64,000 nucleotides of DNA from Psychromicrobium silvestre (GTDB lineage Bacteria; Actinomycetota; Actinomycetes; Actinomycetales; Micrococcaceae), in NCBI RefSeq assembly GCF_013408295.1, contig NZ_JACBYQ010000002.1, positions 1,116,001 through 1,180,000 on the forward strand, written 5' to 3'. The first letter of the stretch is position 1; each line of letters begins with the position of its first letter. Under the pieces are notes generated by a model, which was not told the DNA's origin, searched no databases, and saw nothing but the letters and a program-made list of their open reading frames with translations. The position numbers were made by a program, and so were the translations under genes. Below are positions 1 to 64,000 of this stretch, piece by piece.

Positions 1-169
1 CATCATCCGCCGTCGGACCCGCGTTGATCAGTTCGTCATAGCTGGAACCCGCGCTCGAACTGCTGCTGTCGGAGGAAGCTTCCGGGCTGCAAGCCGCTAG
101 ACCGAGGGCTAAAAGCGCCACCAGACCGACCGCCGTCGTGCGTGCTTTCCTTGAACCTGACCATCGCAT
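1..169 (-). CDS. Lipoprotein N-terminus (partial), probable binding protein
   Basis: Only the first 56 codons lie in the window. The chosen ATG is preceded by a good AGGAG Shine-Dalgarno site six bases upstream; the next ATG, five bases further in, is in another frame and soon stops. The product starts with a basic n-region, a hydrophobic stretch and the lipobox LGLAAC, so it is exported and lipid-anchored at the Cys. A Ser-rich linker follows, then YDELINAGPTADD. This layout is typical of ABC-transporter solute-binding lipoproteins, and the last residues recall actinobacterial glutamate-type binding proteins, but too little is present to be sure. It is divergent from the PerM-like gene. Confidence 0.75.
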   Translation of the reverse strand, partial: MRWSGSRKARTTAVGLVALLALGLAACSPEASSDSSSSSAGSSYDELINAGPTADD

Positions 170-340
170 TATTCGCTCCTGTTCCCCAGCCGAATTACTA
201 CATCGTTTATGTATCCCAGCATAGCCATCCGGGCAGCTACGGCCTGGAAGATGACGAGGGGGATTACATAGGAGGCGATATGGAAGCTGCGGAGGGAGAA
301 ATCGAGGGGTGAAATAGCCCTTCAGCGGCGAGGTCAGCAC

Positions 341-1699
341 GTGCCCGACGTCAAACGTGGCAGCATGGATCTGGTGAAACTGACTAGGGGCCAGAGCGGT
401 CAACATGGCATCCCAATGCCCTTATGGCTGCAAGGAGCCCTGGAATCGGCGCAGTTAGCGATCATTGTTGCCCTGCTGGTGATGGTGCCAGTGGGGGCGG
501 TTTACTTCTCCGGCGGTTTCGGCAATCAAGGGTTCGACGCCGCCGCCCGGCTGGCAGGTCAGGCCTGGTTGCTGATCCATGCCGTTCCCCTGCAGGTCGA
601 GGTGCTCACCGGAGCCTCCTCAGGAGATATCCAAAGCGGGCTGCTGAGCTTGATCCCCTACGGTCTCACCTTGATTCCCTTCCTCTTTGCCTGGCGGGCC
701 GGGCGAAGGCTGGCCCGAGCATCGTATGCCGATCAGCTTTGGCAAGCTTTGCTCGGTGCGCTTGCCGTTTATGCCGCGCTGGGTCTTGCCACCGGCTACA
801 TTTGCAGCACCGCGAACGTCTCCGCCTCGCTCGCTGCCGCCACCTTGATTCCGCTGCTACCGATTGGGCTGGGCCTGGTTGTTGGCGCGCGTCGTGAGGC
901 CGGCTCCTGGGGCAGATTAATCGGGGTCGATGCGGTGGCTTGGATGGCGAAGTCCAGTCAGTATTCGCGTTGGACCGGTTCCTATGTCTGGTCCGCGCTG
1001 CGGGCGGCGTTTTTGGCCATCGTGGTCCTATTGGCCGCCTCAGCCTTGCTTTTTGCCGTTAATCTAGCCGTGCATTGGGCCGATGTGGTGTCGGTTTATG
1101 AGGGCCTTAAGGCAGGGCCGATGGGTAGCGCCGCGCTGACCTTGGCGCAGCTAGGGTATTTCCCCAATCTTGCGGTCTGGACGATGGCTTGGAGCTCAGG
1201 TTCGGGTTTCGCCTTCGGGGTGGGCTCCAGCATCGGACCACTCGGTACCGTGGTGCCTCCGGTTCCGGCGATTCCGCTACTGGGAGCATTGCCGGTTGGC
1301 CAGTTGAGTTGGGGCGTGCTCGCCCTGATCCTGCCGGTGCTGGCCGGGGTGCTAGCCGGTTGGTGGTTCCTGCGTGAGGGTGAGAATCACTTCGACGAGT
1401 GGTTGGCTATTAAGGTTCCACAACGCTGGATCAGTGCTTCGCTTTCCACCCTGGGGCTCGGCCTTCTGGTTGGCGCTTGTGCAGGTGTTTTTGGGGCCGT
1501 GATGGCCTGGCTTTCGAGTGGATCGGCTGGCTTTGGCCGACTGACAAATTTGGGGCCTGATCCGCTCACGACGGCGGCCTGGCTGGCTTGCGAGGTGGCC
1601 ATTGGCGTGGTGCTGGGGCACGCCGTCGCGCCCTGGCTTGAAGGTGCCCGGCAACGCAGCTCGCTCGATGAGGACTTTGAGCCTTTTGAAGAGTCGTAG
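341..1699 (+). CDS. PerM-like multi-spanning membrane protein (DUF6350)
   Basis: A 452-residue integral membrane protein with about ten hydrophobic segments and very few charged stretches. In actinobacteria a DUF6350 protein commonly sits directly upstream of purN; the mycobacterial homologue is PerM, linked to cell division and persistence. Here too purN starts 10 bases after its stop, which supports the family call. The start is uncertain: the GTG at 341 opens the frame, but an in-frame ATG at 365 is equally plausible, as neither has a strong ribosome-binding site. The region before it, 170-340, is a divergent promoter region with no gene. Confidence 0.75.
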   Translation: MPDVKRGSMDLVKLTRGQSGQHGIPMPLWLQGALESAQLAIIVALLVMVPVGAVYFSGGFGNQGFDAAARLAGQAWLLIHAVPLQVEVLTGASSGDIQSGLLSLIPYGLTLIPFLFAWRAGRRLARASYADQLWQALLGALAVYAALGLATGYICSTANVSASLAAATLIPLLPIGLGLVVGARREAGSWGRLIGVDAVAWMAKSSQYSRWTGSYVWSALRAAFLAIVVLLAASALLFAVNLAVHWADVVSVYEGLKAGPMGSAALTLAQLGYFPNLAVWTMAWSSGSGFAFGVGSSIGPLGTVVPPVPAIPLLGALPVGQLSWGVLALILPVLAGVLAGWWFLREGENHFDEWLAIKVPQRWISASLSTLGLGLLVGACAGVFGAVMAWLSSGSAGFGRLTNLGPDPLTTAAWLACEVAIGVVLGHAVAPWLEGARQRSSLDEDFEPFEES

Positions 1700-1709
1700 G
1701 ATTCAAGCT

Positions 1710-2273
1710 ATGCGCATAGTGGTTCTGGTCTCCGGCACGGGGTCCAATTTACAAGCCGTGATCGACGCCGTGGCCGAAGGGTTGCTGGACATCTCACTCG
1801 TCGCTGTTGGCGCGGACCGACCCGGTACCTTTGGCATCGAGCGCTCGGCGGCTGCCGGGATCGAAACCTTTGTGGTGGATTTCAAAGCCTTCGCCGAGCG
1901 CGCCGATTGGGATGCGGCGCTGCTGGAGAAGGTGCTTTCCTACCGGCCGGACTATGTGGTTTCCTCCGGGTTTATGCGCATTGTCGGCCCGGAGTTCATC
2001 GAGACTTTCCCGCGCCGGTATCTCAACACGCACCCTGCCCTGTTGCCCGCTTTCCCTGGGGCACATGGCGTGCGGGATGCGCTGGCCTATGGCGTCAAGG
2101 TGAGCGGTTGCACCGTGATGTATGCCGATGCCGGGGTGGATACTGGCCCGATCATTGCCCAGCGCGCCGTCGAGGTGCTCGACGGGGATACCGAGGAAAG
2201 CTTGCACGAGCGGATCAAGATTGCCGAACGGGATCTGCTCATAGAAACACTGAGGCAGCTAACCCCGCGCTGA
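1710..2273 (+). CDS. purN: Phosphoribosylglycinamide formyltransferase
   Basis: Transfers the formyl group of 10-formyl-tetrahydrofolate to GAR, the third step of de novo purine synthesis, in the cytoplasm. The 187-residue protein shows the N-terminal phosphate-binding SGTGSNLQA segment. Catalytic residues Asn106, His108 (NTHPALLP) and Asp144 (GVDTGP) fall at the same numbers as in E. coli PurN. The ATG at 1710 was chosen because it begins exactly at the conserved MRIVVLVSG strand; an open frame extends upstream into the preceding gene but has no family similarity. In many actinobacteria purH follows directly; here it lies 18 kb away. Confidence 0.95.
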   Translation: MRIVVLVSGTGSNLQAVIDAVAEGLLDISLVAVGADRPGTFGIERSAAAGIETFVVDFKAFAERADWDAALLEKVLSYRPDYVVSSGFMRIVGPEFIETFPRRYLNTHPALLPAFPGAHGVRDALAYGVKVSGCTVMYADAGVDTGPIIAQRAVEVLDGDTEESLHERIKIAERDLLIETLRQLTPR

Positions 2274-2291
2274 GCGGGATCAACTGCCTCA
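2251..2291. terminator. Bipartite hairpin over the purN stop
   Basis: TGAGGCAG (2251-2258) pairs perfectly with CTGCCTCA (2284-2291), and inside it CCCGC (2264-2268) pairs with GCGGG (2274-2278), with symmetric 5-nt internal loops. It lies between the convergent purN and GH25 genes. There is no T-run, so it may be a transcript-end or stability hairpin rather than a classical intrinsic terminator. Confidence 0.5.
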
Positions 2292-2295
2292 GCTT

Positions 2296-2319
2296 TAGCT
2301 TGGATCTTAGCTTGGATCT
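2296..2319. repeat. Two tandem copies of a 12-bp unit
   Basis: TAGCTTGGATCT occurs twice back to back (2296-2307 and 2308-2319) in the short space between the convergent purN and muramidase genes. No function is evident; replication slippage is the simplest origin. Confidence 0.7.
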
Positions 2320-2333
2320 TTGTTTGGAGCTCT

Positions 2334-3071
2334 TTAGGGGTGGCCGTTGGCGTAAGCCAGCAAGCCGGCGGAACTGCCATTGAAAAGATCCTGGTCGCCG
2401 CCGGGAGGTAGTGGGCCACTATCGGCGTACTGCCAGAAAGTGGTGTAGCTCCAACTTGCCGGCAGGGTACCCGGGGTGCTGGACCAACTGGCGATGAAGA
2501 GCGCGCTATCGTCGAATTCGGCACTATTTCCGGTGCACTGAGTCCACCAACTGGTCGCCGTATAGATGGTGGGGTAGCGGCCGGTACGGGTGTGGATGGT
2601 ATTGACGAAATCGTGTAGCCAGGAAACCATAGCGGACTGGCTCAGGCCGTAGCAGGTGGCGCCGTAGGGGTTTGCTTCAATATCCAGCATGGGCGGCAGG
2701 GTCTTATTATCGGCCGACCAGCCACCGCCGTGATCCACCAGGTAGTTCGCCTGATTGGCTCCGGAGGAATCATTCGGAGTGGCGAAGGTATAGGCGCCCC
2801 GAATCAGTCCGACGTCATAGGCGCCGTTGTACTGCTGGGCGAAATAGGGATTCTGGTAGTAGTTGCCCTCGGTGGCTTTCACGTAGGCCCATTGCACGCC
2901 GGCTGCCTTGACCGCGTTCCAGTCCACATTGCCCTGATGGCTGGCCACATCGATGCCTGGCGGACCGGTAGGAGCCGCTTGCGCAGGCAGTGCACTGGCG
3001 GCAACCAGGCCCAGCGAAAGGGCGATTGGGGCGGCGATGGACAGGGTTCGAAACTTGGACAGTTTGAACAT
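2334..3071 (-). CDS. Secreted GH25 muramidase (lysozyme)
   Basis: A 245-residue exported glycoside hydrolase of family 25, expected to cut the MurNAc-GlcNAc bond of peptidoglycan outside the cell. Residues 1-32 form a Sec signal peptide ending ALPAQA-AP. The catalytic barrel begins with GIDVASHQGNVDW (Asp41) and contains the DxE motif MLDIEAN (Asp130, Glu132), which carries the acid/base Glu in this family. No cell-wall-binding repeats follow, so it is a bare catalytic domain. The ATG at 3071, giving MFKLSKF, was chosen over upstream in-frame codons because the signal peptide begins there and GGAAAGG precedes it. It opens the putative muropeptide locus, so it may supply fragments for uptake. 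Confidence 0.9.
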   Translation of the reverse strand: MFKLSKFRTLSIAAPIALSLGLVAASALPAQAAPTGPPGIDVASHQGNVDWNAVKAAGVQWAYVKATEGNYYQNPYFAQQYNGAYDVGLIRGAYTFATPNDSSGANQANYLVDHGGGWSADNKTLPPMLDIEANPYGATCYGLSQSAMVSWLHDFVNTIHTRTGRYPTIYTATSWWTQCTGNSAEFDDSALFIASWSSTPGTLPASWSYTTFWQYADSGPLPPGGDQDLFNGSSAGLLAYANGHP

Positions 3072-3238
3072 GGCTTCGTTACCTTTCCGACGGAGTTGAG
3101 GAAAGTTTTCACTGAACCGTCCCAACCAGTACACCCTGTGAATCTGCTGAGCACCAGAGGTTAATGAAATAAATTTACGAAATTTAGAGAAACTCGTAGC
3201 TAAGGTTCAGTCGCTCCGAAGACAGGCTTAACGCCGCT

Positions 3239-4102
3239 TTAGCGGGTCTTTTTCAAGGGTTCCACGGAGTCGAAGGTCGCTTTGAGGGCGGCTACCGATG
3301 AGTCGTAATTACGCTCGGCCAATCCGGTGAAAATGAAGTCCACCATCGCTAATTGGGCAATCCGGCTAGCCATTGCACCGGCCCGGAAGGTGGTCTCTCG
3401 AGCCGAGGTCAGCAGAACGTGATCGGCGATCGTGGCGAGTTTTGAGTTACCGGAGTTGGTGATGCCCACAGTGGTGGCGCCGGAGGCTTTTGCCAGTTTC
3501 AGGAACTCCACGGTTTCGTAGGTATTGCCGCTATAGGAGAAGCCAATGGCGACGTCTTGCGGTCCGATCAGGGCGGCCGAGGAGATGGCGTCGTGCGCAT
3601 CGGTGAACTCCAGCGCCATTCTGCCGATCCGCAAAAGCTTGCGGCGCAGATCTTGGGAGCCAAGGTTGCTCGCGCCTACTCCGAAGAGCAGAATCGATCG
3701 GGCCTGGTCCACGGCGTCGATCACCTTGGCCAGCGCCTCGACATCCAGCTTCCCCACGGTTTCCTCGATGCTCATCACCTCTGCGAAGGCGATTCTGGCG
3801 ACGGTGTCCACTAGGGTATTGCCGGAGTTGAGATCCGCCCCATGGCCGACGCCGGCGCTAAACTGGGCGGCCTCTCTGCCGATTTCGGTGGCTAGTTCGA
3901 AGCGTAGCTGAACATATCCAGCCAAGCCGATTCCGCGGCAGAAGCGTACAACGGTGGTTTCCGAGGTTTGGCAGTATTGGGCTAGCTCGGTAATGGTCTT
4001 TTCCAGTACCAAGCGAGGGTTGGTCAGCACTGCCTCGGCCACCCGGGTCATTGACGGGGAAAACGAGCTTTTTGCCGTCAAGATCGTCGACTGGATACTC
4101 AA
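3239..4102 (-). CDS. RpiR/MurR-family regulator, copy 1
   Basis: A 287-residue repressor-type protein: N-terminal RpiR helix-turn-helix (about residues 1-77, with ITELAQYCQTSETTVVRFCRGIG) and a C-terminal SIS phosphosugar-binding domain (about 120-255). The start is a TTG preceded by AAAGGA; it is supported because the resulting MSIQSTI N-terminus matches that of the second RpiR protein at 18185. RpiR members next to murQ usually sense MurNAc-6P or other amino-sugar phosphates; the ligand here is inferred, not shown. It is divergent from the C39-like peptidase gene and lies at the left end of the muropeptide locus. Confidence 0.9.
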   Translation of the reverse strand: MSIQSTILTAKSSFSPSMTRVAEAVLTNPRLVLEKTITELAQYCQTSETTVVRFCRGIGLAGYVQLRFELATEIGREAAQFSAGVGHGADLNSGNTLVDTVARIAFAEVMSIEETVGKLDVEALAKVIDAVDQARSILLFGVGASNLGSQDLRRKLLRIGRMALEFTDAHDAISSAALIGPQDVAIGFSYSGNTYETVEFLKLAKASGATTVGITNSGNSKLATIADHVLLTSARETTFRAGAMASRIAQLAMVDFIFTGLAERNYDSSVAALKATFDSVEPLKKTR

Positions 4103-4143
4103 GGGTGTCCTTTCACCAAGCTATTTGCAGATAGCGCACCTTT

Positions 4144-4249
4144 AATCTACCTTCTGGCGTGCCGGCTGGGAGGTTGTGCCCTAGGTTTTATGGTCTGAAC
4201 GGGGAATGTATGAAAATCATTGACCAATTGACAATGTTTTAGGTAGATT
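4144..4249. promoter_or_regulatory. Inverted AATCTACC / GGTAGATT pair in divergent promoter region
   Basis: AATCTACC (4144-4151) and its exact complement GGTAGATT (4242-4249) flank the space between the divergent rpiR copy 1 and C39-like genes. The second copy overlaps the predicted -10 region of the C39-like gene, so the pair could be operator half-sites for looping or for two separate dimers. Binding is an inference. Confidence 0.4.
4220..4249 (+). promoter_or_regulatory. Putative promoter of the C39-like peptidase gene
   Basis: A -35-like TTGACC (4220-4225) and a -10-like TAGATT (4244-4249) are separated by 18 bases, placing a transcript start about 50 bases before the ATG at 4305. The overlapping TTGACA at 4228 has no good -10 partner. 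Confidence 0.4.
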
Positions 4250-4304
4250 GGCAACACTCCGCTGTGTGAGGTCACTATCGGATCCGAAGAGATTGAGGAA
4301 CAAG

Positions 4305-4931
4305 ATGACCAGCAATGTTGATCGCCGAACTCTGCTCAAGACCGGCGCGATATCGGCGCTCGCGGTGGCCGCGGGCTCGGCCGCAACTCTCACCAGCGCT
4401 GCTCCGGCGCAGGCGGCCAATTGGGTGGTGCTCAACCACGAATACCAAGCTCAAGCCACCGGGTACTGGTGCGGCCCGGCCGCAACAAGAATAGCCCTCT
4501 CGGCGCGGATTGCCCCGCCTAGCCAGCAGACCTTGGCCAATGCCCTGGGTACCACTGTCAACGGCACGGACTATATTGGCCAGGTAACCGGGGTGCTGAA
4601 CAACTACCTCGGCACCGGCTGGTACGAAACCAAGAACATGCCCAACGATCCACCCAGCCAAGCCCAAAAGGATCTGCTCTGGCGGGATATCGTGCTGGAT
4701 ATCAACAACAACTATCCGATTGTTGCCAATATTGTGGCTCCTCCTGGAAATCAACCTCCGGGATACCCCTCCGACCAGACGATCTATCACTACTTCACGA
4801 TCATCGGATATAACCCCGATACCTGGCAGGTCTATATTGCCGACCCCGCGAACTTTAGCGGCAATAATCACTATTGGCTGAGTTTCGATCAACTGGCCAC
4901 CCTGATTCCACCGAAGGGGTATTCCGCATAG
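4305..4931 (+). CDS. Tat-exported C39-like cysteine peptidase
   Basis: A 208-residue secreted protein. The N-terminus has a twin-arginine motif (DRRTLLK, residues 6-12), a hydrophobic core and an Ala-rich cleavage site near residue 37 (APAQA-AN). The mature part fits the papain-like C39-type peptidase fold: nucleophile Cys56 in YWCGPAAT, His162 in YHYFTIIGY and Asp180 in YIADPANF. Substrate is unknown; export and its place beside murein enzymes suggest cleavage of peptidoglycan stem peptides or cross-bridges. The ATG at 4305 follows GAGGAA by five bases; the frame is open further upstream, but that part would bury the Tat signal. The epimerase gene overlaps its end. Confidence 0.8.
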   Translation: MTSNVDRRTLLKTGAISALAVAAGSAATLTSAAPAQAANWVVLNHEYQAQATGYWCGPAATRIALSARIAPPSQQTLANALGTTVNGTDYIGQVTGVLNNYLGTGWYETKNMPNDPPSQAQKDLLWRDIVLDINNNYPIVANIVAPPGNQPPGYPSDQTIYHYFTIIGYNPDTWQVYIADPANFSGNNHYWLSFDQLATLIPPKGYSA

Positions 4932-6013
4932 CACCGTTCATTAGCTCCCTGACCACCCATCCTGTTCGAGTGCCGTTGCTGAGCCCCTTCACCACCTCGG
5001 TGCGCAGCGCCACGGAACTAGACACCGTGCTGCTGCAATTGACCGATCAGGATGGCCGAAGCGGCTGGGGCGAAGTGCCCGCTAGTAAGGTCACCGGAGT
5101 GTCTTCGAGGACCAGCGTCCGCAGCCTGGAAGGCCCGTTGCGCGCGCTGGTCCTCGCTGCCGGGAATCCGGAGGAGGCGCTCACGAAGCTGGCGGTCAGC
5201 GGCGAGCCAGCCGCAATCCGTTCGGCAATGGACTGCGCCTTGCATGACTTGATCGCCCAGCGCGCAAGCCTACCGCTGGCTCGACTGATAGGAGCGGGAA
5301 GGCTGCGATTGCGCACTGATATGACGCTTTCGGTTGCTTCCACCGAAGAGCTAATCCCCAAGGTTCGGGATCATCTGGATCAGGGATTCGACTGCCTGAA
5401 AATTAAAATTGATGCCCATCACGATGCCGTCGCCGCGCTGCGGGCCATCCGTGAACTGGTGGGTCCAGCGATGCAGTTACGCATCGATGCGAACCAGGCT
5501 TTTGAAGCGGGGGACGCAATCCGGGTGATCCGCGCCATGGAGGATGCCGACGTCGGCCTCAGCCTGGTCGAGCAGCCGGTACGTGCCGATGACCTGAGTG
5601 GCCTGGCCTTGGTGAGCGCCGCGGTGGACACTCCCGTGATGGCGGACGAGAGTGTCTGGTCGATGGCGGACCTGGAGGAGCTGCTGAGGTTGAAGGCAGC
5701 GCCAATGGTCAACCTTAAACTGGCCAAAACAGGTGGCTTGCTAACCGCCCGAGCCATGTTGACCCGCGCGCTCGCTGAGGGACTTGAAGTGGTGATCGGC
5801 TGCATGTTGGAGAGCCCGGTAGCCATTTCTGCAGCCGCCGCGCTCGCCGCCACCCTGCCGGAGATGGCCCAGGATTTGGACGGCGGGCTCTGGCTGCGGT
5901 CTTCACCGGTAGTTGGCGGGGCCGTTTACCAAGGCCCCGAAATCACCTTGCCAGATGTTCCGGGTCTTGGCGTTACCGCTCTGGCGGGCCGAGGACTAAG
6001 GGATAGGGACTAA
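4874..6013 (+). CDS. L-Ala-D/L-Glu epimerase (enolase superfamily)
   Basis: Member of the muconate-lactonizing/AE-epimerase group; this type converts L-Ala-D-Glu released from murein peptide into L-Ala-L-Glu for catabolism. Numbering from the TTG at 4874, the catalytic KxK is Lys176/Lys178 (CLKIKID), the metal ligands are Asp205 (RIDAN), Glu233 (VEQP) and Asp258 (MADES), and the second catalytic lysine is Lys282 (NLKLAKTGG). GCMLESP near the C-terminus is typical of this subgroup. The start is unusual: no in-frame ATG or GTG exists before GTG 4970, which would delete the first strand. TTG 4874 gives a 58-base overlap with the upstream gene; a rare codon near 4928 after GAAGGGG is another option. 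It ends 4 bases into the convergent serine hydrolase gene. Confidence 0.88.
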   Translation: MAEFRSTGHPDSTEGVFRIAPFISSLTTHPVRVPLLSPFTTSVRSATELDTVLLQLTDQDGRSGWGEVPASKVTGVSSRTSVRSLEGPLRALVLAAGNPEEALTKLAVSGEPAAIRSAMDCALHDLIAQRASLPLARLIGAGRLRLRTDMTLSVASTEELIPKVRDHLDQGFDCLKIKIDAHHDAVAALRAIRELVGPAMQLRIDANQAFEAGDAIRVIRAMEDADVGLSLVEQPVRADDLSGLALVSAAVDTPVMADESVWSMADLEELLRLKAAPMVNLKLAKTGGLLTARAMLTRALAEGLEVVIGCMLESPVAISAAAALAATLPEMAQDLDGGLWLRSSPVVGGAVYQGPEITLPDVPGLGVTALAGRGLRDRD

Positions 6014-6840
6014 GGGGTAGGCTCCAGGAGCGGGCCGAGTAGAGCCTGGGTCAAGGCGTGGATTAGTTCCGCAGCGTCGGGTTCCGGATAGGCCCGGGTG
6101 CAGATGGCCAGCAAAAATCCCTGCCTCGCAGCGGAGTTCGCCGCGACAGAACTCGCCGGGAAAATGAAGGCTACATCGTGCTGGATACCGGTAACCCAAC
6201 CCGATTTGCTGCCCCATTCCGGAACCGGGGCGAAAGTCGATAACTCGGTGCCGATCACCGGATATTCTTGGGCGCGCAGCCAGCCGAGCATGAGCTCGGT
6301 ATGCTCGTCATTGGCCACCTCGCCGCGGACAATGGCGCCCATGACTCGGCACAGATCCCTAGCCGTGACCTCGTGCGTAAGGCCCTGCTCAAGCGCGGTA
6401 ATATCACCGATTAGGCGTTCCATCTTGGAATCGGTGGCGCCGCAAGCCCGCAAAGCCGTCATCACCGCGGGGAAACCCACCAGCTCGACTACCAGATTGG
6501 TGGCCTCATTGGAGGACACCGAAATCATCCGGCCAAGTACCTCGCGGAGAGTCATGGTGGCACCCTCGGCCGCCATCCCGACGTCGTACTCCTCAGGCTC
6601 GAAGGAGAAGCTGCCGCCCGCCTGACTACTGAAGGTGTGCGTCGAGATGAGTTCTTGTTCCAGGCTCAATTCACCACGTTCGACGGCGGTGATGGCCGCA
6701 ACGAGAACGGCCAGTTTGATGGTACTGGCTGAATAGAATCGGGTGTCCGCTTTGCGTTCGGCCAGCACCTCACCCGCCAGGGTACTGAGGCAATAGCTGG
6801 CAACCGGCACACCGTCGCTGTAATCGGAGGTCAGGGACAC
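6010..6840 (-). CDS. Class A beta-lactamase-fold serine hydrolase, cytoplasmic
   Basis: A 276-residue protein with the penicillin-recognising fold: SxxK as Ser39-Thr-Ile-Lys42, an SDN-like SSN (SVSSNEATN) and a KSG box (WGSKSGWV). It has no signal peptide, and the ExxLN omega-loop motif of true class A beta-lactamases is not seen, so antibiotic resistance is unlikely. A role on intracellular muropeptides or peptides (peptidase, amidase or esterase) is inferred from context. It is the last gene of the tightly packed importer-LdcA-hydrolase operon running leftward from 14288, 7 bases after the class C-type hydrolase. Its stop overlaps that of the convergent epimerase by four bases. Confidence 0.8.
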   Translation of the reverse strand: MSLTSDYSDGVPVASYCLSTLAGEVLAERKADTRFYSASTIKLAVLVAAITAVERGELSLEQELISTHTFSSQAGGSFSFEPEEYDVGMAAEGATMTLREVLGRMISVSSNEATNLVVELVGFPAVMTALRACGATDSKMERLIGDITALEQGLTHEVTARDLCRVMGAIVRGEVANDEHTELMLGWLRAQEYPVIGTELSTFAPVPEWGSKSGWVTGIQHDVAFIFPASSVAANSAARQGFLLAICTRAYPEPDAAELIHALTQALLGPLLEPTP

Positions 6841-6847
6841 GGCAGTC

Positions 6848-7981
6848 CTAGACAGCTAGTTCTTGATAGACAGCATCCGAAATCGATCGTCGGAAGGCCT
6901 GAACATCGGAGAGCTCACGACGTGGGTGCACCCGGTTACTCAGCAGCACAACACTGATCCCAGCCTGCTGATCCACCAGAAGCGAGGTTCCGGTGAATCC
7001 GTTGTGGCCTCTGGCTTCGGAGTGATCACCCACCCAACTACTTTGGCCGATCCGTAACCCCAGGCTATGACCGAAATCTATACCGCTCTTTTCAGCGAGT
7101 CCCTCGGGCAGTTGACTCCGCCACATTTCCGCGGCCAAGCCGGGGGAGAGGATGCCAGGTAGCGCCGTCCGCAGTGCCTCGCCGAGTTCCAAGAGTGCCG
7201 CGGCCGTGCCGAACATACCGGCGTTGCCGCACAAGCCATTGCCCGATAAGCCTCCCGCTTGCCCGCTGCCCAGCGACCAAGCGGCTTCGTCGTGCACAAT
7301 CCCTCGCACCATCCCTCTACCCAGCTCCGGTTGAAACTCGGTGGCCGCACAACGCTCAATCTCCGGAGCCCCGGTGAGTTCGGTAGTTGGCAGCCGGTCC
7401 AGCAGGCGTTCTTGCACTAGCTTGGCCCAGGGCCGGCCCGTTGCGGTCTCGGCCAGCGCCATCACGGTATTGAAACCCACACAGGAATACTCAAAACGGC
7501 TTCCGGGGGCTGCCTCGAGCTCGGTGGCCAAGAGATCCTTGAGTAGACGTTCGCGCTCGAAGCCTTCGGCCCGCTCCAGGGCTCGGAGCCATCCGGTCCA
7601 GCTTCCAGGCAGCCCCGAGGTGTGGGTGAGCAGGTGCCGGAGGGTGACCTGAGATTTGGCTCCGATCCGATATTGCGGAAGCTGGCTTCCGATCGGCTGA
7701 TCGAGTTTAAGGGTCCCGTCATCCACCAGGCTCAGCGCGGTGATGGTGGTAAAGATCTTGGTGACGGAGGCCAAGTCGTAGCTGGTGCCTGCCTCGGCCC
7801 GGACTCGTTCTGCCTCAGGCAGCTCCTGACCGTTCTCGCCGAAACGTACCGCATCGCCTACCGCAATGGGTTCCAGCCGTTCACCGCCGGAGGCAACAGC
7901 GCAAACCGCCGAAGGGGTAACCCCTTCGGCCACCGCGCGGCGGATGAGATCTTCCAGGGTGTTGCGAAGCTTCGAGGTCAT
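6848..7981 (-). CDS. Class C beta-lactamase-fold serine hydrolase (AmiE-like candidate)
   Basis: A 377-residue PF00144-type serine hydrolase without signal peptide. The nucleophile motif SVTK is Ser72-Lys75. The usual YSN is Tyr164-Ser-Cys166, with Cys replacing Asn, and the KTG-equivalent is HNG in GHNGFTG. In Bacillus subtilis a member of this family (YbbE/AmiE) lies in the murQ-nagZ cluster and removes the peptide from MurNAc. The same role is plausible here but inferred. Its ATG overlaps the LdcA stop as ATGA, so translation is coupled. Confidence 0.82.
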   Translation of the reverse strand: MTSKLRNTLEDLIRRAVAEGVTPSAVCAVASGGERLEPIAVGDAVRFGENGQELPEAERVRAEAGTSYDLASVTKIFTTITALSLVDDGTLKLDQPIGSQLPQYRIGAKSQVTLRHLLTHTSGLPGSWTGWLRALERAEGFERERLLKDLLATELEAAPGSRFEYSCVGFNTVMALAETATGRPWAKLVQERLLDRLPTTELTGAPEIERCAATEFQPELGRGMVRGIVHDEAAWSLGSGQAGGLSGNGLCGNAGMFGTAAALLELGEALRTALPGILSPGLAAEMWRSQLPEGLAEKSGIDFGHSLGLRIGQSSWVGDHSEARGHNGFTGTSLLVDQQAGISVVLLSNRVHPRRELSDVQAFRRSISDAVYQELAV

Positions 7982-8889
7982 CAGTTCAGTACCAGCCTAG
8001 GGTTGTCGTTCGCGATTAGTTGGGCGGCTACGCCCAGTGGAATGCTATGGGCCGCCGGACCGTGGCCGAAGCCCAGTTCCCAGACCAGTGGAATGCCCAA
8101 CGGGACTAGTAGTTCTTCGCAGAGGGCTTTGACTTCTGGCAGGGTTCCGCAGGATTTCCAGGAGCCGAGAGCCAGGCCGCTGAGGCCCTCGAACCAGCCG
8201 GCTCGCATTAGTGCCTGTAGATAGCCGTCGAGCTTATAGACATCCTCGGTGACGTCTTCCAGTAGGCCGATTTTGCCGGCGTTGGAAGGTTTTACTTGGT
8301 TATGGGCGCCGAGGGTCATGCAGAGCAGGCTGAGATTACCGCCGGTGAGTGTTCCTTTGGCGTGGCCGGGCACCAGGCTGAGTGCCTCGGGGCTGCTGAA
8401 CTCTCGTCCCGAAAAGGGCTCAAAAACCGCTTCTCGCAGTTGGCGGGTGGCTTCTTGATCGTTGAATAGATCCGCGGTGGCCACCATGGGAGTGAACCAG
8501 GTGGGCTCGCCCACGCGGTGTTCCCAGAATTCGTGGATGGCGGTGACGTCCGAGGAGCCGTAAAGAGGTTTAGGGCTCGCCGCCCGCAGAGCATCGACGT
8601 CCAAGAGGTCCAAGACCCTTACGGCTCCGTAGCCACCCCGGGCGAAAAAGATTCCGTCGATCTGTGGGTCGCACCAGGCCTGCTGAAGCTGGCTGGCCCG
8701 GTAGGCATCCGGACCAGCCAAATACTTCGCGCGTGGGTGGGGAGTATGGAAGTCCGCATCGACCACAGGCTGTAAGCCCCAGGACTCGATGAGCGCGATG
8801 CCCCGTTCGAAGGACTCCGCGGCGGGCGGACCCGAGGCAGAGAGCACGGCTACCCGGTCACCCGGGCGCAGCGGACCAAGTGAAGTCAT
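7981..8889 (-). CDS. ldcA: LD-carboxypeptidase, peptidase family S66
   Basis: Cytoplasmic serine peptidase of the LdcA/MccF family; LdcA removes the terminal D-Ala from murein tetrapeptides during recycling. The 302-residue protein shows FFARGGYGAVR, the nucleophile elbow YGSSD (Ser113), a catalytic Glu in GLLEDV and the His in GFGHG near the C-terminus. Length fits the family. MccF-type enzymes of the same family cleave other acyl-amidated peptides, so the substrate rests on context: it sits inside the peptide-importer operon, linked by ATGA overlaps to the ATPase gene upstream and the serine hydrolase downstream. Confidence 0.9.
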   Translation of the reverse strand: MTSLGPLRPGDRVAVLSASGPPAAESFERGIALIESWGLQPVVDADFHTPHPRAKYLAGPDAYRASQLQQAWCDPQIDGIFFARGGYGAVRVLDLLDVDALRAASPKPLYGSSDVTAIHEFWEHRVGEPTWFTPMVATADLFNDQEATRQLREAVFEPFSGREFSSPEALSLVPGHAKGTLTGGNLSLLCMTLGAHNQVKPSNAGKIGLLEDVTEDVYKLDGYLQALMRAGWFEGLSGLALGSWKSCGTLPEVKALCEELLVPLGIPLVWELGFGHGPAAHSIPLGVAAQLIANDNPRLVLN

Positions 8890-10535
8890 CAGCGCACCGG
8901 ATTATTGCTTGGCACCACGCTGAGCAACTTGCGGGTGTATTCGTGCTGCGGGTCCAAAAGGACTTCTTCCACTGTTCCCTGTTCGACGATTTCCCCCTGA
9001 TACATCACCACCACCCGATCCGCGATATTCCAGGCCAGACCAAGATCGTGGGTGATGACCAAGGCGCCCAAGCCCAACTCGCAGCGCAGCCGGAGCAACA
9101 AGGCCAGGATTTCCGCTCGCACTGAGGCGTCCAGGCTCGCCACCGGTTCATCGGCCACCAAGAACTCCGGATCCAGCGCCAGCGCACCGGCAATCACCAC
9201 TCGCTGCCGTTGGCCACCGGAGAGTTCCTGGGGAATGGCCGAAAGGTAGCGTTCCGGTGGGTAGAGCTCTGCTTTGCGTAGCGCTTCTACCACGAGCGCC
9301 CTTTCATCGCCGGGCAGCCGGTGCAGCCGCGGCCCTTCGGCGACGGCCTCGTACACGGTGTGCTTGGGATTGAGCGCGGCGCTCGGATCCTGCAGCACGA
9401 ACTGCACAGACTTTCGATAAGCCTTCAAGGCTTTGCGGTGCTGATCAAGCGGCTTGCCGCGGAACAGAACTTCACCGGCTGATGGTTTCTGCAAGCCCAG
9501 CAGGGTCCGGGCCAGGGTGGTCTTACCTGAACCGGACTGGCCCACCAGAGCAACAATTTCTCCTTCTCGGCAGCTCAGGTTCACCTGATTGACCGCGCGC
9601 ACGTTCCCGTTCCGACCGCCAAAGAGCACCGAGAGGTTTCGAGCTTCCAGCGCTACTGGCTTTTCTTCGGCCTCCTCTCGGCTCGACTCGGGAGCAGAGT
9701 AGCCGGGGAGCTTACGCCGGGAGGCCGGGTCGCCGATCAAGGGAAAGGCTGAGGCAAGCGCCTGGGTGTGTGGGTGCTGCGGGTTCTTCATCACCTCGGC
9801 GGAAGGGCCATCCTCCACGATTTTCCCGTGCTGCATCACCACAATCCGGTCACAGGTGGCTGCGAGCACAGAGAGGTCGTGACTGATCATCACCAGGGTC
9901 AGATTCCGGCTGGAAACCAGTTCCTTGAGCACGTTTAACACCTGGTCCTGAACCACCACGTCTAGTGCCGTGGTCGGCTCATCGGCGATGATCAGCTCCG
10001 GATCGCAGGCCAGCGCCATCGCGATCATTACCCGTTGCTTTTGTCCTCCGGAGAGCTCATGCGGGTAGCTGGCGGCCTTGCTCACGGGCAAGTCAACCAA
10101 CTGCAGCAGCTCGCGCACCCGGGCTTCCCGGGCCGCGGGTTCACGATAAGCGCTATCGACCTCTTTAGCGTGGATGAGCAGTGGCTCGGCGATCTGATCC
10201 CGGATCTTGCGTACCGGGTTGAGCGAGTGCATGGCCCCCTGGAAGACGATGGCCGCCTCGGTCCAGCGCACCGCACGCAGCCGCCCCCAACTCAATGAGG
10301 AGACATCCTCCTGCCCCAGCTGGACGGTCCCGGTGATGCTGGCATTGGCCGGAAGTAAGCGCAATACGGACATCGCCAAGGTGGACTTGCCGCAACCAGA
10401 TTCACCGGCCAGGCCCACCGTGGAACCCGGTTCGACCTGCAGGGACACCCCGTCAACGGCCTTAATGGTGCCTGGCCCACTTTCGGTCTGGGTCTGGTAG
10501 CTCACGCTGAAATCGGTGAACGTCAAGCCGAGCAT
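8889..10535 (-). CDS. Peptide ABC importer, fused double ATPase (DppD-DppF type)
   Basis: A 548-residue protein with two complete oligopeptide-type ATPase domains in tandem. The first has Walker A GESGCGKST, signature LSGGQKQRV and Walker B IIADEPTTALD. The second has GQSGSGKTT, LSGGQRQRV and LVADEPVASLD. Fusion of the D and F subunits is common in actinobacteria. It energises uptake through the two permeases upstream. The ATG at 10535 forms a TAATG stop-start overlap with the permease; the longer open frame upstream merely overlaps the permease gene and was rejected. Confidence 0.93.
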   Translation of the reverse strand: MLGLTFTDFSVSYQTQTESGPGTIKAVDGVSLQVEPGSTVGLAGESGCGKSTLAMSVLRLLPANASITGTVQLGQEDVSSLSWGRLRAVRWTEAAIVFQGAMHSLNPVRKIRDQIAEPLLIHAKEVDSAYREPAAREARVRELLQLVDLPVSKAASYPHELSGGQKQRVMIAMALACDPELIIADEPTTALDVVVQDQVLNVLKELVSSRNLTLVMISHDLSVLAATCDRIVVMQHGKIVEDGPSAEVMKNPQHPHTQALASAFPLIGDPASRRKLPGYSAPESSREEAEEKPVALEARNLSVLFGGRNGNVRAVNQVNLSCREGEIVALVGQSGSGKTTLARTLLGLQKPSAGEVLFRGKPLDQHRKALKAYRKSVQFVLQDPSAALNPKHTVYEAVAEGPRLHRLPGDERALVVEALRKAELYPPERYLSAIPQELSGGQRQRVVIAGALALDPEFLVADEPVASLDASVRAEILALLLRLRCELGLGALVITHDLGLAWNIADRVVVMYQGEIVEQGTVEEVLLDPQHEYTRKLLSVVPSNNPVR

Positions 10536-11431
10536 TAGCGACCTCTCAGGGTGGGATTGATCACGGATTCCAGCGCCCGCCCGACCAGGGTGAAGCAGAG
10601 TACCACCAGCACGATAGCCACACCCGGGGTCAGGATGAACCACCAGAAGCCCGCAGTGGCCGCGCCCGTATCCAACGCGGATTTGAGCATCGAGCCCCAA
10701 GAGATGCTGCCCGGATCACCCAAGCCCAGGAAGGACAGGGTCGATTCGGCAATAATTGCTGAACCGACCGTCAAGGTGGTGTTGGCAAGCACGAGTGGCA
10801 TCACCGCGGGCAAGACGTGCTTGCCGATAATGTGCCAGTTCGAGGCGCCGAGTGCCCAACTACGCTCGATATAGGGGCGTGCTTCCACCGTGAGGGTTTG
10901 TGAGCGCACCAGCCGGGCGGTGCCCGCCCAGGAGGTGACCCCGATGGCGATAATAATGGTCAGTGCGCCCGGCCCCAGCACCATGGAGAGCACAATTGCC
11001 AGGATCAAGCCGGGAAGCACCAGGAAGAAATCGATCACCCGCATGAAAACGGCTTGCACAACGCCCGGGAAATGCCCCGCAGCCATGCCCATCAGGGTGC
11101 CGATAACCATCGAAACCACGGTGGCGGAAAAGCCCACCAACAAGGAAATCCGGGCACCCCAGATTAACATCGCCAGCACTGAGCGGCCAGCTGGATCGGT
11201 ACCTAGGGGATAGGCCCAGCTGGGGGGCTGATTTTGCGGCGCGGTGATCAGGGTGACATCAAGGGTTTCTGCGGGGGCAAGTACCGGTGCCAAAAGAGCC
11301 AGGGCGACGACGGCGAGCAGCACGATGAGCCCGATTAACCCGGTGCGGGTGGCCGCGAACTCGGTCCAGACCTCCTTGGCACGTTGCAGACGCCTCGCGG
11401 CCACCACGTTCATGGTTTTAGTCGCGCTCAT
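10535..11431 (-). CDS. Peptide ABC importer permease, DppC/OppC type
   Basis: A 298-residue inner-membrane subunit with an N-terminal OppC-type segment, about six membrane helices and the EAA loop that contacts the ATPase (ALGASNWHIIGKHVLPAVMP). The periplasmic loop after helix 1 carries the usual PLGTDPAGRSVL motif. It pairs with the DppB-type permease directly upstream, whose stop it overlaps by four bases (ATGA), and is followed by the fused ATPase. Confidence 0.93.
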   Translation of the reverse strand: MSATKTMNVVAARRLQRAKEVWTEFAATRTGLIGLIVLLAVVALALLAPVLAPAETLDVTLITAPQNQPPSWAYPLGTDPAGRSVLAMLIWGARISLLVGFSATVVSMVIGTLMGMAAGHFPGVVQAVFMRVIDFFLVLPGLILAIVLSMVLGPGALTIIIAIGVTSWAGTARLVRSQTLTVEARPYIERSWALGASNWHIIGKHVLPAVMPLVLANTTLTVGSAIIAESTLSFLGLGDPGSISWGSMLKSALDTGAATAGFWWFILTPGVAIVLVVLCFTLVGRALESVINPTLRGR

Positions 11432-12474
11432 GCGGCACGCAACCGGGGGTCGATTAGGCGGTAGACGATATCCGCTACGAAGTTCATCAGAATGACAATG
11501 GATGAAAAGACCACGAAGGTTCCTTGCAGCAATGGGAGGTCCGGGGTGGAAAGCCCCTTGAACGTCATAAGGCCTAGGCCAGGCCAGGAAAACACGGTTT
11601 CCACGGTGACCGCACCGGCCACCAGGCCGCCCATGGTCAAGAAGATGAGCGTCACCGTGGGGAGCAGTGCATTGGGAACCGCGTGCCGCCGTCGTACCAA
11701 ATCTTCCCGCAAGCCCTTAGCTCTAGCCGTGACTAGATAGTCGGCGGACATCTCCTCCAACAGGGAGGCGCGCATCACCATCAGATACTGCGCATAGACC
11801 ACCGCGACCATGGTCAGCACGGGAAGCACCATATGCCGCAGCACATCCCAGAAATAGGCAAAGCCGGTGAAACTGCTGCCCGCCGTCACCATGCCTCCCG
11901 AAGGGAACCAGTGCAGTCCGCCGGAAAATAGCAGCAACATGAGCAGGCCCAGCCAGAAGGTCGGTACCGACCAGAAGATCAGTGCTAGGCCGGTCTGGCT
12001 TTTATCGAAGGTGCTATTGCGTTTCCATGCCGCTCGTTGTCCCAGCCAGAGACCGAGAACGATCGAGAGTAAGGCTGCACTTCCGGTGAGCAAGAGAGTA
12101 GGTCCTAGCCCCTCCACAATGAGGCTGGCGACCGGCTTGCTGTAGTAGTAGGAATCGCCCAGTTTTCCCTGCGCCAGGTCCGTGAGGTAACGCCAGAACT
12201 GACCAAGCAGGGGCTGATCCAGACCGTACTGCTTGATCAGGATTTCCTTCTGACCCGCCGTGACGTTGCGACCCTCGGTCAGGCTCTTGATCGGGTCACC
12301 AAGGACCCGGAAGGCGAAGAAGCCAAGGATCACCACCAAGACCAAGGAGATCGCCGTCCCACCGGCCTTGAGTCCCAGGTAACGGAGCCAGGACGAACCC
12401 CGACGCGGTTCGTCGGTGTCCGAGTCCTTCCTGGCTTCCGCACCGGAGAGTTCCTCGATCAGCGGTAATGCCAC
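11428..12474 (-). CDS. Peptide ABC importer permease, DppB/OppB type
   Basis: A 348-residue permease with six predicted helices. It has the OppB hallmark of a large loop after helix 1 (GQKEILIKQYGLDQPLLGQFWRYL) and the EAA loop ARAKGLREDLVRRRHAVPNA. About 35 extra charged residues precede helix 1, more than in many homologues. The start is GTG with AGGGAG six bases upstream, two bases after the binding-protein stop, so all importer genes form one transcript. Confidence 0.93.
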   Translation of the reverse strand: MALPLIEELSGAEARKDSDTDEPRRGSSWLRYLGLKAGGTAISLVLVVILGFFAFRVLGDPIKSLTEGRNVTAGQKEILIKQYGLDQPLLGQFWRYLTDLAQGKLGDSYYYSKPVASLIVEGLGPTLLLTGSAALLSIVLGLWLGQRAAWKRNSTFDKSQTGLALIFWSVPTFWLGLLMLLLFSGGLHWFPSGGMVTAGSSFTGFAYFWDVLRHMVLPVLTMVAVVYAQYLMVMRASLLEEMSADYLVTARAKGLREDLVRRRHAVPNALLPTVTLIFLTMGGLVAGAVTVETVFSWPGLGLMTFKGLSTPDLPLLQGTFVVFSSIVILMNFVADIVYRLIDPRLRAA

Positions 12475-12476
12475 CG

Positions 12477-14288
12477 CTACTCCCTGTTGTCTGCGCTAGC
12501 GGAACGCCTGCGCAGCAGGAGGAAGGCCAGGGCGGCCAGGACCACGACGATCGCTGGAACAATCACCCAAACCCAGCTGAAGCCGGTGTCGACTGCAGTC
12601 GTGTTTGAACTTACCGGAGTGGCGCTGTAGTAGCCCCAGGGGCCGTTCTGGCCGGTGATTACACCGCCCTTTTCGGGCTGCGTGGTGAAGGGTTGGAATC
12701 GATCCGAACGGTAGGCCTCTAGGGAGTTGGCGTAGTAAATCACGTCATTGACCGCGTTGTTGTAGATGATTGACTGAGCCTGCTTGACCAGTTCGCTGCG
12801 CTTTGCTTGATCCAGCTCGGCATGCTGTTGCTTGTACAGTGCATCGAACTTGGGATCACACATAGCGTTCTCGGTGGTGTTACCCGAGCCGTCCTCATCG
12901 GGCAGTGAGGAGCACTGGTTGATCGAGAGCTGGTAGTCCGGGTCCGGGCCGATGCCCCAGCCAGTGAAGTAGAGATCGAAGTTGCCCTTAGCCGAATCTT
13001 CGCCAACCTGTCCGCTCGACTTCATAGTGGTAGTGACGTTAATGCCGATGTTCTTCAGCCAAGGCTTGATGTAATCCGCCATTTGCTGGTGGGTGGGGTC
13101 AGTGTTCCGGCCCAAGAGGCGTAGATTCAGCGGCTTGCCGGTCTTATCCAAACGGATGCCGTCGGCGCCCTTGGTGTAGCCGCTCTCATCGAGCAGTTTA
13201 TTCGCGGCCGCCGGGTCGAACTTCAGTGGCAAATCCGTGGTGTCCCAGTGGTAGAGCGGGTAGGCCGAGGGGATTTCGCCGGTAGCTTGATCACCCAGAC
13301 CCTGGAGCACCTTTTCCAGCAAGGTCTTATTGTCGATCGCCATCACGATGGCTTTGCGCAGGTTCACGTCCTGCAGCGCCGGATTTCCATCCCCCAGTAG
13401 TTTGCCGGTCTTGGCCTTGGTGCCTGGGTTGATGCCCACCGCACTGTAGCGCCGGCCCTGACCGGCATTGGTGGTGATATGTGGCTGGTCCTTGAGGGAC
13501 TGGAACTGAGCCGGAGTCAGGCCACCGGCAATGTCGATTTCACCGTTCTTCAACGCCTGTACCGCAGCATCACTGTTCTGGTACGGAGCCCAGATGATGC
13601 CGTCGATCTTGGCTTTGCCCTTCCAGTAATAAGGGTTCGCCTTCATGGTCACGCCAGCGGCCTTATCGTAGCTGGAGATCACGAAGGGGCCGGAGCCAAC
13701 CGTGTCCTTATCGTTGGCGTAGCTTGCCGGATCTGCCTGCTTGGACCAGACATGCTCGGGCATGATCGGCAGATCGCCGCCCGGATTGGGTGCCTGGGCG
13801 GCGTTGAGGGTCATCACCAAGGTCTGTGCGTCCTTGGCTTCGACGCTCTTCACGTTTTCCACTAGTGCGCCGTTGGCTTGTTTGAGCTTCTCATTGCCCT
13901 TGATCGCATTGAAGGTCCACACCGCGTCATTGGCGGTGATGGGCTCGCCGTCGGACCACTTCCGGTCGGCGGGCAGATCGAAGGTCCAGACCTTGCCATC
14001 GGGGGAGGTTGTCCACTTATCCGCCAGGCCGGGAACTACCTGGTTGTCGGTACCCCAGGAGACCAGATTCTGATATTGCAGGACCAGAATGTTGGTGCCT
14101 TGGGCAGTGATCGAGACGAAGGGATTGAGAGAGTCAATGTCACCGATCAAGGCAAGTTTGAGGTTGGTTCCCTGAGAGCTGCTGCTGCTATCCGCTGCTG
14201 CTGCCGGCAGGCTCACCGCAGCCGGGGCTAAGGCGACGGCAGCGGCGATTAAGCCCGCCGCCCAACGTTTAGTGGTGATCGATTTCAT
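12477..14288 (-). CDS. Peptide ABC importer binding protein with C-terminal membrane anchor
   Basis: A 603-residue family 5 extracellular solute-binding protein (DppA/OppA/MppA class), first gene of the importer operon. The N-terminus is a Sec signal peptide ending near PAAAAD-SSSSS, and no lipobox Cys is present. Instead the C-terminus has one hydrophobic helix (about residues 571-592) followed by RRRSAS, so the protein is probably held at the membrane by its C-terminal end. The LNPF segment and the KANPYYWKGKAKIDGI region are typical of the family. The ATG at 14288 was chosen because it starts the signal peptide. Substrate is inferred as murein peptide or muropeptide from LdcA, epimerase and MurQ neighbours. 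Confidence 0.9.
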   Translation of the reverse strand: MKSITTKRWAAGLIAAAVALAPAAVSLPAAAADSSSSSQGTNLKLALIGDIDSLNPFVSITAQGTNILVLQYQNLVSWGTDNQVVPGLADKWTTSPDGKVWTFDLPADRKWSDGEPITANDAVWTFNAIKGNEKLKQANGALVENVKSVEAKDAQTLVMTLNAAQAPNPGGDLPIMPEHVWSKQADPASYANDKDTVGSGPFVISSYDKAAGVTMKANPYYWKGKAKIDGIIWAPYQNSDAAVQALKNGEIDIAGGLTPAQFQSLKDQPHITTNAGQGRRYSAVGINPGTKAKTGKLLGDGNPALQDVNLRKAIVMAIDNKTLLEKVLQGLGDQATGEIPSAYPLYHWDTTDLPLKFDPAAANKLLDESGYTKGADGIRLDKTGKPLNLRLLGRNTDPTHQQMADYIKPWLKNIGINVTTTMKSSGQVGEDSAKGNFDLYFTGWGIGPDPDYQLSINQCSSLPDEDGSGNTTENAMCDPKFDALYKQQHAELDQAKRSELVKQAQSIIYNNAVNDVIYYANSLEAYRSDRFQPFTTQPEKGGVITGQNGPWGYYSATPVSSNTTAVDTGFSWVWVIVPAIVVVLAALAFLLLRRRSASADNRE

Positions 14289-14337
14289 TGCCAAGAACCC
14301 CTTAGTTCGACTCAAATGCGATGCGGACCGAGCGTGG

Positions 14338-14352
14338 TGTAAATAAGCTACA
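14338..14352. promoter_or_regulatory. Putative RpiR operator, importer / M20 peptidase divergent promoter
   Basis: TGTAAATAAGCTACA here differs at two positions from TGTAAATTACCTACA at 18140-18154 between murQ and rpiR copy 2. Both have TGTA..TACA arms. It lies 50 bases before the binding-protein start and 80 before the M20 peptidase start. A small palindrome TGTTAACA (14357-14364) and a -10-like TATAGT (14391-14396) follow. Confidence 0.5.
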
Positions 14353-14431
14353 AAAATGTTAACAGTGACGCAAACCACTTACAAGCACAATATAGTCTCA
14401 AAGTGAGGAAGAGAACCCCAGGAGGAATAAC

Positions 14432-15745
14432 GTGAGCGTGGACGTAGCCGAACTGTGCGCAGAACTGATTCGATTCGACACTAGCAACTTCGGCGAAGGC
14501 AAGAGTCATGGTGAGCACAAGATTGCTGAATTCATTGCGCAGAAGCTCGAACAAGCGGGGTATCAGCCAATGATTCTCGGCCCGAATCTGGAACGTTCCT
14601 CGGTGCTGCTGAGAGTGCCTGGTACGGAACGTCATCTTCCGGGACTTTTGGTACATGCGCACCTGGATGTGGTTCCCGCTGAGGCCGAACAATGGAGCCG
14701 GGACCCGTTCAGCGGCCTGATCGAGGATGGTTATATCCACGGGCGAGGTGCTTGCGATATGAAAGACATGGTGGCGATGACGATGGTCACCTTACTGAAC
14801 TGGGCGGAATCCGGCCTTCGGCCCCGCCGGGACATTGTGGTGGCCTTTGTCGCCGATGAAGAGGACAAAGGAGATTACGGCGCGGGCTGGCTGGTGGATG
14901 AACACCCAGAGCTGTTCGCCGGAGTCCAGGCCGCTATTGGCGAATCCGGTGGTACAGCGAACCTACTCACCGCTCAGGACGGCTCTTCGGTCCGGCTCTA
15001 TCCGGTCGCGGCAGCGGAACGCGGAACGCTACATATCAGGGTGCGCGCGGAAGGTAACTCCGGGCACGGCTCCCGCCCGGTGGAGGTCAATGCGGTCAAG
15101 AATCTGATCGCTGCCCTGCAAAGAGTGGGGGTCTACCGGTGGCCGCTGAAGCTCACCCCGGTAGTGCGTGGCTATCTGGAGCAGACGACGGCGGCCCTCG
15201 GCTTTGCGGCGAACTTGGAGAGCGAAGAGGGCGTGGCTGCAGCGATCGAGGCGATGGGGGAGGCCGGTGAAGTGGCCAGAGTGACGGTGCGCTGCTCCTC
15301 CACCCCCACGGTGTTGCGCGCTGGCTACAAGGTGAACGTCATTCCCGGAGTTGCCGAAGCCGATATCGATATCCGCTGCCTACCGGGTACCGAGGAAAGC
15401 ACCCTAGAAACCATTGACGGCTTACTCGGTCCGGGGCTGAGCAGGAGCTTCATCGCCCATGAACCACCCACCAACTCGGCCATCGATTCGCCCTGGTTCG
15501 AGTCCATGAAGGCGAGCCTACTGCGTCACGACCCGGCCGCCGTCGTGGTTCCCTACTGTATGGGTGGCGGCACCGACGCCAAAGCCTTCAGTAAGCTCGG
15601 AATTTCCTGCTATGGATTCTCGCCGCTGACCGCAGATCCGGAGGGCCGCAGCTACCAGGGTGTGCACGGGGTGGATGAGCGGATTCCGGTGCATAGCGTG
15701 CGGGGCGGCCAGCAGATTTTGCAAGACTTCCTGAGTGAGGTGTGA
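14432..15745 (+). CDS. M20 family metallopeptidase (dipeptidase/deacylase type)
   Basis: A 437-residue cytoplasmic zinc peptidase. The metal site is complete: His77 and Asp79 in HAHLDVVP, Asp109 in GRGACDMKD, the catalytic pair Glu143-Glu144 in ADEED, and a C-terminal His in QGVHGVDERIP. SGHGSRP marks the dimerisation-domain loop. M20 enzymes cleave dipeptides, N-acyl amino acids or carbamoyl groups; here it may split the L-Ala-L-Glu made by the epimerase or other stem-peptide pieces, which is inference. The GTG start follows an excellent GGAGGA site. It is divergent from the importer operon, and its stop overlaps the next gene (GTGA). Confidence 0.88.
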   Translation: MSVDVAELCAELIRFDTSNFGEGKSHGEHKIAEFIAQKLEQAGYQPMILGPNLERSSVLLRVPGTERHLPGLLVHAHLDVVPAEAEQWSRDPFSGLIEDGYIHGRGACDMKDMVAMTMVTLLNWAESGLRPRRDIVVAFVADEEDKGDYGAGWLVDEHPELFAGVQAAIGESGGTANLLTAQDGSSVRLYPVAAAERGTLHIRVRAEGNSGHGSRPVEVNAVKNLIAALQRVGVYRWPLKLTPVVRGYLEQTTAALGFAANLESEEGVAAAIEAMGEAGEVARVTVRCSSTPTVLRAGYKVNVIPGVAEADIDIRCLPGTEESTLETIDGLLGPGLSRSFIAHEPPTNSAIDSPWFESMKASLLRHDPAAVVVPYCMGGGTDAKAFSKLGISCYGFSPLTADPEGRSYQGVHGVDERIPVHSVRGGQQILQDFLSEV

Positions 15746-17181
15746 TCCGGATGATTAGCACCGGATTGGACGCCGGAACTTGGCTGGCGGACATGTTGAC
15801 GGAACGGTTAGCCCAGGGGCTGGCCCCCTCGCTGGCCGTGGCTGCCTGGCGGAACGGCGAGCCGCTGGTCAGCTATCTGGCTGGGGACAGCGACGGCAGC
15901 GGTATCCAGCCCCGGCTGGATACCGCCTACCGAATTGCCTCTTGCACAAAATCATTCACGGCAGCGGCTTTGCTGATCCTCCGGGAGCGCGGGCTACTCA
16001 GCTTGGATGATGAGATCAGCACCTTCCTCCCCGGCTTGCGAATCGTCGGCTCTGCTGTGCCCACGCTTCGAATGCTGCTCTCCATGTCCTCCGGATTGCC
16101 CACCGACAATCCTTGGGCGGACCGGCAGGAGAGCCTGAGTGTGGAACAGATGCAGGAGCTCATGTCCGCCGGGGTCCGGTTAGCAGGAGTTCCCGGAAGC
16201 GATTATCAATACTCCAATCTGGGTTATGCCTTGCTGGGTCAGGTGATCCGGAAGCTTGCCGGAATGCCCTATCAGAACTTTGTCGAAGCCGAGTTATTGC
16301 ATCCGCTTGGGCTCTTATCGACGGGATTCGACTCTTCAGTTCCGGCCGCTGGCGGGGTGGCCCGCGGCTTTCGCAAACTTGCCCACGGTTGGCAGTTGCT
16401 ACCGTTCAGCGCCCCGGGCGAGTTCTCCGCGATCGGTGGACTCTTCAGCACCCTGGAGGATCTGGGCCGCTGGGGGAGCTGGCTCGCGGCGGCTTTCGAT
16501 GAAGAACCGGAGGGAGGTCAGGCTGATCAGGTGCTTTCTCGGGCGGCTCGGCGGGAGATGCAGCAGATTCATCAACTGATGCCGCTCACGCCTCCGGATG
16601 GCTCACTCCTTGGCTACGGCTACGGTTTGATGGTGCAGCAGAGCCCTGTGCATGGCAGGATCATCTATCACTCGGGTGGATATCCCGGATTCTCTTCGCA
16701 GTTTCGTTGGCATCCGGGCAGCGCAACCGTGCTGGCGGGGTTCGAGAACGCCAGCTATGCGAACGTCGGGGTAGCGGTAGCCGCTGCCTTAGAAGAACTT
16801 TTGGCCGGCGAGCTCTTGGCGCGCGAAGCTCACGGCGATCAGGGGCAGTTTCCGGGGGCGGAACCCTGGCCGGAGGCGCTCGCGATCCGCGCCGTGGTCG
16901 AGCGGCTGGTTCGGGGCTGGGATGATTCCCTAGCGCGCAGCATCTTCGCCGAGAATGTCGAATTGGACATCCCCATGGCCGAACGGCGGGGGAGCCTGGC
17001 GGGCTTACTGGAACAACTGGGCCCTTTGCTTGAGGAGCCAGGGTCGGCCGGGTACTCCAGCAACCCTGCTCAGCTGGAGTGGACCATGCCTGCGACTCGA
17101 GGGCGACTCAAATGCAGTTTCTCGCTTAGCCCACTGGACGCTCCCGAGGTTCAGGAACTAGAGTTCAGCGCGGTTCCCTGA
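15742..17181 (+). CDS. Class C beta-lactamase-fold serine hydrolase with C-terminal extension
   Basis: A 479-residue PF00144-type hydrolase with intact motifs: SCTK (Ser67-Lys70), YSN (Tyr157-Asn159) and HSG (IYHSGGYPG, around residue 312). About 110 residues beyond the catalytic domain form an extra C-terminal domain of mixed composition, probably substrate-binding. No signal peptide is seen, so it acts in the cytoplasm. The GTG at 15742 overlaps the M20 stop; ATG at 15751 is an alternative start. It is the third penicillin-fold hydrolase of the locus and the second AmiE-like candidate for separating peptide from MurNAc. Confidence 0.82.
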   Translation: MIRMISTGLDAGTWLADMLTERLAQGLAPSLAVAAWRNGEPLVSYLAGDSDGSGIQPRLDTAYRIASCTKSFTAAALLILRERGLLSLDDEISTFLPGLRIVGSAVPTLRMLLSMSSGLPTDNPWADRQESLSVEQMQELMSAGVRLAGVPGSDYQYSNLGYALLGQVIRKLAGMPYQNFVEAELLHPLGLLSTGFDSSVPAAGGVARGFRKLAHGWQLLPFSAPGEFSAIGGLFSTLEDLGRWGSWLAAAFDEEPEGGQADQVLSRAARREMQQIHQLMPLTPPDGSLLGYGYGLMVQQSPVHGRIIYHSGGYPGFSSQFRWHPGSATVLAGFENASYANVGVAVAAALEELLAGELLAREAHGDQGQFPGAEPWPEALAIRAVVERLVRGWDDSLARSIFAENVELDIPMAERRGSLAGLLEQLGPLLEEPGSAGYSSNPAQLEWTMPATRGRLKCSFSLSPLDAPEVQELEFSAVP

Positions 17182-17190
17182 GGCCGGTTT

Positions 17191-18120
17191 TCAAGCCTGA
17201 TCGATGGCTTCCTGTAAGAAGCCATGCTGCTTTTCCAAGGCCTCCGAGGCTTCTGCCGGGCTCAAACCCGTCATCAGTACCAAGATTGCTGCTTTGACCG
17301 ATCCGCCGACCGAGGCCAAAGCCTCGGCCGCCGCGCTGGCTTCCACCCCGGTGGCCCGGATAACGGTGCGTTCGCTGCGGGCACGCAGTTTTTCGTTGCT
17401 GGCGCGCAGGTCCACCATGAGATTCCGGTAGGTCTTGCCTAGCCGCACCATGGTGATGGTACTGATCATATTGAGCACCAGCTTTTGCGTGGTGCCTGCC
17501 TTGAGCCGGGTGGAGCCGGTCAGGAACTCCGGGCCGAGTTCGATTTCGAGCGGCAACTCGGCCTGCTTACCCAGCGGTGATCCGCTGTTACAGGCGAAGC
17601 CGACGGTGAACGCCCCGACGGCCCGGGCCGCCTCAATGGCGCTGAGCACATAGGGAGTGCGGCCGGAGGCGGAGATGCCAATCACGGTATCCGCCTCGGT
17701 CAGGTTCAGGGCTCCCAGATCTGCGGCACCGGCTGCGGCGTCGTCCTCGACGTTTTCGGCGGCGCTGCGGATCGCACCCTCGCCACCGGCGATCACCCCG
17801 ATTACTTGTCCCGGATCGGTGCCGAAAGTTGGCGGGCATTCACTCGCGTCCAGCACCCCGATCCGGCCCGGGGTGCCCGCACCGATATAGATCAATCGGC
17901 CACCACGGCTCATTCGCGCGGCGATTTGGTCAATAATGGAGGCGATCATCGGTACCGCAGCCGCTATTGCTTGTGGCACCTTGCTATCTTCTCGGTTCAT
18001 AGCGGCGGCGAGTTCCAGGGTGCTCATGCTGCCCAGATCCTCGAGAGCAGGATTGGAGGATTCGGTCACCAGGGTCGCCAACTCGGCCCGTAGTGCAGTG
18101 TATTTATCGGTGCCTGCCAT
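17191..18120 (-). CDS. murQ: N-acetylmuramic acid 6-phosphate etherase
   Basis: Cleaves the D-lactyl ether of MurNAc-6P to give GlcNAc-6P and lactate, the defining step of MurNAc recycling. The 309-residue SIS-fold protein contains the family signature IYIGAGTPGRIGVLDASECPP. The two catalytic glutamates known from the Haemophilus enzyme (Glu83, Glu114) correspond to Glu94 and Glu125 here, with the same 31-residue spacing. It is divergent from rpiR copy 2 over a 64-base region with two palindromic sites, and convergent with the serine hydrolase. No MurNAc kinase or MurP-type PTS is seen in the window. Confidence 0.97.
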   Translation of the reverse strand: MAGTDKYTALRAELATLVTESSNPALEDLGSMSTLELAAAMNREDSKVPQAIAAAVPMIASIIDQIAARMSRGGRLIYIGAGTPGRIGVLDASECPPTFGTDPGQVIGVIAGGEGAIRSAAENVEDDAAAGAADLGALNLTEADTVIGISASGRTPYVLSAIEAARAVGAFTVGFACNSGSPLGKQAELPLEIELGPEFLTGSTRLKAGTTQKLVLNMISTITMVRLGKTYRNLMVDLRASNEKLRARSERTVIRATGVEASAAAEALASVGGSVKAAILVLMTGLSPAEASEALEKQHGFLQEAIDQA

Positions 18121-18139
18121 GTGTCCTGTCTCGACGATC

Positions 18140-18154
18140 TGTAAATTACCTACA
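18140..18154. promoter_or_regulatory. Putative RpiR operator 1 in murQ-rpiR region
   Basis: TGTAAATTACCTACA, an imperfect inverted repeat with TGTA..TACA arms, lies 20 bases before the murQ start. Thirteen of 15 positions match 14338-14352 in the importer promoter region, which is why it is proposed as a regulon operator. Confidence 0.55.
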
Positions 18155-18170
18155 TTGTCCTTTAATGGGC

Positions 18171-18182
18171 TGTAAATTTACA
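18171..18182. promoter_or_regulatory. Perfect palindrome abutting the rpiR copy 2 start
   Basis: TGTAAATTTACA is a perfect 12-bp palindrome ending two bases before the ATG at 18185. It shares the TGTAAAT half with the sites at 18140 and 14338. There is no room for a Shine-Dalgarno site, so the transcript is probably leaderless and the palindrome would cover its -10 region (TAAATT, 18173-18178), fitting autorepression. Confidence 0.6.
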
Positions 18183-18184
18183 AC

Positions 18185-19045
18185 ATGAGCATTCAATCCA
18201 CCATCCATTCGCTCCTGCCGACGCTACCACCCACCGCGCGTCGGATCGCCGAGCTCATTGTCGCTGATCCCAGCGTGGTGCTGCGGAATACCATCTCGGA
18301 ACTGGCGCAGAAATGTCAGACCTCCGAACCATCGGTGGTGAGGTTCTGCCGGACCGTCGGATTTAGCGGTTATGTCCAGTTGCGACTTGCACTAGCCACC
18401 GAGATCGGCAGGGAAACTGCCGTAGAACCAGAGCCAAGACGGTTCGGCGACGATATCAGCCCCACAGATTCACTCGCGGATGCCGTGGACAAGGTGAGAT
18501 TCACCGAGTTGATGGCCATTGAGGAAACCTTGGCGACCGTGGATTTGGACACCCTGGGGCGGGCAGCCGAGCAACTCGACCAGGCGGAGAGAATATTGCT
18601 CTACGGCATTGGAGCCGGAGCGGTGGTGGCTGAGGACTTCCGGTACAAGCTTTCCCGGATCGGTCGAACAGCCATCTCCTATCCCGATCTACACGGCGCA
18701 CTGATGGGGGTGGCTCTTTTGCGTCCCAACGATATGGTGGTGGCCTTTTCGCATTCGGGCGAAACTCCGGAAACGGTACAGTTTTTGCGCGCCGCTAAGG
18801 CAGCAGGAGGTGCCAGCTTAGCGATGACCAATGTTCGGAAGTCGCGGATCGTGACCGAAGCGGACCTCAGCCTCTTTACCGTGGTGCGGGAGACGGCCTT
18901 CCGCTCCGGTGCAATGGCCTCCCGCATCGCCCAATTGGCGCTTGTTGACTGCCTTTTTGTGGCCATCGCCCAGCGCAGTTACGAGTCCACCATCAACGCC
19001 CTGGAACGGACCCGCTCAGCAGTGCAGCAACGGCCCGGGCGGTGA
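18185..19045 (+). CDS. murR: RpiR/MurR-family regulator, copy 2
   Basis: A 286-residue paralogue of the protein at 3239, sharing MSIQSTI, ISELAQKCQTSEPSVVRFCR and the SIS-domain motif HSGETPETVQFL. The N-terminal helix-turn-helix (about residues 1-77) binds DNA; the SIS domain (about 120-255) binds a phosphosugar. Divergence from murQ makes MurNAc-6P the likely effector, as for MurR of E. coli and B. subtilis, though this is inferred. It starts at once after a perfect palindrome with no ribosome-binding site, suggesting a leaderless, self-regulated gene. Its last 53 bases overlap the convergent nagZ gene. The gene symbol is tentative. Confidence 0.9.
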   Translation: MSIQSTIHSLLPTLPPTARRIAELIVADPSVVLRNTISELAQKCQTSEPSVVRFCRTVGFSGYVQLRLALATEIGRETAVEPEPRRFGDDISPTDSLADAVDKVRFTELMAIEETLATVDLDTLGRAAEQLDQAERILLYGIGAGAVVAEDFRYKLSRIGRTAISYPDLHGALMGVALLRPNDMVVAFSHSGETPETVQFLRAAKAAGGASLAMTNVRKSRIVTEADLSLFTVVRETAFRSGAMASRIAQLALVDCLFVAIAQRSYESTINALERTRSAVQQRPGR

Positions 19046-20567
19046 TCCGCGAAGAGTCGAAACAATTCACGGTGCTCAGCGGCAACTGAACTCCCGGTGC
19101 CATTCCGGCATTGATGCAAATAGCCTTCGGTGCTTTTTTGGCGAGTTGCGTAAGCGCTTCTAGTTGTTCGCTTCCGGGTTGTAGTGCATCAGCGAGTACG
19201 ACGACGGCTCCCGGAGTTGAGCTCAGCTGGTCCAGGCTGCTTCGCCTCAACTGGTAGTGCTCGGAGAGGGCAGCCGCGAAGAAGTTACCGCTTGGTCCGG
19301 CAGCCATATTGTGGCCACGCCGAGCATCGAGGAAGTGCAGCTCCGTCCCGGTCGGCCAAGCCAGCTTTTTCGCCAATTCTTCGAGCTCATTTGTAGTCCT
19401 GCTGATTTCCCCGGGTTCGCTCGGCGGTTCGCTGAGGCTGAAGGCGTTGACGATTCTGGCCGCCCAGTCCTGCTCAACGGCTCCGCCGCGGGTGTCTGCC
19501 GCTGCCTCCATGGCTTGGGTGCTCCAGCGTGCGAAAGCCATTACTCGCCCGCTCGCCGTTTCCAGCACCTCTCGCGGCAGTTGGCCGTTCTGAGCCGCGG
19601 CCAGCACGGCGTCGAAAACTTCCAGGTACTCCGCTTCTTCGGATTTGCTGCCCGCGTTCGCCGGATTGCCCAAGCAGAGCAGATCGGCCCCGGCGAGTAA
19701 GGCCTGCACGGCCCCCAGCCCGGAACCTACGGTGGCTCTGATGGCACCCATGTCCAAGGCGTCGGTGATCTGCAGACCCCGGAAGCCCAAACTACGCAGC
19801 AGCTCACCGGCTGCGGGATTGAGAGTGGCCGGAGTCTCGGACTGGGCTGGATCCCCCAGGCCGGGTACCACAATATGGGCAGTCATCACGGCTTGCACAC
19901 CGGCTTCAATTGCCTGCTGGAAGGGCGGCAGATGTTGTGCCTTCAACACCTCGGGTTTCAGATCAAGCCGCGGCAGGCCTAAATGTGAATCCGTCACGGT
20001 GTCGCCGTGACCGGGGAAGTGCTTGACGCAGGCACCGACACCCAAAGCTTGGATTCCGCGCAGCACAGCCACTGTGTGTCGGCCGACCAATGCGGTGTCC
20101 GCGCCGAAGGAACGCACCCCGATCACCGGGTTGAGTGGGTTGGTGTTGACATCCGCGACCGGTGCAAGATTGAGGTTGATTCCGGCTTCCCGGCAGAGCC
20201 TGCCCAAGGTGCGGCCGGCCGCTTCGCTGAGTTCGACGTCGTCCAGCCTGCCCAGCAGTGCCGCTCCCGGCACCAGCGAGCCACGTTTGGCTTGTAACCT
20301 GCTCACCCCGCCGCCCTCTTCGTCCACGCCGATCACCGCAAGCGGATGAGCGGCGCGGACTTCGGCGGATAGTTTGGCAATCTGACCGGGGGAGTCCGGA
20401 TCGATATTCTGGCTGAAGTACACCACCCCGGCCAGCCCTTCGCCCAGCACCTTTCGCAGCCAGCTGGGCAGGGTTGTTCCGTGGAATCCTGGCCAGATGA
20501 CGCTGTTCACTAGCCGTCGTAGTTCTTCCTGCGTGGGTTCCGCCGAATCGGAGCCAGTATTAAGCAT
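18993..20567 (-). CDS. nagZ: Beta-N-acetylglucosaminidase, GH3
   Basis: Removes GlcNAc from GlcNAc-MurNAc(-peptide). The 524-residue protein has the NagZ signature KHFPGHGDTVTDSHLGLP (residues 182-199). It contains the Asp193-His195 dyad that serves as acid/base in this family, and the nucleophile Asp269 in QITDALDMGA. It is longer than the E. coli enzyme (about 340 residues): a second, C-terminal domain of about 150 residues is present, as in the Bacillus enzyme. No signal peptide is seen, so it should act on imported muropeptides. It is convergent with and overlaps rpiR copy 2, and divergent from purH with only 38 bases between. Confidence 0.93.
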   Translation of the reverse strand: MLNTGSDSAEPTQEELRRLVNSVIWPGFHGTTLPSWLRKVLGEGLAGVVYFSQNIDPDSPGQIAKLSAEVRAAHPLAVIGVDEEGGGVSRLQAKRGSLVPGAALLGRLDDVELSEAAGRTLGRLCREAGINLNLAPVADVNTNPLNPVIGVRSFGADTALVGRHTVAVLRGIQALGVGACVKHFPGHGDTVTDSHLGLPRLDLKPEVLKAQHLPPFQQAIEAGVQAVMTAHIVVPGLGDPAQSETPATLNPAAGELLRSLGFRGLQITDALDMGAIRATVGSGLGAVQALLAGADLLCLGNPANAGSKSEEAEYLEVFDAVLAAAQNGQLPREVLETASGRVMAFARWSTQAMEAAADTRGGAVEQDWAARIVNAFSLSEPPSEPGEISRTTNELEELAKKLAWPTGTELHFLDARRGHNMAAGPSGNFFAAALSEHYQLRRSSLDQLSSTPGAVVVLADALQPGSEQLEALTQLAKKAPKAICINAGMAPGVQLPLSTVNCFDSSRITARAVAALLSGSVPGR

Positions 20568-20605
20568 GCCCCAAGCTTAGGTGAAGGGATGTGGCATAAA
20601 CTTGG

Positions 20606-22234
20606 ATGGTGACTCCCACTGAATTCGACCGTGTCCCGATCCGCCGCGCGCTGATCTCCGTCTACGACAAAACCGGTGTGGAGGAATTGGCTGCCGGCTT
20701 ACACGCCGCGGGCGTGACCATCGTTTCAACCGGTTCAACCGCTGCCCGGATCAAGGCTTCCGGGGTGCCGGTAACCGGGGTCGAAGAGGTGACCGGATCA
20801 CCAGAAATGCTGGATGGCCGGGTAAAGACCCTGCATCCGCGCATTCACGCCGGAATCCTGGCTGATCGACGGTTGGAGGATCATCTGCAGCAACTCTCCG
20901 ATCATCAGATCGAAGCTTTTGACCTGGTGGTGGTCAACCTCTACCCCTTTGTTGAGACCGTGCGTTCCGGAGCCAATCAGGACGCGGTGGTTGAGCAGAT
21001 CGACATCGGCGGTCCCTCGATGGTGCGGGCGGCTGCTAAGAACCATGCTTCTGTAGCCGTGGTGGTCGATCCACGTCGATACTCGGAGGTGCTGCGAGCC
21101 ACTCAGGACGGCGGATTCTTGCTGACCGAAAGGCAGCAGCTTGCCGCGGCTGCCTTCGCGCATACCGCGAGCTACGATAATTCGGTGGCTTCCTGGACGG
21201 CTGCTCAGTTTGGCGATGGCACCGATCCGGAGAATAACTGGCCCCCCTATGCGGGTTTGTCCTTGGAACGCTCCGAGGTACTCCGTTATGGAGAGAATCC
21301 GCATCAGGCCGCCGCGCTCTATGTGGACAAAGCCGCGACGCCCGGCATCGCCCAAGCCGATCAGCTGCACGGCAAGGCCATGAGCTACAACAACTTTGTG
21401 GACGCCGATGCTGCGCTGCGCGCCGCCTTCGACTTCGACGAGCCGGCCGTGGCGATCATCAAGCACGCCAACCCCTGCGGTATCGCGGTGGCCTCGCCCG
21501 GAGCCGTTGATCCGGTAGCCGATGCCCATGCGCGGGCTCATGCCTGTGATCCGATGAGCGCCTATGGTGGCGTTATCGCGGTGAACCGTCCGGTGACCGC
21601 AGGGCTGGCGGCAAATCTCAAGGGCGTGCTGACCGAGGTCATCATTGCGCCCTCCTTTGAACCCGAAGCCCTAGAACGACTGAAGCTACGGCAGGACATT
21701 CGACTGCTCACCCTGCCCGAAGGCTACCGTCGCGACCCGGCCGAGTACCGGCAGGTTTCCGGTGGTGTGCTGGTTCAGATGAGCGACACCATTGCGGCCG
21801 ACGGCGACGATCCGAGCAACTGGGAACTTGCTGCCGGCGAGGCTTCCGATGAACAGACTCTGGCTGATCTGGTCTTCGCTTGGCGCGCCATCCGGGCGGT
21901 CAAATCCAACGCCATCTTGCTGGCGCACGAAGGAGCCGCGGTTGGCGTTGGGATGGGACAGGTCAATCGGGTCGATTCCTGCAAGCTTGCCGTGGAGCGG
22001 GCGAACAGCCTGTCGCTGGATGCGGACGGCAACCCGGTGCAGCGAGCTCGCGGTGCGGTTGCCGCCTCGGATGCCTTCTTCCCCTTTGCGGACGGTTTGC
22101 AGATCTTGCTCGACGCCGGGGTACGCGCCGTCGTGCAGCCTGGCGGTTCCAAGCGCGATGAAGAGGTTATCGCGGCGGCGCAGGCAGCGGGCGTCACATT
22201 GTATCTAACCGGGGCCCGGCACTTCTTCCACTAG
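20606..22234 (+). CDS. purH: Bifunctional AICAR formyltransferase / IMP cyclohydrolase
   Basis: Catalyses the last two steps of IMP synthesis. The 542-residue protein has the N-terminal MGS-like cyclohydrolase domain (residues about 10-150: [28 protein letters not shown]) and the C-terminal transformylase domain with the Lys-His of [10 protein letters not shown], the GKAMSYNN loop and QPGGSKRD. The ATG at 20606 has no clear ribosome-binding site and follows a TAAACT -10-like element by only a few bases, so the mRNA may be leaderless. In many actinobacteria purN precedes it directly; here the muropeptide block separates the two. Confidence 0.96.
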
Positions 22235-22237
22235 CTC

Positions 22238-22320
22238 TTCTAAAACGGTGGGCTCTTCCGGCAGGCGGGAGCTCAGTGTTTTAGAACCTTGGCCTGGCGC
22301 TGTTCACTAAAACGGTTTGG
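22238..22320. repeat. Intergenic inverted and direct repeats after purH
   Basis: TTCTAAAAC (22238-22246) and its complement GTTTTAGAA (22278-22286) form a 9-bp stem just after purH, usable as a terminator arm pair. CTAAAACGGT appears at 22240 and again at 22307. The stretch TGTTCACTAAAACGGTT (22301-22317) closely resembles the loop and right arm of the hairpin at 49397-49457. Confidence 0.5.
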
Positions 22321-22386
22321 TGAAGGATGAAATTGGGCCCGCGTCATAGAGGAACTCCCCATGGCGCCCCTGGAGTTTTATGACTA

Positions 22387-23034
22387 ATGTTTAGCCGTAT
22401 TGCTCATCTGAATCCACTGGGGGATCCTCTTATGCTCGCTGCTTTTGCCTCTTTACCCGCCAAGATAATGTTCAACGACGCGATGACCAACACCATGGTC
22501 TGGGGTCTCATCATCGCGGGTGCTCTCATGATTGGCTCTGCCTTTTTGCCGCGCCTGAAGACCGGACAGCGAGTAGCCGCTGTGATCTTCGGCGTACTTT
22601 TCCTTGGCTATGGCATTTACGTTTCGTTGCCTTCCACCACGGATATTTTCATCAGCGCGTACATGTTTATCGTGCCTTTCGCGGTGCTGGTGACTAACCT
22701 TTCGGCAGCTTTCAAGAAGACTCCTCCGGTGCAGGTGGAAAACCATGGACCGGCGGGTTACTACCCGCAAGGCCAGCCGGGGGCACAGCCGGATCCGAGC
22801 CAGGCATACCCCGCACAGGGCCAGGCTTACTCGGCACAGCAGTATCCCGCGCAGGCCTACCCTGCGCAGCCGAATGCAGGTCAGCAGTACCCGAGCCAGC
22901 CGTATCCCACGCAGAATGCGCAGGCTGCTCCGAATGTTCAGGACTACCAGCAGCCTTATCTGGGCCAGAACCAGAACCAGCCGTATCCCACGGAGCAGCA
23001 AACCGCTCAGCAACCCACAGATCCAACTGCCTAA
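22387..23034 (+). CDS. Small membrane protein with Tyr/Pro/Gln-rich tail
   Basis: A 215-residue protein of unknown function. Residues about 30-110 hold three hydrophobic helices. The C-terminal half is a low-complexity hydrophilic tail built from repeated YPAQ / YPSQ / YPTQ units and is probably disordered on one membrane face. The frame opens with ATG at 22387; ATG at 22432, seven bases after GGGGGA, is an equally good or better start and would remove 15 residues. It lies alone between purH and icd, followed by a strong terminator. No recognised family. Confidence 0.7.
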   Translation: MFSRIAHLNPLGDPLMLAAFASLPAKIMFNDAMTNTMVWGLIIAGALMIGSAFLPRLKTGQRVAAVIFGVLFLGYGIYVSLPSTTDIFISAYMFIVPFAVLVTNLSAAFKKTPPVQVENHGPAGYYPQGQPGAQPDPSQAYPAQGQAYSAQQYPAQAYPAQPNAGQQYPSQPYPTQNAQAAPNVQDYQQPYLGQNQNQPYPTEQQTAQQPTDPTA

Positions 23035-23067
23035 CCGGCCTAACCGGCTTACCGACATAACCGACCC

Positions 23068-23096
23068 GATCCCGAGCGATCCCGAGCGATCCCGAT
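23068..23096. repeat. Three tandem copies of GATCCCGAGC
   Basis: The 10-bp unit is repeated twice exactly (23068-23077, 23078-23087) and once incompletely (23088-23096), directly before the terminator hairpin. Confidence 0.7.
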
Positions 23097-23098
23097 TT

Positions 23099-23165
23099 CG
23101 GCGCCCGTTTCCCCTAAATGCATCCGTAATTACAGGCGCATTTGGGGGAAACGGGTGCCGTTTTT
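23099..23165. terminator. Strong intrinsic terminator before icd
   Basis: A long, nearly perfect stem pairs 23099-23121 (CGGCGCCCGTTTCCCC...) with 23136-23160 (...GGGGAAACGGGTGCCG), followed by TTTTT at 23161. It ends transcription of the upstream membrane-protein gene. Confidence 0.8.
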
Positions 23166-23301
23166 GGGGCGGCTGAAGCCAGAATCCGGGGGAGCTTCAT
23201 CGGTGCTAGTGCATCGACGCCTTGCCTCTCGGATTTAGCCCCGATAGGGCGCTCGTGGCATAGTTAGCAAGAGAATCCCGAAGAAAATTCAAGGAGAAGC
23301 A

Positions 23302-24522
23302 GTGTCCAAGATCAAAGTGGTAGGGCCGGTAGTCGAACTCGACGGCGACGAGATGACCCGCATTATTTGGCAGTTCATCAAGGATCGTCTGATCCACCCC
23401 TATTTGGACATTGATCTGCGCTATTACGACCTCTCCATTCAGAACCGCGACGCCACCGATGACCAGGTGACTATCGACGCGGCGAACGCCATCAAGGAGC
23501 ACCACGTTGGCGTTAAGTGCGCCACCATCACTCCCGATGAGGCCCGCGTCGAGGAATTCGGTCTGAAGAAGATGTGGGTTTCCCCTAACGGCACGATCCG
23601 TAACATCCTCGGTGGCGTGGTCTTCCGCGAGCCCATCATCATTTCCAATATCCCGCGCCTGGTACCCGGCTGGAACAAGCCGATCATCATCGGCCGTCAC
23701 GCCTTCGGCGATCAGTACCGCGCCACCAACTTCAAGGTCCCCGGCCCCGGCACGCTGACCCTGACCTTCACCCCGTCCGACGGCGGCGAGGAGATCAAGC
23801 AGGAAGTTGTCACCTACCCCGAAGAGGGCGGTGTCGCAATGGGCATGTATAACTTCAACGCCTCGATCAAGGACTTCGCTCGGGCCAGCTTTGCCTACGG
23901 CCTGCAGCGCAATTACCCGGTTTACCTTTCCACCAAAAACACCATCCTGAAGGCCTACGATGGCCAGTTCAAGGACCTCTTCCAGGAGGTCTTCGACAAC
24001 GAGTTCAAGGCTCAGTTCGATGCGGCGGGCCTGACCTACGAGCACCGGCTGATCGACGACATGGTGGCTTCCGCGATGAAGTGGGAAGGCGGCTACGTCT
24101 GGGCTTGTAAGAACTACGACGGCGATGTCCAGTCGGATACCGTGGCGCAGGGCTTTGGCTCGCTCGGCCTGATGACCTCCGTGCTGATGACCCCGGACGG
24201 CAAGACCGTCGAGGCCGAGGCTGCACACGGCACCGTGACTCGTCACTACCGTCAGCACCAGCAGGGCAAGCCCACCTCGACCAACCCGATCGCCTCGATC
24301 TTCGCCTGGACCCGTGGCTTGATGCACCGCGGCAAGATCGATAACACCCCCGAGGTCATCACCTTCGCGGAGACCCTGGAAGATGTGGTTATCAAGACTG
24401 TGGAATCCGGCAAGATGACCAAGGACCTCGCGCTGCTGGTCAGCCCCGATCAGGCCTTCCTGACCACCGAGGACTTCCTGGCTGCTCTGGACGAAAACCT
24501 CTCTGCGCGTTTGGCTGCATAG
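23302..24522 (+). CDS. icd: NADP-dependent isocitrate dehydrogenase, dimeric
   Basis: TCA-cycle enzyme converting isocitrate to 2-oxoglutarate and CO2 with NADPH formation. The 406-residue protein is of the eukaryote-like dimeric subfamily: [12 protein letters not shown], the substrate loop [29 protein letters not shown], the metal-binding DDMVASAMK, and [12 protein letters not shown]. It starts with GTG after the strong site AAGGAG. Codon choice is strongly biased to C-ending codons, as in highly expressed genes, and this creates long spurious frames on the other strand. An intrinsic terminator follows at 24585. Confidence 0.97.
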
Positions 24523-24584
24523 ACTCATAAAAACAGTCCGGCGAGCATAGTCCAGCCGAGCCAAAGCAGCTAGAAACTTAAGGC

Positions 24585-24610
24585 GGCGCTCCCTCTTTGG
24601 AGGGGGCGCC
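24585..24610. terminator. Intrinsic terminator of icd
   Basis: GGCGCTCCCTC pairs with GAGGGGGCGCC across a 4-base loop (one G-T pair), followed by the T-rich GTCGTTCGTTT. Confidence 0.75.
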
Positions 24611-24654
24611 GTCGTTCGTTTAACGCCTTTCACCCCGGGGGAGGATCAACTCGC

Positions 24655-24685
24655 TTGCCCGGGGTGACTCACCCAGGTCTATAAT
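24655..24685 (+). promoter_or_regulatory. Promoter of the liv operon
   Basis: A perfect -10 TATAAT (24680-24685) follows a weak -35-like TTGCCC (24655-24660) at 19 bases. The transcript would start near 24692, giving a leader of about 160 bases before livJ. Confidence 0.6.
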
Positions 24686-24700
24686 GTGACCCGGATCACA
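24685..24700. promoter_or_regulatory. Crp/GlxR-type operator 1 of the liv operon
   Basis: TGTGACCCGGATCACA matches the TGTGA-N6-TCACA consensus of the actinobacterial Crp/GlxR family exactly in both arms. It overlaps the last base of the -10 and the expected start point, a position that usually means repression. Confidence 0.75.
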
Positions 24701-24749
24701 ATAAGTAACATGATCGACCCTCATTCGTTATCTGATCTTTGCCACAAAA

Positions 24750-24765
24750 TGTGTCCAAAAACACA
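24750..24765. promoter_or_regulatory. Weaker Crp/GlxR-like site 2 in the liv leader
   Basis: TGTGTCCAAAAACACA keeps the spacing and symmetry of site 1 with A-to-T changes at the inner arm bases. It lies 65 bases downstream of site 1 within the leader. Confidence 0.4.
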
Positions 24766-24853
24766 AAATTGGCTGTAGTGTCAGGAAACATATTCGGTCT
24801 GATGCTGGGCTTACTCGCACGCCTGGCACTGATCACAGTTGGAAGGGATATTT

Positions 24854-26086
24854 ATGAACCGGAAGAAAGTGCTCGCCGGCCTGGCGGTTGCCGCCACTGC
24901 TGGCTTGCTGATGACCTCTTGTGCCAATCAAGCTAGCTCGGGGGGAAGCAGCTCTGCTGGGGGCGGAAGCGGTATTAACATTCCCGCGATCACTACGGTC
25001 GATGTACCCAAGGACGCAGTTCTCCCCAAAGGGGATGGCAAGGCTACCTGCCCGGCGACTACAACCATTGCCTACGGTGGTGCGGAAACAGGCCCCAACG
25101 CTCAACTCGGCATCAATATCTTCAATGGCATTCAGTTAGCCATCAACGAGCACAATGAGGCTAATCCGGGTTGCCAAGTTCAGTTCAAGAAGTTCGATAC
25201 CGAAGGTGATCCGAATAAGGCCACTGGCCCGGTGACTCAGATAGTCTCCGAGTCTGACATCATCGGCGTTGTGGGTCTGCCGTTCTCCGGCGAATCGAAG
25301 GCTACCGGAAGTATCTTCGATCAGAAGGGTCTGGTGCACATCACACCCTCTGCCACGAACCCCGGATTGACTCAGAATGGCTGGAAGACCTTCTTCCGAG
25401 GCCTCGGTAATGACGCCGTGCAGGGTCCTGCCGCCGCTAAGTTCCTCACGGACAAGTTGAAGGCCAAGAAGATCTACGTGGTTCAGGACGATTCCGATTA
25501 CGGCATTGGCTTGGGAACCTCCACTACGGCCGCACTCAGCAGTGATGTGCTGGCCGGCAGCGACAAGGTGACCACGGGGCAGAAGGATTTCTCCGCCATC
25601 ATTTCCAAGATCATGAACTCAAAGGCAGATGCCGTGTTCTACGCGGGCTACTACGCTGAGGGCGCGCCCTTCGATCAGCAGTTGGCCAGCAAGGGCTTCA
25701 CCGGAAGTTTCGTGGGCCCGGACGGGGTGAAAGACGACCAATTCATCAAGCTGGCCGGCGATGCCTCATCGAACGCCTACTTTACCTGCCCCTGTATCCC
25801 GGGCGAGCTGATCCCGACCTTCGAATCAGCGTATAAGAAACTGACCAACTCGGAACCTGGCACCTATTCCATCGAAGGTTATGACGCAACCACCGTGCTG
25901 CTGTCCGGTATTGATGCCGGTAAGCAGACTCGTGCGGATCTGCTGTCCTGGGTCAAGAGCTACGACAAGGACGGTTTGAGCAAGCACTACAAGTGGGACG
26001 ACAAGGGCGAGCTGCAGGCCCCGACCGTCTACGGCTACAAGGTAGAGAACGGCAAGATCGTACCGATCGGGCCGATCGGCGAATAA
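24854..26086 (+). CDS. livJ: Branched-chain amino acid type ABC importer, binding lipoprotein
   Basis: A 410-residue lipoprotein of the LivJ/LivK (peripla_BP_6) family that captures the substrate outside the membrane. The signal peptide ends in the lipobox LLMTSC (Cys at about residue 22) and a Gly/Ser linker follows. Family motifs include IAYGGAETGPNAQLG, the IVSESDIIGVVGLPFSGES region and a DFSAIISKIMNSKADAVFYAG segment. The ATG at 24854 follows GGAAGGGA by six bases; an in-frame TTG 15 bases upstream is less likely. It is separated from the permease genes by a perfect hairpin. Substrate may be branched-chain amino acids or related compounds. Confidence 0.93.
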   Translation: MNRKKVLAGLAVAATAGLLMTSCANQASSGGSSSAGGGSGINIPAITTVDVPKDAVLPKGDGKATCPATTTIAYGGAETGPNAQLGINIFNGIQLAINEHNEANPGCQVQFKKFDTEGDPNKATGPVTQIVSESDIIGVVGLPFSGESKATGSIFDQKGLVHITPSATNPGLTQNGWKTFFRGLGNDAVQGPAAAKFLTDKLKAKKIYVVQDDSDYGIGLGTSTTAALSSDVLAGSDKVTTGQKDFSAIISKIMNSKADAVFYAGYYAEGAPFDQQLASKGFTGSFVGPDGVKDDQFIKLAGDASSNAYFTCPCIPGELIPTFESAYKKLTNSEPGTYSIEGYDATTVLLSGIDAGKQTRADLLSWVKSYDKDGLSKHYKWDDKGELQAPTVYGYKVENGKIVPIGPIGE

Positions 26087-26099
26087 CGCTCATTGCAGG

Positions 26100-26142
26100 T
26101 GTGCTGTGGGGTCCGCAGCTCGGACCCCACAGCACATTTTTT
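26100..26142 (+). terminator. Intra-operon terminator/attenuator between livJ and livH
   Basis: A perfect 15-bp stem (26100-26114 with 26122-26136, 7-base loop) is followed by TTTTTT. Placed right after livJ, it should cut most transcripts there, giving more binding protein than membrane parts. Confidence 0.85.
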
Positions 26143-26172
26143 GATTAGCCCTCCCTAGAGCCAGGACACAAT

Positions 26173-27192
26173 ATGCTCGCATCTTTCATTCACGCTGTTC
26201 CGCAGCTTGTTCCCACCGACGGCGAATGGATTAGCTTCGACGTCGCCTCCTTAGGACAAAATTTCTGGAGTGCCACCTTTGACGGACTGACCTTTGGAGC
26301 TATCTACGCTCTGGTCGCCCTCGGATACACCTTGGTTTATGGCGTTCTCAACCTGATTAACTTCGCCCACTCCGAAGTCTTTATCGTCGGCTGTTACGGC
26401 GTTGTCTTCACCCTGGCTGGATTGGGCTTCGGTCCCTCAGCTCCTAATCTGAGCATCTGGTCTATCATTCTCAATCTTCTCTTAGCCATGATTGTCGGTA
26501 TGGCGGCGTCAGCGTTGACGGCCTTCTTACTGGAACGACTGGCATACAGACCGCTACGGAGAAGGAAAGCGCCTCGACTGGTCTTCCTGATCACCGCTAT
26601 TGGTGCCTCCTTCGTGATCCAATACGCGATCTTCCTATGGCGCGGTCCGAACCCCGAGCCAGCGCTTATTATGTTCAAGCCAACCCCCATTTTTGATGTC
26701 TTCGGCACCATCATCGATTCTCAGCAACTGGTGATCGTGATCGCCGCCGTCATCATGATGATCGTCGTTGACCAGTTCATCAGCCGATCCCGCACTGGCC
26801 GCGGCATCCGGGCGGTTGCTCAGGATCCGGATACGGCTACCTTAATGGGTGTCAATAAGGATCGGATTATCATCACCACCTTCGTGATCGGCGGCGTACT
26901 AGCCGGTGCGGCAGCACTGTTTTATGTGATGAAAATCCCCTCCGGTGTGCAATACAGTGGTGGCTTCGTGCTCGGGATCAAGGCCTTCGCCGCAGCGGTT
27001 CTTGGCGGTATCGGAAACGTACGTGGCGCTCTGCTAGGTGGCTTACTACTGGGCGTCATTGGTAACTACGGTCAAATTTTGCTCGGTAACTCGCAGTGGA
27101 CCGACGTAGTGGCCTTCGTAGTGCTGGTTCTGGTGTTGTTGGTGAGGCCAGAAGGCATTCTGGGAACGTCGCTGGGAAGGAGTAAAGCATGA
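26173..27192 (+). CDS. livH: Branched-chain amino acid type ABC importer permease, LivH
   Basis: A 339-residue inner-membrane permease with about eight helices and the LivH signature GAIYALVALGYTLVYGVLNLINFAH and RAVAQDPDTATLMGVNKDRII, the latter being the ATPase-contact loop. An extra N-terminal stretch of about 35 residues precedes helix 1. It overlaps livM by four bases (ATGA). Confidence 0.94.
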   Translation: MLASFIHAVPQLVPTDGEWISFDVASLGQNFWSATFDGLTFGAIYALVALGYTLVYGVLNLINFAHSEVFIVGCYGVVFTLAGLGFGPSAPNLSIWSIILNLLLAMIVGMAASALTAFLLERLAYRPLRRRKAPRLVFLITAIGASFVIQYAIFLWRGPNPEPALIMFKPTPIFDVFGTIIDSQQLVIVIAAVIMMIVVDQFISRSRTGRGIRAVAQDPDTATLMGVNKDRIIITTFVIGGVLAGAAALFYVMKIPSGVQYSGGFVLGIKAFAAAVLGGIGNVRGALLGGLLLGVIGNYGQILLGNSQWTDVVAFVVLVLVLLVRPEGILGTSLGRSKA

Positions 27193-28310
27193 GAACCTTC
27201 TTTACCAATCTTGGTACTCGTTGGAGGGCACTTCCACGGCCACAGCAATGGATGTGGCTCATTATTGCGGTGGTACTGGCTTATTTACTGCCCGTGATTA
27301 ACCCACCTATCATCTCCACCGAGCCGGGCAATAACTTTGCCATCACCTGTGCTCAGATGGCGGTTTATGCCCTGGTCGCGGTTGGCCTAAACATTGTGGT
27401 CGGTTACACCGGTCTGCTGGATCTGGGCTATGTCGCATTCTTCGCGGTCGGTTCCTATGTAGCGGCCATGCTGACTAGTCCGGATTCACCGTTCTTGAAG
27501 ATTCCCTTCCTCTGGACGGTGCCGGTGGCAATGGCGATCACCATGTTCTTTGGGGTGATCTTGGGCGTGCCAACACTGCGTCTGCGCGGTGATTATCTGG
27601 CCATTGTCACCCTGGGTTTCGGCGAGATCGTTCGTATTCTGGCTACCATTATCCCGGCCATGCGTGGTCAGGTTGGCTTCCAGGATGTTGGGCATCCCCC
27701 CGGTGAGCAGTCCGATGGGACACCGCTCTTCGCTAATTCCAACGGTATTCCCTGGTATTGGCTCACCCTGACGGTGATTATTATCGTGCTCTTGCTCGTG
27801 GGCAATCTGGAACGTAGCCGAGTTGGACGCTCTTGGGTAGCGATTCGTGAAGATGAGGACGCGGCCGAGATCATGGGGGTGCCCACCTTCAAGTACAAGG
27901 TCTGGGCCTTCGCGCTCGGTGCTGCCGTTGGTGGTATGGCTGGCGCGCTCTATGGCGGCCAGATTGGATTCGTCAATAACCAGAAATTCGATGTGCAGAC
28001 CTCGGTGCTTTTCCTCGCCGCAGTTGTCCTTGGCGGTGCTGGGAACAAGGTCGGCGCGATCATCGGTGGTGCTGTGGTGGCCTATATTCCATTACGTTTC
28101 ACCGCGATTGCCGATTACAAGTATCTGATCTTCGGCTTGGCGCTGGTGCTATTGATGATCTTCCGGACCCACGGCTTGCTGGCCGCCCGGCAGAATCTTC
28201 TGGCTTACGGGCGGAGAGCCTATGCCCAGCTAAGAAAGAAGTCCGACGGCGGGTCCCCCCCGGCTGAGCTGAGTCCCACCGTGGTTGAAGGTAAGGAGGC
28301 GCAGGCATGA
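27189..28310 (+). CDS. livM: Branched-chain amino acid type ABC importer permease, LivM
   Basis: A 373-residue permease partner of LivH, with about nine helices. Typical segments are ALVAVGLNIVVGYTGLLDLGYVAFFAVG and the ATPase-contact loop RSWVAIREDEDAAEIMGV. A hydrophilic C-terminal tail of about 40 residues follows the last helix. Start and stop overlap the flanking liv genes by four bases each. Confidence 0.94.
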   Translation: MRTFFTNLGTRWRALPRPQQWMWLIIAVVLAYLLPVINPPIISTEPGNNFAITCAQMAVYALVAVGLNIVVGYTGLLDLGYVAFFAVGSYVAAMLTSPDSPFLKIPFLWTVPVAMAITMFFGVILGVPTLRLRGDYLAIVTLGFGEIVRILATIIPAMRGQVGFQDVGHPPGEQSDGTPLFANSNGIPWYWLTLTVIIIVLLLVGNLERSRVGRSWVAIREDEDAAEIMGVPTFKYKVWAFALGAAVGGMAGALYGGQIGFVNNQKFDVQTSVLFLAAVVLGGAGNKVGAIIGGAVVAYIPLRFTAIADYKYLIFGLALVLLMIFRTHGLLAARQNLLAYGRRAYAQLRKKSDGGSPPAELSPTVVEGKEAQA

Positions 28311-29185
28311 GTACGGATTCCGTGGACGAAGCCGCGCTGGCAGCCGAGGGCGTTGATCTGGAGGTGGCTGAGAAGGCCGCCCCGGATCGGGATTATGAGG
28401 TCCAGGTTGGCGACAATCTGATCGAGGTCCAGAACCTCACGGTCAAATTTGGTGGTCTGACCGCACTGGACAATGTCTCCTTCAACATTAAGCGGGGGGA
28501 GATCCTCGGGCTCATTGGTCCCAACGGTGCAGGCAAGACCACCTGCTTCAATGCCATGACCGGCGTGTACAAACCCACCAGCGGGAAGGTGCTGCTGGAG
28601 GGTCATTCAATCGGTGGGAAGCGGCGACACAAGATCACCCAAATTGGACTGGCCCGGACCTTCCAGAACATTCGGTTGTTCCGTGAAATGACGGCACTGG
28701 AGAATGTGGTGGTTGGGCTGGATGCCAGGCACAAGACTAGCGTGGTGGGTGCCTTGTTGAGATTGCCTCGCCACATCCGTGAGGAGAAGTCAGCGATTGA
28801 GCGAGGCATTGCCTTGCTGGAATTCGTTGGCATTGCCGATCACGGTGAGACCTTGGCAAAGAATCTGCCCTATGGTTACCAGCGCCGGTTGGAGATTGCC
28901 CGAGCCCTGGCCACCGATCCGAAGGTGCTCTGCCTCGATGAGCCTGCCGCGGGATTCAATCCGGCGGAAAAAGAGGAGCTGATGGCGCTGATCCGCACCA
29001 TTCGCGACGATGGCTACACCGTGTTGCTGATTGAGCACGATATGAAATTGGTGATGGGGGTGACCGATCGGATTGTGGTGCTGGAATTCGGCAAGAAGAT
29101 CGCCGATGCCCTGCCGCACGATATCCGCGAAGATCCGAAAGTGATTGCGGCCTACTTGGGAGTGCCTGAAGATGACCTTGCTTGA
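28307..29185 (+). CDS. livG: Branched-chain amino acid type ABC importer ATPase, LivG
   Basis: A 292-residue ATPase with Walker A GLIGPNGAGKTT, a signature region YGYQRRLEIARALA (LivG proteins have this LSGGQ variant) and Walker B VLCLDEPAAGFNP. The C-terminal part contains the usual GKKIADALPHDIREDPKVIAAYLG. About 40 acidic residues precede the ATPase domain, which is longer than in E. coli LivG. livF starts inside its last codons. Confidence 0.94.
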   Translation: MSTDSVDEAALAAEGVDLEVAEKAAPDRDYEVQVGDNLIEVQNLTVKFGGLTALDNVSFNIKRGEILGLIGPNGAGKTTCFNAMTGVYKPTSGKVLLEGHSIGGKRRHKITQIGLARTFQNIRLFREMTALENVVVGLDARHKTSVVGALLRLPRHIREEKSAIERGIALLEFVGIADHGETLAKNLPYGYQRRLEIARALATDPKVLCLDEPAAGFNPAEKEELMALIRTIRDDGYTVLLIEHDMKLVMGVTDRIVVLEFGKKIADALPHDIREDPKVIAAYLGVPEDDLA

Positions 29186-29885
29186 GTTGAAGAACGTCGA
29201 TGTTTTCTACGGCCGGATCCAGGCGATCAGAGGGATGTCCTTCAAGGTCGAAGAGGGCGAGATTGTCTCGCTGATCGGGGCGAATGGTGCTGGCAAGACA
29301 ACCACCATGAAAACCATTTCAGGTCTGCTCAATCCGAGCTCGGGATCGATCACCTTCGAAGGTCAGGACGTGACCAAGGTGAAGGCGCATATCCGAGTGG
29401 TTCGGGGTATTTCGCAGGCTCCCGAAGGTCGCGGGATTTTCCCCGGGATGACCGTGATGGAGAATCTCGATATGGGAGCCTTCGGCCGCGCCGATAAATC
29501 CGGTCTGGAGCAGGATCTAGAGCGGGTCTTCGATTTGTTCCCTCGACTGAAGGAACGGCAGAAGCAATTTGGGGGCACCATGTCCGGTGGAGAGCAGCAG
29601 ATGCTGTCCATCGGTAGGGCGCTGATGTCCAGCCCTAAGCTGCTGCTACTCGATGAGCCTTCGATGGGTCTGGCCCCGCAATTTATCCGGCAAATCTTCT
29701 CGATCATCACCGAGATCAATAAACAGGGCACCACGATCTTGCTGGTCGAGCAGAACGCCAATCAGGCGCTGGCTCGGGCGCACCGGGCTTTCGTTCTGGA
29801 GACCGGGGAGATCACGCACAGTGGCACCGGTAAGGAATTGCTCAGCAATCCCGCCATCAAAGAAGCCTACTTGGGTGTAGCCTAA
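29172..29885 (+). CDS. livF: Branched-chain amino acid type ABC importer ATPase, LivF
   Basis: A 237-residue ATPase, partner of LivG: Walker A LIGANGAGKTT, Q-loop ISQAPEGRGIFPGMTVMENL, signature MSGGEQQML and Walker B LLLDEPSMGLAP. The ATG at 29172 overlaps livG by 14 bases and gives the conserved MTLLELKNVDVFYG beginning. It completes the five-gene importer. Confidence 0.95.
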   Translation: MTLLELKNVDVFYGRIQAIRGMSFKVEEGEIVSLIGANGAGKTTTMKTISGLLNPSSGSITFEGQDVTKVKAHIRVVRGISQAPEGRGIFPGMTVMENLDMGAFGRADKSGLEQDLERVFDLFPRLKERQKQFGGTMSGGEQQMLSIGRALMSSPKLLLLDEPSMGLAPQFIRQIFSIITEINKQGTTILLVEQNANQALARAHRAFVLETGEITHSGTGKELLSNPAIKEAYLGVA

Positions 29886-29929
29886 GGCGCATTGGCACCT
29901 CAGTGTTGTTCAGTGGATTGAGTTGAAAA

Positions 29930-30199
29930 ATGAAGAATCACAGAATCATCGCCTCTGCCGTGTTGGCGCTGGGACTTTCGATGGGGGCGCTGGCGACGGC
30001 GGCCCCCGCCGGAGCGGCCGCGGTCAGCACCGCTCCGGCCAGGCCTGCGGTAGTTGGCGCAACAGAGATGAGCTATTACCCGACCTCGCAGGAGTGCATC
30101 AATCGCTATTACGAACTGAAGAGTTACGGCGCAGTTATTGTCCAGACTTGTAGTTGGAGCGATATCTACAAGTGGTACATCCTTTACCGCTGGACCTGA
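29930..30199 (+). CDS. Tiny secreted protein of unknown function
   Basis: An 89-residue protein with a clear Sec signal peptide (MKNHRIIASAVLALGLSMG.. cut near PAGAAA). The mature part of about 55 residues is rich in Tyr and Trp and has two cysteines (QECIN and QTCSW), likely a disulfide. It starts 44 bases after livF, so may be on the same transcript, but its ribosome-binding site is weak. No family is recognised. Confidence 0.65.
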   Translation: MKNHRIIASAVLALGLSMGALATAAPAGAAAVSTAPARPAVVGATEMSYYPTSQECINRYYELKSYGAVIVQTCSWSDIYKWYILYRWT

Positions 30200-30232
30200 G
30201 TCGGGGTATTTAGATCGAGTCGGGTTGGTTAC

Positions 30233-31339
30233 TCAGCGCTGGTCGTTAGGGTAGCTAACGCCTAGTTGCGCCCGCACGCCGTCGAAAAGCCGCATAATAT
30301 CCAAGGAATCCTGCCAGGGCATGGTGGGGCTTTGCTGGAGTCCTTGTTGGATACATCGGCTGACTTCGCGAAGCTGATAGGTGTAGCCGGAGCCCACCGG
30401 GCTGAATTCTTCGCTGCGTTCCTCGTCCCAGCCGGAGCCGTTCCAGCCATAACGGATAGATAAGCCCGAGGGGTTGGGAACAGAGCCGAGTGTGCTCAAC
30501 CAGCCCTTGCTGCCAGCCACACTGGCCTGCCGGGGTCCTTGGGCCAGCAATGAGCTCATCAACTGAGCATGTGCACCGCGCGAGTATTCCAAGGTGATGG
30601 CATTCTGCGCATCCACGCCCCAGTCAGTCAGGGTTCCGCTAGCCTGAACCGAATCCGGTGCGCCCAGCATGCCCCAGGCCCAGACCAGGGGATAGACCGT
30701 GAGGTCTAAGAGCGCGCCGCCTCCGGCTTCCGGAGCCCAAATCCGGGAGTTCAAATCTTGCGGTGCCGGAAAGCCGAGGTCCGCGCGTACCCAGTGGATT
30801 TCGCCAAGCGCACCACTGGAGACAATCTCCACCGCTCGCTGCACCCCCGGAGTGAACCGAGACCACAGCGCTTCCATTAGGAATAGCCCACGCTCACCAG
30901 CCAGCCGAATTAATTCCTCGGCCTCCCGGGCATTGATGGTGAGGGCTTTTTCGCAGAGCACATGTTTTCCCGAGAGTAATGCCGCCTTGGCTACCTCGAA
31001 ATGTTGACCGTGCGGGGTCCCGATATACACCACGTCGACCAGTGGATCGTCGAACATTCGCTGGTAGCCCGGTACGCCGTCCTGATCCGAATAGCTACTG
31101 GCGAAGCCGAACTTTCGCGCGAACTGGGCGGCGCTTTGCTCCGAGCGGGATGAAACGGCCTGCAAAACAGCATCCTCTAGCAGAGCTAAGTCAGCGGTTA
31201 CAGTGTTGGAAATCGAGCCGGTGGCCACCACTCCCCAGCGCAGCGCTCGGCCGGAAGCGGGCAGGGGGTTCGGCGAACCATCCCCATACCACTCGGGGCG
31301 GGCTATAAAGGTGGGGATGGCTGGAGCGTCTGCACTCAT
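30233..31339 (-). CDS. Gfo/Idh/MocA family oxidoreductase
   Basis: A 368-residue NAD(P)-dependent dehydrogenase for sugars, inositols or similar polyols. The N-terminal Rossmann fold has GVVATGSISNTV; the family EKP motif appears as EKALTIN, and the catalytic region contains LLDLTVYPLVWAWGMLG with an Asp/Tyr rather than the usual D-x-x-x-H set. Substrate cannot be predicted. It stands alone, divergent from the MacAB-like operon across a region with a 20-bp palindrome. Confidence 0.85.
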   Translation of the reverse strand: MSADAPAIPTFIARPEWYGDGSPNPLPASGRALRWGVVATGSISNTVTADLALLEDAVLQAVSSRSEQSAAQFARKFGFASSYSDQDGVPGYQRMFDDPLVDVVYIGTPHGQHFEVAKAALLSGKHVLCEKALTINAREAEELIRLAGERGLFLMEALWSRFTPGVQRAVEIVSSGALGEIHWVRADLGFPAPQDLNSRIWAPEAGGGALLDLTVYPLVWAWGMLGAPDSVQASGTLTDWGVDAQNAITLEYSRGAHAQLMSSLLAQGPRQASVAGSKGWLSTLGSVPNPSGLSIRYGWNGSGWDEERSEEFSPVGSGYTYQLREVSRCIQQGLQQSPTMPWQDSLDIMRLFDGVRAQLGVSYPNDQR

Positions 31340-31349
31340 GAATTCATTC

Positions 31350-31369
31350 TTTCATCCTGGAGGATGAAA
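31350..31369. promoter_or_regulatory. 20-bp palindrome upstream of the oxidoreductase gene
   Basis: TTTCATCCT (31350-31358) and AGGATGAAA (31361-31369) are perfectly inverted with two bases between. It lies 11 bases before the oxidoreductase start and about 85 before the divergent gene; an operator role is inferred. Confidence 0.45.
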
Positions 31370-31453
31370 ACCGTTAGCTTCTCTTGTCCGATTTAAGGCG
31401 CTGTGGGAGGGTTTTAAATACTACTAACTATTGAGAAACCTCGAGGTGCTCCG

Positions 31454-32563
31454 GTGAAAATAATGCGTCGGGTGGTATTTCCCGTGCTCTGGCTGGCTGT
31501 TTTCGCGATTATTGCGGTGGCTCTGGTGAAGATCGCCTTTGGGAGTGGACTTGAGAACCAGAGCGTGGCCGAAGCTCCCGCCGCTCAGCTGACCCCTGCT
31601 ACGCTCACCGTTGGCAAAACCACCATCAATAACGTGGTGGAGATAAAGGCTTCCATCCGCAACGATCCGGCAATCCCTATTCTCTCCACCGCAGCTGGCC
31701 AGGTGGTGCAACTCTATGTGAAGCTCGGGGAGAAGGTCAGCGTTGGCGATTTGCTGCTTCAGGTGAAGTCTGAGGTGCCGGCCAGTGTGGATGAGAATCT
31801 AAAAGCGGCAGCCCAACCGAAGTATCGATACCTCGACGTCGTTGCTGCTAATTCTGGGGTGCTGGACAGTTTTCCGGTGTTGCTGGAGCAGCAGCTCAGC
31901 GTGGGACAAAACCTCGGCAGCATCAATCCACAGACGCTCTCCGTTGAGGGTGACATGAGCACCGATCAGCAGTTCCGGCTGATGAAGAAACCTGCGACGG
32001 CGGTCGTGACGGTAAACAGCGGACCTGCGCCGTTTGATTGCGTCGGGGTGGCCATCGGAAGCGCGAAGCTTCCCGGAGACTCTGGGAACTCCGATACCTC
32101 AGGGAGCTCCGGGGTGAGTGGGACCGGTCTAGGAGCTGGGACCGGGGGCCTTTCAGTGCCGCTGGCACAAAGCGGACCAGGCGGTACCACCGGAAGCGGC
32201 TCCGCTGGAAGCGGCACGGCCGAGAACGCAGACACCTCAGGAACGGTGAGTTGCAAGGTGCCCACCGGAACTCCGGTGTTCGCGGGCTTGGGCGCGAAGA
32301 TCGCGCTGACCGCGGGTACCGCTAAGAACGTGATTGCGGTGCCGCTTTCGGCAGTCAAAGGAAGCTTCCAGAATGGCGTGGTTTGGGTACAAAAGGAACA
32401 GCAGGCCGCCGAGGAACGCAAGGTAGAACTTGGACTGAACGATGGAAAGCTGATCGAGGTCATCAAGGGGCTGGCTGAGGGGGAGACCATTTTGCAATAT
32501 GTCCCCGGTGCCCCGGGTGAGCAGCAGCCGGGGATGCCTGGCGTCATGGTGCAGGGTGGTTGA
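31454..32563 (+). CDS. MacA-like periplasmic adaptor (membrane fusion) protein
   Basis: A 369-residue protein with one N-terminal membrane helix (about residues 5-30), a lipoyl-like segment (AAGQVVQLYVKLGEKVSVGDLLLQV) and a beta-barrel part (TPVFAGLGAKIALTAG..VPLSAVKG). It resembles adaptor proteins of MacAB-type ABC systems in Gram-positive bacteria. Between about residues 205 and 260 is a Gly/Ser/Thr-rich low-complexity insert, flanked by Cys in FDCVGVA and VSCKVPTG. It starts with GTG and is followed one base after its stop by the ATPase gene. Confidence 0.82.
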   Translation: MKIMRRVVFPVLWLAVFAIIAVALVKIAFGSGLENQSVAEAPAAQLTPATLTVGKTTINNVVEIKASIRNDPAIPILSTAAGQVVQLYVKLGEKVSVGDLLLQVKSEVPASVDENLKAAAQPKYRYLDVVAANSGVLDSFPVLLEQQLSVGQNLGSINPQTLSVEGDMSTDQQFRLMKKPATAVVTVNSGPAPFDCVGVAIGSAKLPGDSGNSDTSGSSGVSGTGLGAGTGGLSVPLAQSGPGGTTGSGSAGSGTAENADTSGTVSCKVPTGTPVFAGLGAKIALTAGTAKNVIAVPLSAVKGSFQNGVVWVQKEQQAAEERKVELGLNDGKLIEVIKGLAEGETILQYVPGAPGEQQPGMPGVMVQGG

Positions 32564-32564
32564 G

Positions 32565-33326
32565 ATGGCGAGTCCTCGAACGGATACGAAGATTTCGGAC
32601 CGTAGGGATCAGGAGATCTTGGTCGAATTAGAACAGGTGACCAGAACCGTTGTGCTGCCCAACGACGAACCTTTGCATATTTTGCGTGGCGTTGATTTGT
32701 GTTTGCGAAAAGGGGACCACACCGCGATTGTGGGACGCTCCGGCTCCGGAAAATCGACCTTGCTCAACTTACTCGGGCTGTTGGACCTACCTAGCAGCGG
32801 GCAGCTCCGCTTTGTTGGGAGAGACGCTGGCAATCTGAGTGAACGGACCCGAGCCAAATTGCGAGGCTCGGCGGTTGGTTTCGTCTTCCAGCAATTCAAC
32901 CTGTTGCCCGGTCGCTCCGCTCTGGAGAATGTGATGATGCCGCTGCTCTATTCGGCTGGTTCCGCGTTTTGGCGTCGGCGCCGACTGGCTGCGGAGATGC
33001 TTGAACAGGTAGGGCTAGCGGAGCGGATGGATACCATACCGGCGCTGCTCTCCGGCGGAGAGCAGCAGCGAGTTGCGATCGCCCGGGCATTGGTCCGGAA
33101 GCCGCAGCTAATCTTGGCGGACGAACCTACCGGAGCACTCGACGTCGAAACCGGCCAGAGCGTGATGAAGCTACTGGATGGGGTGGCTGCGGAGAGCGGG
33201 GCTGCACTGCTCACCATCACCCATGACGTGAACATCGCGCGACTAGCTCGTCAGCATTATCGCTTGGACGGCGGTGTGCTCACCGAGGATTCTAGCCTCC
33301 TTCAGGCCGCTGAGGTGCTGGCATGA
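32565..33326 (+). CDS. MacB-like ABC ATPase
   Basis: A 253-residue ATPase of the LolD/MacB group: Walker A GRSGSGKSTLLN, Q-loop FVFQQFNLLPGRSALENVMMPL, signature LSGGEQQRV and Walker B LILADEPTGALD. The chosen ATG at 32565 follows the adaptor stop by one base; the longer frame upstream overlaps the adaptor gene. It overlaps the permease gene by four bases (ATGA). Confidence 0.92.
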   Translation: MASPRTDTKISDRRDQEILVELEQVTRTVVLPNDEPLHILRGVDLCLRKGDHTAIVGRSGSGKSTLLNLLGLLDLPSSGQLRFVGRDAGNLSERTRAKLRGSAVGFVFQQFNLLPGRSALENVMMPLLYSAGSAFWRRRRLAAEMLEQVGLAERMDTIPALLSGGEQQRVAIARALVRKPQLILADEPTGALDVETGQSVMKLLDGVAAESGAALLTITHDVNIARLARQHYRLDGGVLTEDSSLLQAAEVLA

Positions 33327-34513
33327 CCGGCTTCTTCGCCGCCGTGGTTGAGGCCTGGGGCGAGTTCAAAGTGCACAAAACCCGAGTGCTGCTCTCTTTA
33401 ATTGGCGTTGCTCTTTCGGTAGCAGCGCTCAGCACAGTGGTAGGAATGGGGGACTTGGCCCGAGAGTCGATTCAGCAAAGTCAGGAACGCTCCGGTGGGC
33501 GATCGGCTACGGTGAGCGCCTACATCAGCCCGGGTCCCGGTGTCACCATGACGAGTTCACGGCAGAAATTCATAGCGGTGATGAAGCAATACCAGCTGGA
33601 GTATTTCAGTACCGAACAGCAATTCCAGCTGTCCTTTCAGTTTCCCAATGGAGTGCAGCAGGCGCAGGCGAGCGCCGTCGATCCAGCCTACGGGGTGATC
33701 CATCGTCTCAAGCTGTTCAAGGGTCACTGGTTTGCTCCGGATGACGCGCAGCGGCTGGCGCCAGCCTTGGTAGTCAACCAGACTTTTTACCAGTCAATCG
33801 GTAGTCCGAATCTGAACACCGACCCGGAAATCTCCGCAACCGGGGAGAAGGGCACCAGCATGATCATCATTGGCGTGCTACCGAATCAGTATGGACCGCT
33901 GGAACCCGCTAGTGCTTATCTACTACCGGAGGCCGCCGCGTCATTGGGAGTGGGTGCCTTGGACGCCGGATTCAACGCTCAAATCTGGTCGCAAGTGGGG
34001 CAAGCTGACCAGCTCACCGCTAGCTTAAGAGGGGATCTACAGTCGGCTTTCCCGGCCGCGCAGGTATCGGTCAATCGCTCCGATTACGCAGCCATGGGAG
34101 ATCCTTATCTGCAGATCGAACTCGTTGTTGGTGCTATCGCGGGGGTGGTGATGTTCCTGGGGATTCTCTCCCTGCTCAATATCTCTATGGTGACGATCAA
34201 GCATCGGGTTCGGGAAATCGGCATTCGGCGCAGTTTCGGCGCCACCGGAGCCAGAGTGTTCTTTGGAGTGCTGATGGAGTCCGTGGTGGCGACCACTATT
34301 GCCGGGATACTCGGAGTGATGCTCGCCATCGCGATTGTGAAGAATCCTCAATTGGAGTCCTTTATTGGTCCGGGAATCGCGGACTATCCGCCTTTCCCCA
34401 TCAGTGCTGCCTTGATTGGACTGGCCTCGGCCGTGCTGGCTGGTGCCCTCGCCGGGGCTTTGCCCGCCTTGGTAGCAGTCAGGGTGAAAGTCATCGACGC
34501 GATTAGGTTCTAG
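33323..34513 (+). CDS. MacB/FtsX-type ABC permease
   Basis: A 396-residue permease with one N-terminal helix (LLSLIGVALSVAALSTVVGMG), a large extracellular MacB core domain (about residues 45-255) and three C-terminal helices of the FtsX fold, including VREIGIRRSFGATGARVFF. With the adaptor and ATPase it forms a MacAB-like tripartite system, which in Gram-positives exports peptides or senses and detoxifies antimicrobial agents. Substrate unknown. Confidence 0.9.
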   Translation: MTGFFAAVVEAWGEFKVHKTRVLLSLIGVALSVAALSTVVGMGDLARESIQQSQERSGGRSATVSAYISPGPGVTMTSSRQKFIAVMKQYQLEYFSTEQQFQLSFQFPNGVQQAQASAVDPAYGVIHRLKLFKGHWFAPDDAQRLAPALVVNQTFYQSIGSPNLNTDPEISATGEKGTSMIIIGVLPNQYGPLEPASAYLLPEAAASLGVGALDAGFNAQIWSQVGQADQLTASLRGDLQSAFPAAQVSVNRSDYAAMGDPYLQIELVVGAIAGVVMFLGILSLLNISMVTIKHRVREIGIRRSFGATGARVFFGVLMESVVATTIAGILGVMLAIAIVKNPQLESFIGPGIADYPPFPISAALIGLASAVLAGALAGALPALVAVRVKVIDAIRF

Positions 34514-34562
34514 CTTCCCTGGTAGCTTTCGTTTTGCGCGCTGGATAGGCAAGTATTGATCC

Positions 34563-35768
34563 ATGACCGACCATGAAACAGGCCGTACTACGGCGAAAGC
34601 CGCGCAAGAAGCCCAAGACATCCCCTATGCGCTGCGCATTGGGGCGGAATGGGCTTGGCGGCTCGGAGCTATCCTGGTGGTGGCGGGTGGCATTATTTGG
34701 CTGCTGCGCTTCGTCAGTTTCCTGATTATCCCGGTGCTGGTCGCCGCCCTTTTGGCGGGCTTGCTGATGCCCGTGGTGAAGTGGCTCGTCCGGCACAAGG
34801 TTTCCCGTGGCTTGGCCGTGGCTATTACCGAACTCGGCATGCTCGCCGTCCTGGTTGCCGCTCTCACCCTGGTCGGTAGGCAGCTGGTGGTGGGTTTCCA
34901 CGACCTTTGGTCCGAGGCCCTACTCGGGGTGCAGAAGGTACAGGACTGGCTATCGACCGGGCCTTTGCATCTTTCCGCAACCCAGATTGACGGCTACCTG
35001 CAGCAAGCCGGTAAGGCTCTGGAAGGCAATAGCGACAGCATTGTGAGCGGCGCGCTGTCCTTCGGTAGTTCGGCTGGGCACTTCGGCACCGGACTGATCC
35101 TGGCGCTTTTCATTCTGATTTTCTTCCTTCTGGAAGGGGAACGGATCTGGCTTTTCCTGGTGGGACTTATGCCCCGCAGGGCGCGAGCGGCAACTAATGG
35201 GGCTGGCCGTAAAGGGTGGGCCTCAATGGTTAGTTACGTTCGGGTACAGGTTTTTGTGGCCTTTGTGGACGCGGTCGGCATCGGTGTTGGCGCGGCAATC
35301 TTGCAGGTTCCGCTCGCCTTGCCGCTTGGCGTCCTAGTTTTCCTGGGGTCTTTCATTCCGATTGTCGGTGCCCTGGTGACAGGTGCGGTGGCAGTGTTGT
35401 TGGCGCTGGTTGCTAATGGCCCGGTCAACGCCCTCATTATGCTGATCGTGGTGCTCGTTGTACAGCAATTGGAGAGTCATGTGCTGCAGCCCCTCGTGAT
35501 GGGCAAGGCAGTCTCCCTGCATCCGGTGGCTGTGATCCTGGCAGTTGCCGCGGGGTCCTTCCTGGCGGGTATCCCCGGGGCGCTCTTCGCCGTTCCGACC
35601 CTCGCAGTCACCAACTCTGCGGTGAGATATATTGCTGCTCGCGGCTGGGACAAGGATCCCGAGCTGGACCCCGATGCTAAGCCTAGGCCGGAACCCGATT
35701 CAGCTGATTCCGCTGGTCCAGATGATTTACCTGAGCAAAGGGGGGAACCCGGGACCCCAACCCCCTGA
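34563..35768 (+). CDS. AI-2E family transporter / PerM-type permease
   Basis: A 401-residue membrane protein with about eight helices and the family signature PLGVLVFLGSFIPIVGALVTGAVAVLLAL plus QQLESHVLQPLVMGKAVSLHPVAVIL. Family members include AI-2 exporters and sodium/proton antiporters, so the substrate is open. The C-terminal 50 residues are acidic and Pro-rich. It stands alone, followed by a perfect bidirectional terminator. Confidence 0.88.
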   Translation: MTDHETGRTTAKAAQEAQDIPYALRIGAEWAWRLGAILVVAGGIIWLLRFVSFLIIPVLVAALLAGLLMPVVKWLVRHKVSRGLAVAITELGMLAVLVAALTLVGRQLVVGFHDLWSEALLGVQKVQDWLSTGPLHLSATQIDGYLQQAGKALEGNSDSIVSGALSFGSSAGHFGTGLILALFILIFFLLEGERIWLFLVGLMPRRARAATNGAGRKGWASMVSYVRVQVFVAFVDAVGIGVGAAILQVPLALPLGVLVFLGSFIPIVGALVTGAVAVLLALVANGPVNALIMLIVVLVVQQLESHVLQPLVMGKAVSLHPVAVILAVAAGSFLAGIPGALFAVPTLAVTNSAVRYIAARGWDKDPELDPDAKPRPEPDSADSAGPDDLPEQRGEPGTPTP

Positions 35769-35856
35769 GTCTGCGGTCTCGCTGGGGCATGATGCCTGGT
35801 CCCAGCGAGTTGCCCATCTCGGTGGGACCAAAGATTGAAAGCGGCCTGGAAAGACA

Positions 35857-35899
35857 AACGACGGCGGTGCCACCTTCGCGAGGTGGCACCGCCGTCGTT
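35857..35899. terminator. Bidirectional terminator
   Basis: A perfect 18-bp GC-rich stem (35857-35874 with 35882-35899, 7-base loop) with AAAC on the left and GTTC on the right. It lies between the convergent AI-2E permease and sugar-binding-protein genes and can serve both. Confidence 0.85.
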
Positions 35900-35918
35900 C
35901 TAGTAGGAAGGCTGGGAC

Positions 35919-37013
35919 TTACTTGGTCAGCGCTTCCAGGGTGGGGTTGTTCTTGTAGGCCTCTGCTGCATTGGCCTTGGTGACGATGACCGGCTCAAGG
36001 TACTGAGTTGGTACTTCCTTGGAGCCATTATTGTCTTTTTCGTTGGTGGTCGGAGTCTTGCCTTCTTGCAGATCCTTCACCATTTGAATGGCCGCAGTCA
36101 CCAAATTGCTGGTGTCTTTGTTGATGGTGGAGTACTGCTCCCCAGCCATGATCGACTTGACCGAGTCAACTTCGGAATCCTGGCCAGTTATCACTGGAAT
36201 GGGCTTACCAGCGGCCTTGACAGAGCCAATAATAGCGCGAGCTAGGGTGTCATTTGGCGAGAGCACGCCATCCAGTGTTGCCGTTGAATACGAGCCTGCC
36301 AGCAAAGTGTCCATCCGTTTGCGAGCGTTCTCGGCAAGCCACCCAGCGGTAGCAGCAGCGTTTTGCGTGCTTTGCCCGGATACGATCTTGACGGTGCCGT
36401 CATCAATTTTTGGCTTGAGTACGCTCATCGCGCCGTCGAAGAACGGCTTCGAGTTAGCGTCATCGTTGGAACCAGCAAAGACCTCGATATTGTAGGGACC
36501 GTTGGGCTTTTTGGCCTTCATGCCAGCCAATAGTGCTTGCCCCTGCAGTTCACCAACCTTGAAGTTGTTGTAAGCCACGTAGTAATCAACGTCGCTAGTC
36601 TTGGTTAAGTCTCGGTCGTAGGCGATGATAGTCGCGCCGGCATCCTTGGCTTGTTTGACCTGAGTGCCCAGCTGACCACCGTCGACGGCGCCAACAATAA
36701 TAACTTTGGCACCGTTAGTGATCATCGAGCTGATTTGATTCTGTTGCTCGGTAACGCCGCCATTGGCAAACTGAACCTCGCCCTTGAACCCAGCGTTCTT
36801 CAAACCGTCGTTGAACAAGCCTTCTGCTTGGACCCAGTTCTCGGAGGTCTTCTGCGGCAGTGCCACACCAATCAACGAACTTTTGTCGAAGCCGGCAGCG
36901 CCGCTAGAGCTAGAGCCGCTGCCAGAATCGCTTCGACCGCATCCGGTCAGGGCTAATGCCGAAATCGCCGCGATGGCCGCAACCGACGTCAGCGTCTTAG
37001 TGAATTTCACCAT
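35919..37013 (-). CDS. Monosaccharide ABC importer, binding lipoprotein (ChvE type)
   Basis: A 364-residue lipoprotein with lipobox LALTGC followed by a Ser/Gly linker. It belongs to the periplasmic-binding-protein family 1/ChvE group (IGVALPQKTSENWVQ, KVIIVGAVDGGQ, IIAYDRDL, ITGQDSEVDSVKSI). ChvE-type systems import xylose, arabinose, glucose, galactose and related sugars. It is the last gene of the operon ATPase-permease-binding protein, 29 bases after the permease, and ends near the shared terminator. Confidence 0.92.
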   Translation of the reverse strand: MVKFTKTLTSVAAIAAISALALTGCGRSDSGSGSSSSGAAGFDKSSLIGVALPQKTSENWVQAEGLFNDGLKNAGFKGEVQFANGGVTEQQNQISSMITNGAKVIIVGAVDGGQLGTQVKQAKDAGATIIAYDRDLTKTSDVDYYVAYNNFKVGELQGQALLAGMKAKKPNGPYNIEVFAGSNDDANSKPFFDGAMSVLKPKIDDGTVKIVSGQSTQNAAATAGWLAENARKRMDTLLAGSYSTATLDGVLSPNDTLARAIIGSVKAAGKPIPVITGQDSEVDSVKSIMAGEQYSTINKDTSNLVTAAIQMVKDLQEGKTPTTNEKDNNGSKEVPTQYLEPVIVTKANAAEAYKNNPTLEALTK

Positions 37014-37042
37014 GGTTATCGCTTTCTTCTCAAATAAGGGGA

Positions 37043-38386
37043 CTATTTTGTAGAGGTCTCTACTGGGACTTGCTCGGTGGGCGACTGCAAGCCCACCTTT
37101 TCCTTGCGGTTGGTGTTTTTCATCATCAAGCCAATGATCGAGGGACGACCCTGCGACTTGTTATAGACATCGATAGCAACAGCGATCAGCAGCACCAGGC
37201 CCTTGATGACTTGAGTCATATCAGCGCCCATTCCAATAAGCTGAAGTCCTTGGTTGAGTACTGCCATCACCAGTCCACCAATCATTGAACCGATCACGGT
37301 GCCTACACCGCCACTGACCGCTGCGCCGCCAATGAAGACGGCAGCGATAGCATCCAGCTCCCAGCCCGTACCATCTCCGGGACCAGATGCGCCAGCGCGT
37401 CCAATGAAGACCATGGCAGCAACCGCGGCCAGGATGGACATATTCATGATGACGAGGAAGTTGATCTTGCGACTCTTGACTCCGGAGAGTTCAGCAGCGT
37501 GCTTATTTCCACCCACCGCGTAGACATGTCGGCCCAAAATGGTCTTGGACGAGACGAACGCGTAGATCAGAACGAGGATGCCTAGGATGACCCCGGAGAA
37601 GGGGAACGAAGTGCCTTTGTTCCCTGTAGCGAATAGGTATGTAGCGTAAATGATAACTACTCCGACTAGCCCAATCCTGGTTACCGTAACCCAAAGCGGC
37701 GGCACAGTAGAACCGATCTTCACTGAGTTACTGCGAGAACGGAGCTCACCAAAGATGACGGCAGCGATACCGAGCAGACCGAGAAGTAAGGTTAGGTTAT
37801 TAAAACCGGTGTCTGGCCCTCCCTCGGGGAGGAATCCGCCGCCTAAGAACTGGATCTCCTCAGGCACCGGGACCGTCGCGGAGTGCCCGATGGCTTGGTT
37901 TAGGCCACGGAATAACAGCATTCCCGCCAGCGTCACAATGAACGCCGGTATACCTACGACAGCGACCCAGAACCCCTGCCAGGCGCCAATAAGGGCCCCA
38001 AGCGCTAGACCGATGATGATCCCGAGCCACCACGGCACGCCCCAGTCTTGGATCACCAGAGCGACCACGATTCCGACAAAAGCCGCTACCGAGCCAACTG
38101 AGAGATCGATGTGACCAGCAATAATGACCAGCACCATGCCAATAGCCAGAATCAAAATGTAAGCGTTGCCGTTGACTAGGTTGATCATGTTCACAGGTGT
38201 AAGCATTCGACCGTCTAGGAACCCGTCCCAGGCTCGGGGGAAGAAGTTGAAGAAATTCATCCCGTTATAGGCATCGTCGAGCCTCATGCCGTGAAGCACT
38301 TGGAACAATAAGATCAGAATGACCAGTGCACCGATCATGCCGAACTGACGGAGATTGCCGCCGAAGATTTGTTTGACGTTATTCAT
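37043..38386 (-). CDS. Monosaccharide ABC importer permease (GguB/XylH type)
   Basis: A 447-residue permease with roughly eleven hydrophobic segments, including LILAIGMVLVIIAGHIDLSVGSVAAFVG and the characteristic GVKSRKINFLVIMNMSILAAVAAMVFIGRAG. It is longer than ribose-type permeases, as expected for the GguB/XylH class. The last 30 residues are hydrophilic. It lies 33 bases after the ATPase gene. Confidence 0.93.
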   Translation of the reverse strand: MNNVKQIFGGNLRQFGMIGALVILILLFQVLHGMRLDDAYNGMNFFNFFPRAWDGFLDGRMLTPVNMINLVNGNAYILILAIGMVLVIIAGHIDLSVGSVAAFVGIVVALVIQDWGVPWWLGIIIGLALGALIGAWQGFWVAVVGIPAFIVTLAGMLLFRGLNQAIGHSATVPVPEEIQFLGGGFLPEGGPDTGFNNLTLLLGLLGIAAVIFGELRSRSNSVKIGSTVPPLWVTVTRIGLVGVVIIYATYLFATGNKGTSFPFSGVILGILVLIYAFVSSKTILGRHVYAVGGNKHAAELSGVKSRKINFLVIMNMSILAAVAAMVFIGRAGASGPGDGTGWELDAIAAVFIGGAAVSGGVGTVIGSMIGGLVMAVLNQGLQLIGMGADMTQVIKGLVLLIAVAIDVYNKSQGRPSIIGLMMKNTNRKEKVGLQSPTEQVPVETSTK

Positions 38387-38418
38387 CGTTGAAAGTCCCT
38401 GTTCCCTGAAAACTTCGC

Positions 38419-39975
38419 TTAGGCGGTCTTTTTAGCGGCTGTCATAAGCTTCATCAGGCTTTCCTGACTGGCTTCGTCTTTGTCTAGGACGCCGGTGATG
38501 GCGCCCTCGAAGATGGTGTAAATCCGGTCAGAAAGGCCGAGTAACTCCGGCAGCTCGGAAGAGATCACAATGACACCCTTGCCTTGATCAGCGAGCTTTT
38601 GAATGATGCCGTAAATCTCGTACTTAGCTCCGACATCGATGCCCCGAGTAGGTTCGTCCAGGATCAGCAGATCCGGATCGGTGAACATCCACTTGGCCAG
38701 CACAACTTTTTGCTGATTTCCACCGGAGAGCTTGGAAATGCCCTCTTCGACGCTCGGCGTCTTGGTTCGCAGTTGCTTCCGGTAATCCTCAGCGACGGAG
38801 TATTCCTCGTCGTCGTTGACCACCATATTGTGGGTGATCTTCTTGAGGGCCGCCGCAACCGTGGTGGTTTTGATGTCATCGAGCAGGTTGAGCCCCAGGC
38901 TCTTCCGGTCCTCGGTGACGTAGCCGAGGCCGTGGTTGATCGCTTGGGTCACATTGTGCAGGGTGATTTCCTTGCCATCCTTGATGATGGTGCCGGAGAG
39001 GAAGCGGCCGTAGGAACGGCCGAAGATGGAACGAGCCAACTCGGTTCGTCCGGCTCCCATCAGGCCCGCAAAGCCGACGATTTCGCCGCGACGAACCGCG
39101 AACGATTCGTTTTTGCAGACCATCCGATCGGCGATCTGGGGATGCGCGACGTTCCAGTTCTTAACCTCAAAGAACACCTCGCCAATATTTGGCGTGTGAT
39201 CCGGGAATCGAGATTCCAAGGTGCGCCCCACCATGCCGCGGATGATCCGGTCCTCATCCACGCCGTCGGCTTTCACATCGAGGGTTTCGATGGACTTTCC
39301 GTCCCGGATGATGGTGATCGAATCGGCAACGGCTTCGATCTCATTAAGTTTGTGGCTGATCATAATCGAGGCGATGCCCTTGCCCTTGAGGCCACGAATC
39401 AGATCCAGCAAGTGCTGCGAGTCCGATTCGTTGAGGGCGGCGGTCGGCTCGTCCAGAATAAGCAGCTTCACGGACTTATTCAGGGCCTTAGCGATTTCCA
39501 CCAACTGTTGCTTGCCGACGCCGATTTCCTTGACCGGGGTATCTGGATCGTCCTTCAGACCTACCCGAGCCAGCAGCTCGATGGCCGTCCTGCGGGCCTC
39601 ACCCCAGTTGATCACACCGAACTTGGTGGGCTCGTTGCCCAGGAAAATGTTCTCCGTGATGGAAAGCTCCGGAATGAGGGCGAGCTCCTGATGGATGATG
39701 ACGATGCCGGCGGCCTCGGAGGCGCGAATGTCCTTAAACCGGCAAACTTCGCCCTGATAGACAATGTCGCCTTCGTAGCTTCCGAAGGGATAGACGCCGG
39801 AGAGCACCTTCATCAGGGTCGATTTACCGGCACCGTTCTCGCCGCAGATGGCGTGGATCTCTCCTGCACGCACGGTGATTGATACCTCGGAAAGCGCCTT
39901 GACGCCCGGGAACTCTTTAGTGATTGATCGCATCTCCAGAATCACCGGAGCAGCAACAGTGTTGCTGTTTGACAT
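38419..39975 (-). CDS. Monosaccharide ABC importer ATPase (GguA/XylG type)
   Basis: A 518-residue double ATPase for sugar uptake. Domain 1 has Walker [13 protein letters not shown] and Walker [11 protein letters not shown]. Domain 2 has the degenerate Walker A typical of this class, with [13 protein letters not shown], then [14 protein letters not shown] and [12 protein letters not shown]. The ATG at 39975 follows GGGAGGG by seven bases; the in-frame ATG 57 bases upstream is less likely. The promoter region carries a motif shared with the ROK gene. Confidence 0.94.
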
Positions 39976-40056
39976 GAAACATCCCTCCCAGTGGTGCTTC
40001 CGGAACGACTTCGTTCCAGGCTTATGTCTCAAGAAAAGTAAACTAGGTCACACTGC

Positions 40057-40079
40057 TTGTCGTCAAGTCTTGAACACAA
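40057..40079 (-). promoter_or_regulatory. Putative ROK operator before the sugar-importer operon
   Basis: TTGTCGTCAAG-TCT-TGAACACAA recurs as TTGTCGTCAAG-AAG-TGAACGCAA at 41355-41377 before the ROK gene (19 of 23 positions equal). On the transcribed strand the core reads TTGACG, a possible -35, so binding would block RNA polymerase. Confidence 0.65.
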
Positions 40080-40132
40080 CAGCTCTGTAACAGTTCTCAG
40101 TTCTTCGTGTGGTTATGTCCTTACCGCGTCGT

Positions 40133-41329
40133 TCAGAGTGCGGAGTGGATGCCTTGCTGTTGAAAAACCAGGGTGGCGCCGCCCAGTGCCTCGGCCCGGT
40201 TACCTAGTGAAGACATCACGATCTGAGTGGACTCACCCACGGAGGGGACGGCGTGACGAATCAGGCCGCGGCGGATCGGATCGAGCAATAGCTCGCCCAG
40301 TTCAGCCAGCGGGCCACCCACCACGATGACTTCGGGATTGAGTAGGTTAGCCACATTGGCCATCGCCCGCCCAACTGCCTGACCGGCGTCGTCAATCACC
40401 CGTAGCGTGGCGGGATCGCGTTCGAAGGCGAGCCGGACGATATCCTCCGTGGTGATTGGTTCCGGGGCACCTCGGGAGAGCAGTTCGATCATGATCGCGG
40501 TGGAAGCAACGGTTTCCAGGCAGCCGCGATTGCCGCAACGGCAGATCATTCCTTGCTCGAAAATGGTGGCGTGGCCGATTTCTCCGGTGACTCCGTAGTG
40601 GCCGTAGTGTGGGCTGCCGCCAAGAATTAGCCCGGCGCCGATGCCGCTGCCAATTTTCACGAAGATCAAATCGCTGATCGTGCTGTGCGGGCCCCAGGTA
40701 ACTTGCGCCAGCGCCCCGAGGTTCGCGTCGTTGTCGATATAAACCGGGACTTCCAGAGCACTTTCCAGCAGTTCCAAGATATTGATACCGACCCACTCGG
40801 GCAGAATAGCACCCTGGATGACGGTGCCGGTTCTGCTGTCGATGGGGCCCGGGATGCCGACGCCTGCACCCACCACAGCGCTGTGCTGCAATCCGGACTC
40901 CTCCAGAAGTTCGTTGAGCAGCCTGGCCGCGGCTTCGACTCCCTCGATCGCCAGATGGCCCAGCGGCAGCGGGACCGCACGTTCCGCGATAATCCGATAG
41001 TCCAGACTGGCGATGATCACCCGCACGTGGGTGCGGCCAACGTCGATTCCAACGGCGACTGCCCCCTCCGAATTCAGCCGCACCGAGACCGCTCGCCGCC
41101 CCGAACTGGTGGTCGGCGTGGTGGAGACCAAACCGTCGTCGGACATGATCTTGACAATATTCGACACCGTGGCGGTGGAGAGCCCGGTCTGCCGAGAGAT
41201 CTCCGCCTGAGTGAGTGGGCCGGTGCCCAGTAGAGTCTCGACAATGCGCTGCTGATTGAGCTGGCGGAGTGCCGACTGCGAGCCAGGGTTGCGACGGGTT
41301 TTCGTCGTTGGACGTGGTTCGACAGACAT
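40133..41329 (-). CDS. ROK-family transcriptional regulator (XylR/NagC type)
   Basis: A 398-residue repressor. The N-terminal winged helix (about residues 20-80; RQLNQQRIVETLLGTGPLTQAEISRQTGLSTATVSNIVK) precedes a ROK sugar-binding domain with VGIDVGRTHVRV, GVGIPGPID and IDNDANLGAL. It also has EIGHATI and the zinc motif CRCGNRGCLE. It sits just upstream of the sugar-importer operon on the same strand and shares an operator-like motif with it, so the importer's sugar is the likely inducer. Start ATG 41329 is preferred; ATG 41344 is possible. Confidence 0.92.
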   Translation of the reverse strand: MSVEPRPTTKTRRNPGSQSALRQLNQQRIVETLLGTGPLTQAEISRQTGLSTATVSNIVKIMSDDGLVSTTPTTSSGRRAVSVRLNSEGAVAVGIDVGRTHVRVIIASLDYRIIAERAVPLPLGHLAIEGVEAAARLLNELLEESGLQHSAVVGAGVGIPGPIDSRTGTVIQGAILPEWVGINILELLESALEVPVYIDNDANLGALAQVTWGPHSTISDLIFVKIGSGIGAGLILGGSPHYGHYGVTGEIGHATIFEQGMICRCGNRGCLETVASTAIMIELLSRGAPEPITTEDIVRLAFERDPATLRVIDDAGQAVGRAMANVANLLNPEVIVVGGPLAELGELLLDPIRRGLIRHAVPSVGESTQIVMSSLGNRAEALGGATLVFQQQGIHSAL

Positions 41330-41354
41330 ATAGGTAGCCTGCATCACTTTGAGT

Positions 41355-41377
41355 TTGTCGTCAAGAAGTGAACGCAA
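41355..41377 (-). promoter_or_regulatory. Putative ROK operator before the ROK gene itself
   Basis: Second copy of the 23-bp motif found at 40057-40079. It lies 25 bases upstream of the ROK start and again contains TTGACG on the transcribed strand, fitting autoregulation. Confidence 0.65.
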
Positions 41378-41486
41378 TAACTCTCGCCGAGTTCGCTTTT
41401 GAATCGCGTATTCGCGGATAAAAACAGGCGAATTCGAGACCGAAACGCGAACTCGCGCGGATAGCTGTAGCGGGCTGAGGCCGGCC

Positions 41487-42005
41487 TCAGCCGTGGAGTT
41501 TCCGGTGTTCCTGAGACAACTTCCGGTAGTGCTCGGCGTTCTCTTGGATTCCGACGAACTCCTGATCGCTGATCTCTCGGCGGACCTTAGCCGGAACGCC
41601 GGCAACCAAGGAACGCGGCGGGATCTGGGTGCCCTCGAGGACGACAGCCCCACCAGCCACCAAGGACCCGGCTCCGATGACGGCCCCGTTCATCACGGTT
41701 GCTCCCATCCCAATCAGACAATCATTCTCCACGGTGCAGCCGTGCACCACGGCCCCGTGGCCCACGCTGACGCCATCGCCAATAGAGGTGGGGAAACCAG
41801 GATCGGCATGCAGCACTACATTGTCTTGCAGGTTGCTATTGCTGCCCACCTTGATGTCCGCGACGTCGCCGCGCAGCACTGCACCATAAAAAGCGCTTGA
41901 CCCCGAACCGAGGGTGACCCGGCCAATAATGCTGGCATTCGGGGCCACGAAGGCGTCTTCGGCGACGGCAGGGGCATTTCCGGAGAACTCATAAACAGGG
42001 CTCAT
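41487..42005 (-). CDS. Gamma-carbonic-anhydrase-like hexapeptide protein
   Basis: A 172-residue left-handed beta-helix protein of the gamma-CA/PaaY/YrdA family. Hexapeptide repeats run from about residue 10 to 135 (ASIIGRVTLGSGSSAFYGAVLRGD), with metal-binding histidines in VVLHADPG, VSVGHGAVVHG. The C-terminal helix packs against the trimer. Many members bind zinc, but carbonic anhydrase activity is often weak or absent. Monocistronic between the ROK gene and purU. Confidence 0.9.
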   Translation of the reverse strand: MSPVYEFSGNAPAVAEDAFVAPNASIIGRVTLGSGSSAFYGAVLRGDVADIKVGSNSNLQDNVVLHADPGFPTSIGDGVSVGHGAVVHGCTVENDCLIGMGATVMNGAVIGAGSLVAGGAVVLEGTQIPPRSLVAGVPAKVRREISDQEFVGIQENAEHYRKLSQEHRKLHG

Positions 42006-42061
42006 GTTCTTACCGTACCGTCGTTTCGCTGCATCGAGCAGGACCCAGGGTCAGCATCGGA

Positions 42062-42946
42062 TCAACTAAAGACAACGGTCCGGTTACCGTCCAGCAAGAC
42101 CCGGTGCTCGGCATGCCAGCGCACTGCCTGGCTGAGAGTCCGCGCCTCCACCGCCCGGCCCATCTGCGCTAGGCGCTCGGATGGATGGGCATGATCCACC
42201 CGAATCACTTCTTGTTCAATGATCGGCCCCTCATCAAGATCACCGGTGACGTAATGTGCGGTGGCTCCGATTAGTTTGACACCGCGAGCGTGGGCCTGGG
42301 CATAGGGTCTTGCGCCTTTGAAGGAGGGCAGAAAGGAGTGGTGGATATTAATGGCTCGTCCGGTCAGATCCCGGCACAGCTCATCAGAGAGAATCTGCAT
42401 GTATCGGGCAAGGACTACCAATTCGATATTCTCATCTTCGATGATGCGGCGCAGCTCTTGCTCGGCTTCGGCTTTGGAAGCCACCGGCACATGGTGGAAG
42501 GGCACCCCGTAGAAGGCAGCCATCTCGGCTAGCTCAGGGTGGTTGGAGACGATGGCCGGAACCGTGATGGGCAGCGTTCCTGAGCGTTGTTGGAAAAGCA
42601 ACTCATTAAGGCAATGCGCTTCTTTGGAGGCCATGATCAGGGTCCGTACCGGTGCGCCCACGGGATGCAAGGTCCATTCCATCCCAAATTCTGCGGCCAC
42701 CGGTGCCAGTTGGCCGCGCAAAGGTTCTAGGGGCGACGACGTCGCCACCTCAACACGCATAAAGAACCGGCCGCTGGGCTGCTCCGCACGGCCTTGCTGC
42801 TTTGCTGCCGCAGGGCTGCCATATTGTTGGGACTCCACGATGTTCCCGCCTGCTTCCAGCAGCGCCCCGCTCACGGCATGCACAATGCCGGGTCGATCCG
42901 GGCAGGAAAGCGTCAGGGCGTAGCTGGTGGGGTCCTGGACAGTCAT
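42062..42946 (-). CDS. purU: Formyltetrahydrofolate deformylase
   Basis: Hydrolyses 10-formyl-THF to formate and THF, balancing the one-carbon pool. The 294-residue protein has an N-terminal ACT domain (LTLSCPDRPGIVHAVSGALLEAGGNIVES) and a C-terminal formyltransferase-fold domain with NIHHSFLPSFKGARPYAQAHARGVKLIGATAHYV and DEGPIIEQ. The HxSxLP-type site separates it from PurN. It lies close to glyA-folD, which act on the same folate pool. Confidence 0.95.
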   Translation of the reverse strand: MTVQDPTSYALTLSCPDRPGIVHAVSGALLEAGGNIVESQQYGSPAAAKQQGRAEQPSGRFFMRVEVATSSPLEPLRGQLAPVAAEFGMEWTLHPVGAPVRTLIMASKEAHCLNELLFQQRSGTLPITVPAIVSNHPELAEMAAFYGVPFHHVPVASKAEAEQELRRIIEDENIELVVLARYMQILSDELCRDLTGRAINIHHSFLPSFKGARPYAQAHARGVKLIGATAHYVTGDLDEGPIIEQEVIRVDHAHPSERLAQMGRAVEARTLSQAVRWHAEHRVLLDGNRTVVFS

Positions 42947-42967
42947 GGTTCCAATCTAGTGGGTCGC

Positions 42968-44062
42968 TCAGGCCACTGGTTGCCGGTCTAAGGCTTCAAG
43001 TTGTTTCACCGCGGCCAGAGCGGCTGCCCGTCCGGCGCGGGTGGCGCCCAAGGTGGAAGCCGAGGCTCCATATCCGACCAGGAGCAGCCGGGGTTCTTTG
43101 ATCACTCGGACGCCGTCCATCACAATTCCACCACCCGGTTCGCGAAGTCGGAGTGGGGCTAGGTGATCCAGTGCGGCCCGGAACCCGGTGGCCCAGAGCA
43201 CAGCGTCCACCGGTTCCGCAGTACCGTCGTCGAAAACCGCGGAGTGCTCGCCGAGCGAGCGCAGTGGTCCGCGGGAGACTAAGATGCCGGAGTCGATGCC
43301 GTTCTGGTACATCTGGGTCATCGGTAAGCCGGTGACCCCGACCACGCTAATCGGCGGTAACCCAGCCCGGGTGCGCTCATTGACAGCCTGTTCGACGTCG
43401 CGACCCCAATCAGGGTTCTTGTCCAGGCACCGGAACTCGGGCGGACGGCGAGTCGACCAAAAGGTATGGGCTCCCACCGCAGCCAATTGCAAAAGGAACT
43501 GGGCTGCGGAGGTGCCACCACCCACCACTAGCACCCGCTCACCCGCAAACTCCTCCGCACTGCGGAAATCATGGGTGTGCAGTTGGCGACCGCGGAAATC
43601 GGCGGCACCCGGATAATAGGGCCAATAGGGTTTATCCCAGGTTCCGGTGCCACTGATCACCAGCCGAGTGCTGAAGTTGCCGGCCTCGGCCGCAACGGTG
43701 AGGGGGCCGCCGTCGTCGGCTGGAGTTTCCACAGTTTCGGGTGCAGACTGCACCGCAGTAACCCGGACCGGGCGCTTCACCTGTAGGTCGTTACGCTCTT
43801 CGAAGGCGGCATAGTATTCGGACACCAATTCGGATGCCGGACGGCCCGGGTCCGGGCTACCCATCGGGAAATCTGGTAGATCATGGATGCCGTGAGCCGC
43901 ACCCAGGGTCAAGGAGGGCCAGCGATGCCGCCAGGCTCCTCCGGGACCCGCATTGGCGTCCAGCACCAAGAAATCAATGCCCGGGCGCAGGCCGCGGCGT
44001 TTGAGGTGATACGCGGCCGAGAGCCCTGCCTGGCCTGCACCGATGACGATGATCTGATACAT
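42968..44062 (-). CDS. FAD/NAD(P)-dependent flavoprotein monooxygenase-like protein
   Basis: A 364-residue two-dinucleotide-binding protein: FAD site VIGAGQAGLSAAYHLKRRG at the N-terminus, NAD(P) site VLVVGGGTSAAQFLLQLAAVG in the middle, and the ATGFR motif near the C-terminus. It resembles CzcO-type proteins and short flavin monooxygenases. Substrate is unknown. It runs downstream of and in the same direction as nothing obvious; the purU start is 21 bases past its stop, so both could share a transcript. Confidence 0.85.
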   Translation of the reverse strand: MYQIIVIGAGQAGLSAAYHLKRRGLRPGIDFLVLDANAGPGGAWRHRWPSLTLGAAHGIHDLPDFPMGSPDPGRPASELVSEYYAAFEERNDLQVKRPVRVTAVQSAPETVETPADDGGPLTVAAEAGNFSTRLVISGTGTWDKPYWPYYPGAADFRGRQLHTHDFRSAEEFAGERVLVVGGGTSAAQFLLQLAAVGAHTFWSTRRPPEFRCLDKNPDWGRDVEQAVNERTRAGLPPISVVGVTGLPMTQMYQNGIDSGILVSRGPLRSLGEHSAVFDDGTAEPVDAVLWATGFRAALDHLAPLRLREPGGGIVMDGVRVIKEPRLLLVGYGASASTLGATRAGRAAALAAVKQLEALDRQPVA

Positions 44063-44154
44063 GTTTCGGTCAACGAGCCAAACCGGGTGGTAATTCCCGC
44101 GGAAGGCACTGGGATGCCTGATCGCTCGATCACTGGCGTTGCTAGGCTGACCGA

Positions 44155-44685
44155 ATGCAGATTAGTCTCCGCTCCTTTGAACCGGAATCCGAGGCAGAAG
44201 AACTCGCCAAATTTCTGAGCGAGAATCGCTGGCCCTTCCACGTCTACAGCGAGCTGACCCTGGAAGGGGTACGTACCAGGATTGCCGAAGGCGCATATGT
44301 GAATGAGGATAGGCAGACTTTTTGGATCGAAACTCCGGAACGGGTAGGGATCGCAGTCCTGGAGGACCTTCAGGACGACGCCCCACTCTTCGATCTCCGC
44401 CTTGCCGAGAGCGTCAGGGGCCAGGGCATCGCGGCTGCCGCACTTGGGGCGTTGACCGCCTTGGTCTTTGAACGTTTTCCGGACGTTCGTCGCTTCGAGG
44501 GACAGACCAGGCAGGACAATTTGGCGATGCGTCGGACCTTTCTCAAGAACGGCTTCGTCAAAGAAGCGCATTACCGTCAAGGCTGGCCGACGGCGGATGG
44601 CCGCTACCTGGACTCGGTGGCCTATGCGATCTTGCGTCAAGACTTTGAGACCGGCCAAACCACGCCGGTGGATTGGCAAGACTGA
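44155..44685 (+). CDS. GNAT family N-acetyltransferase
   Basis: A 176-residue acetyltransferase of the RimJ/RimL-like GNAT group. The acetyl-CoA binding motif A appears as LRLAESVRGQGIAAAALGALTALVF, followed by the typical NLAMRRTFLKNGFVKEAHYRQGW. Its target (protein N-terminus, amino acid or drug) cannot be read from sequence. The ATG at 44155 follows a weak TAGG site. Confidence 0.9.
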   Translation: MQISLRSFEPESEAEELAKFLSENRWPFHVYSELTLEGVRTRIAEGAYVNEDRQTFWIETPERVGIAVLEDLQDDAPLFDLRLAESVRGQGIAAAALGALTALVFERFPDVRRFEGQTRQDNLAMRRTFLKNGFVKEAHYRQGWPTADGRYLDSVAYAILRQDFETGQTTPVDWQD

Positions 44686-44761
44686 GCCAAGACAGAGCAA
44701 TGCAGGAATTCTCGATCGTCGCGGATGCTGACTCGGGCCATGGGCTGAGCTAAACTGAGGA

Positions 44762-44863
44762 GGTCGCGACTGGCGTAAGGTGGTCCACCACCGGGGAGCG
44801 ACACGGGGGCAACCCCACACGCAGACCATGGATCGAACGCCTGGGACCGGGGTCATCTCTGCC
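44762..44863 (+). ncRNA. ZTP (pfl) riboswitch before glyA-folD
   Basis: The leader contains the two conserved halves of the pfl/ZTP aptamer in order: GCGACTGGCG (from 44766) with the GGTGGTCCACCACCGGGGAGCG hairpin region, then after a variable linker CGCCTGGGACC (from 44839). This RNA senses ZMP/ZTP, which accumulate when 10-formyl-THF is short, and is known upstream of folate and one-carbon genes such as glyA and folD, exactly as here. Confidence 0.85.
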
Positions 44864-44928
44864 GCTGATGTCGTGAGTATCAGCCGGTAGTCTGACCAGT
44901 AGAAATCCCTTCGTCTTCAGGAGCATCC

Positions 44929-46206
44929 ATGTCGAACGATCCCTCGAATCTTCCCCTTGCCGAACTCGACCCCGAAATTGCCCAGGTCCTCAAGGACGAA
45001 TTGGGCCGTCAGCGCGACACCCTGGAAATGATCGCCTCGGAGAACTTCGCTCCCCGTGCCGTGCTGGAAGCCCAGGGCTCGGTATTGACCAATAAATATG
45101 CCGAAGGTTACCCCGGGCGGCGTTATTACGGTGGCTGCGAGTACGTTGACGTCGCCGAGAACCTCGCCATTGACCGAGTTAAGTCGCTCTTCGGAGCCAA
45201 CTATGCCAATGTGCAACCGCATTCTGGCGCGCAGGCCAATGCGGCTGCTCTTGCGGCAATGCTCAACCCGGGCGAGAAGATTCTCGGCCTCTCGCTGGCT
45301 CATGGCGGGCACTTGACGCACGGCATGAAGCTGAACTTCTCCGGGAAGCTATACCAGGTAGCCGCGTACCAGGTGGAGGAAGATACCTTCCGAATCGATA
45401 TGGACAAGCTACGGGAGCAGGCTAAGGCCGAGCGTCCGCAGGTGATTATCGCCGGTTGGTCGGCCTACCCGCGGCACCTGGACTTCGCGGCTTTCCGATC
45501 CATTGCCGATGAGGTCGGCGCGCTGCTCTGGACCGATATGGCGCATTTCGCAGGCCTGGTCGCCGCCGGACTGCACCCCTCGCCGGTGCCTTATTCCGAC
45601 GTCGTGACCTCCACCGTGCATAAGACTCTGGCGGGTCCGCGCTCCGGTGTGATCTTGGCAAATGATTCGGAACGTTGGGCGAAGAAGCTCAATTCCGCGG
45701 TGTTCCCCGGGCAGCAAGGCGGCCCACTGATGCACGTCATTGCGGCCAAGGCGGTGGCTTTCAAGGTGGCAGCTTCGGCCGAGTTCAAGGAGCGCCAGGA
45801 ACGAGTGCTAGAAGGTGCCCGAATCTTGGCGGATCGTCTGAACCAGCCCGATCTGACCGCGGCCGGTGTTTCGGTGCTGACCGGTGGTACCGATGTTCAC
45901 TTAGTACTAGTGGACCTGCGCAACTCTGCGCTGGACGGACAGCAGGCTGAGGATCTACTCCATAGCATCGGGATCACGGTGAACCGCAACGCAGTGCCCT
46001 TTGACCCGCGTCCGCCGATGGTCACCTCCGGTCTGCGAATCGGCACCCCGGCCTTGGCTACCCGCGGCTTTGGTGGCACCGAATTTACCGAGGTCGCCGA
46101 GATTATTGCTTTGGCTCTGAAGGGCGGAAGCTCCGTTGAGGAACTACGCGCCCGGGTAGACAAGCTGGCGGCGGACTTCCCGCTTTACCCCGGATTGGAG
46201 GGCTGA
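44929..46206 (+). CDS. glyA: Serine hydroxymethyltransferase
   Basis: PLP enzyme converting serine and THF to glycine and 5,10-methylene-THF. The 425-residue protein has [33 protein letters not shown] at the substrate site and the PLP-binding Lys232 in [13 protein letters not shown]. It starts with ATG after CAGGAG. It lies under a ZTP riboswitch and 2 bases before folD, forming a one-carbon operon. Confidence 0.97.
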
Positions 46207-46208
46207 AC

Positions 46209-47090
46209 ATGACGGCTCAGATTTTGGACGGCGAACGCGCGGCTACCGAGGTCAAATCCGAACTCGTGGAGCGGATCGCCGCGCTGACTGCTCGTGGGAT
46301 AGCTCCTGGCCTGGCTACCGTTCTGGTGGGGGATGATGCCCCCAGCCATGCATATGTACGGATGAAGCACCGGGATGCTTCGGCGCTGGGTTTCGCCTCG
46401 TTCGAGCGTCGGCTACCCGCCGAAACCAGTCAAGAAGAGCTCGACGCGGTGATCGATGAGCTCAATGCCAATCCGGAGGTGCACGGCATTTTGGTGCAGA
46501 TCCCGCTGCCCAAGCACCTGGATGAGCAAGCCGTGCTGGAACGGATTGACCCAGCCAAGGACGCCGATGGTCTGCATCCGGTCAATCTCGGCAAACTGGT
46601 GCTCAACGTGAACGGCCCCATCGACTCACCGCTGCCCTGCACCCCGGTCGGAGCCATCCAACTCATGCTCCGCAATGACATCGAGCTGGCGGGTAAGAAC
46701 ATTGTGGTGGTCGGCCGTGGCATCACCGTGGGCCGGGCCCTCGGGCTGCTACTCACTCGACGTTCGATCAACGCCACTGTCACTCTCACCCATACCGGAA
46801 CCAAGGATCTGCCCGCCCACCTGCGGCAGGCCGACGTCGTTATCTCAGCGGTTGGTGTGCCGCACCTGATCAAGGCGGAAGACCTCAAACCCGGTGTGGT
46901 GGTGCTCGACGTCGGAGTGTCACGGGAGTTCGATGAAGCTACCGGTAAACCGAAATTGCTGGGAGATATTGACCCGGCGGCCGCTGAAGTGGCGGCCTGG
47001 CTCTCGCCGAACCCCGGCGGAGTGGGTCCGATGACCCGAGCCATGCTGATGAGCAATGTGGTCGCGGCGGCTGAGCGGCTAAGCGCCTGA
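46209..47090 (+). CDS. folD: Methylenetetrahydrofolate dehydrogenase/cyclohydrolase
   Basis: Bifunctional enzyme making 10-formyl-THF from methylene-THF. The 293-residue protein has the catalytic-site segment [14 protein letters not shown] (Lys in YxxxK), the signature [12 protein letters not shown], the NADP-binding [16 protein letters not shown] and the C-terminal [14 protein letters not shown]. It follows glyA by two bases and shares its riboswitch control. Confidence 0.96.
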
Positions 47091-47135
47091 GCTAGATACT
47101 CCTGCGTTAGATACTCCCGGGCTAGATACTCCCGG
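47091..47135. repeat. Three tandem 15-bp repeats before the two-component genes
   Basis: Units GCTAGATACTCCTGC, GTTAGATACTCCCGG and GCTAGATACTCCCGG lie end to end from 47091. Each contains the half-site ATACTCC of the operator at 47126, so the array could be amplified regulator half-sites. Confidence 0.75.
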
Positions 47136-47143
47136 GGGAGTAC
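47126..47143. promoter_or_regulatory. Putative response-regulator operator 1
   Basis: ATACTCCC-GG-GGGAGTAC is a near-perfect inverted repeat 34 bases before the histidine kinase gene. Its right half recurs at 48993-49010 before the SHOCT gene. Confidence 0.6.
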
Positions 47144-47176
47144 ATGGCGGCTGCCCGGAAACGCTAGGCTCGAGAA

Positions 47177-48292
47177 GTGAAATTCCGGGCAGCCTATGTT
47201 CGCACCGCGGTGATTGTTGTGCTGCTGGTGCTAATAGGCGTGGCTGGTAGCAGATTTGCGCTCCGCTGGCAGCCCGAGGCTAGGCATCTGGATTTCTGGG
47301 CTTATCTCTGCTTAGTTGCTGGCCCGCTTAGCCTGCTACTGCGGCACAAGTTCCCTGTCCTTATGGTGGGCTGTGCGCTGTTTTTTAGTGGGCTCTATCT
47401 CGTGCGGGGATACCCGACCGGCCCGCAGGCGCTCACCTTTGTGGTGGCAATCATTTTTGCGTTAATCGCGGGTCGTCGGCTGGCTGCCTGGATCGGCATC
47501 GGGCTGGGAGTGCTCGGGGTTGTCGTGGTCAACGCCCTGGCGGGCGGGGAGTACTGGGCTGTCAAAGCCTCCGCCCTGAGTGCTTGGTTGATCATCCTGG
47601 GCTTGATTGGCACCGGGATCCGGCTACGAGTGGAGCGAATCGAGCAGAGCAGGCGTCGCCGTCAGGAAAGGATGGCGGCCGCTCGAAGTGCCGAAAGGCT
47701 TGCGCTGGCCAGAGATATTCACGATGTGGTGGCGCATTCGCTCTCAACTATCAATGTCCGGGCCTCGGTGGCTTTGCACCTGGCACAGAAGGATCCGAGC
47801 CAGATTGAGCCAGCCCTGCAAGCGATCAAGAGCACCAGCAAGGAAGCGCTCGATGAGGTTCGCGAGCTGCTGGGGGTACTCCGAGAGGACGCACCGCTGG
47901 TACCCGCCAGCCTGCTGGAACGGCTACCCAAACTGATCGAAGACGCCCGCGGTACCGGCCTGCAGGTCAGCCTGCAAAGCAATCTGAGCCAGCCGCTCAG
48001 TGCCGAGCAGGAGGCAGCCAGCTATCGGATCATCCAGGAAGCCCTGACCAATATTGTCCGGCACGCGGGTGCCCAGCAAGTTTCGGTGGCGCTCAATAGT
48101 GCTGCTGGCTGGTTGAGGATCACGGTGGACGACGACGGCCGCGGACTTCAGGGGAACGCCGAAGGAAATGGCCTGCCGGGAATCAGGGAGCGAGTGTCCG
48201 GGCTGGGTGGCACCGTTGAGTTCCAGCCACGGCATCCCGGCCTGAGTGTTCAGGTTGCCGTTCCCTTGTCCCAAGAGAAGGTGAAGCCATGA
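47177..48292 (+). CDS. NarL-type sensor histidine kinase
   Basis: A 371-residue membrane sensor: about six N-terminal helices without a large outer domain, a HisKA_3 region with the phosphorylated His182 (ARDIHDVVAHSLS) and an HATPase domain with EALTNIVRHA and VDDDGRGL. Sensors of this intramembrane type often respond to envelope stress. GTG start. The ATGA overlap with the response regulator shows a pair. Confidence 0.9.
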   Translation: MKFRAAYVRTAVIVVLLVLIGVAGSRFALRWQPEARHLDFWAYLCLVAGPLSLLLRHKFPVLMVGCALFFSGLYLVRGYPTGPQALTFVVAIIFALIAGRRLAAWIGIGLGVLGVVVVNALAGGEYWAVKASALSAWLIILGLIGTGIRLRVERIEQSRRRRQERMAAARSAERLALARDIHDVVAHSLSTINVRASVALHLAQKDPSQIEPALQAIKSTSKEALDEVRELLGVLREDAPLVPASLLERLPKLIEDARGTGLQVSLQSNLSQPLSAEQEAASYRIIQEALTNIVRHAGAQQVSVALNSAAGWLRITVDDDGRGLQGNAEGNGLPGIRERVSGLGGTVEFQPRHPGLSVQVAVPLSQEKVKP

Positions 48293-48984
48293 GCGAGCGC
48301 ATCGCCGTCTTGCTAGCCGACGATCAGAAGCTCATCCGAGCCGGATTCTCCGCGCTAATTAACGCGGAAGAAGATATGCAGGTGGTGGCCGAATGCGGCA
48401 CCGGTGCGGAAGCGCTCAGACTGGCCAGACAGCACCGCCCCGAGGTGGTGCTGATGGATATCAGGATGCCCGATGGTGATGGTTTGGCTGCTACCGCAAA
48501 AATCAGCGCCGAACCCGCGCTCGCGGGCACAAAGGTGATCATCCTGACCACCTTCGAACTGGACGAGTACATTATTGAGGCAGTCCGGGCCGGAGCGGCG
48601 GGGTTCCTGGTCAAGGACACCGAGCCAGCCGAACTGCTTAGAGCAATCCGGGTGGTGGCAGAGGGGGATGCCTTGCTTTCGCCCTCGGTCACCAGGAAGA
48701 TGCTTGCCCAGCTGGCGCAGCGTGCCCACACCGTGCACTTACCACCGGGGTTTGACGCCTTGACCGAACGAGAACGTGAGGTACTGAGCTTGGTGGGTGA
48801 GGGCTGCAATAACGCGGAGCTTGCGCATCGATTGTTCATCACCCCGTTGACTGCGAAAACTCACGTCTCAAGGATTATGACTAAGTTGGGGGCGCGAGAT
48901 AGGTCGCAACTAGTGGTGCTGGCCTATGAGTCCGGGCTGGTGCAACTGGGCCGTTTAGAACGGGACCCGTACTCAGGCTCATAG
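48289..48984 (+). CDS. NarL/LuxR-type response regulator
   Basis: A 231-residue DNA-binding regulator. The receiver domain has acidic pocket Asp11-Asp12, phospho-acceptor Asp57 (VVLMDIRMPDG) and the conserved Lys in FLVKDTEP. The C-terminal LuxR helix-turn-helix spans about residues 155-215 (LTEREREVLSLVGEGCNNAELAHRLFITPLTAKTHVSRI). Likely targets are its own operon and the SHOCT gene, both preceded by a GGGAGTAC motif. Confidence 0.93.
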   Translation: MSERIAVLLADDQKLIRAGFSALINAEEDMQVVAECGTGAEALRLARQHRPEVVLMDIRMPDGDGLAATAKISAEPALAGTKVIILTTFELDEYIIEAVRAGAAGFLVKDTEPAELLRAIRVVAEGDALLSPSVTRKMLAQLAQRAHTVHLPPGFDALTEREREVLSLVGEGCNNAELAHRLFITPLTAKTHVSRIMTKLGARDRSQLVVLAYESGLVQLGRLERDPYSGS

Positions 48985-48992
48985 CCCGGCTC

Positions 48993-49010
48993 GTAAACCC
49001 AGGGGAGTAC
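48993..49010. promoter_or_regulatory. Putative response-regulator operator 2
   Basis: GTAAACCC-AG-GGGAGTAC repeats the spacing and right half of the site at 47126; the left half is weaker. It lies about 100 bases before the SHOCT gene. Confidence 0.5.
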
Positions 49011-49112
49011 GCCGGACCGCTCAGGTGACTCCCGCCGTCGGACGCACTTCCCGTGTCGAAGAAACAGACTTGAGATAAGGCCAAAGCGGCTGCATCAATC
49101 TGAGGAGTTGTC

Positions 49113-49379
49113 ATGTTTACATCAATGGTCACAGCGGTTGCGGCGCACGGCGCCTGGGCTGGTCCCGGATTCTTTCCCTTGTTCCTGATCTTCCCCTTCA
49201 TCTGGATCCTGCTGATCGGTTTCTTCATCTTCTTCGGCCGTCGGATGTGGTGGCGGAACCGCCAAACCACTTCCCGGCAAGGGGCGGAGTCCGTGCTCCG
49301 GGAGCGATACGCCCGTGGTGAGGTGGATGAGACCGAATACCGGGCCCGGCTGGAGGTGCTGCGCGCGGACCACCGCTAG
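49113..49379 (+). CDS. Small SHOCT-domain membrane protein
   Basis: An 88-residue protein with one strong membrane helix (about residues 18-42, FPLFLIFPFIWILLIGFFIFF) followed by a basic stretch and a C-terminal SHOCT domain (AESVLRERYARGEVDETEYRARLEVL). SHOCT domains are short oligomerisation or interaction modules. The ATG follows GAGGAG. Its place after the two-component pair and behind a matching operator suggests it is a target. Confidence 0.85.
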   Translation: MFTSMVTAVAAHGAWAGPGFFPLFLIFPFIWILLIGFFIFFGRRMWWRNRQTTSRQGAESVLRERYARGEVDETEYRARLEVLRADHR

Positions 49380-49396
49380 CTCTGCCAGGCTTTTCG

Positions 49397-49465
49397 AACG
49401 CTGTGATCCTTGGAACCGTTCTTGTTCACTCAAAACGGTTCCAAGGATCACAGCGTTTTCTTTTG
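49397..49465 (+). terminator. Terminator with a perfect 24-bp stem
   Basis: 49397-49420 and 49434-49457 are exact inverted repeats with a 13-base loop, followed by TTTTCTTTTGATTT. It ends the SHOCT transcript and insulates the tetR operon. Confidence 0.85.
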
Positions 49466-49466
49466 A

Positions 49467-49498
49467 TTTGCACATAGTGCAAAGTTGCACTTAGTGTA
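49467..49498. promoter_or_regulatory. TetR operator, two palindromes in tandem
   Basis: TTTGCACATAGTGCAAA (49467-49483) is a perfect inverted repeat with a 3-base centre. TTGCACTTAGTGTA (49485-49498) is a second, imperfect copy 17 bases on. Together they cover the likely promoter (TTGCAC as -35, TAGTGT as -10) and end six bases before the tetR GTG, fitting autorepression of a leaderless transcript. Confidence 0.75.
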
Positions 49499-49503
49499 TT
49501 TAC

Positions 49504-50145
49504 GTGAATCAAAGCACCGAGGCGCCGAATCGGCGTGAACTCAATAAGGCGGCGACCAGAGAAGCAATTGTGAATGCGGCCCTGGAACTGCTGCGGAGCA
49601 AGGGCCTGAACAATTTCACCGTGGAGGATGTGGCTGAGGCCGCAGGAATCTCCCGGCGAACCTTTTTCAATTACTTTTCCTCTGCGGAAGCCGCTATTGC
49701 CTCGACGTCGGAAGCATTTCTGGAACAGATCACCGAGAAATTTTCTGAACGCCCTGCCCAGGAACCACTGTTGGACTCCGCCCTGCAGGCGCTCCGTGCG
49801 CTCGCCGATCCAACCAAGTTGGCCATCGTGGCAGAGGTGTACAGCCTGACCTGGCAATACGATACGATCGGGCGCTTTCAGTCAGAGATCTGGGGTGACT
49901 GCGAAGCGAAGCTTGTCGAGGCGGCAGCCCTCCGAATCGACCCGGAAGCGAATGTGCTCTATCTGCGGTCGCTGATCGGCTCCATTATGGCCTGCGGAAA
50001 GGCCTCGATGGAGGTCTGGTTCGCTAAGCACGGCACCACGATCAGCCCTGAATCGCTGGACGACCTACAAAAACTTCTCATCGAAGCCATCGGCCACTTG
50101 CGCGACGGTTTCGTGCTCAGCAGCCCCCAAGACTCTCAAGAATAG
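49504..50145 (+). CDS. TetR-family transcriptional regulator
   Basis: A 213-residue repressor. The N-terminal helix-turn-helix (about residues 15-62) reads REAIVNAALELLRSKGLNNFTVEDVAEAAGISRRTFFNYF. The C-terminal part is the ligand-binding and dimer region. It starts with GTG just behind two palindromes and lies 13 bases before the MMPL exporter gene, so it almost certainly controls that exporter in response to a transported compound. Confidence 0.93.
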   Translation: MNQSTEAPNRRELNKAATREAIVNAALELLRSKGLNNFTVEDVAEAAGISRRTFFNYFSSAEAAIASTSEAFLEQITEKFSERPAQEPLLDSALQALRALADPTKLAIVAEVYSLTWQYDTIGRFQSEIWGDCEAKLVEAAALRIDPEANVLYLRSLIGSIMACGKASMEVWFAKHGTTISPESLDDLQKLLIEAIGHLRDGFVLSSPQDSQE

Positions 50146-50158
50146 AACGGACTCTACA

Positions 50159-52960
50159 ATGGCGCTTTTGTTGTACAGATTGGGTAAATTCTCCGCTAAA
50201 CACCGATGGTCGGTGGTGGTGGTCTGGCTGGTCATCCTGCTCGGCGCCGGTGGCGCCGCGGCGGCTTTCCACGGCCAGATGTCTAATAACTTCCAGATTC
50301 CGGGCACCGAAACGCAGCGCGTGCTCGATCAGCTCGAGCGCGATTTGCCGTCTTCTGCCGGGGGTAGCGCTGGCATCGTTTTTCAATCGGAGAACGGTTT
50401 CACTGCCGCGCAAAAGACGGCGGTGGCTGCGGCTCTTAAAGACTTGACAAGTAAAGACTATGTGCAGGCGATAGCCGATCCTTTCGAGCGGCAGAAGCAA
50501 CTTGACGACGGCAAGGCACAACTGGCCGCTGCGCAGAAGAAAATTGACGATGGCAATGCCCAGCTCAGTTCAAAGGACAATGAGCTAGAGGCTGCCCGCA
50601 CTCAGGTGGGGCAGCTCAAGGCGACCCTGGCCGAGGCAGTGCCGCCCAATCCTCCCGCTCTTGTGGCCCAGTATCAGGCAGCGAGCGCACAACTTTCCGC
50701 CCAAGAGGCGCAGTTGGCCGCGGCGAAGGCTCAATTGGTCGCTGGTCAGGCGAAGATCGATGCCGAGCGGAAGCCGATTGACGCCGCAGCGGGACTGCGG
50801 TTTGTTTCGGAGAACAATCAAGTGGCGATGGCTCAGGTGCAGTTCAAGGTATCGCTCTATAGCTTGCAGCCCAGTGATCGGCAGCAAATCCAGGATGTGG
50901 TCAACGCGGCCACCAGCTCCGGGGTGAAGGTTTTCTACGATAAGGAGATCACCCAGGACATTTCGGAAATCTTTGGCACCGCGGAGATCATCGGCGTGGT
51001 CATCGCAGCCATTGTGCTGATGGTGATGCTCGGCACCTTGATTGCGGCTGGCCTACCGCTGGTGATGGCGGTGATCGGCGTGGGTATTGGCGTCGGCGGT
51101 ACCTTCGCGCTGACCGGAGTGATCGAGATGAGCTCGATTTCGCCAATGCTCGCGCTCATGCTGGGCCTTGCCGTTGGCATCGACTATTCGCTCTTTATTG
51201 TGAATCGGCACCGGCAGCAGTTGCTGGCCGGGATGGAGCTGCGCGAATCGATTGCCAAGGCCACCGGCACGAGCGGTAACGCGGTGCTCTTCGCTGGCTT
51301 GACCGTGGTGATCGCGCTGGCAGCGCTCTCCGTCACCGGCCTGCCGTTCCTGGCGGTGTTGGGCTTGGCTGCGGCGGCCACGGTAGCGATTGCGGTGTTG
51401 ATCGCGCTCACCCTGACCCCGGCCATACTGAGCCTGGTGGGGAACCGGATTGTTTCCAAGCGGGCTTGGCGGAACGCGGGGGCAGCTGCGGAAAAGTCTC
51501 AAAAGCAGGCGGCCGACGGCGCTCAGCCGGCTGAGTCTGTCGAGTCCACTGGACGAGGGGCCCGCGCTGAGCTTGAGAAGCGTGGGAGTGGCTGGGTGGG
51601 CCCACAGTCACGTGGGGCCCGCGCTGAGCTTGAGAAGCGTGGGAGTGGCTGGGTGGGCCCACAGTCACGTGGGGCCCGCGCTGAGCTTGAGAAGCGTGGG
51701 AGTGGCTGGGTGGGCCCACAGTCACGTGGGGCCCGCGCTGAGCTTGAGAAGCGTGGGAGTGGCTGGGGAGGTTTGGTGACCCGGCATCCCATCCTGACCT
51801 TGGTCGCTAGTATCATCGTACTCGGTGTGGTGGCTCTGCCCGCGCTGAACCTGCGTTTGGCGCTGCCCGACGGCGGCTCGGAACCGGTCGAATCCAGTGC
51901 CTATCAGGCCTATCACCTGGTGGGCGACAACTTCGGTCAAGGGATGAACGGCCCCATCGTGGTGGTGGGTGATCTGCCCGCCGGATTGAGCGCCGAACAG
52001 GCCAAGCAGAAGCAATACGATGTGGCAGATCGGCTGCGCAAGATCAACAATGTCAAGGCTGCGGTCCCGGTAGTGCTGAGCGATGACCGGCGCACCGCGG
52101 TGTTCCAGGTGATCCCCGCAGAAGGTCCGGCGAGTGCCAGTACTGTCCAGGTAGTCTCCGACCTCCGAGCTGATGGCGGCAGCATTAAGGCCGCGACCGG
52201 CGTCCAAATTGGTCTCACCGGGCAGACCGCGGCGAACGTGGATGTCTCCAATAAGCTGGGCGAAGCTCTGCCGCCCTATCTCGCCATTGTGGTGGGTCTA
52301 TCGCTGATCCTGTTGCTTCTGGTATTCCGGTCGATCCTGGTTCCCTTGCTGGCCACCGGCGGATTCCTGCTCTCCTTGGCAGCCGCTTTCGGCGGCGTGG
52401 TAGCGGTCTACCAATGGGGTTGGCTGGGCAGTTTCTTCGATGTGCACGACCCCGCTGCGGTGCTGAGTTTCCTGCCGATTATCGTGATCGGGGTGCTCTT
52501 TGGGCTAGCGATGGACTATCAAGTGTTCATCACCTCGGGAATGCGGGAGTCCTTTGCTCACGGCGAGACCCCGCAGCAAGCGGTGCGCAGCGGCTTCAGT
52601 CATGCGGCGCGGGTAGTAGTCGCGGCCGCGATCATCATGGCCAGCGTTTTCTCGGGCTTCATCTTCTCCCATCTGACCATGATTCGTCCGCTCGGCTTTG
52701 CCCTGGCGTTCGGAGTATTACTCGATGCCTTCGTGGTCCGGATGACCATTGTTCCGGCGGCTATGCACCTGCTGGGTAGGGCTGCCTGGTGGACCCCGCG
52801 CTGGTTGGATCGAATTCTGCCGGATGTTGATGTGGAGGGCGCAAAGGTGGTGGCTCTGCACGAGGAAGCTGCGACGAAGGCTGCGAATAGTGATGCGAGT
52901 AGCGAAGAGGAAGAGCCCGTTCAAACCCAGTATGAAAGAGTCTCTGCATCCGGATCTTAA
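50159..52960 (+). CDS. MMPL/RND-type exporter with in-frame repeat array
   Basis: A 933-residue transporter with twelve predicted helices in two halves. The first outer loop (about residues 100-220) is a Gln/Ala-rich coiled coil. Core motifs LGLAVGIDYSLFIVNRHRQQL and FGLAMDYQVFITSGMRE, one per half, carry the Asp-Tyr residues linked to proton transfer. The loop between the halves contains nearly four copies of a 19-residue repeat (residues about 467-537). MMPL proteins export lipids or drugs; control by the adjacent TetR fits drug or lipid efflux. The C-terminus abuts a degenerate island, so its last residues (VSASGS) may be altered. Confidence 0.92.
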   Translation: MALLLYRLGKFSAKHRWSVVVVWLVILLGAGGAAAAFHGQMSNNFQIPGTETQRVLDQLERDLPSSAGGSAGIVFQSENGFTAAQKTAVAAALKDLTSKDYVQAIADPFERQKQLDDGKAQLAAAQKKIDDGNAQLSSKDNELEAARTQVGQLKATLAEAVPPNPPALVAQYQAASAQLSAQEAQLAAAKAQLVAGQAKIDAERKPIDAAAGLRFVSENNQVAMAQVQFKVSLYSLQPSDRQQIQDVVNAATSSGVKVFYDKEITQDISEIFGTAEIIGVVIAAIVLMVMLGTLIAAGLPLVMAVIGVGIGVGGTFALTGVIEMSSISPMLALMLGLAVGIDYSLFIVNRHRQQLLAGMELRESIAKATGTSGNAVLFAGLTVVIALAALSVTGLPFLAVLGLAAAATVAIAVLIALTLTPAILSLVGNRIVSKRAWRNAGAAAEKSQKQAADGAQPAESVESTGRGARAELEKRGSGWVGPQSRGARAELEKRGSGWVGPQSRGARAELEKRGSGWVGPQSRGARAELEKRGSGWGGLVTRHPILTLVASIIVLGVVALPALNLRLALPDGGSEPVESSAYQAYHLVGDNFGQGMNGPIVVVGDLPAGLSAEQAKQKQYDVADRLRKINNVKAAVPVVLSDDRRTAVFQVIPAEGPASASTVQVVSDLRADGGSIKAATGVQIGLTGQTAANVDVSNKLGEALPPYLAIVVGLSLILLLLVFRSILVPLLATGGFLLSLAAAFGGVVAVYQWGWLGSFFDVHDPAAVLSFLPIIVIGVLFGLAMDYQVFITSGMRESFAHGETPQQAVRSGFSHAARVVVAAAIIMASVFSGFIFSHLTMIRPLGFALAFGVLLDAFVVRMTIVPAAMHLLGRAAWWTPRWLDRILPDVDVEGAKVVALHEEAATKAANSDASSEEEEPVQTQYERVSASGS
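51557..51767 (+). repeat. 57-bp tandem repeat inside the MMPL gene, 3.7 copies
   Basis: Copies start at 51557, 51614, 51671 and 51728 and are identical at base level; the last ends after 40 bases. Each unit encodes RGARAELEKRGSGWVGPQS and holds the palindromes GTGGGCCCAC and CACGTG. The length is a multiple of three, so the reading frame is kept. Confidence 0.95.
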
Positions 52961-53063
52961 GCATGGACCACCGGTTGGGCCTCATTGGGATTGGACAGCC
53001 CCCGGAAAGATAGCTTATAGAATATTTGAAAATGGCAAGATAATTCTTAAAGGCGGGAAGTGA
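52932..53063 (+). pseudogene. C-terminal remnant of a polymorphic-toxin-like protein
   Basis: In a frame different from the MMPL gene, which it overlaps for 29 bases, this stretch encodes about 43 residues ending in HPDLKHGPPVGPHWDW and YRIFENGKIILKGGK. Such PHWDW-type tails occur at the ends of secreted polymorphic toxins; the exact family cannot be fixed here. No toxin body, signal or delivery domain lies upstream, so it is a fragment. The putative immunity gene begins six bases after its stop, as expected for a toxin-immunity pair. Confidence 0.5.
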
Positions 53064-53069
53064 GCTGGA

Positions 53070-53663
53070 ATGAAAGTATCTCTAGACGTACCTTCAGATT
53101 TATCTCAGGCGATTTCCTGGGTCGAGGATTGTCTTATGAATGGTCCTGAACTAGATAAATTAATTTCAAAGTCTCTTGATCGATTTACGGCAGCAATTAT
53201 TTTGGCCCCCCCTCAGGGAAAGAGTGTAATTGAGGTGGATAATACATCTAGACTTATTGAAATGAATCACAGTGATACGGTGGCTGAGAATGTCATGAAA
53301 AGATTAGCATTGTGTGGTATGGAAACCTTGATCGTCGAGGATGATATTCCGGTCCGGAACGACTCTTCGCTTGGAGAGATAGCCTACCTTGATGAAACAG
53401 TAATACGATGGCGAAGTTTCTCCGACAGTCCTAAGGATCTTGTGACTCTTATGAGGGAAGGTGCTACAGGATATCCAATGGTAGCTTACGTTTCCAATGT
53501 ATCCTCAGAGGAGCTTAAAATTGAATCAGGAGTTACGATTACTGTAGATCAGCAGTCGAAAATCTCTGCTACAATCCAGGCTGTAATTGTCACTATATAT
53601 GATGCGGAAGCTTTTTTGATGCTAGGGCAGCAGTCTACTATTTCCAAAGTAATTCAATGCTAG
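53070..53663 (+). CDS. Hypothetical protein, putative immunity protein
   Basis: A 197-residue soluble protein with no signal peptide, no membrane helix and no recognised family. Composition is acidic and rich in Ser and Ile. Base composition is clearly more AT-rich than in the surrounding genes, pointing to horizontal origin. The ATG lies behind GGGAAGTGAGCTGG. Its position directly after the toxin-like tail suggests an immunity role; this is context only. Confidence 0.7.
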   Translation: MKVSLDVPSDLSQAISWVEDCLMNGPELDKLISKSLDRFTAAIILAPPQGKSVIEVDNTSRLIEMNHSDTVAENVMKRLALCGMETLIVEDDIPVRNDSSLGEIAYLDETVIRWRSFSDSPKDLVTLMREGATGYPMVAYVSNVSSEELKIESGVTITVDQQSKISATIQAVIVTIYDAEAFLMLGQQSTISKVIQC

Positions 53664-53683
53664 AAGACGGTCAGAGTTAGTCC

Positions 53684-53914
53684 GTTAAGTATTCACTCGT
53701 CAAATTGATAAAATCGATCACCAGGAATAGCTGGACGAGGATCCATGAGAACGCTCAAGCATACTTTTTTATGAAGGATACGTCGTTCTAAAGAAACTTT
53801 TTGGATACATTGGAGCTCCGCGGCCCTGCTCCCCAAGAACTTGATAAGGATGATGCGTTGATTTGGGTAAGTATCAATCTTGATCAAGATGGTGACCTTT
53901 TTGAGCTTGAATAG
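53684..53914 (+). pseudogene. Decayed gene remnant, possibly a second immunity gene
   Basis: One frame reads VKYSLVKLIKSITRNSWTR.. up to KDTSF, then a TAA stop (53789-53791), then continues in the same frame with NFLDTLELRGPAPQELDKDD..INLDQDGDLFELE to TAG at 53912. Both parts have protein-like composition, but there is no start codon at the beginning. The frame seen on the opposite strand here is taken as a shadow. AT-rich like its neighbours. Confidence 0.5.
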
Positions 53915-53995
53915 TTTTAAGTCTGCCACAGCACCCATAATTTCACGCCCCTCTACTGATGAAGAAATTCATTATGGTCCTCCGAGAGGGGGGCT

Positions 53996-54709
53996 ATGGG
54001 TCAAGAGGCTTATAAGAGTATCGGCCTAATCGCTGATCAGAGTTTCAGTCTTTATTCGATAATTTGAAGGAATTATACTTCCGCGGCGTAGAAATGATTT
54101 GATTGAAGAGGCTCAATGCTCGGAGGCAGGAATTCATTATCATCGCAGGTGGCGCTGGTGAACAAATTTAAATATGACGAGAGTCGAAACTTGTATGAAC
54201 TCTTATGAATATTCCGCCGGGTTACCAACAAGCTAAATCTTCCTGGGGTTATTGACTTAGGTAGATTATCGTCCGATGCCTTGGCGGCAGGCGTGGACAG
54301 TGCTTCACAAATGGAGTTGGCCGCTTATTCCGAGAGTCTTGATTCAGGGATGAGGACCGCTATTTCTCGGACGATTGCAGGGCAGCTAAATTTTCCTGCG
54401 ATCAATAGTGATGATCAATACCTTCATGTTGTATTGTATCTGGCTAGAATGGTTTCACTGGGAGTTTTGAATTCTCTAAATTTTGCTTTTTACTTATAGG
54501 TTGTCATAAATAAGATCTATAGCTCGCTGAGTGATGTTCCTGTGGAGCTAAATGTGGTAATCGCCCTGAGTGTTGGATATTCTGATTATTTGGATTACGT
54601 AGATCTAGGTCAACGAAGTTCCGTTTCCCTTAAAAAGCTTGAACTTGAGAGCAGGGTAATTGCAAGTAACGTTCTTAAAAGATTCGACTGGCCAAGAGTG
54701 TTTTTCTAA
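53996..54709 (+). pseudogene. Decayed gene with frameshifts and stops, unknown family
   Basis: An ATG at 53996 behind AGAGGGGGG starts MGQEAYKSIGLIADQSFSLYSI, after which the frame shifts (DNLKELYFRGVEMI follows in another frame). A third segment from 54116 runs MLGGRNSLSSQVALVNKFKYDE..NLYELL, then TGA (54206), then IFRRVTNKLNLPGVIDLG..LNSLNFAFYL, then TAG (54497), then VVINKIYSSLSDVPVE..LKRFDWPRVFF to TAA at 54707, all in one frame. The pieces together look like one former protein of about 235 residues. An open frame of 72 codons from 54281 is only a part of it. Confidence 0.6.
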
Positions 54710-55076
54710 GTAACGCGGATGAAGGGGGAGTTCAAAAAATACTAAAACTCATAGTGAGATAATGAATAACGCTCTAAATATTTTTCGATTTAGTGGCAGA
54801 TGATCTTTCTGACCTCATGAAGACGCGCTCATCGAAGATGGTCGGTGGAAGGCTTTAGCGAATGCCGCCGTCAAGTCTTGGCAGTTCTTGCACAGAAATC
54901 ACATCTGGCCCACCCGAAAACATGGGATATTCCCGCTAATGATGGGCGCCAGGATCTTCCGCACCCGACCACCGGCCGAGGGGTAGCCCAAAGGTGGAAG
55001 GCAAATGCCCAAACCTGCCACCACAAAACGCCAGCGACCTCTTATCAAAATCGAATATTTGTACTAGCCTATTCTG
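54710..55076. other. Non-coding stretch between island and ABC exporter
   Basis: No convincing gene. Around 54825-54900 one frame reads EDALIEDGRWKALANAAVKSWQFLHRN, which looks protein-like but has no start and soon turns random; it may be one more remnant. GC content rises back to the genomic level here, so the right border of the island lies within this stretch. The ABC exporter promoter should be at its right end. Confidence 0.5.
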
Positions 55077-56048
55077 GTGCTCAACGAAGAACTCGCCCCG
55101 GCATCCTCAGCCCAAAATCAACGGAACGCACCAGTGGTTTCGGCCAAGGAGCTGCGCAAAACGTATGGTGACTTCACCGCCGTCGACGGTATTTCCTTTG
55201 ATGTGGCCCCGGGGGAGTCTTTCGGTCTACTTGGCCCCAACGGCGCCGGGAAGTCCACCACGATGCGGATGATCGGCGGTGTTTCCCAACGCACTTCCGG
55301 CCAGTTGAACATTATGGGTCTGGACCCGGAGCAGCACGGCCCGCAGGTCAGGGCTCACCTTGGCGTGGTGCCGCAGCAGGACAATCTGGACGAGGAACTC
55401 AAGGTCCGGGACAATCTGATCATTTATGGTCGCTATTTCGGTCTGCCGTTGAGCTATCTCAAGCCCAAGGCCGATGAACTTCTCGAATTTGCTCAGCTGA
55501 CCGATAAGGCCAATGCCAAGGTGGATTCGCTCTCCGGCGGCATGAAACGGCGGTTGACCATTGCCCGCTCGCTGGTCAACGATCCCAAGATTCTGCTCCT
55601 CGACGAGCCAACCACCGGCCTAGACCCGCAGGCTCGGCATATCCTCTGGGATCGCTTGTTCCGACTCAAGGAGGCCGGCACCACGCTGATCTTGACCACG
55701 CACTATATGGACGAAGCGGAACAGCTTTGCGACCGCTTGGTCGTGGTGGATAAGGGGCGGATCATGGCGGAGGGCTCGCCGTCGTCCTTGATCCGTGAAT
55801 ACTCCACCCGCGAGGTCCTGGAGCTGCGCTTCGGTTCGGAACGGAACGCCACCGTGGCCGAGGAGCTGAAGGGGATCGGGGAGCGCAGCGAGACGCTGCC
55901 GGATCGGGTACTAATCTATGCCGACGACGGCGAGGCCGCGCTTGAGCAGGTCTCTAACCGTGGGCTACACCCGCTGACCTCCCTGGTGAGACGTTCCAGC
56001 CTTGAGGATGTTTTCCTCCGGCTGACCGGGAGGAGTCTCATTGACTGA
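55077..56048 (+). CDS. ABC-2 type exporter ATPase (NodI/DrrA type)
   Basis: A 323-residue ATPase with Walker A LLGPNGAGKST, Q-loop LGVVPQQDNLDEELKVRDNL, signature LSGGMKRRL and Walker B LLLDEPTTGLDPQ. The C-terminal extension (residues 230-320) is typical of DrrA/NodI exporters. It starts with GTG without a clear ribosome-binding site. With the two permeases downstream it forms an exporter for a lipid-like, polyketide or drug molecule; substrate unknown. Confidence 0.93.
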   Translation: MLNEELAPASSAQNQRNAPVVSAKELRKTYGDFTAVDGISFDVAPGESFGLLGPNGAGKSTTMRMIGGVSQRTSGQLNIMGLDPEQHGPQVRAHLGVVPQQDNLDEELKVRDNLIIYGRYFGLPLSYLKPKADELLEFAQLTDKANAKVDSLSGGMKRRLTIARSLVNDPKILLLDEPTTGLDPQARHILWDRLFRLKEAGTTLILTTHYMDEAEQLCDRLVVVDKGRIMAEGSPSSLIREYSTREVLELRFGSERNATVAEELKGIGERSETLPDRVLIYADDGEAALEQVSNRGLHPLTSLVRRSSLEDVFLRLTGRSLID

Positions 56049-56883
56049 GCTACGTACGCCGCTTCCCGTTCCGCTCAGCCCGGAGGAATCCGCAGCCAAG
56101 GCGGTTCGCTTCGGGTCCTGGTATTTTGCCGAGCAGGTGTTGCGGCAGATGCGGGTTTATCTGTGGTCGGTGATCGCTTATTCGATCGGATCACCACTCG
56201 CCTACCTCTTCGCAATGGGCATGGGACTGGCCTCCTTGGTCAATGCCAGCGCGCAGAACCAATTTGGTGGGGTCAGCTATCAAACCTTCATCGCTCCAGC
56301 CCTGGTCGCTTCCACGGCGCTAATGTCCGCGGCGGGCGAATTCATGTTCCCGGTGATGGACGGCTTCAAGTGGCGCCGGCTGTATTTCGGCCCGCACGCC
56401 TCTCCGCTCACTCCGGAACAAATCGCTAAGGGACATGTGATCGCGGTCTTCCTGCGGATCCTGTTGCCCACCGCGATTTACTACGTGATCGTGCTGCTGT
56501 TCCAGGCCGCTCCGAGTCCCTGGGGCTGGTTCTCCGTGCTGACCGCCACCCTGGCTGCCATGAGCTTTGGGCTGCCGCTGATGGCCTGGACCGCGACCTT
56601 GAAAAACGACGCCGGCCAGTTCGCCGTCGTACAGCGGTTCATAGTGATGCCGCTTTTCCTGTTCTCCGGCACGTTCTTCCCGCTCACCCAGCTGCCCTGG
56701 TTCTTGCAGTGGATCGGCTGGATTTCCCCACTCTGGCACGCCACCGAGCTGGGCAGGGCGCTCAGCTTTGGTTATCAGGAGCCAGGCTGGCTGAGCATCG
56801 TGCATCTCGTTTACCTCTTGGCGCTGGCCGCCTTGGGTTGGGTGCTCATCCAGCGCAACTTCGCGAAAAGGATGAACGTATGA
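56041..56883 (+). CDS. ABC-2 type exporter permease 1
   Basis: A 280-residue NodJ/DrrB-type permease with six predicted helices (SVIAYSIGSPLAYLFAMGMGLASL, FIVMPLFLFSGTFFPLTQLPWFLQWIGWISPLWHATELGRAL). The likely TTG start lies 8 bases inside the ATPase gene. It overlaps permease 2 by four bases. Confidence 0.9.
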   Translation: MTELRTPLPVPLSPEESAAKAVRFGSWYFAEQVLRQMRVYLWSVIAYSIGSPLAYLFAMGMGLASLVNASAQNQFGGVSYQTFIAPALVASTALMSAAGEFMFPVMDGFKWRRLYFGPHASPLTPEQIAKGHVIAVFLRILLPTAIYYVIVLLFQAAPSPWGWFSVLTATLAAMSFGLPLMAWTATLKNDAGQFAVVQRFIVMPLFLFSGTFFPLTQLPWFLQWIGWISPLWHATELGRALSFGYQEPGWLSIVHLVYLLALAALGWVLIQRNFAKRMNV

Positions 56884-57728
56884 GCCAGACGGTGCAGCGT
56901 CAGCTGGGGTTGTCGGCTCCCGAGCATGGACCGCGCCAAAGCCGTCGATTTGGCGCGCTGTATTCCGGCAACGCCCGATCGGTCATCGCTCGAGGCCTGC
57001 TGGCCACTAAGAGCACCAATTGGCTAGTGATGGTTTCCGGCTTCTTCGAGCCCGTGCTGTATCTGCTCTCAATGGGTGTTGGCTTGGGTGCGCTGGTGGG
57101 TACCGTGATGGGACCGGGTGGCCAGCCGGTCAGTTACGCCGCCTATATCGCCCCAGCGCTGTTGGCCACCTCGGCAATGAACGGTGCGGTTTACGATTCC
57201 ACCTGGAACGTGTTCTTCAAGATGAACTTCGCCAAGCTCTACCAAGGCATGCTCTACACCTCGCTGGGGCCGCTCGATGTAGCGCTAGGGGAGATCTTCC
57301 TGGCCTTGCTGCGTGGCCTGGTCTATGCCACCGGCTTCACCCTGGTGATGGCCGTAATGGGACTGATCACCTCCTGGTGGGCGCTTTTGATGATTCCGGC
57401 CTCGGTCTTCATCGCCTTCGGCTTCGCCAGCTTTGGTATGGGCATCACCAGTTTCATGAAGACCTTCCAACAGATGGACTGGATCAACTTCGTGATGCTG
57501 CCGATGTTTCTGTTTTCCGCAACCTTCTACCCACTTTCGGTGTACCCCGAGCCGATTCAGTGGTTGATTCAAGCCATGCCGCTATGGCACGGAGTGGAGC
57601 TTCTGCGCGAACTCGGTGCTGGAGTAATCGGGCTGGGAACGCTCTGGCATCTTCTGTATTACCTGGTAATGATCGCCTTCGGCCTAGTGCTGACCACGAG
57701 CAGATTGCGCAAGCTTTTCCTGCGCTGA
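56880..57728 (+). CDS. ABC-2 type exporter permease 2
   Basis: A 282-residue paralogue of permease 1 with six helices and the matching segment FVMLPMFLFSATFYPLSVYPEPIQWLIQAMPLWHGVELLREL. Two different permeases instead of a homodimer suggest a heterodimeric exporter. The ATG at 56880 overlaps the upstream stop (ATGA); a longer open frame upstream overlaps permease 1 and was rejected. Confidence 0.9.
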   Translation: MSQTVQRQLGLSAPEHGPRQSRRFGALYSGNARSVIARGLLATKSTNWLVMVSGFFEPVLYLLSMGVGLGALVGTVMGPGGQPVSYAAYIAPALLATSAMNGAVYDSTWNVFFKMNFAKLYQGMLYTSLGPLDVALGEIFLALLRGLVYATGFTLVMAVMGLITSWWALLMIPASVFIAFGFASFGMGITSFMKTFQQMDWINFVMLPMFLFSATFYPLSVYPEPIQWLIQAMPLWHGVELLRELGAGVIGLGTLWHLLYYLVMIAFGLVLTTSRLRKLFLR

Positions 57729-57837
57729 TTTCGGTCCTTGATCGCGGACTCATGCTGTCCGCAATACCCTTCTCCGTGCTGGCCAAACGCTGAATGATTG
57801 ATTTCATCATCGGTACTGGTCGATGGGAAGAGACAAG

Positions 57838-58056
57838 ATGTTTGAGTTGTACGGTTTTCAGGAGCGGGAATTGACCCGACGGGCTGAACGGGCTCGGGTT
57901 GTCAAGGAGTTGCTCGCAAATTTGCGAGCCGAAGGGCAGCGATCCGCGACGGTAAGTTATCGAGCATCCGAGAGCCGGATTCATCGCCCACGGGAATACC
58001 GGCCGAAGGTAGCACCCCCTTGTTCTGCGGCACCGACCGGTGGGATGAAAATCTGA
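57838..58056 (+). CDS. Small basic protein of unknown function
   Basis: A possible 72-residue protein starting MFELYGFQERELTRRAERARVVKELLANLRAEG, a strongly predicted charged helix, followed by a Pro/Arg-rich tail. ATG 57838 follows GGAAGAGA; an ATG 15 bases upstream is in frame. Short proteins with a similar N-terminal helix are familiar in Micrococcaceae, but no family can be named. Codon use is in line with neighbours. Confidence 0.55.
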   Translation: MFELYGFQERELTRRAERARVVKELLANLRAEGQRSATVSYRASESRIHRPREYRPKVAPPCSAAPTGGMKI

Positions 58057-58135
58057 TCTGCACGGTGGTAGTCCGGAACCAGGTGTTCAAAAGCAGTGTT
58101 CAAAAGCAGCAAGCTGCAAGACGTAGGCTCTCAGC

Positions 58136-58753
58136 ATGAGTTCGGTATGGGAGCTAGTAGCCCCGCAACTGCTGACTGAATTGGAACCAGGGCTGGCACC
58201 CTATTTCGGCGAGATTCCGCCTGGGCGGATCGGTCGAGGTCAGGGGGTTTTTGCGTGCGTGGGTACCCCGCGACGGTGGCTCTGGCCGGTGCTCGTGGTA
58301 CTGGCTAGGAACGGTGTGGTGTTTCCGGCGTGGGAACGAGAGGTGTCTTTTGAGGTGGAGAATAGGCCCGTTATTGATACCCGAGGCAGGGTGGCGATTT
58401 CGGCTCGGCGTATCTTTCACTTCCGTTCCGGCACGCGGGTTATGGTCGATGCCATTACAGCGGAGCGGGATGGCACCCTCAGCGATTATCTCGGTCATAA
58501 CGGCAGGCTGATCGTCGCCCTGAACCCCACCTCCGAACAAGGCGGGCTAGTGCTCAGCAGCAAGACGCTTTGGCTGCGTCTCTTCGGTAGAAAACTCCGA
58601 ATTCCCACCGCGATAGCGCCCAAGGTCTGCATTAGTGAACGCTTCGATTCGGAGTCTGGTCAGCAGCAGGTATCGATGCGTTTAGAGCAACCTCAGCTGG
58701 GATTGCTCTATGAATACTCCGGCCGATTCAGCTATCGGATCGTACCGAACTAA
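58136..58753 (+). CDS. Conserved hypothetical protein, DUF4166-like
   Basis: A 205-residue soluble protein. The order of motifs (an early GRGQGVF turn, central FHFRSG, LNPTSEQGGLVLSSKTLWLRLFGRKLRIP, and a C-terminal PQLGLLYEYSGRFSYRIV) resembles DUF4166 proteins. Function of that family is not known to me. The next gene's longest frame overlaps its end. Confidence 0.6.
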   Translation: MSSVWELVAPQLLTELEPGLAPYFGEIPPGRIGRGQGVFACVGTPRRWLWPVLVVLARNGVVFPAWEREVSFEVENRPVIDTRGRVAISARRIFHFRSGTRVMVDAITAERDGTLSDYLGHNGRLIVALNPTSEQGGLVLSSKTLWLRLFGRKLRIPTAIAPKVCISERFDSESGQQQVSMRLEQPQLGLLYEYSGRFSYRIVPN

Positions 58754-58832
58754 GGGCGAGAACCTGAGCACCAATCGTTCGCCCGGCGCGGAAGCGCCCC
58801 CACCTGCCCAGTTGCCCTGGGAGAATAGAAAT

Positions 58833-59396
58833 ATGTTCCCTTCAGGTGCCGAATCCACAAGTAACCGTCGCAGCCCCGGCCGCTGGGCCGCCGTCGGGCC
58901 TATTGTCCTGGCCGTGGTGTTCCTGGTGGCCCTGGTGATGGCCGCCAATAACAATACGGTGCTGGGCTGGTTCATTGTGGTGGTGGCCCTAGCTTGGCTG
59001 GTTCTGGCCACGCTGGTGTACGTCGGCGTCCACCGAGCCGCGCGATTCGGGGCCGATCAGATCCGCCGCGCCCAGTCCACCCTGCAGAAGAATCAGCAAG
59101 GCAGTACAGCCGACGACGGCGGAACCACCTTGGTGGACAGCGCACCGAGCGATGGGGTGCGAGATATGAAGCTTGATCATAGCTTCAAGATCGTTCAGGT
59201 GCAGGCCCGGGTTATTGCCGAGCAGCTCGCTGCCTCCGAAGCCGGTGGAGCGGCCAGTGCGGCCGCAAAAGAGAGCATCGAACGCGCCTTGGAGACCATT
59301 CAGATCACCGCGCACAACGGCCGCGACATGATCGGAGTGGATAAGAAAGAAGGTCCTGGCGAAGAACCGGTGACCGGCGTAGTGATCGACGGGTAG
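58833..59396 (+). CDS. Membrane protein of unknown function
   Basis: A 187-residue protein with two adjacent helices (about residues 22-70, VGPIVLAVVFLVALVMA and WFIVVVALAWLVLATLVYVGV) followed by a hydrophilic Ala/Glu-rich helical tail. ATG 58833 was chosen for the GGGAGA site; the frame is open back to ATG 58710, which would overlap the previous gene by 44 bases. It lies 10 bases before xth. Confidence 0.7.
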   Translation: MFPSGAESTSNRRSPGRWAAVGPIVLAVVFLVALVMAANNNTVLGWFIVVVALAWLVLATLVYVGVHRAARFGADQIRRAQSTLQKNQQGSTADDGGTTLVDSAPSDGVRDMKLDHSFKIVQVQARVIAEQLAASEAGGAASAAAKESIERALETIQITAHNGRDMIGVDKKEGPGEEPVTGVVIDG

Positions 59397-59406
59397 AGTT
59401 GACCGA

Positions 59407-60264
59407 GTGAGTACTCCAAGCCTTGAAAAAGCGAAGAACACCCTGCGGGTTGCCACCGTCAATGTGAACGGAATCCGTGCCTCCTTCCGCAAGGGAATGG
59501 CCGACTGGTTAGCCAGCCGCGATGTGGACATCCTCTGCCTGCAAGAGGTCCGGGCACCCGATTCCGTGGTGGAGGACTTCCTCGGAGAGGAATGGCACCT
59601 GCTGCTTGCCGAGGCGGAAGCCAAGGGCCGCGCTGGTGTGGCTATCGCCTCCCGCAAAGACTCCATTGAGCCAATCGCCACCCGGGTGGGCATCGGCGAT
59701 GATTACTTCGCCACCTCCGGCCGCTGGGTTGAGGCCGATTACCGCTTGCCTGATGGCAAACAACTCACCGTGGTGAGCGCCTATGTGCACTCCGGCGAGG
59801 TAGATACCCCTAAGCAGGTCGATAAGTACCGCTTCTTAGACGTCATGGTGGAGAAACTTCCCGCCCTTGCCGCCGCCTCGGATTACGCCGTCATTGTCGG
59901 CGACCTGAACGTGGGGCACACCACCTTGGATATTAAGAACTGGAAGGGCAACGTCAAGAACGCCGGCTTCCTGCCCGAGGAACGCGCCTACTTCGACCGG
60001 TTCTTCAGCGCCGAAGGGGTCGAGGGTGGCCTGGACTGGGTTGACGTTCACCGCCAGCTCTCCGGCCCCGTGGAGGGACCGTACACCTGGTGGTCCCAGC
60101 GCGGCCAGGCGTTCGACAACGACACGGGCTGGCGGATCGATTACCAGATGGCTAACCCGGCGCTGGCTGCTACCGCGAGTTCAGCTGTGGTGGACCGGGC
60201 CGCCAGCTACGATGGCCGCTGGTCCGATCATGCCCCGCTCGTTGTCGATTACAGCATTCGCTGA
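59407..60264 (+). CDS. xth: Exodeoxyribonuclease III / AP endonuclease
   Basis: DNA-repair nuclease that cuts 5' of abasic sites. The 285-residue protein shows the exonuclease-endonuclease-phosphatase motifs in order: NVNGIRA, LQEVRAP (metal Glu), VVSAYVHSG, GDLNVGHT, TWWSQRGQAF, WRIDYQMAN and the C-terminal SDHAPLVVDY (catalytic His). GTG start. It precedes trpS, an order common in Arthrobacter relatives. Confidence 0.94.
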   Translation: MSTPSLEKAKNTLRVATVNVNGIRASFRKGMADWLASRDVDILCLQEVRAPDSVVEDFLGEEWHLLLAEAEAKGRAGVAIASRKDSIEPIATRVGIGDDYFATSGRWVEADYRLPDGKQLTVVSAYVHSGEVDTPKQVDKYRFLDVMVEKLPALAAASDYAVIVGDLNVGHTTLDIKNWKGNVKNAGFLPEERAYFDRFFSAEGVEGGLDWVDVHRQLSGPVEGPYTWWSQRGQAFDNDTGWRIDYQMANPALAATASSAVVDRAASYDGRWSDHAPLVVDYSIR

Positions 60265-61326
<1,062 letters not shown>

Positions 61327-61333
61327 TCGCCCG

Positions 61334-61897
61334 ATGACCGAGACCAGGGGGAGCGCGGCAACCGGCAGGAGCATCAGCTCTGTCGGTGTGGTGCTCGCGC
61401 TACCGGAACCCTATGCCTCTGAGCTGAGGCGTTGGCGAGCCTCCTTCGGGGATCCCTTGGCTGACGTCGTGCCAGCCCATATCACCTTGGTGACCAGCAC
61501 CCCCACTGAAGACTGGCCCGCAGTATTGGAACATGTCCGGGCGGTGGCCGCTGATCAGCGAGAATTCCAGGTGACCTTGCAAGGAACCGGTGAATTTCGG
61601 CCCATTTCGCCCGTGGTGTATCTGAAAGTGGTTGAAGGCTTCGAGGACTGCGTAGAACTGCATGAGCGCCTGCAACGCGGCGTACTGGAGCGGGAGCTGT
61701 CCTTCCCGTTCCACCCGCACGTCACGGTGGCGCACGACGTTTCAGAACTTGGGCTGGACGAGGCTGCCGAGCGCCTAAGCGATTATCAAGCCAGCTTCCC
61801 AGTCCGAAGTATGGGACTCTATGAGCACGACGACGACGGCGTCTGGCAGCTACAGGAGGAGCTACGCTTTGGTGGCGGTACGGAAGAAGAAGGCTAG
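61334..61897 (+). CDS. 2'-5' RNA ligase family protein (2H phosphoesterase)
   Basis: A 187-residue protein with the two HxT/S-x motifs of the 2H phosphoesterase superfamily, PAHITLV and PHVTVAH, about 80 residues apart. Members act on 2',3'-cyclic phosphates of RNA ends. It starts 7 bases after trpS, and its end overlaps the start of the next gene. Confidence 0.88.
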   Translation: MTETRGSAATGRSISSVGVVLALPEPYASELRRWRASFGDPLADVVPAHITLVTSTPTEDWPAVLEHVRAVAADQREFQVTLQGTGEFRPISPVVYLKVVEGFEDCVELHERLQRGVLERELSFPFHPHVTVAHDVSELGLDEAAERLSDYQASFPVRSMGLYEHDDDGVWQLQEELRFGGGTEEEG

Positions 61898-62909
61898 GCA
61901 AGCCCAAGCTGCCGATACGGCCGCTCCGGCTCCACAGGACCGGATCGAATTAGAACGCCGACTGCTTCTTGCCACGGTCAAGCTAGGCAAAGCCAGACGG
62001 GAAGCCAAGGGTTTCTTCCCGGTTTTGCTCACCCGTATCGGTCTGCTTCAGGCAAAGGCCAACCTGCTCCGCCCGGTGCGGGCGCTACAGCTCTATTCGC
62101 TGCGGCACGGTCCCCTGATGGCAGCGGGCTCCGCCTACAATATGTTCTTCTCGGTCGCGGCCATGCTGGTTGCGGGGTTCTCGATTTTCGGCCTGGTGGC
62201 GGCGGACAACAAGGATTTACAGGACTTTGTGGTGCAAACGGTGGCCAAATCCACTCCCGGACTTATCGACACCGGACAAGGCGGCTTGGCGAAACCGGAC
62301 GATCTATTCGGTAGCGGCGGCGGTTTCGGCATTACCCTGATCGTTTCGCTGCTGACCCTGCTTTTTACTTCTCTGGGGTGGATCTCGGGGCTGCGAGAGG
62401 GGATTCGTGGCGTATTCGGCCTTGAAGCGGCCCAGGCCAACCCGGTGCTGCGGATCCTCAAGGATGCCGCGACGCTGATCGGTCTGGGGGTCGCGCTGCT
62501 GCTGACCTCGGCGATCGGGCTGGGGGCCGCCACCGTGTTGCAGGGGTTGTTGGGCTTGATTGGCTTGGACTCCTTTGCGGCGGCTGGCTGGTTGCTGTCC
62601 ACGGTGGTGGCTCTACTGCTCGACTTTGTGGTGGCGATTGTCCTTTTTCGGGTGGCTTCCCAAGTGGAGATGCCCCGGGCAACGCTCTGGCAGACCGCCC
62701 TGATCGCCGCCGTGGGATCGACGTTGCTCCGCTGTCTCTCCGGTTTTCTGCTGGCGAATGTCGCCAGGAATCCTCTACTCGCGCCGTTCTCGGTGATCCT
62801 CGGCCTCTTTGTTTGGTTCTACTTACTGTCCCAGGTGTATCTGATTGCGGCCGGTTGGGGAGCGGTACGGGTCGAGGACCAAAAGCCAACTCAACGCCGT
62901 CGTGCATAA
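61872..62909 (+). CDS. YihY/UPF0761 family membrane protein
   Basis: A 345-residue membrane protein with six helices and the YihY signature GPLMAAGSAYNMFFSVAAMLVAGFSIFGLV plus a C-terminal VILGLFVWFYLLSQVYLIAAGWGA. Once called ribonuclease BN, the family's real role is unknown. The start is taken as GTG 61872 (TTG 61869 also possible) behind the strong AGGAGGA; the open frame extends upstream inside the previous gene. The N-terminal 60 residues are basic and cytoplasmic. Confidence 0.88.
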   Translation: MAVRKKKARQAQAADTAAPAPQDRIELERRLLLATVKLGKARREAKGFFPVLLTRIGLLQAKANLLRPVRALQLYSLRHGPLMAAGSAYNMFFSVAAMLVAGFSIFGLVAADNKDLQDFVVQTVAKSTPGLIDTGQGGLAKPDDLFGSGGGFGITLIVSLLTLLFTSLGWISGLREGIRGVFGLEAAQANPVLRILKDAATLIGLGVALLLTSAIGLGAATVLQGLLGLIGLDSFAAAGWLLSTVVALLLDFVVAIVLFRVASQVEMPRATLWQTALIAAVGSTLLRCLSGFLLANVARNPLLAPFSVILGLFVWFYLLSQVYLIAAGWGAVRVEDQKPTQRRRA

Positions 62910-62910
62910 C

Positions 62911-63037
62911 CCCCTCTTACCCGCTCCCTTAACCCAGTTGTCCCACTGAATGTTGCGGATGAGGCAGAAGTGAACCCGAAAGGTTCACATCCGTCACACC
63001 AGTCACATGCAGTGGGACAACTGGGTAAAGAAGAGGG
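62911..63037. terminator. Long hairpin between convergent yihY-like gene and sdhB
   Basis: ACCCAGTTGTCCCACTG (62932-62948) pairs exactly with 63010-63026; outer CCCTCTT pairs with AAGAGGG (63031-63037), and an inner GTGAACC/GGTTCAC hairpin sits around 62970-62988. It probably ends transcription from both sides. Confidence 0.65.
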
Positions 63038-63046
63038 AGGGGTGGA

Positions 63047-63859
63047 TTAGATTTGGCGGCTGAGGATGGCTTGTTTGACCTCGGAGATGGCCTTGGTGAC
63101 CTGAATGCCGCGGGGGCAAGCTTCCGAGCAGTTGAAGGTGGTCCGGCAGCGCCAGACGCCTTCCTTGTCATTGAGGATCTCCAGGCGCATATCCCCGGCA
63201 TCATCGCGAGAATCGAAGATGAAGCGGTGCGCGTTCACGATTGCGGCCGGGCCGAAGTACTGTCCATCGGTCCAGAACACCGGGCAGCTTGAGGTGCAGG
63301 CCGCACACAGGATGCACTTGGTGGTGTCGTCAAAGCGCTCACGCTCTTCGGCGGACTGCAAGCGCTCCTTGGTGGGCTCGTGGCCCTTATTGATCAGGAA
63401 GGGCATGATCTCGCGGTAGGACTGGAAGAAGGGCTCCATATCCACGATCAAGTCTTTTTCCACCGGCAGGCCCTTAATCGGCTCAACCGTGATCGGCTTC
63501 TTGGTGTCGAGATCCTTCAGCAGGGTCTTGCAAGCCAAGCGGTTGCGGCCGTTGATCCGCATCGCATCCGAACCGCAGACACCGTGGGCGCAGGAACGGC
63601 GGAAGGACAGCGTGCCGTCGTGCTCCCATTTGACCTTATGCAGGGCATCTAGCACCCGGTCGGTGCCGTACATGGTGAGTTTCCACTCGTCCCAGTGCGC
63701 TTCTTCCCCATCGGGGCCGCCGGCCTCGGGGTTGTAGCGACGCACCCGCAGAGTGATGTCGAAGGTCGGAATCTCCCCGCCACCGCCAACGCTTGCGGGC
63801 AAGGTGACCTTAGACGCCGGCTCCGGAGCGGTCTCGGCGGTCTCGATTGTGCTTGTCAT
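63047..63859 (-). CDS. sdhB: Succinate dehydrogenase iron-sulfur subunit
   Basis: Complex II electron-transfer subunit of 270 residues. The N-terminal [2Fe-2S] domain has RRSCAHGVCGSDAMRINGRNRLAC, and the C-terminal domain binds the [4Fe-4S] and [3Fe-4S] clusters through CILCAACTSSCP and CRTTFNCSEACPRGIQVTKAI. All expected cysteines are present. Its ATG shares a base with the sdhA stop (TGATG), so translation is coupled. Confidence 0.97.
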   Translation of the reverse strand: MTSTIETAETAPEPASKVTLPASVGGGGEIPTFDITLRVRRYNPEAGGPDGEEAHWDEWKLTMYGTDRVLDALHKVKWEHDGTLSFRRSCAHGVCGSDAMRINGRNRLACKTLLKDLDTKKPITVEPIKGLPVEKDLIVDMEPFFQSYREIMPFLINKGHEPTKERLQSAEERERFDDTTKCILCAACTSSCPVFWTDGQYFGPAAIVNAHRFIFDSRDDAGDMRLEILNDKEGVWRCRTTFNCSEACPRGIQVTKAISEVKQAILSRQI

Positions 63860-64000
63860 CAGTACTTCCTCACCATCGGCTCATAGCGGGTGAATACCAC
63901 CGGTTTAGTGTCCAAACGGATCCCGGCGATGTGCTCGGATTCGGCCTTGTCATCCAAATAAGCCATTGAATGCTTCATGAATTTCTCGTCGTCACGGTCC
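63859..64000 (-). CDS. sdhA: Succinate dehydrogenase flavoprotein subunit, C-terminus (partial)
   Basis: The last 46 codons of sdhA run off the window end. The visible part reads RDDEKFMKHSMAYLDDKAESEHIAGIRLDTKPVVFTRYEPMVRKY, the normal end of actinobacterial SdhA. Directly upstream of and overlapping sdhB by one base. Confidence 0.93.
   Translation of the reverse strand, partial: DRDDEKFMKHSMAYLDDKAESEHIAGIRLDTKPVVFTRYEPMVRKY

Follow-up and report, generated by a model that had tools for sequence, protein, structure and literature searches.

A 16-gene block in Psychromicrobium silvestre joins murQ and nagZ to a peptide-type ABC importer and probably serves murein salvage

We analysed a 64,000-nucleotide stretch of the Psychromicrobium silvestre genome (the window) and found that a block of 16 genes, flanked by purN (1707-2273) and purH (20606-22234), brings together candidate genes for both branches of murein salvage, that of the sugars and that of the peptides. 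The block probably, though not securely, serves the uptake and breakdown of murein fragments, with its importer bringing muropeptides into the cell whole. The initial annotation had proposed murein scavenging by a new gene combination with a dedicated importer. Synteny, a common operator-like motif and recurrent linkage of importers to murQ supported the function in uptake and breakdown and the tie between importer and enzymes, whereas novelty in kind and a dedicated role of the importer were not borne out.

Profile searches recovered every enzyme, importer component and regulator named in the initial annotation at its claimed position, the Tat leader being recognized by eye. A packed run on the minus strand, from about 14288 down to 6010, comprised the SBP_bac_5 binding protein SBP (12477-14288; PF00496, 306 bits), the permeases DppB (11428-12474; PF00528 and PF19300) and DppC (10535-11431; PF00528 and PF12911), the fused two-domain importer ATPase DppDF (8889-10535; two ABC_tran domains and oligo_HPY), an LdcA-type L,D-carboxypeptidase of family S66 (7981-8889; PF02016 and PF17676), the PBP4B(YfeW)/AmiE-like S12 serine hydrolase BlaC1 (6848-7981; PF00144, 169 bits), and the class-A-fold serine hydrolase BlaA (Beta-lactamase2; 6010-6840; PF13354, 120 bits). 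The SBP and DppDF reading frames were open to 14378 and 10700, with likely ATG starts at 14288 and 10535 respectively. A second tight run, on the plus strand, consisted of an M20 metallopeptidase of the PRK07906 subfamily, a dipeptidase candidate (14432-15745; NF005913, 532 bits versus a cut-off of 382), and the AmpH-like S12 serine hydrolase BlaC2 (15742-17181; PF00144, 198 bits). The description of the genes as tightly packed operons was true for these two runs. Next came the MurNAc-6-phosphate etherase MurQ (17191-18120, minus), the divergent RpiR/MurR-family regulator RpiR2 (18185-19045, plus; HTH_6 and SIS), and a NagZ-type GH3 beta-N-acetylglucosaminidase (18993-20567, minus; PF00933, 197 bits). 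At the purN end lay a secreted lysozyme-type GH25 muramidase (2334-3134, minus; PF01183, 176 bits) with a hydrophobic N-terminal segment by hydropathy and, by eye, DxE within 'MLDIEA'; the RpiR/MurR-family regulator RpiR1 (3239-4102, minus; HTH_6 and SIS); an exported C39-like peptidase (4305-4931, plus; Peptidase_C39_2, PF13529, 73 bits) with a twin-arginine leader, RRTLLK, seen by eye; and a YkfB-like L-Ala-D/L-Glu (dipeptide) epimerase (4874-6013, plus; MR_MLE domains; start codon uncertain).

MurQ scored above its curated equivalog cut-off (TIGR00274, 357.1 versus 302) and was 49% identical to E. coli MurQ. Its E94 and E125, which we take to be the catalytic glutamates, were invariant in 11 sequences and aligned with E. 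coli MurQ. NagZ retained an intact catalytic motif (KHFPGHG...DSH) aligned to the solved GH3 enzymes 6k5j and 3tev, scored below the NCBIfam equivalog cut-off (PRK05337, 145.8 versus 207), and had the longer YbbD/NagZ of Bacillus among its closest solved relatives. For the epimerase, the best solved relative was the L-Ala-D/L-Glu epimerase 1jpm (E 4e-66), presumably the B. subtilis enzyme, followed by the dipeptide epimerase 3jva; the segments KxK, DAN, VEQP, MADES and NLKL/NIKL, which we assume carry the catalytic residues, aligned with those of solved relatives. It stayed under the NCBIfam equivalog cut-offs (NF041118, 138.6 versus 500; NF011708, 118.5 versus 343), and its top NCBIfam model was DgcA (168.9 versus 400). 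LdcA had S66 N and C domains above the Pfam cut-off (102 and 87 bits), aligned to the solved 1zrs/1zl0 (PA5198), and fell below the PRK11253 equivalog cut-off (89.8 versus 378).

BlaC1 was 27% identical to E. coli YfeW over its full length (E 5e-24). Its nearest NCBIfam model was PBP4B (PRK03642, 69 bits versus 385), and it kept the SxxK, YS and HxGFTGT motifs, making it a candidate MurNAc-L-Ala amidase or D,D-peptidase. BlaC2 was nearest to AmpH (95 bits versus 266). Three penicillin-fold hydrolases in one block would also suit a beta-lactam response locus, in which they act as beta-lactamases or PBPs under muropeptide control. However, all three were without obvious export signals and scored low against curated cut-offs (class A, 51 bits versus 200 for BlaA; class C, 38.6 and 46.5 versus 415); we rejected them as beta-lactamases and regard such a locus as highly improbable. 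BlaA is a candidate cytosolic peptidase or amidase.

By hydropathy and by eye, no obvious signal peptide was seen in NagZ, BlaC1, BlaC2, BlaA, LdcA, M20 or the epimerase, and sugar-bearing fragments should therefore enter the cell. The hydropathy test is crude, because the N-terminal hydrophobic stretches of BlaA and MurQ were as strong as the C39 leader. SBP carried a signal peptide and a hydrophobic segment at its C-terminus.

The importer and murQ were further connected by a 15-bp motif, TGTAAATNNNNTACA, which occurred exactly twice in the whole genome of P. silvestre (G000) and exactly twice in that of a congener (G005), having been derived from those same four sites. In both genomes the two matches lay in the divergent promoters importer/M20 and murQ/rpiR2. 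Those in the window are putative RpiR operators, TGTAAATAAGCTACA (14338-14352, between SBP and M20) and TGTAAATTACCTACA (18140-18154, between MurQ and RpiR2). The murQ/rpiR2 promoter also held a perfect palindrome, TGTAAATTTACA (18171-18182), that was kept in G005. Two blocks between RpiR1 and C39 (4211-4228 and 4241-4265, within 4211-4265) were identical in G005 and may form a second regulatory site. The motif was not found in L032, L033, L034, L036, L037, L044 or L062, nor at the kinase and nagA/nagB loci L239-L243.

In the pathway we propose, the GH25 muramidase would free muropeptides outside the cell, possibly with help from the Tat-exported C39-like peptidase, and the Dpp/Opp-type importer (SBP, DppB, DppC and DppDF) would carry them inward intact. 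NagZ, predicted to be cytosolic, would take off GlcNAc, BlaC1 would split MurNAc from the peptide or trim D-Ala, and LdcA would cleave the terminal D-Ala. The epimerase would convert L-Ala-D-Glu to L-Ala-L-Glu, which M20 would then split. A BadF-type kinase encoded elsewhere may phosphorylate MurNAc, MurQ would convert MurNAc-6P to GlcNAc-6P and D-lactate, and NagA and NagB, also encoded elsewhere, would feed the product to metabolism. As the source, foreign and shed murein are equally compatible with the sequence. An RpiR regulator is predicted to bind TGTAAATNNNNTACA ahead of the importer operon and murQ, with MurNAc-6P as the presumed signal; since one RpiR would occupy both sites, the importer operon and murQ would respond together.

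The initial annotation had noted a gap in this pathway, and the block itself indeed contained no MurNAc kinase, MurP, NagA or NagB. Genome-wide, the gap did not extend to the kinase, NagA and NagB, for which candidates were encoded elsewhere, whereas a MurP-type EIIC was absent there too. A BadF kinase, a relative of the solved MurNAc/GlcNAc kinase 8zo3, adjoined an NgcE-type GlcNAc importer at a locus that also held RpiR and SIS genes; both candidate kinases scored under NCBIfam equivalog cut-offs. AnmK was rejected as the missing kinase, with no match in G000, G002, G003, G004, G005 or G006. The PTS EIIC domain of the MurP/NagE family (PF02378) had no match in the whole genomes G000 and G005, in a search that detected matches in 4 of the 8 genomes searched and 7 of 14 control genomes. 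Import by MurP or NagE was therefore ruled out, and the MurP-type EIIC of a murQ-murP PTS recycling system was missing here.

Within the genus, all 16 genes recurred between purN and purH in the congener G005, with order and orientation unchanged (56-93% protein identity), which argues that the block is more than chance. Two further congeners (G004 and G006) had a reduced version with importer, BlaC1, MurQ, RpiR and NagZ. In G002, murQ and SBP gave fragmentary matches, and in the stretches read neither the permeases nor the ATPase had any match left. The core thus stays together, contrary to the possibility, raised earlier, that the enzymes are always separated in homologous blocks, whereas conservation of the whole block at the purN/purH site was confined to 2 of the 6 genus genomes examined.

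Importers also recurred beside murQ in other bacteria. In a hand-picked sample of 70 actinobacterial murQ loci that are related to each other, 18 had a peptide-importer gene on murQ's strand within 2.6 kb, versus a background of 3.5% obtained with the identical importer-gene definition (ATPase gene included). The linkage was also seen in two alphaproteobacterial loci, and in a Chloroflexi locus the importer lay further from murQ, but in one run of genes. At L147, L184 and L132 the importer gene run itself included murQ and anmK. Importer-bearing murQ loci more commonly held AnmK (11/22 versus 6/48), the epimerase (5/22 versus 0/48) and an S12 hydrolase (15/22 versus 10/48); neither NagZ (4/22 versus 12/48) nor RpiR (16/22 versus 30/48) was enriched. 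The presence of DppB and DppC within 20 kb was rejected as evidence alone (22/70 versus 4/29 control stretches, p 0.08, not significant), and the pair was near murQ in none of the 46 Streptomyces-titled loci (46 of 80 murQ locus titles), several of these stretches being cut short. Narrow models for LdcA, M20, BlaA and C39 matched in 0 of the 70 other murQ loci, and the wider enzyme combination therefore looks, from sequence, particular to this lineage.

In the ten genomes searched, the closest kin of the window importer outside the genus were in G095, G260 and G347 (DppC 53-56%). They were not murQ-linked, and the stretches read around them held nothing else homologous to the block, the G260 copy lying near a contig end; those of G095 and G260 adjoined isoprenoid genes by eye. 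Each of these genomes carried a different importer beside murQ. In a DppC tree the window clade joined the three unlinked importers with support of 100/100, and murQ linkage needed at least five gains or losses, or six when the opposite-strand Mycetocola case (L069) was counted. L245, L268, L135 and L201 were labelled as murQ-linked, the opposite-strand importers of L167 and L171 were not counted, and L244, a copy of the window, was left out. The tree rejected a single orthologous family of murQ-linked importers, and with nearest relatives unlinked to murQ in the ten genomes, the importer could not be called dedicated. Among solved proteins, binders of chitin oligosaccharides, nickel and dipeptides were almost equally close to SBP, and a ligand guess from the nearest solved binding protein was dropped.

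The importer might instead take only sugar-free murein peptides, as OppBCDF-MppA of E. coli and Dpp of Bacillus do, with GlcNAc/MurNAc sugars entering by another route, such as an NgcE-type importer. LdcA, the epimerase and M20 suit a peptide diet, an NgcE locus that also carries genes for a BadF kinase, RpiR and SIS exists elsewhere in the genome, and the closest peptide analogue is Bacillus dpp-ykf (PMC13204101, available portion). However, two features connect the importer with the sugar branch: NagZ shows no obvious export signal, and one motif recurs at the promoters of the importer and of murQ. Importer runs in other bacteria contain murQ and anmK (L147, L184 and L132); we consider import of peptides only to be unlikely, with an appreciable chance. 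A general di- or oligopeptide permease could also lie in the block by chance while the block recycles the cell's own wall sugars. The unlinked window-type importers outside the genus fit such a permease, as does the commonness of Dpp-type importers, DppB and DppC occurring together in 4 of 29 control stretches. Yet the importer shares one gene run with LdcA and BlaC1 and a motif with murQ; it is retained in G000, G004, G005 and G006 and mostly gone in G002, where murQ is fragmented too. A chance neighbour is, in our judgement, improbable, and import of whole muropeptides remains our preferred reading.

More tentatively, and with rather less than even confidence, we suggest that MurQ bacteria without a MurP-type PTS import whole muropeptides by Dpp/Opp-type importers that were repeatedly recruited to murQ operons, each time from another part of the importer family tree. 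If so, such importers would close the gap in MurNAc uptake in many Actinobacteria as well as in some Alphaproteobacteria and Chloroflexi; the window block would be one independently assembled, unusually complete case. For mycobacteria, the available part of a 2026 preprint speculated on murein sugar uptake by 'an unknown transporter' (PMC13041923), and in the accessible text of a 2016 mBio study S. coelicolor has MurQ and lacks MurP (PMC5061867). Nothing on a murQ-linked ABC importer in Actinobacteria appeared among the matches listed from one library (titles and starts of abstracts). A peptide-type importer in murQ gene runs, together with a common operator-like motif in the P. silvestre genome, is a testable candidate for murein sugar uptake in MurP-less actinobacteria.

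Known systems share parts of this arrangement. Bacillus has separate operons for the two branches of murein salvage, one for the sugars and one for the peptides. B. subtilis dppABCDE-ykfABCD, like the window block, combines a peptide ABC importer with an S66 LdcA-type enzyme and an L-Ala-D/L-Glu epimerase; to our knowledge it includes no MurQ, NagZ or RpiR. The window block differs in holding both branches in one block with one motif. AmiE is a penicillin-fold hydrolase. Importer, LdcA and epimerase together, initially described as new, are not new in kind given dpp-ykf, and DppBCDF-YkfD is named as a Gram-positive uptake system in the portion available of PMC13204101. The B. subtilis cluster murQ-murR-murP-amiE-nagZ-ybbC likewise groups MurQ, an RpiR-type regulator, NagZ and a penicillin-fold hydrolase, with the PTS permease MurP and extracellular NagZ and AmiE (PMC5061867, partial text), whereas the window block has an ABC peptide-type importer, NagZ and S12 enzymes without obvious signal peptides, and no PTS EIIC. 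In the E. coli divergon murR/murQ-murP-yfeW the regulator is divergent from murQ, as in the window (PMC5061867, partial text), and PBP4B (YfeW) is related to BlaC1 (27%); that system uses the MurP PTS, and the N terminus of YfeW is leader-like by eye, unlike that of BlaC1. Streptomyces coelicolor SCO4305-SCO4308 likewise has an actinobacterial MurQ and a MurR-like regulator without MurP, and, unlike for the window block, no importer or peptide enzymes are described in the accessible text (PMC5061867). In Agrobacterium, muropeptides reach cytosolic NagZ through a peptide-type ABC importer, YejBEF-YepA, with YepA encoded apart from YejBEF; we liken the window importer to it in proposed role, and the word MurQ is absent from the text available (Nat Commun 2022, PMC9790009). 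Together, by analogy, the block looks like a combination of Bacillus murQRP-amiE-nagZ and dpp-ykf in which an ABC importer replaces the PTS.

A profile search of the window, which covers C2 1116001-1180000 of the 3.17-Mb, two-contig genome of P. silvestre (G000), placed 16 genes between purN (1707-2273) and purH (20606-22234). The genes for the binding protein (SBP), the permeases DppB and DppC, the fused ATPase DppDF, LdcA, BlaC1 and BlaA formed a single packed run on the minus strand, from about 14288 down to 6010. The C39-like peptidase and epimerase genes (4305-6013), M20 and BlaC2 (14432-17181), and RpiR2 (18185-19045) were on the plus strand, while GH25, RpiR1, MurQ, and NagZ were single genes on the minus strand. 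Every family named in the initial annotation was confirmed by Pfam or NCBIfam. MurQ scored 357 against the curated NCBIfam cut-off of 302, was 49% identical to E. coli MurQ, and retained E94 and E125, which we take to be the catalytic residues. NagZ retained the KHFPGHG...DSH motif and scored under its NCBIfam model cut-off (145.8 versus 207). The epimerase and LdcA were also under their NCBIfam cut-offs; the top solved relative of the epimerase was the L-Ala-D/L-Glu epimerase 1jpm (E 4e-66), followed by a dipeptide epimerase, and LdcA matched both S66 Pfam domains and was alignable with PA5198. The nearest NCBIfam model for BlaC1 was PBP4B, with a score under the cut-off; BlaC1 was 27% identical over its whole length to YfeW, which is the PBP4B encoded in the E. 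coli murQ operon, and SxxK, YS, and HxGFTGT were kept in its family. The beta-lactamase cut-off was reached neither by BlaA, a class-A-fold protein, nor by BlaC2, an AmpH-like S12 protein. Outside the block, a ZMP/ZTP riboswitch (RF01750; 44756-44853, plus strand) scored 40.2, barely over the gathering score of 39.

Export signals were assessed by crude hydropathy and by eye. Leaders were seen in GH25, the C39-like protein, and SBP, and none in NagZ, LdcA, the epimerase, M20, BlaA, BlaC1, or BlaC2. The hydropathy check was not clean, because BlaA (1.73, at its SxxK helix) and MurQ (1.49) equalled or exceeded the C39 protein (1.49). SBP ended in a hydrophobic helix and a basic tail (12477-12560), and no lipobox was found when its sequence was read by eye; to our knowledge, this is uncommon among binding proteins of its family. 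From its sequence, the C-terminal hydrophobic segment is perhaps a membrane anchor.

Conservation of the whole block, which the initial annotation had put forward as a check, was examined in seven genomes of the genus (G000-G006), with the purN-purH site covered in six of them (G000 and G002-G006). The entire block was present in identical order in G000 and G005. At the same site, G004 and G006 carried the importer, BlaC1, MurQ, a second MurQ-like gene, RpiR2, and NagZ. The block of G002 was decayed: MurQ, SBP, and RpiR2 were each split into two matching pieces, the stretches read (L037 and L038) had neither a permease nor an ATPase match, and BlaC1 and NagZ persisted. In G003, this site had NagZ and, adjoining it, no more than a weak MurQ-like frame (61 bits; L047 5793-6587), and G001 had another locus, with DppDF, S12 hydrolase, epimerase, AnmK, MurQ, DppC, DppB, SBP, and RpiR. 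The second, divergent MurQ-like gene directly adjoined murQ in G004, G006, and G002 (L033 19209-19955, the start of L036, and L037 17929-18825); in G004 and G002 most of its length aligned at 30-34% identity, and the L033 stretch had no Pfam match. In Paenarthrobacter aurescens TC1 (L061 9043-12340), the purN-purH site was occupied instead by genes for a BadF-like kinase, for MurQ, and for an MFS/sugar transporter, the last being a candidate for MFS-type uptake of MurNAc.

The divergent promoters of SBP/M20 and of MurQ/RpiR2 had TGTAAATNNNNTACA in common. It occurred exactly twice in the whole genome of G000 and twice in that of G005, always at these two promoters, the pattern having been drawn from the same four sites that are counted; a reversed control pattern had no occurrence in either genome. 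With one mismatch allowed, a stricter form gave 2 matches in the window versus 0.07 expected, and 2 of 100 shuffles also reached two. The perfect palindrome TGTAAATTTACA in the MurQ/RpiR2 promoter was retained in G005. We did not find TGTAAATNNNNTACA in the stretches searched from G004, G006, G002, G036, and L062, or at the kinase and nagA/nagB loci; the motif thus does not tie the kinase to this regulon.

Of 394 genomes of the class, 145 had MurQ. From the matches listed, 70 murQ neighbourhoods of 20 kb or less were hand-picked (1-7 per genus, three from the commonest genus, g60) and compared with 29 control stretches taken from these genomes or from relatives of them, using models built from the window and relative proteins. 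DppB and DppC lay within the stretch at 22 of 70 murQ loci versus 4 of 29 controls (p 0.08). When murQ was also required to have an importer gene on its own strand no more than 2.6 kb away, the pairing was present at 18 of 70 loci versus 3.5% of control positions (binomial p 2e-11, kinship ignored), in 5 of 14 family groups (f17 3/12, f23 1/1, f32 9/23, f35 3/12, f41 2/3). Importer-bearing murQ loci were richer than the others in AnmK (11/22 versus 6/48), epimerase (5/22 versus 0/48), and S12 hydrolase (15/22 versus 10/48), and poorer in BadF kinase (2/22 versus 20/48); NagZ (4/22 versus 12/48) and RpiR (16/22 versus 30/48) were not enriched. With models from two or three sequences each, LdcA, M20, BlaA, and C39 were found at none of the 70 loci and GH25 at two. 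Locus L147 read SBP-DppB-DppC-MurQ-AnmK-epimerase-S12-DppDF on a single strand, and L184 kept this order without the epimerase. Devosia (L132) had MurQ-SBP-DppB-DppC-DppDF-S12-AnmK, and a Chloroflexi locus ending at a contig end (L135) had DppB-DppC-two ATPases-NagZ-S12-BadF-MurQ. Among the matches listed, 5 of 80 named murQ loci had DppB and DppC (L060, which is G004, L069, L108, L132, and L135), and in three of these five (L060, L108, L132) murQ had an importer gene on its own strand no more than 5 kb away. Streptomyces made up 46 of the 80 listed titles, and none of its 46 stretches, several of them short, had DppB and DppC. A further grouping of LdcA with murQ was seen in Candidatus Carbobacillus altaicus (L130 1773-11882), where NagZ, AnmK, S12 hydrolase, BadF kinase, MurQ, and LdcA shared a strand.

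A DppC tree of 63 rows, 28 of them linked (importer gene near murQ), required at least six changes of linkage label, or five without the Mycetocola importer, which has the opposite strand; gains and losses were indistinguishable. One clade held linked importers from two Alphaproteobacteria and from several families of Actinobacteria, a second held f32 importers with the Chloroflexi importer nearby, and the linked importer of G036 fell in yet another place. The window clade (G000, G004, G005) grouped with importers not linked to murQ, from G095, G260, and G347; these three genomes have a different importer beside murQ. The window importer is therefore no orthologue of the importer that commonly accompanies murQ. 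The initial description of the importer as dedicated was thus weakened by descent, and the pairing itself was strengthened by recurrence.

The initial annotation saw no MurNAc kinase, MurP, or NagA/NagB. BadF kinases and NagA-like and NagB-like genes were found elsewhere in the genome; the absence of PTS EIIC held genome-wide, with no PF02378 match in G000 or G005 (4 of 8 genomes searched have one). AnmK had no match in G000 and matched in 9 of 39 genomes, 7 over the cut-off. Two BadF-family kinases exceeded the Pfam cut-off in G000; both were under the NagK equivalog cut-off, and they were not close to murQ-linked BadF kinases (at most about 39% identity, near full length). One was divergent from genes for an RpiR regulator, a SIS protein, an NgcE-type GlcNAc/diacetylchitobiose binding protein (TIGR03851, 608 versus 400 bits), and sugar permeases (L240 9063-15278; C2 about 645-651 kb), and matched the solved MurNAc/GlcNAc kinase 8zo3 (E 8e-16). 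This is a predicted amino-sugar uptake locus. The NagB-like gene was at C1:1069476 and the NagA-like gene at C1:1080086, the NagA-like protein being under the equivalog cut-off (189 versus 226), as in 12 of 13 genomes searched.

According to earlier work, Gram-positives recycle via MurQ, S. coelicolor without MurP (PMC5061867, a study that also analysed murQ mutants by mass spectrometry); LpqI is covered for mycobacteria (PMC6572805), whose MurNAc transporter is described as unknown (preprint PMC13041923). Other papers describe muropeptide import by YejBEF-YepA in Agrobacterium (PMC9790009), OppBCDF-MppA and DppBCDF-YkfD as murein-fragment uptake systems (PMC13204101), and an engineered C. glutamicum that needed E. 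coli MurP and MurQ for growth on MurNAc (PMC6165865). Together, our results indicated that the block is real, conserved, and probably co-regulated, and that it serves murein-fragment uptake and breakdown; its substrate, localisation, and regulation we infer. The block would work like the Bacillus murQRP-amiE-nagZ cluster and the Bacillus dpp-ykf operon combined, except that a peptide-type ABC importer replaces the PTS.
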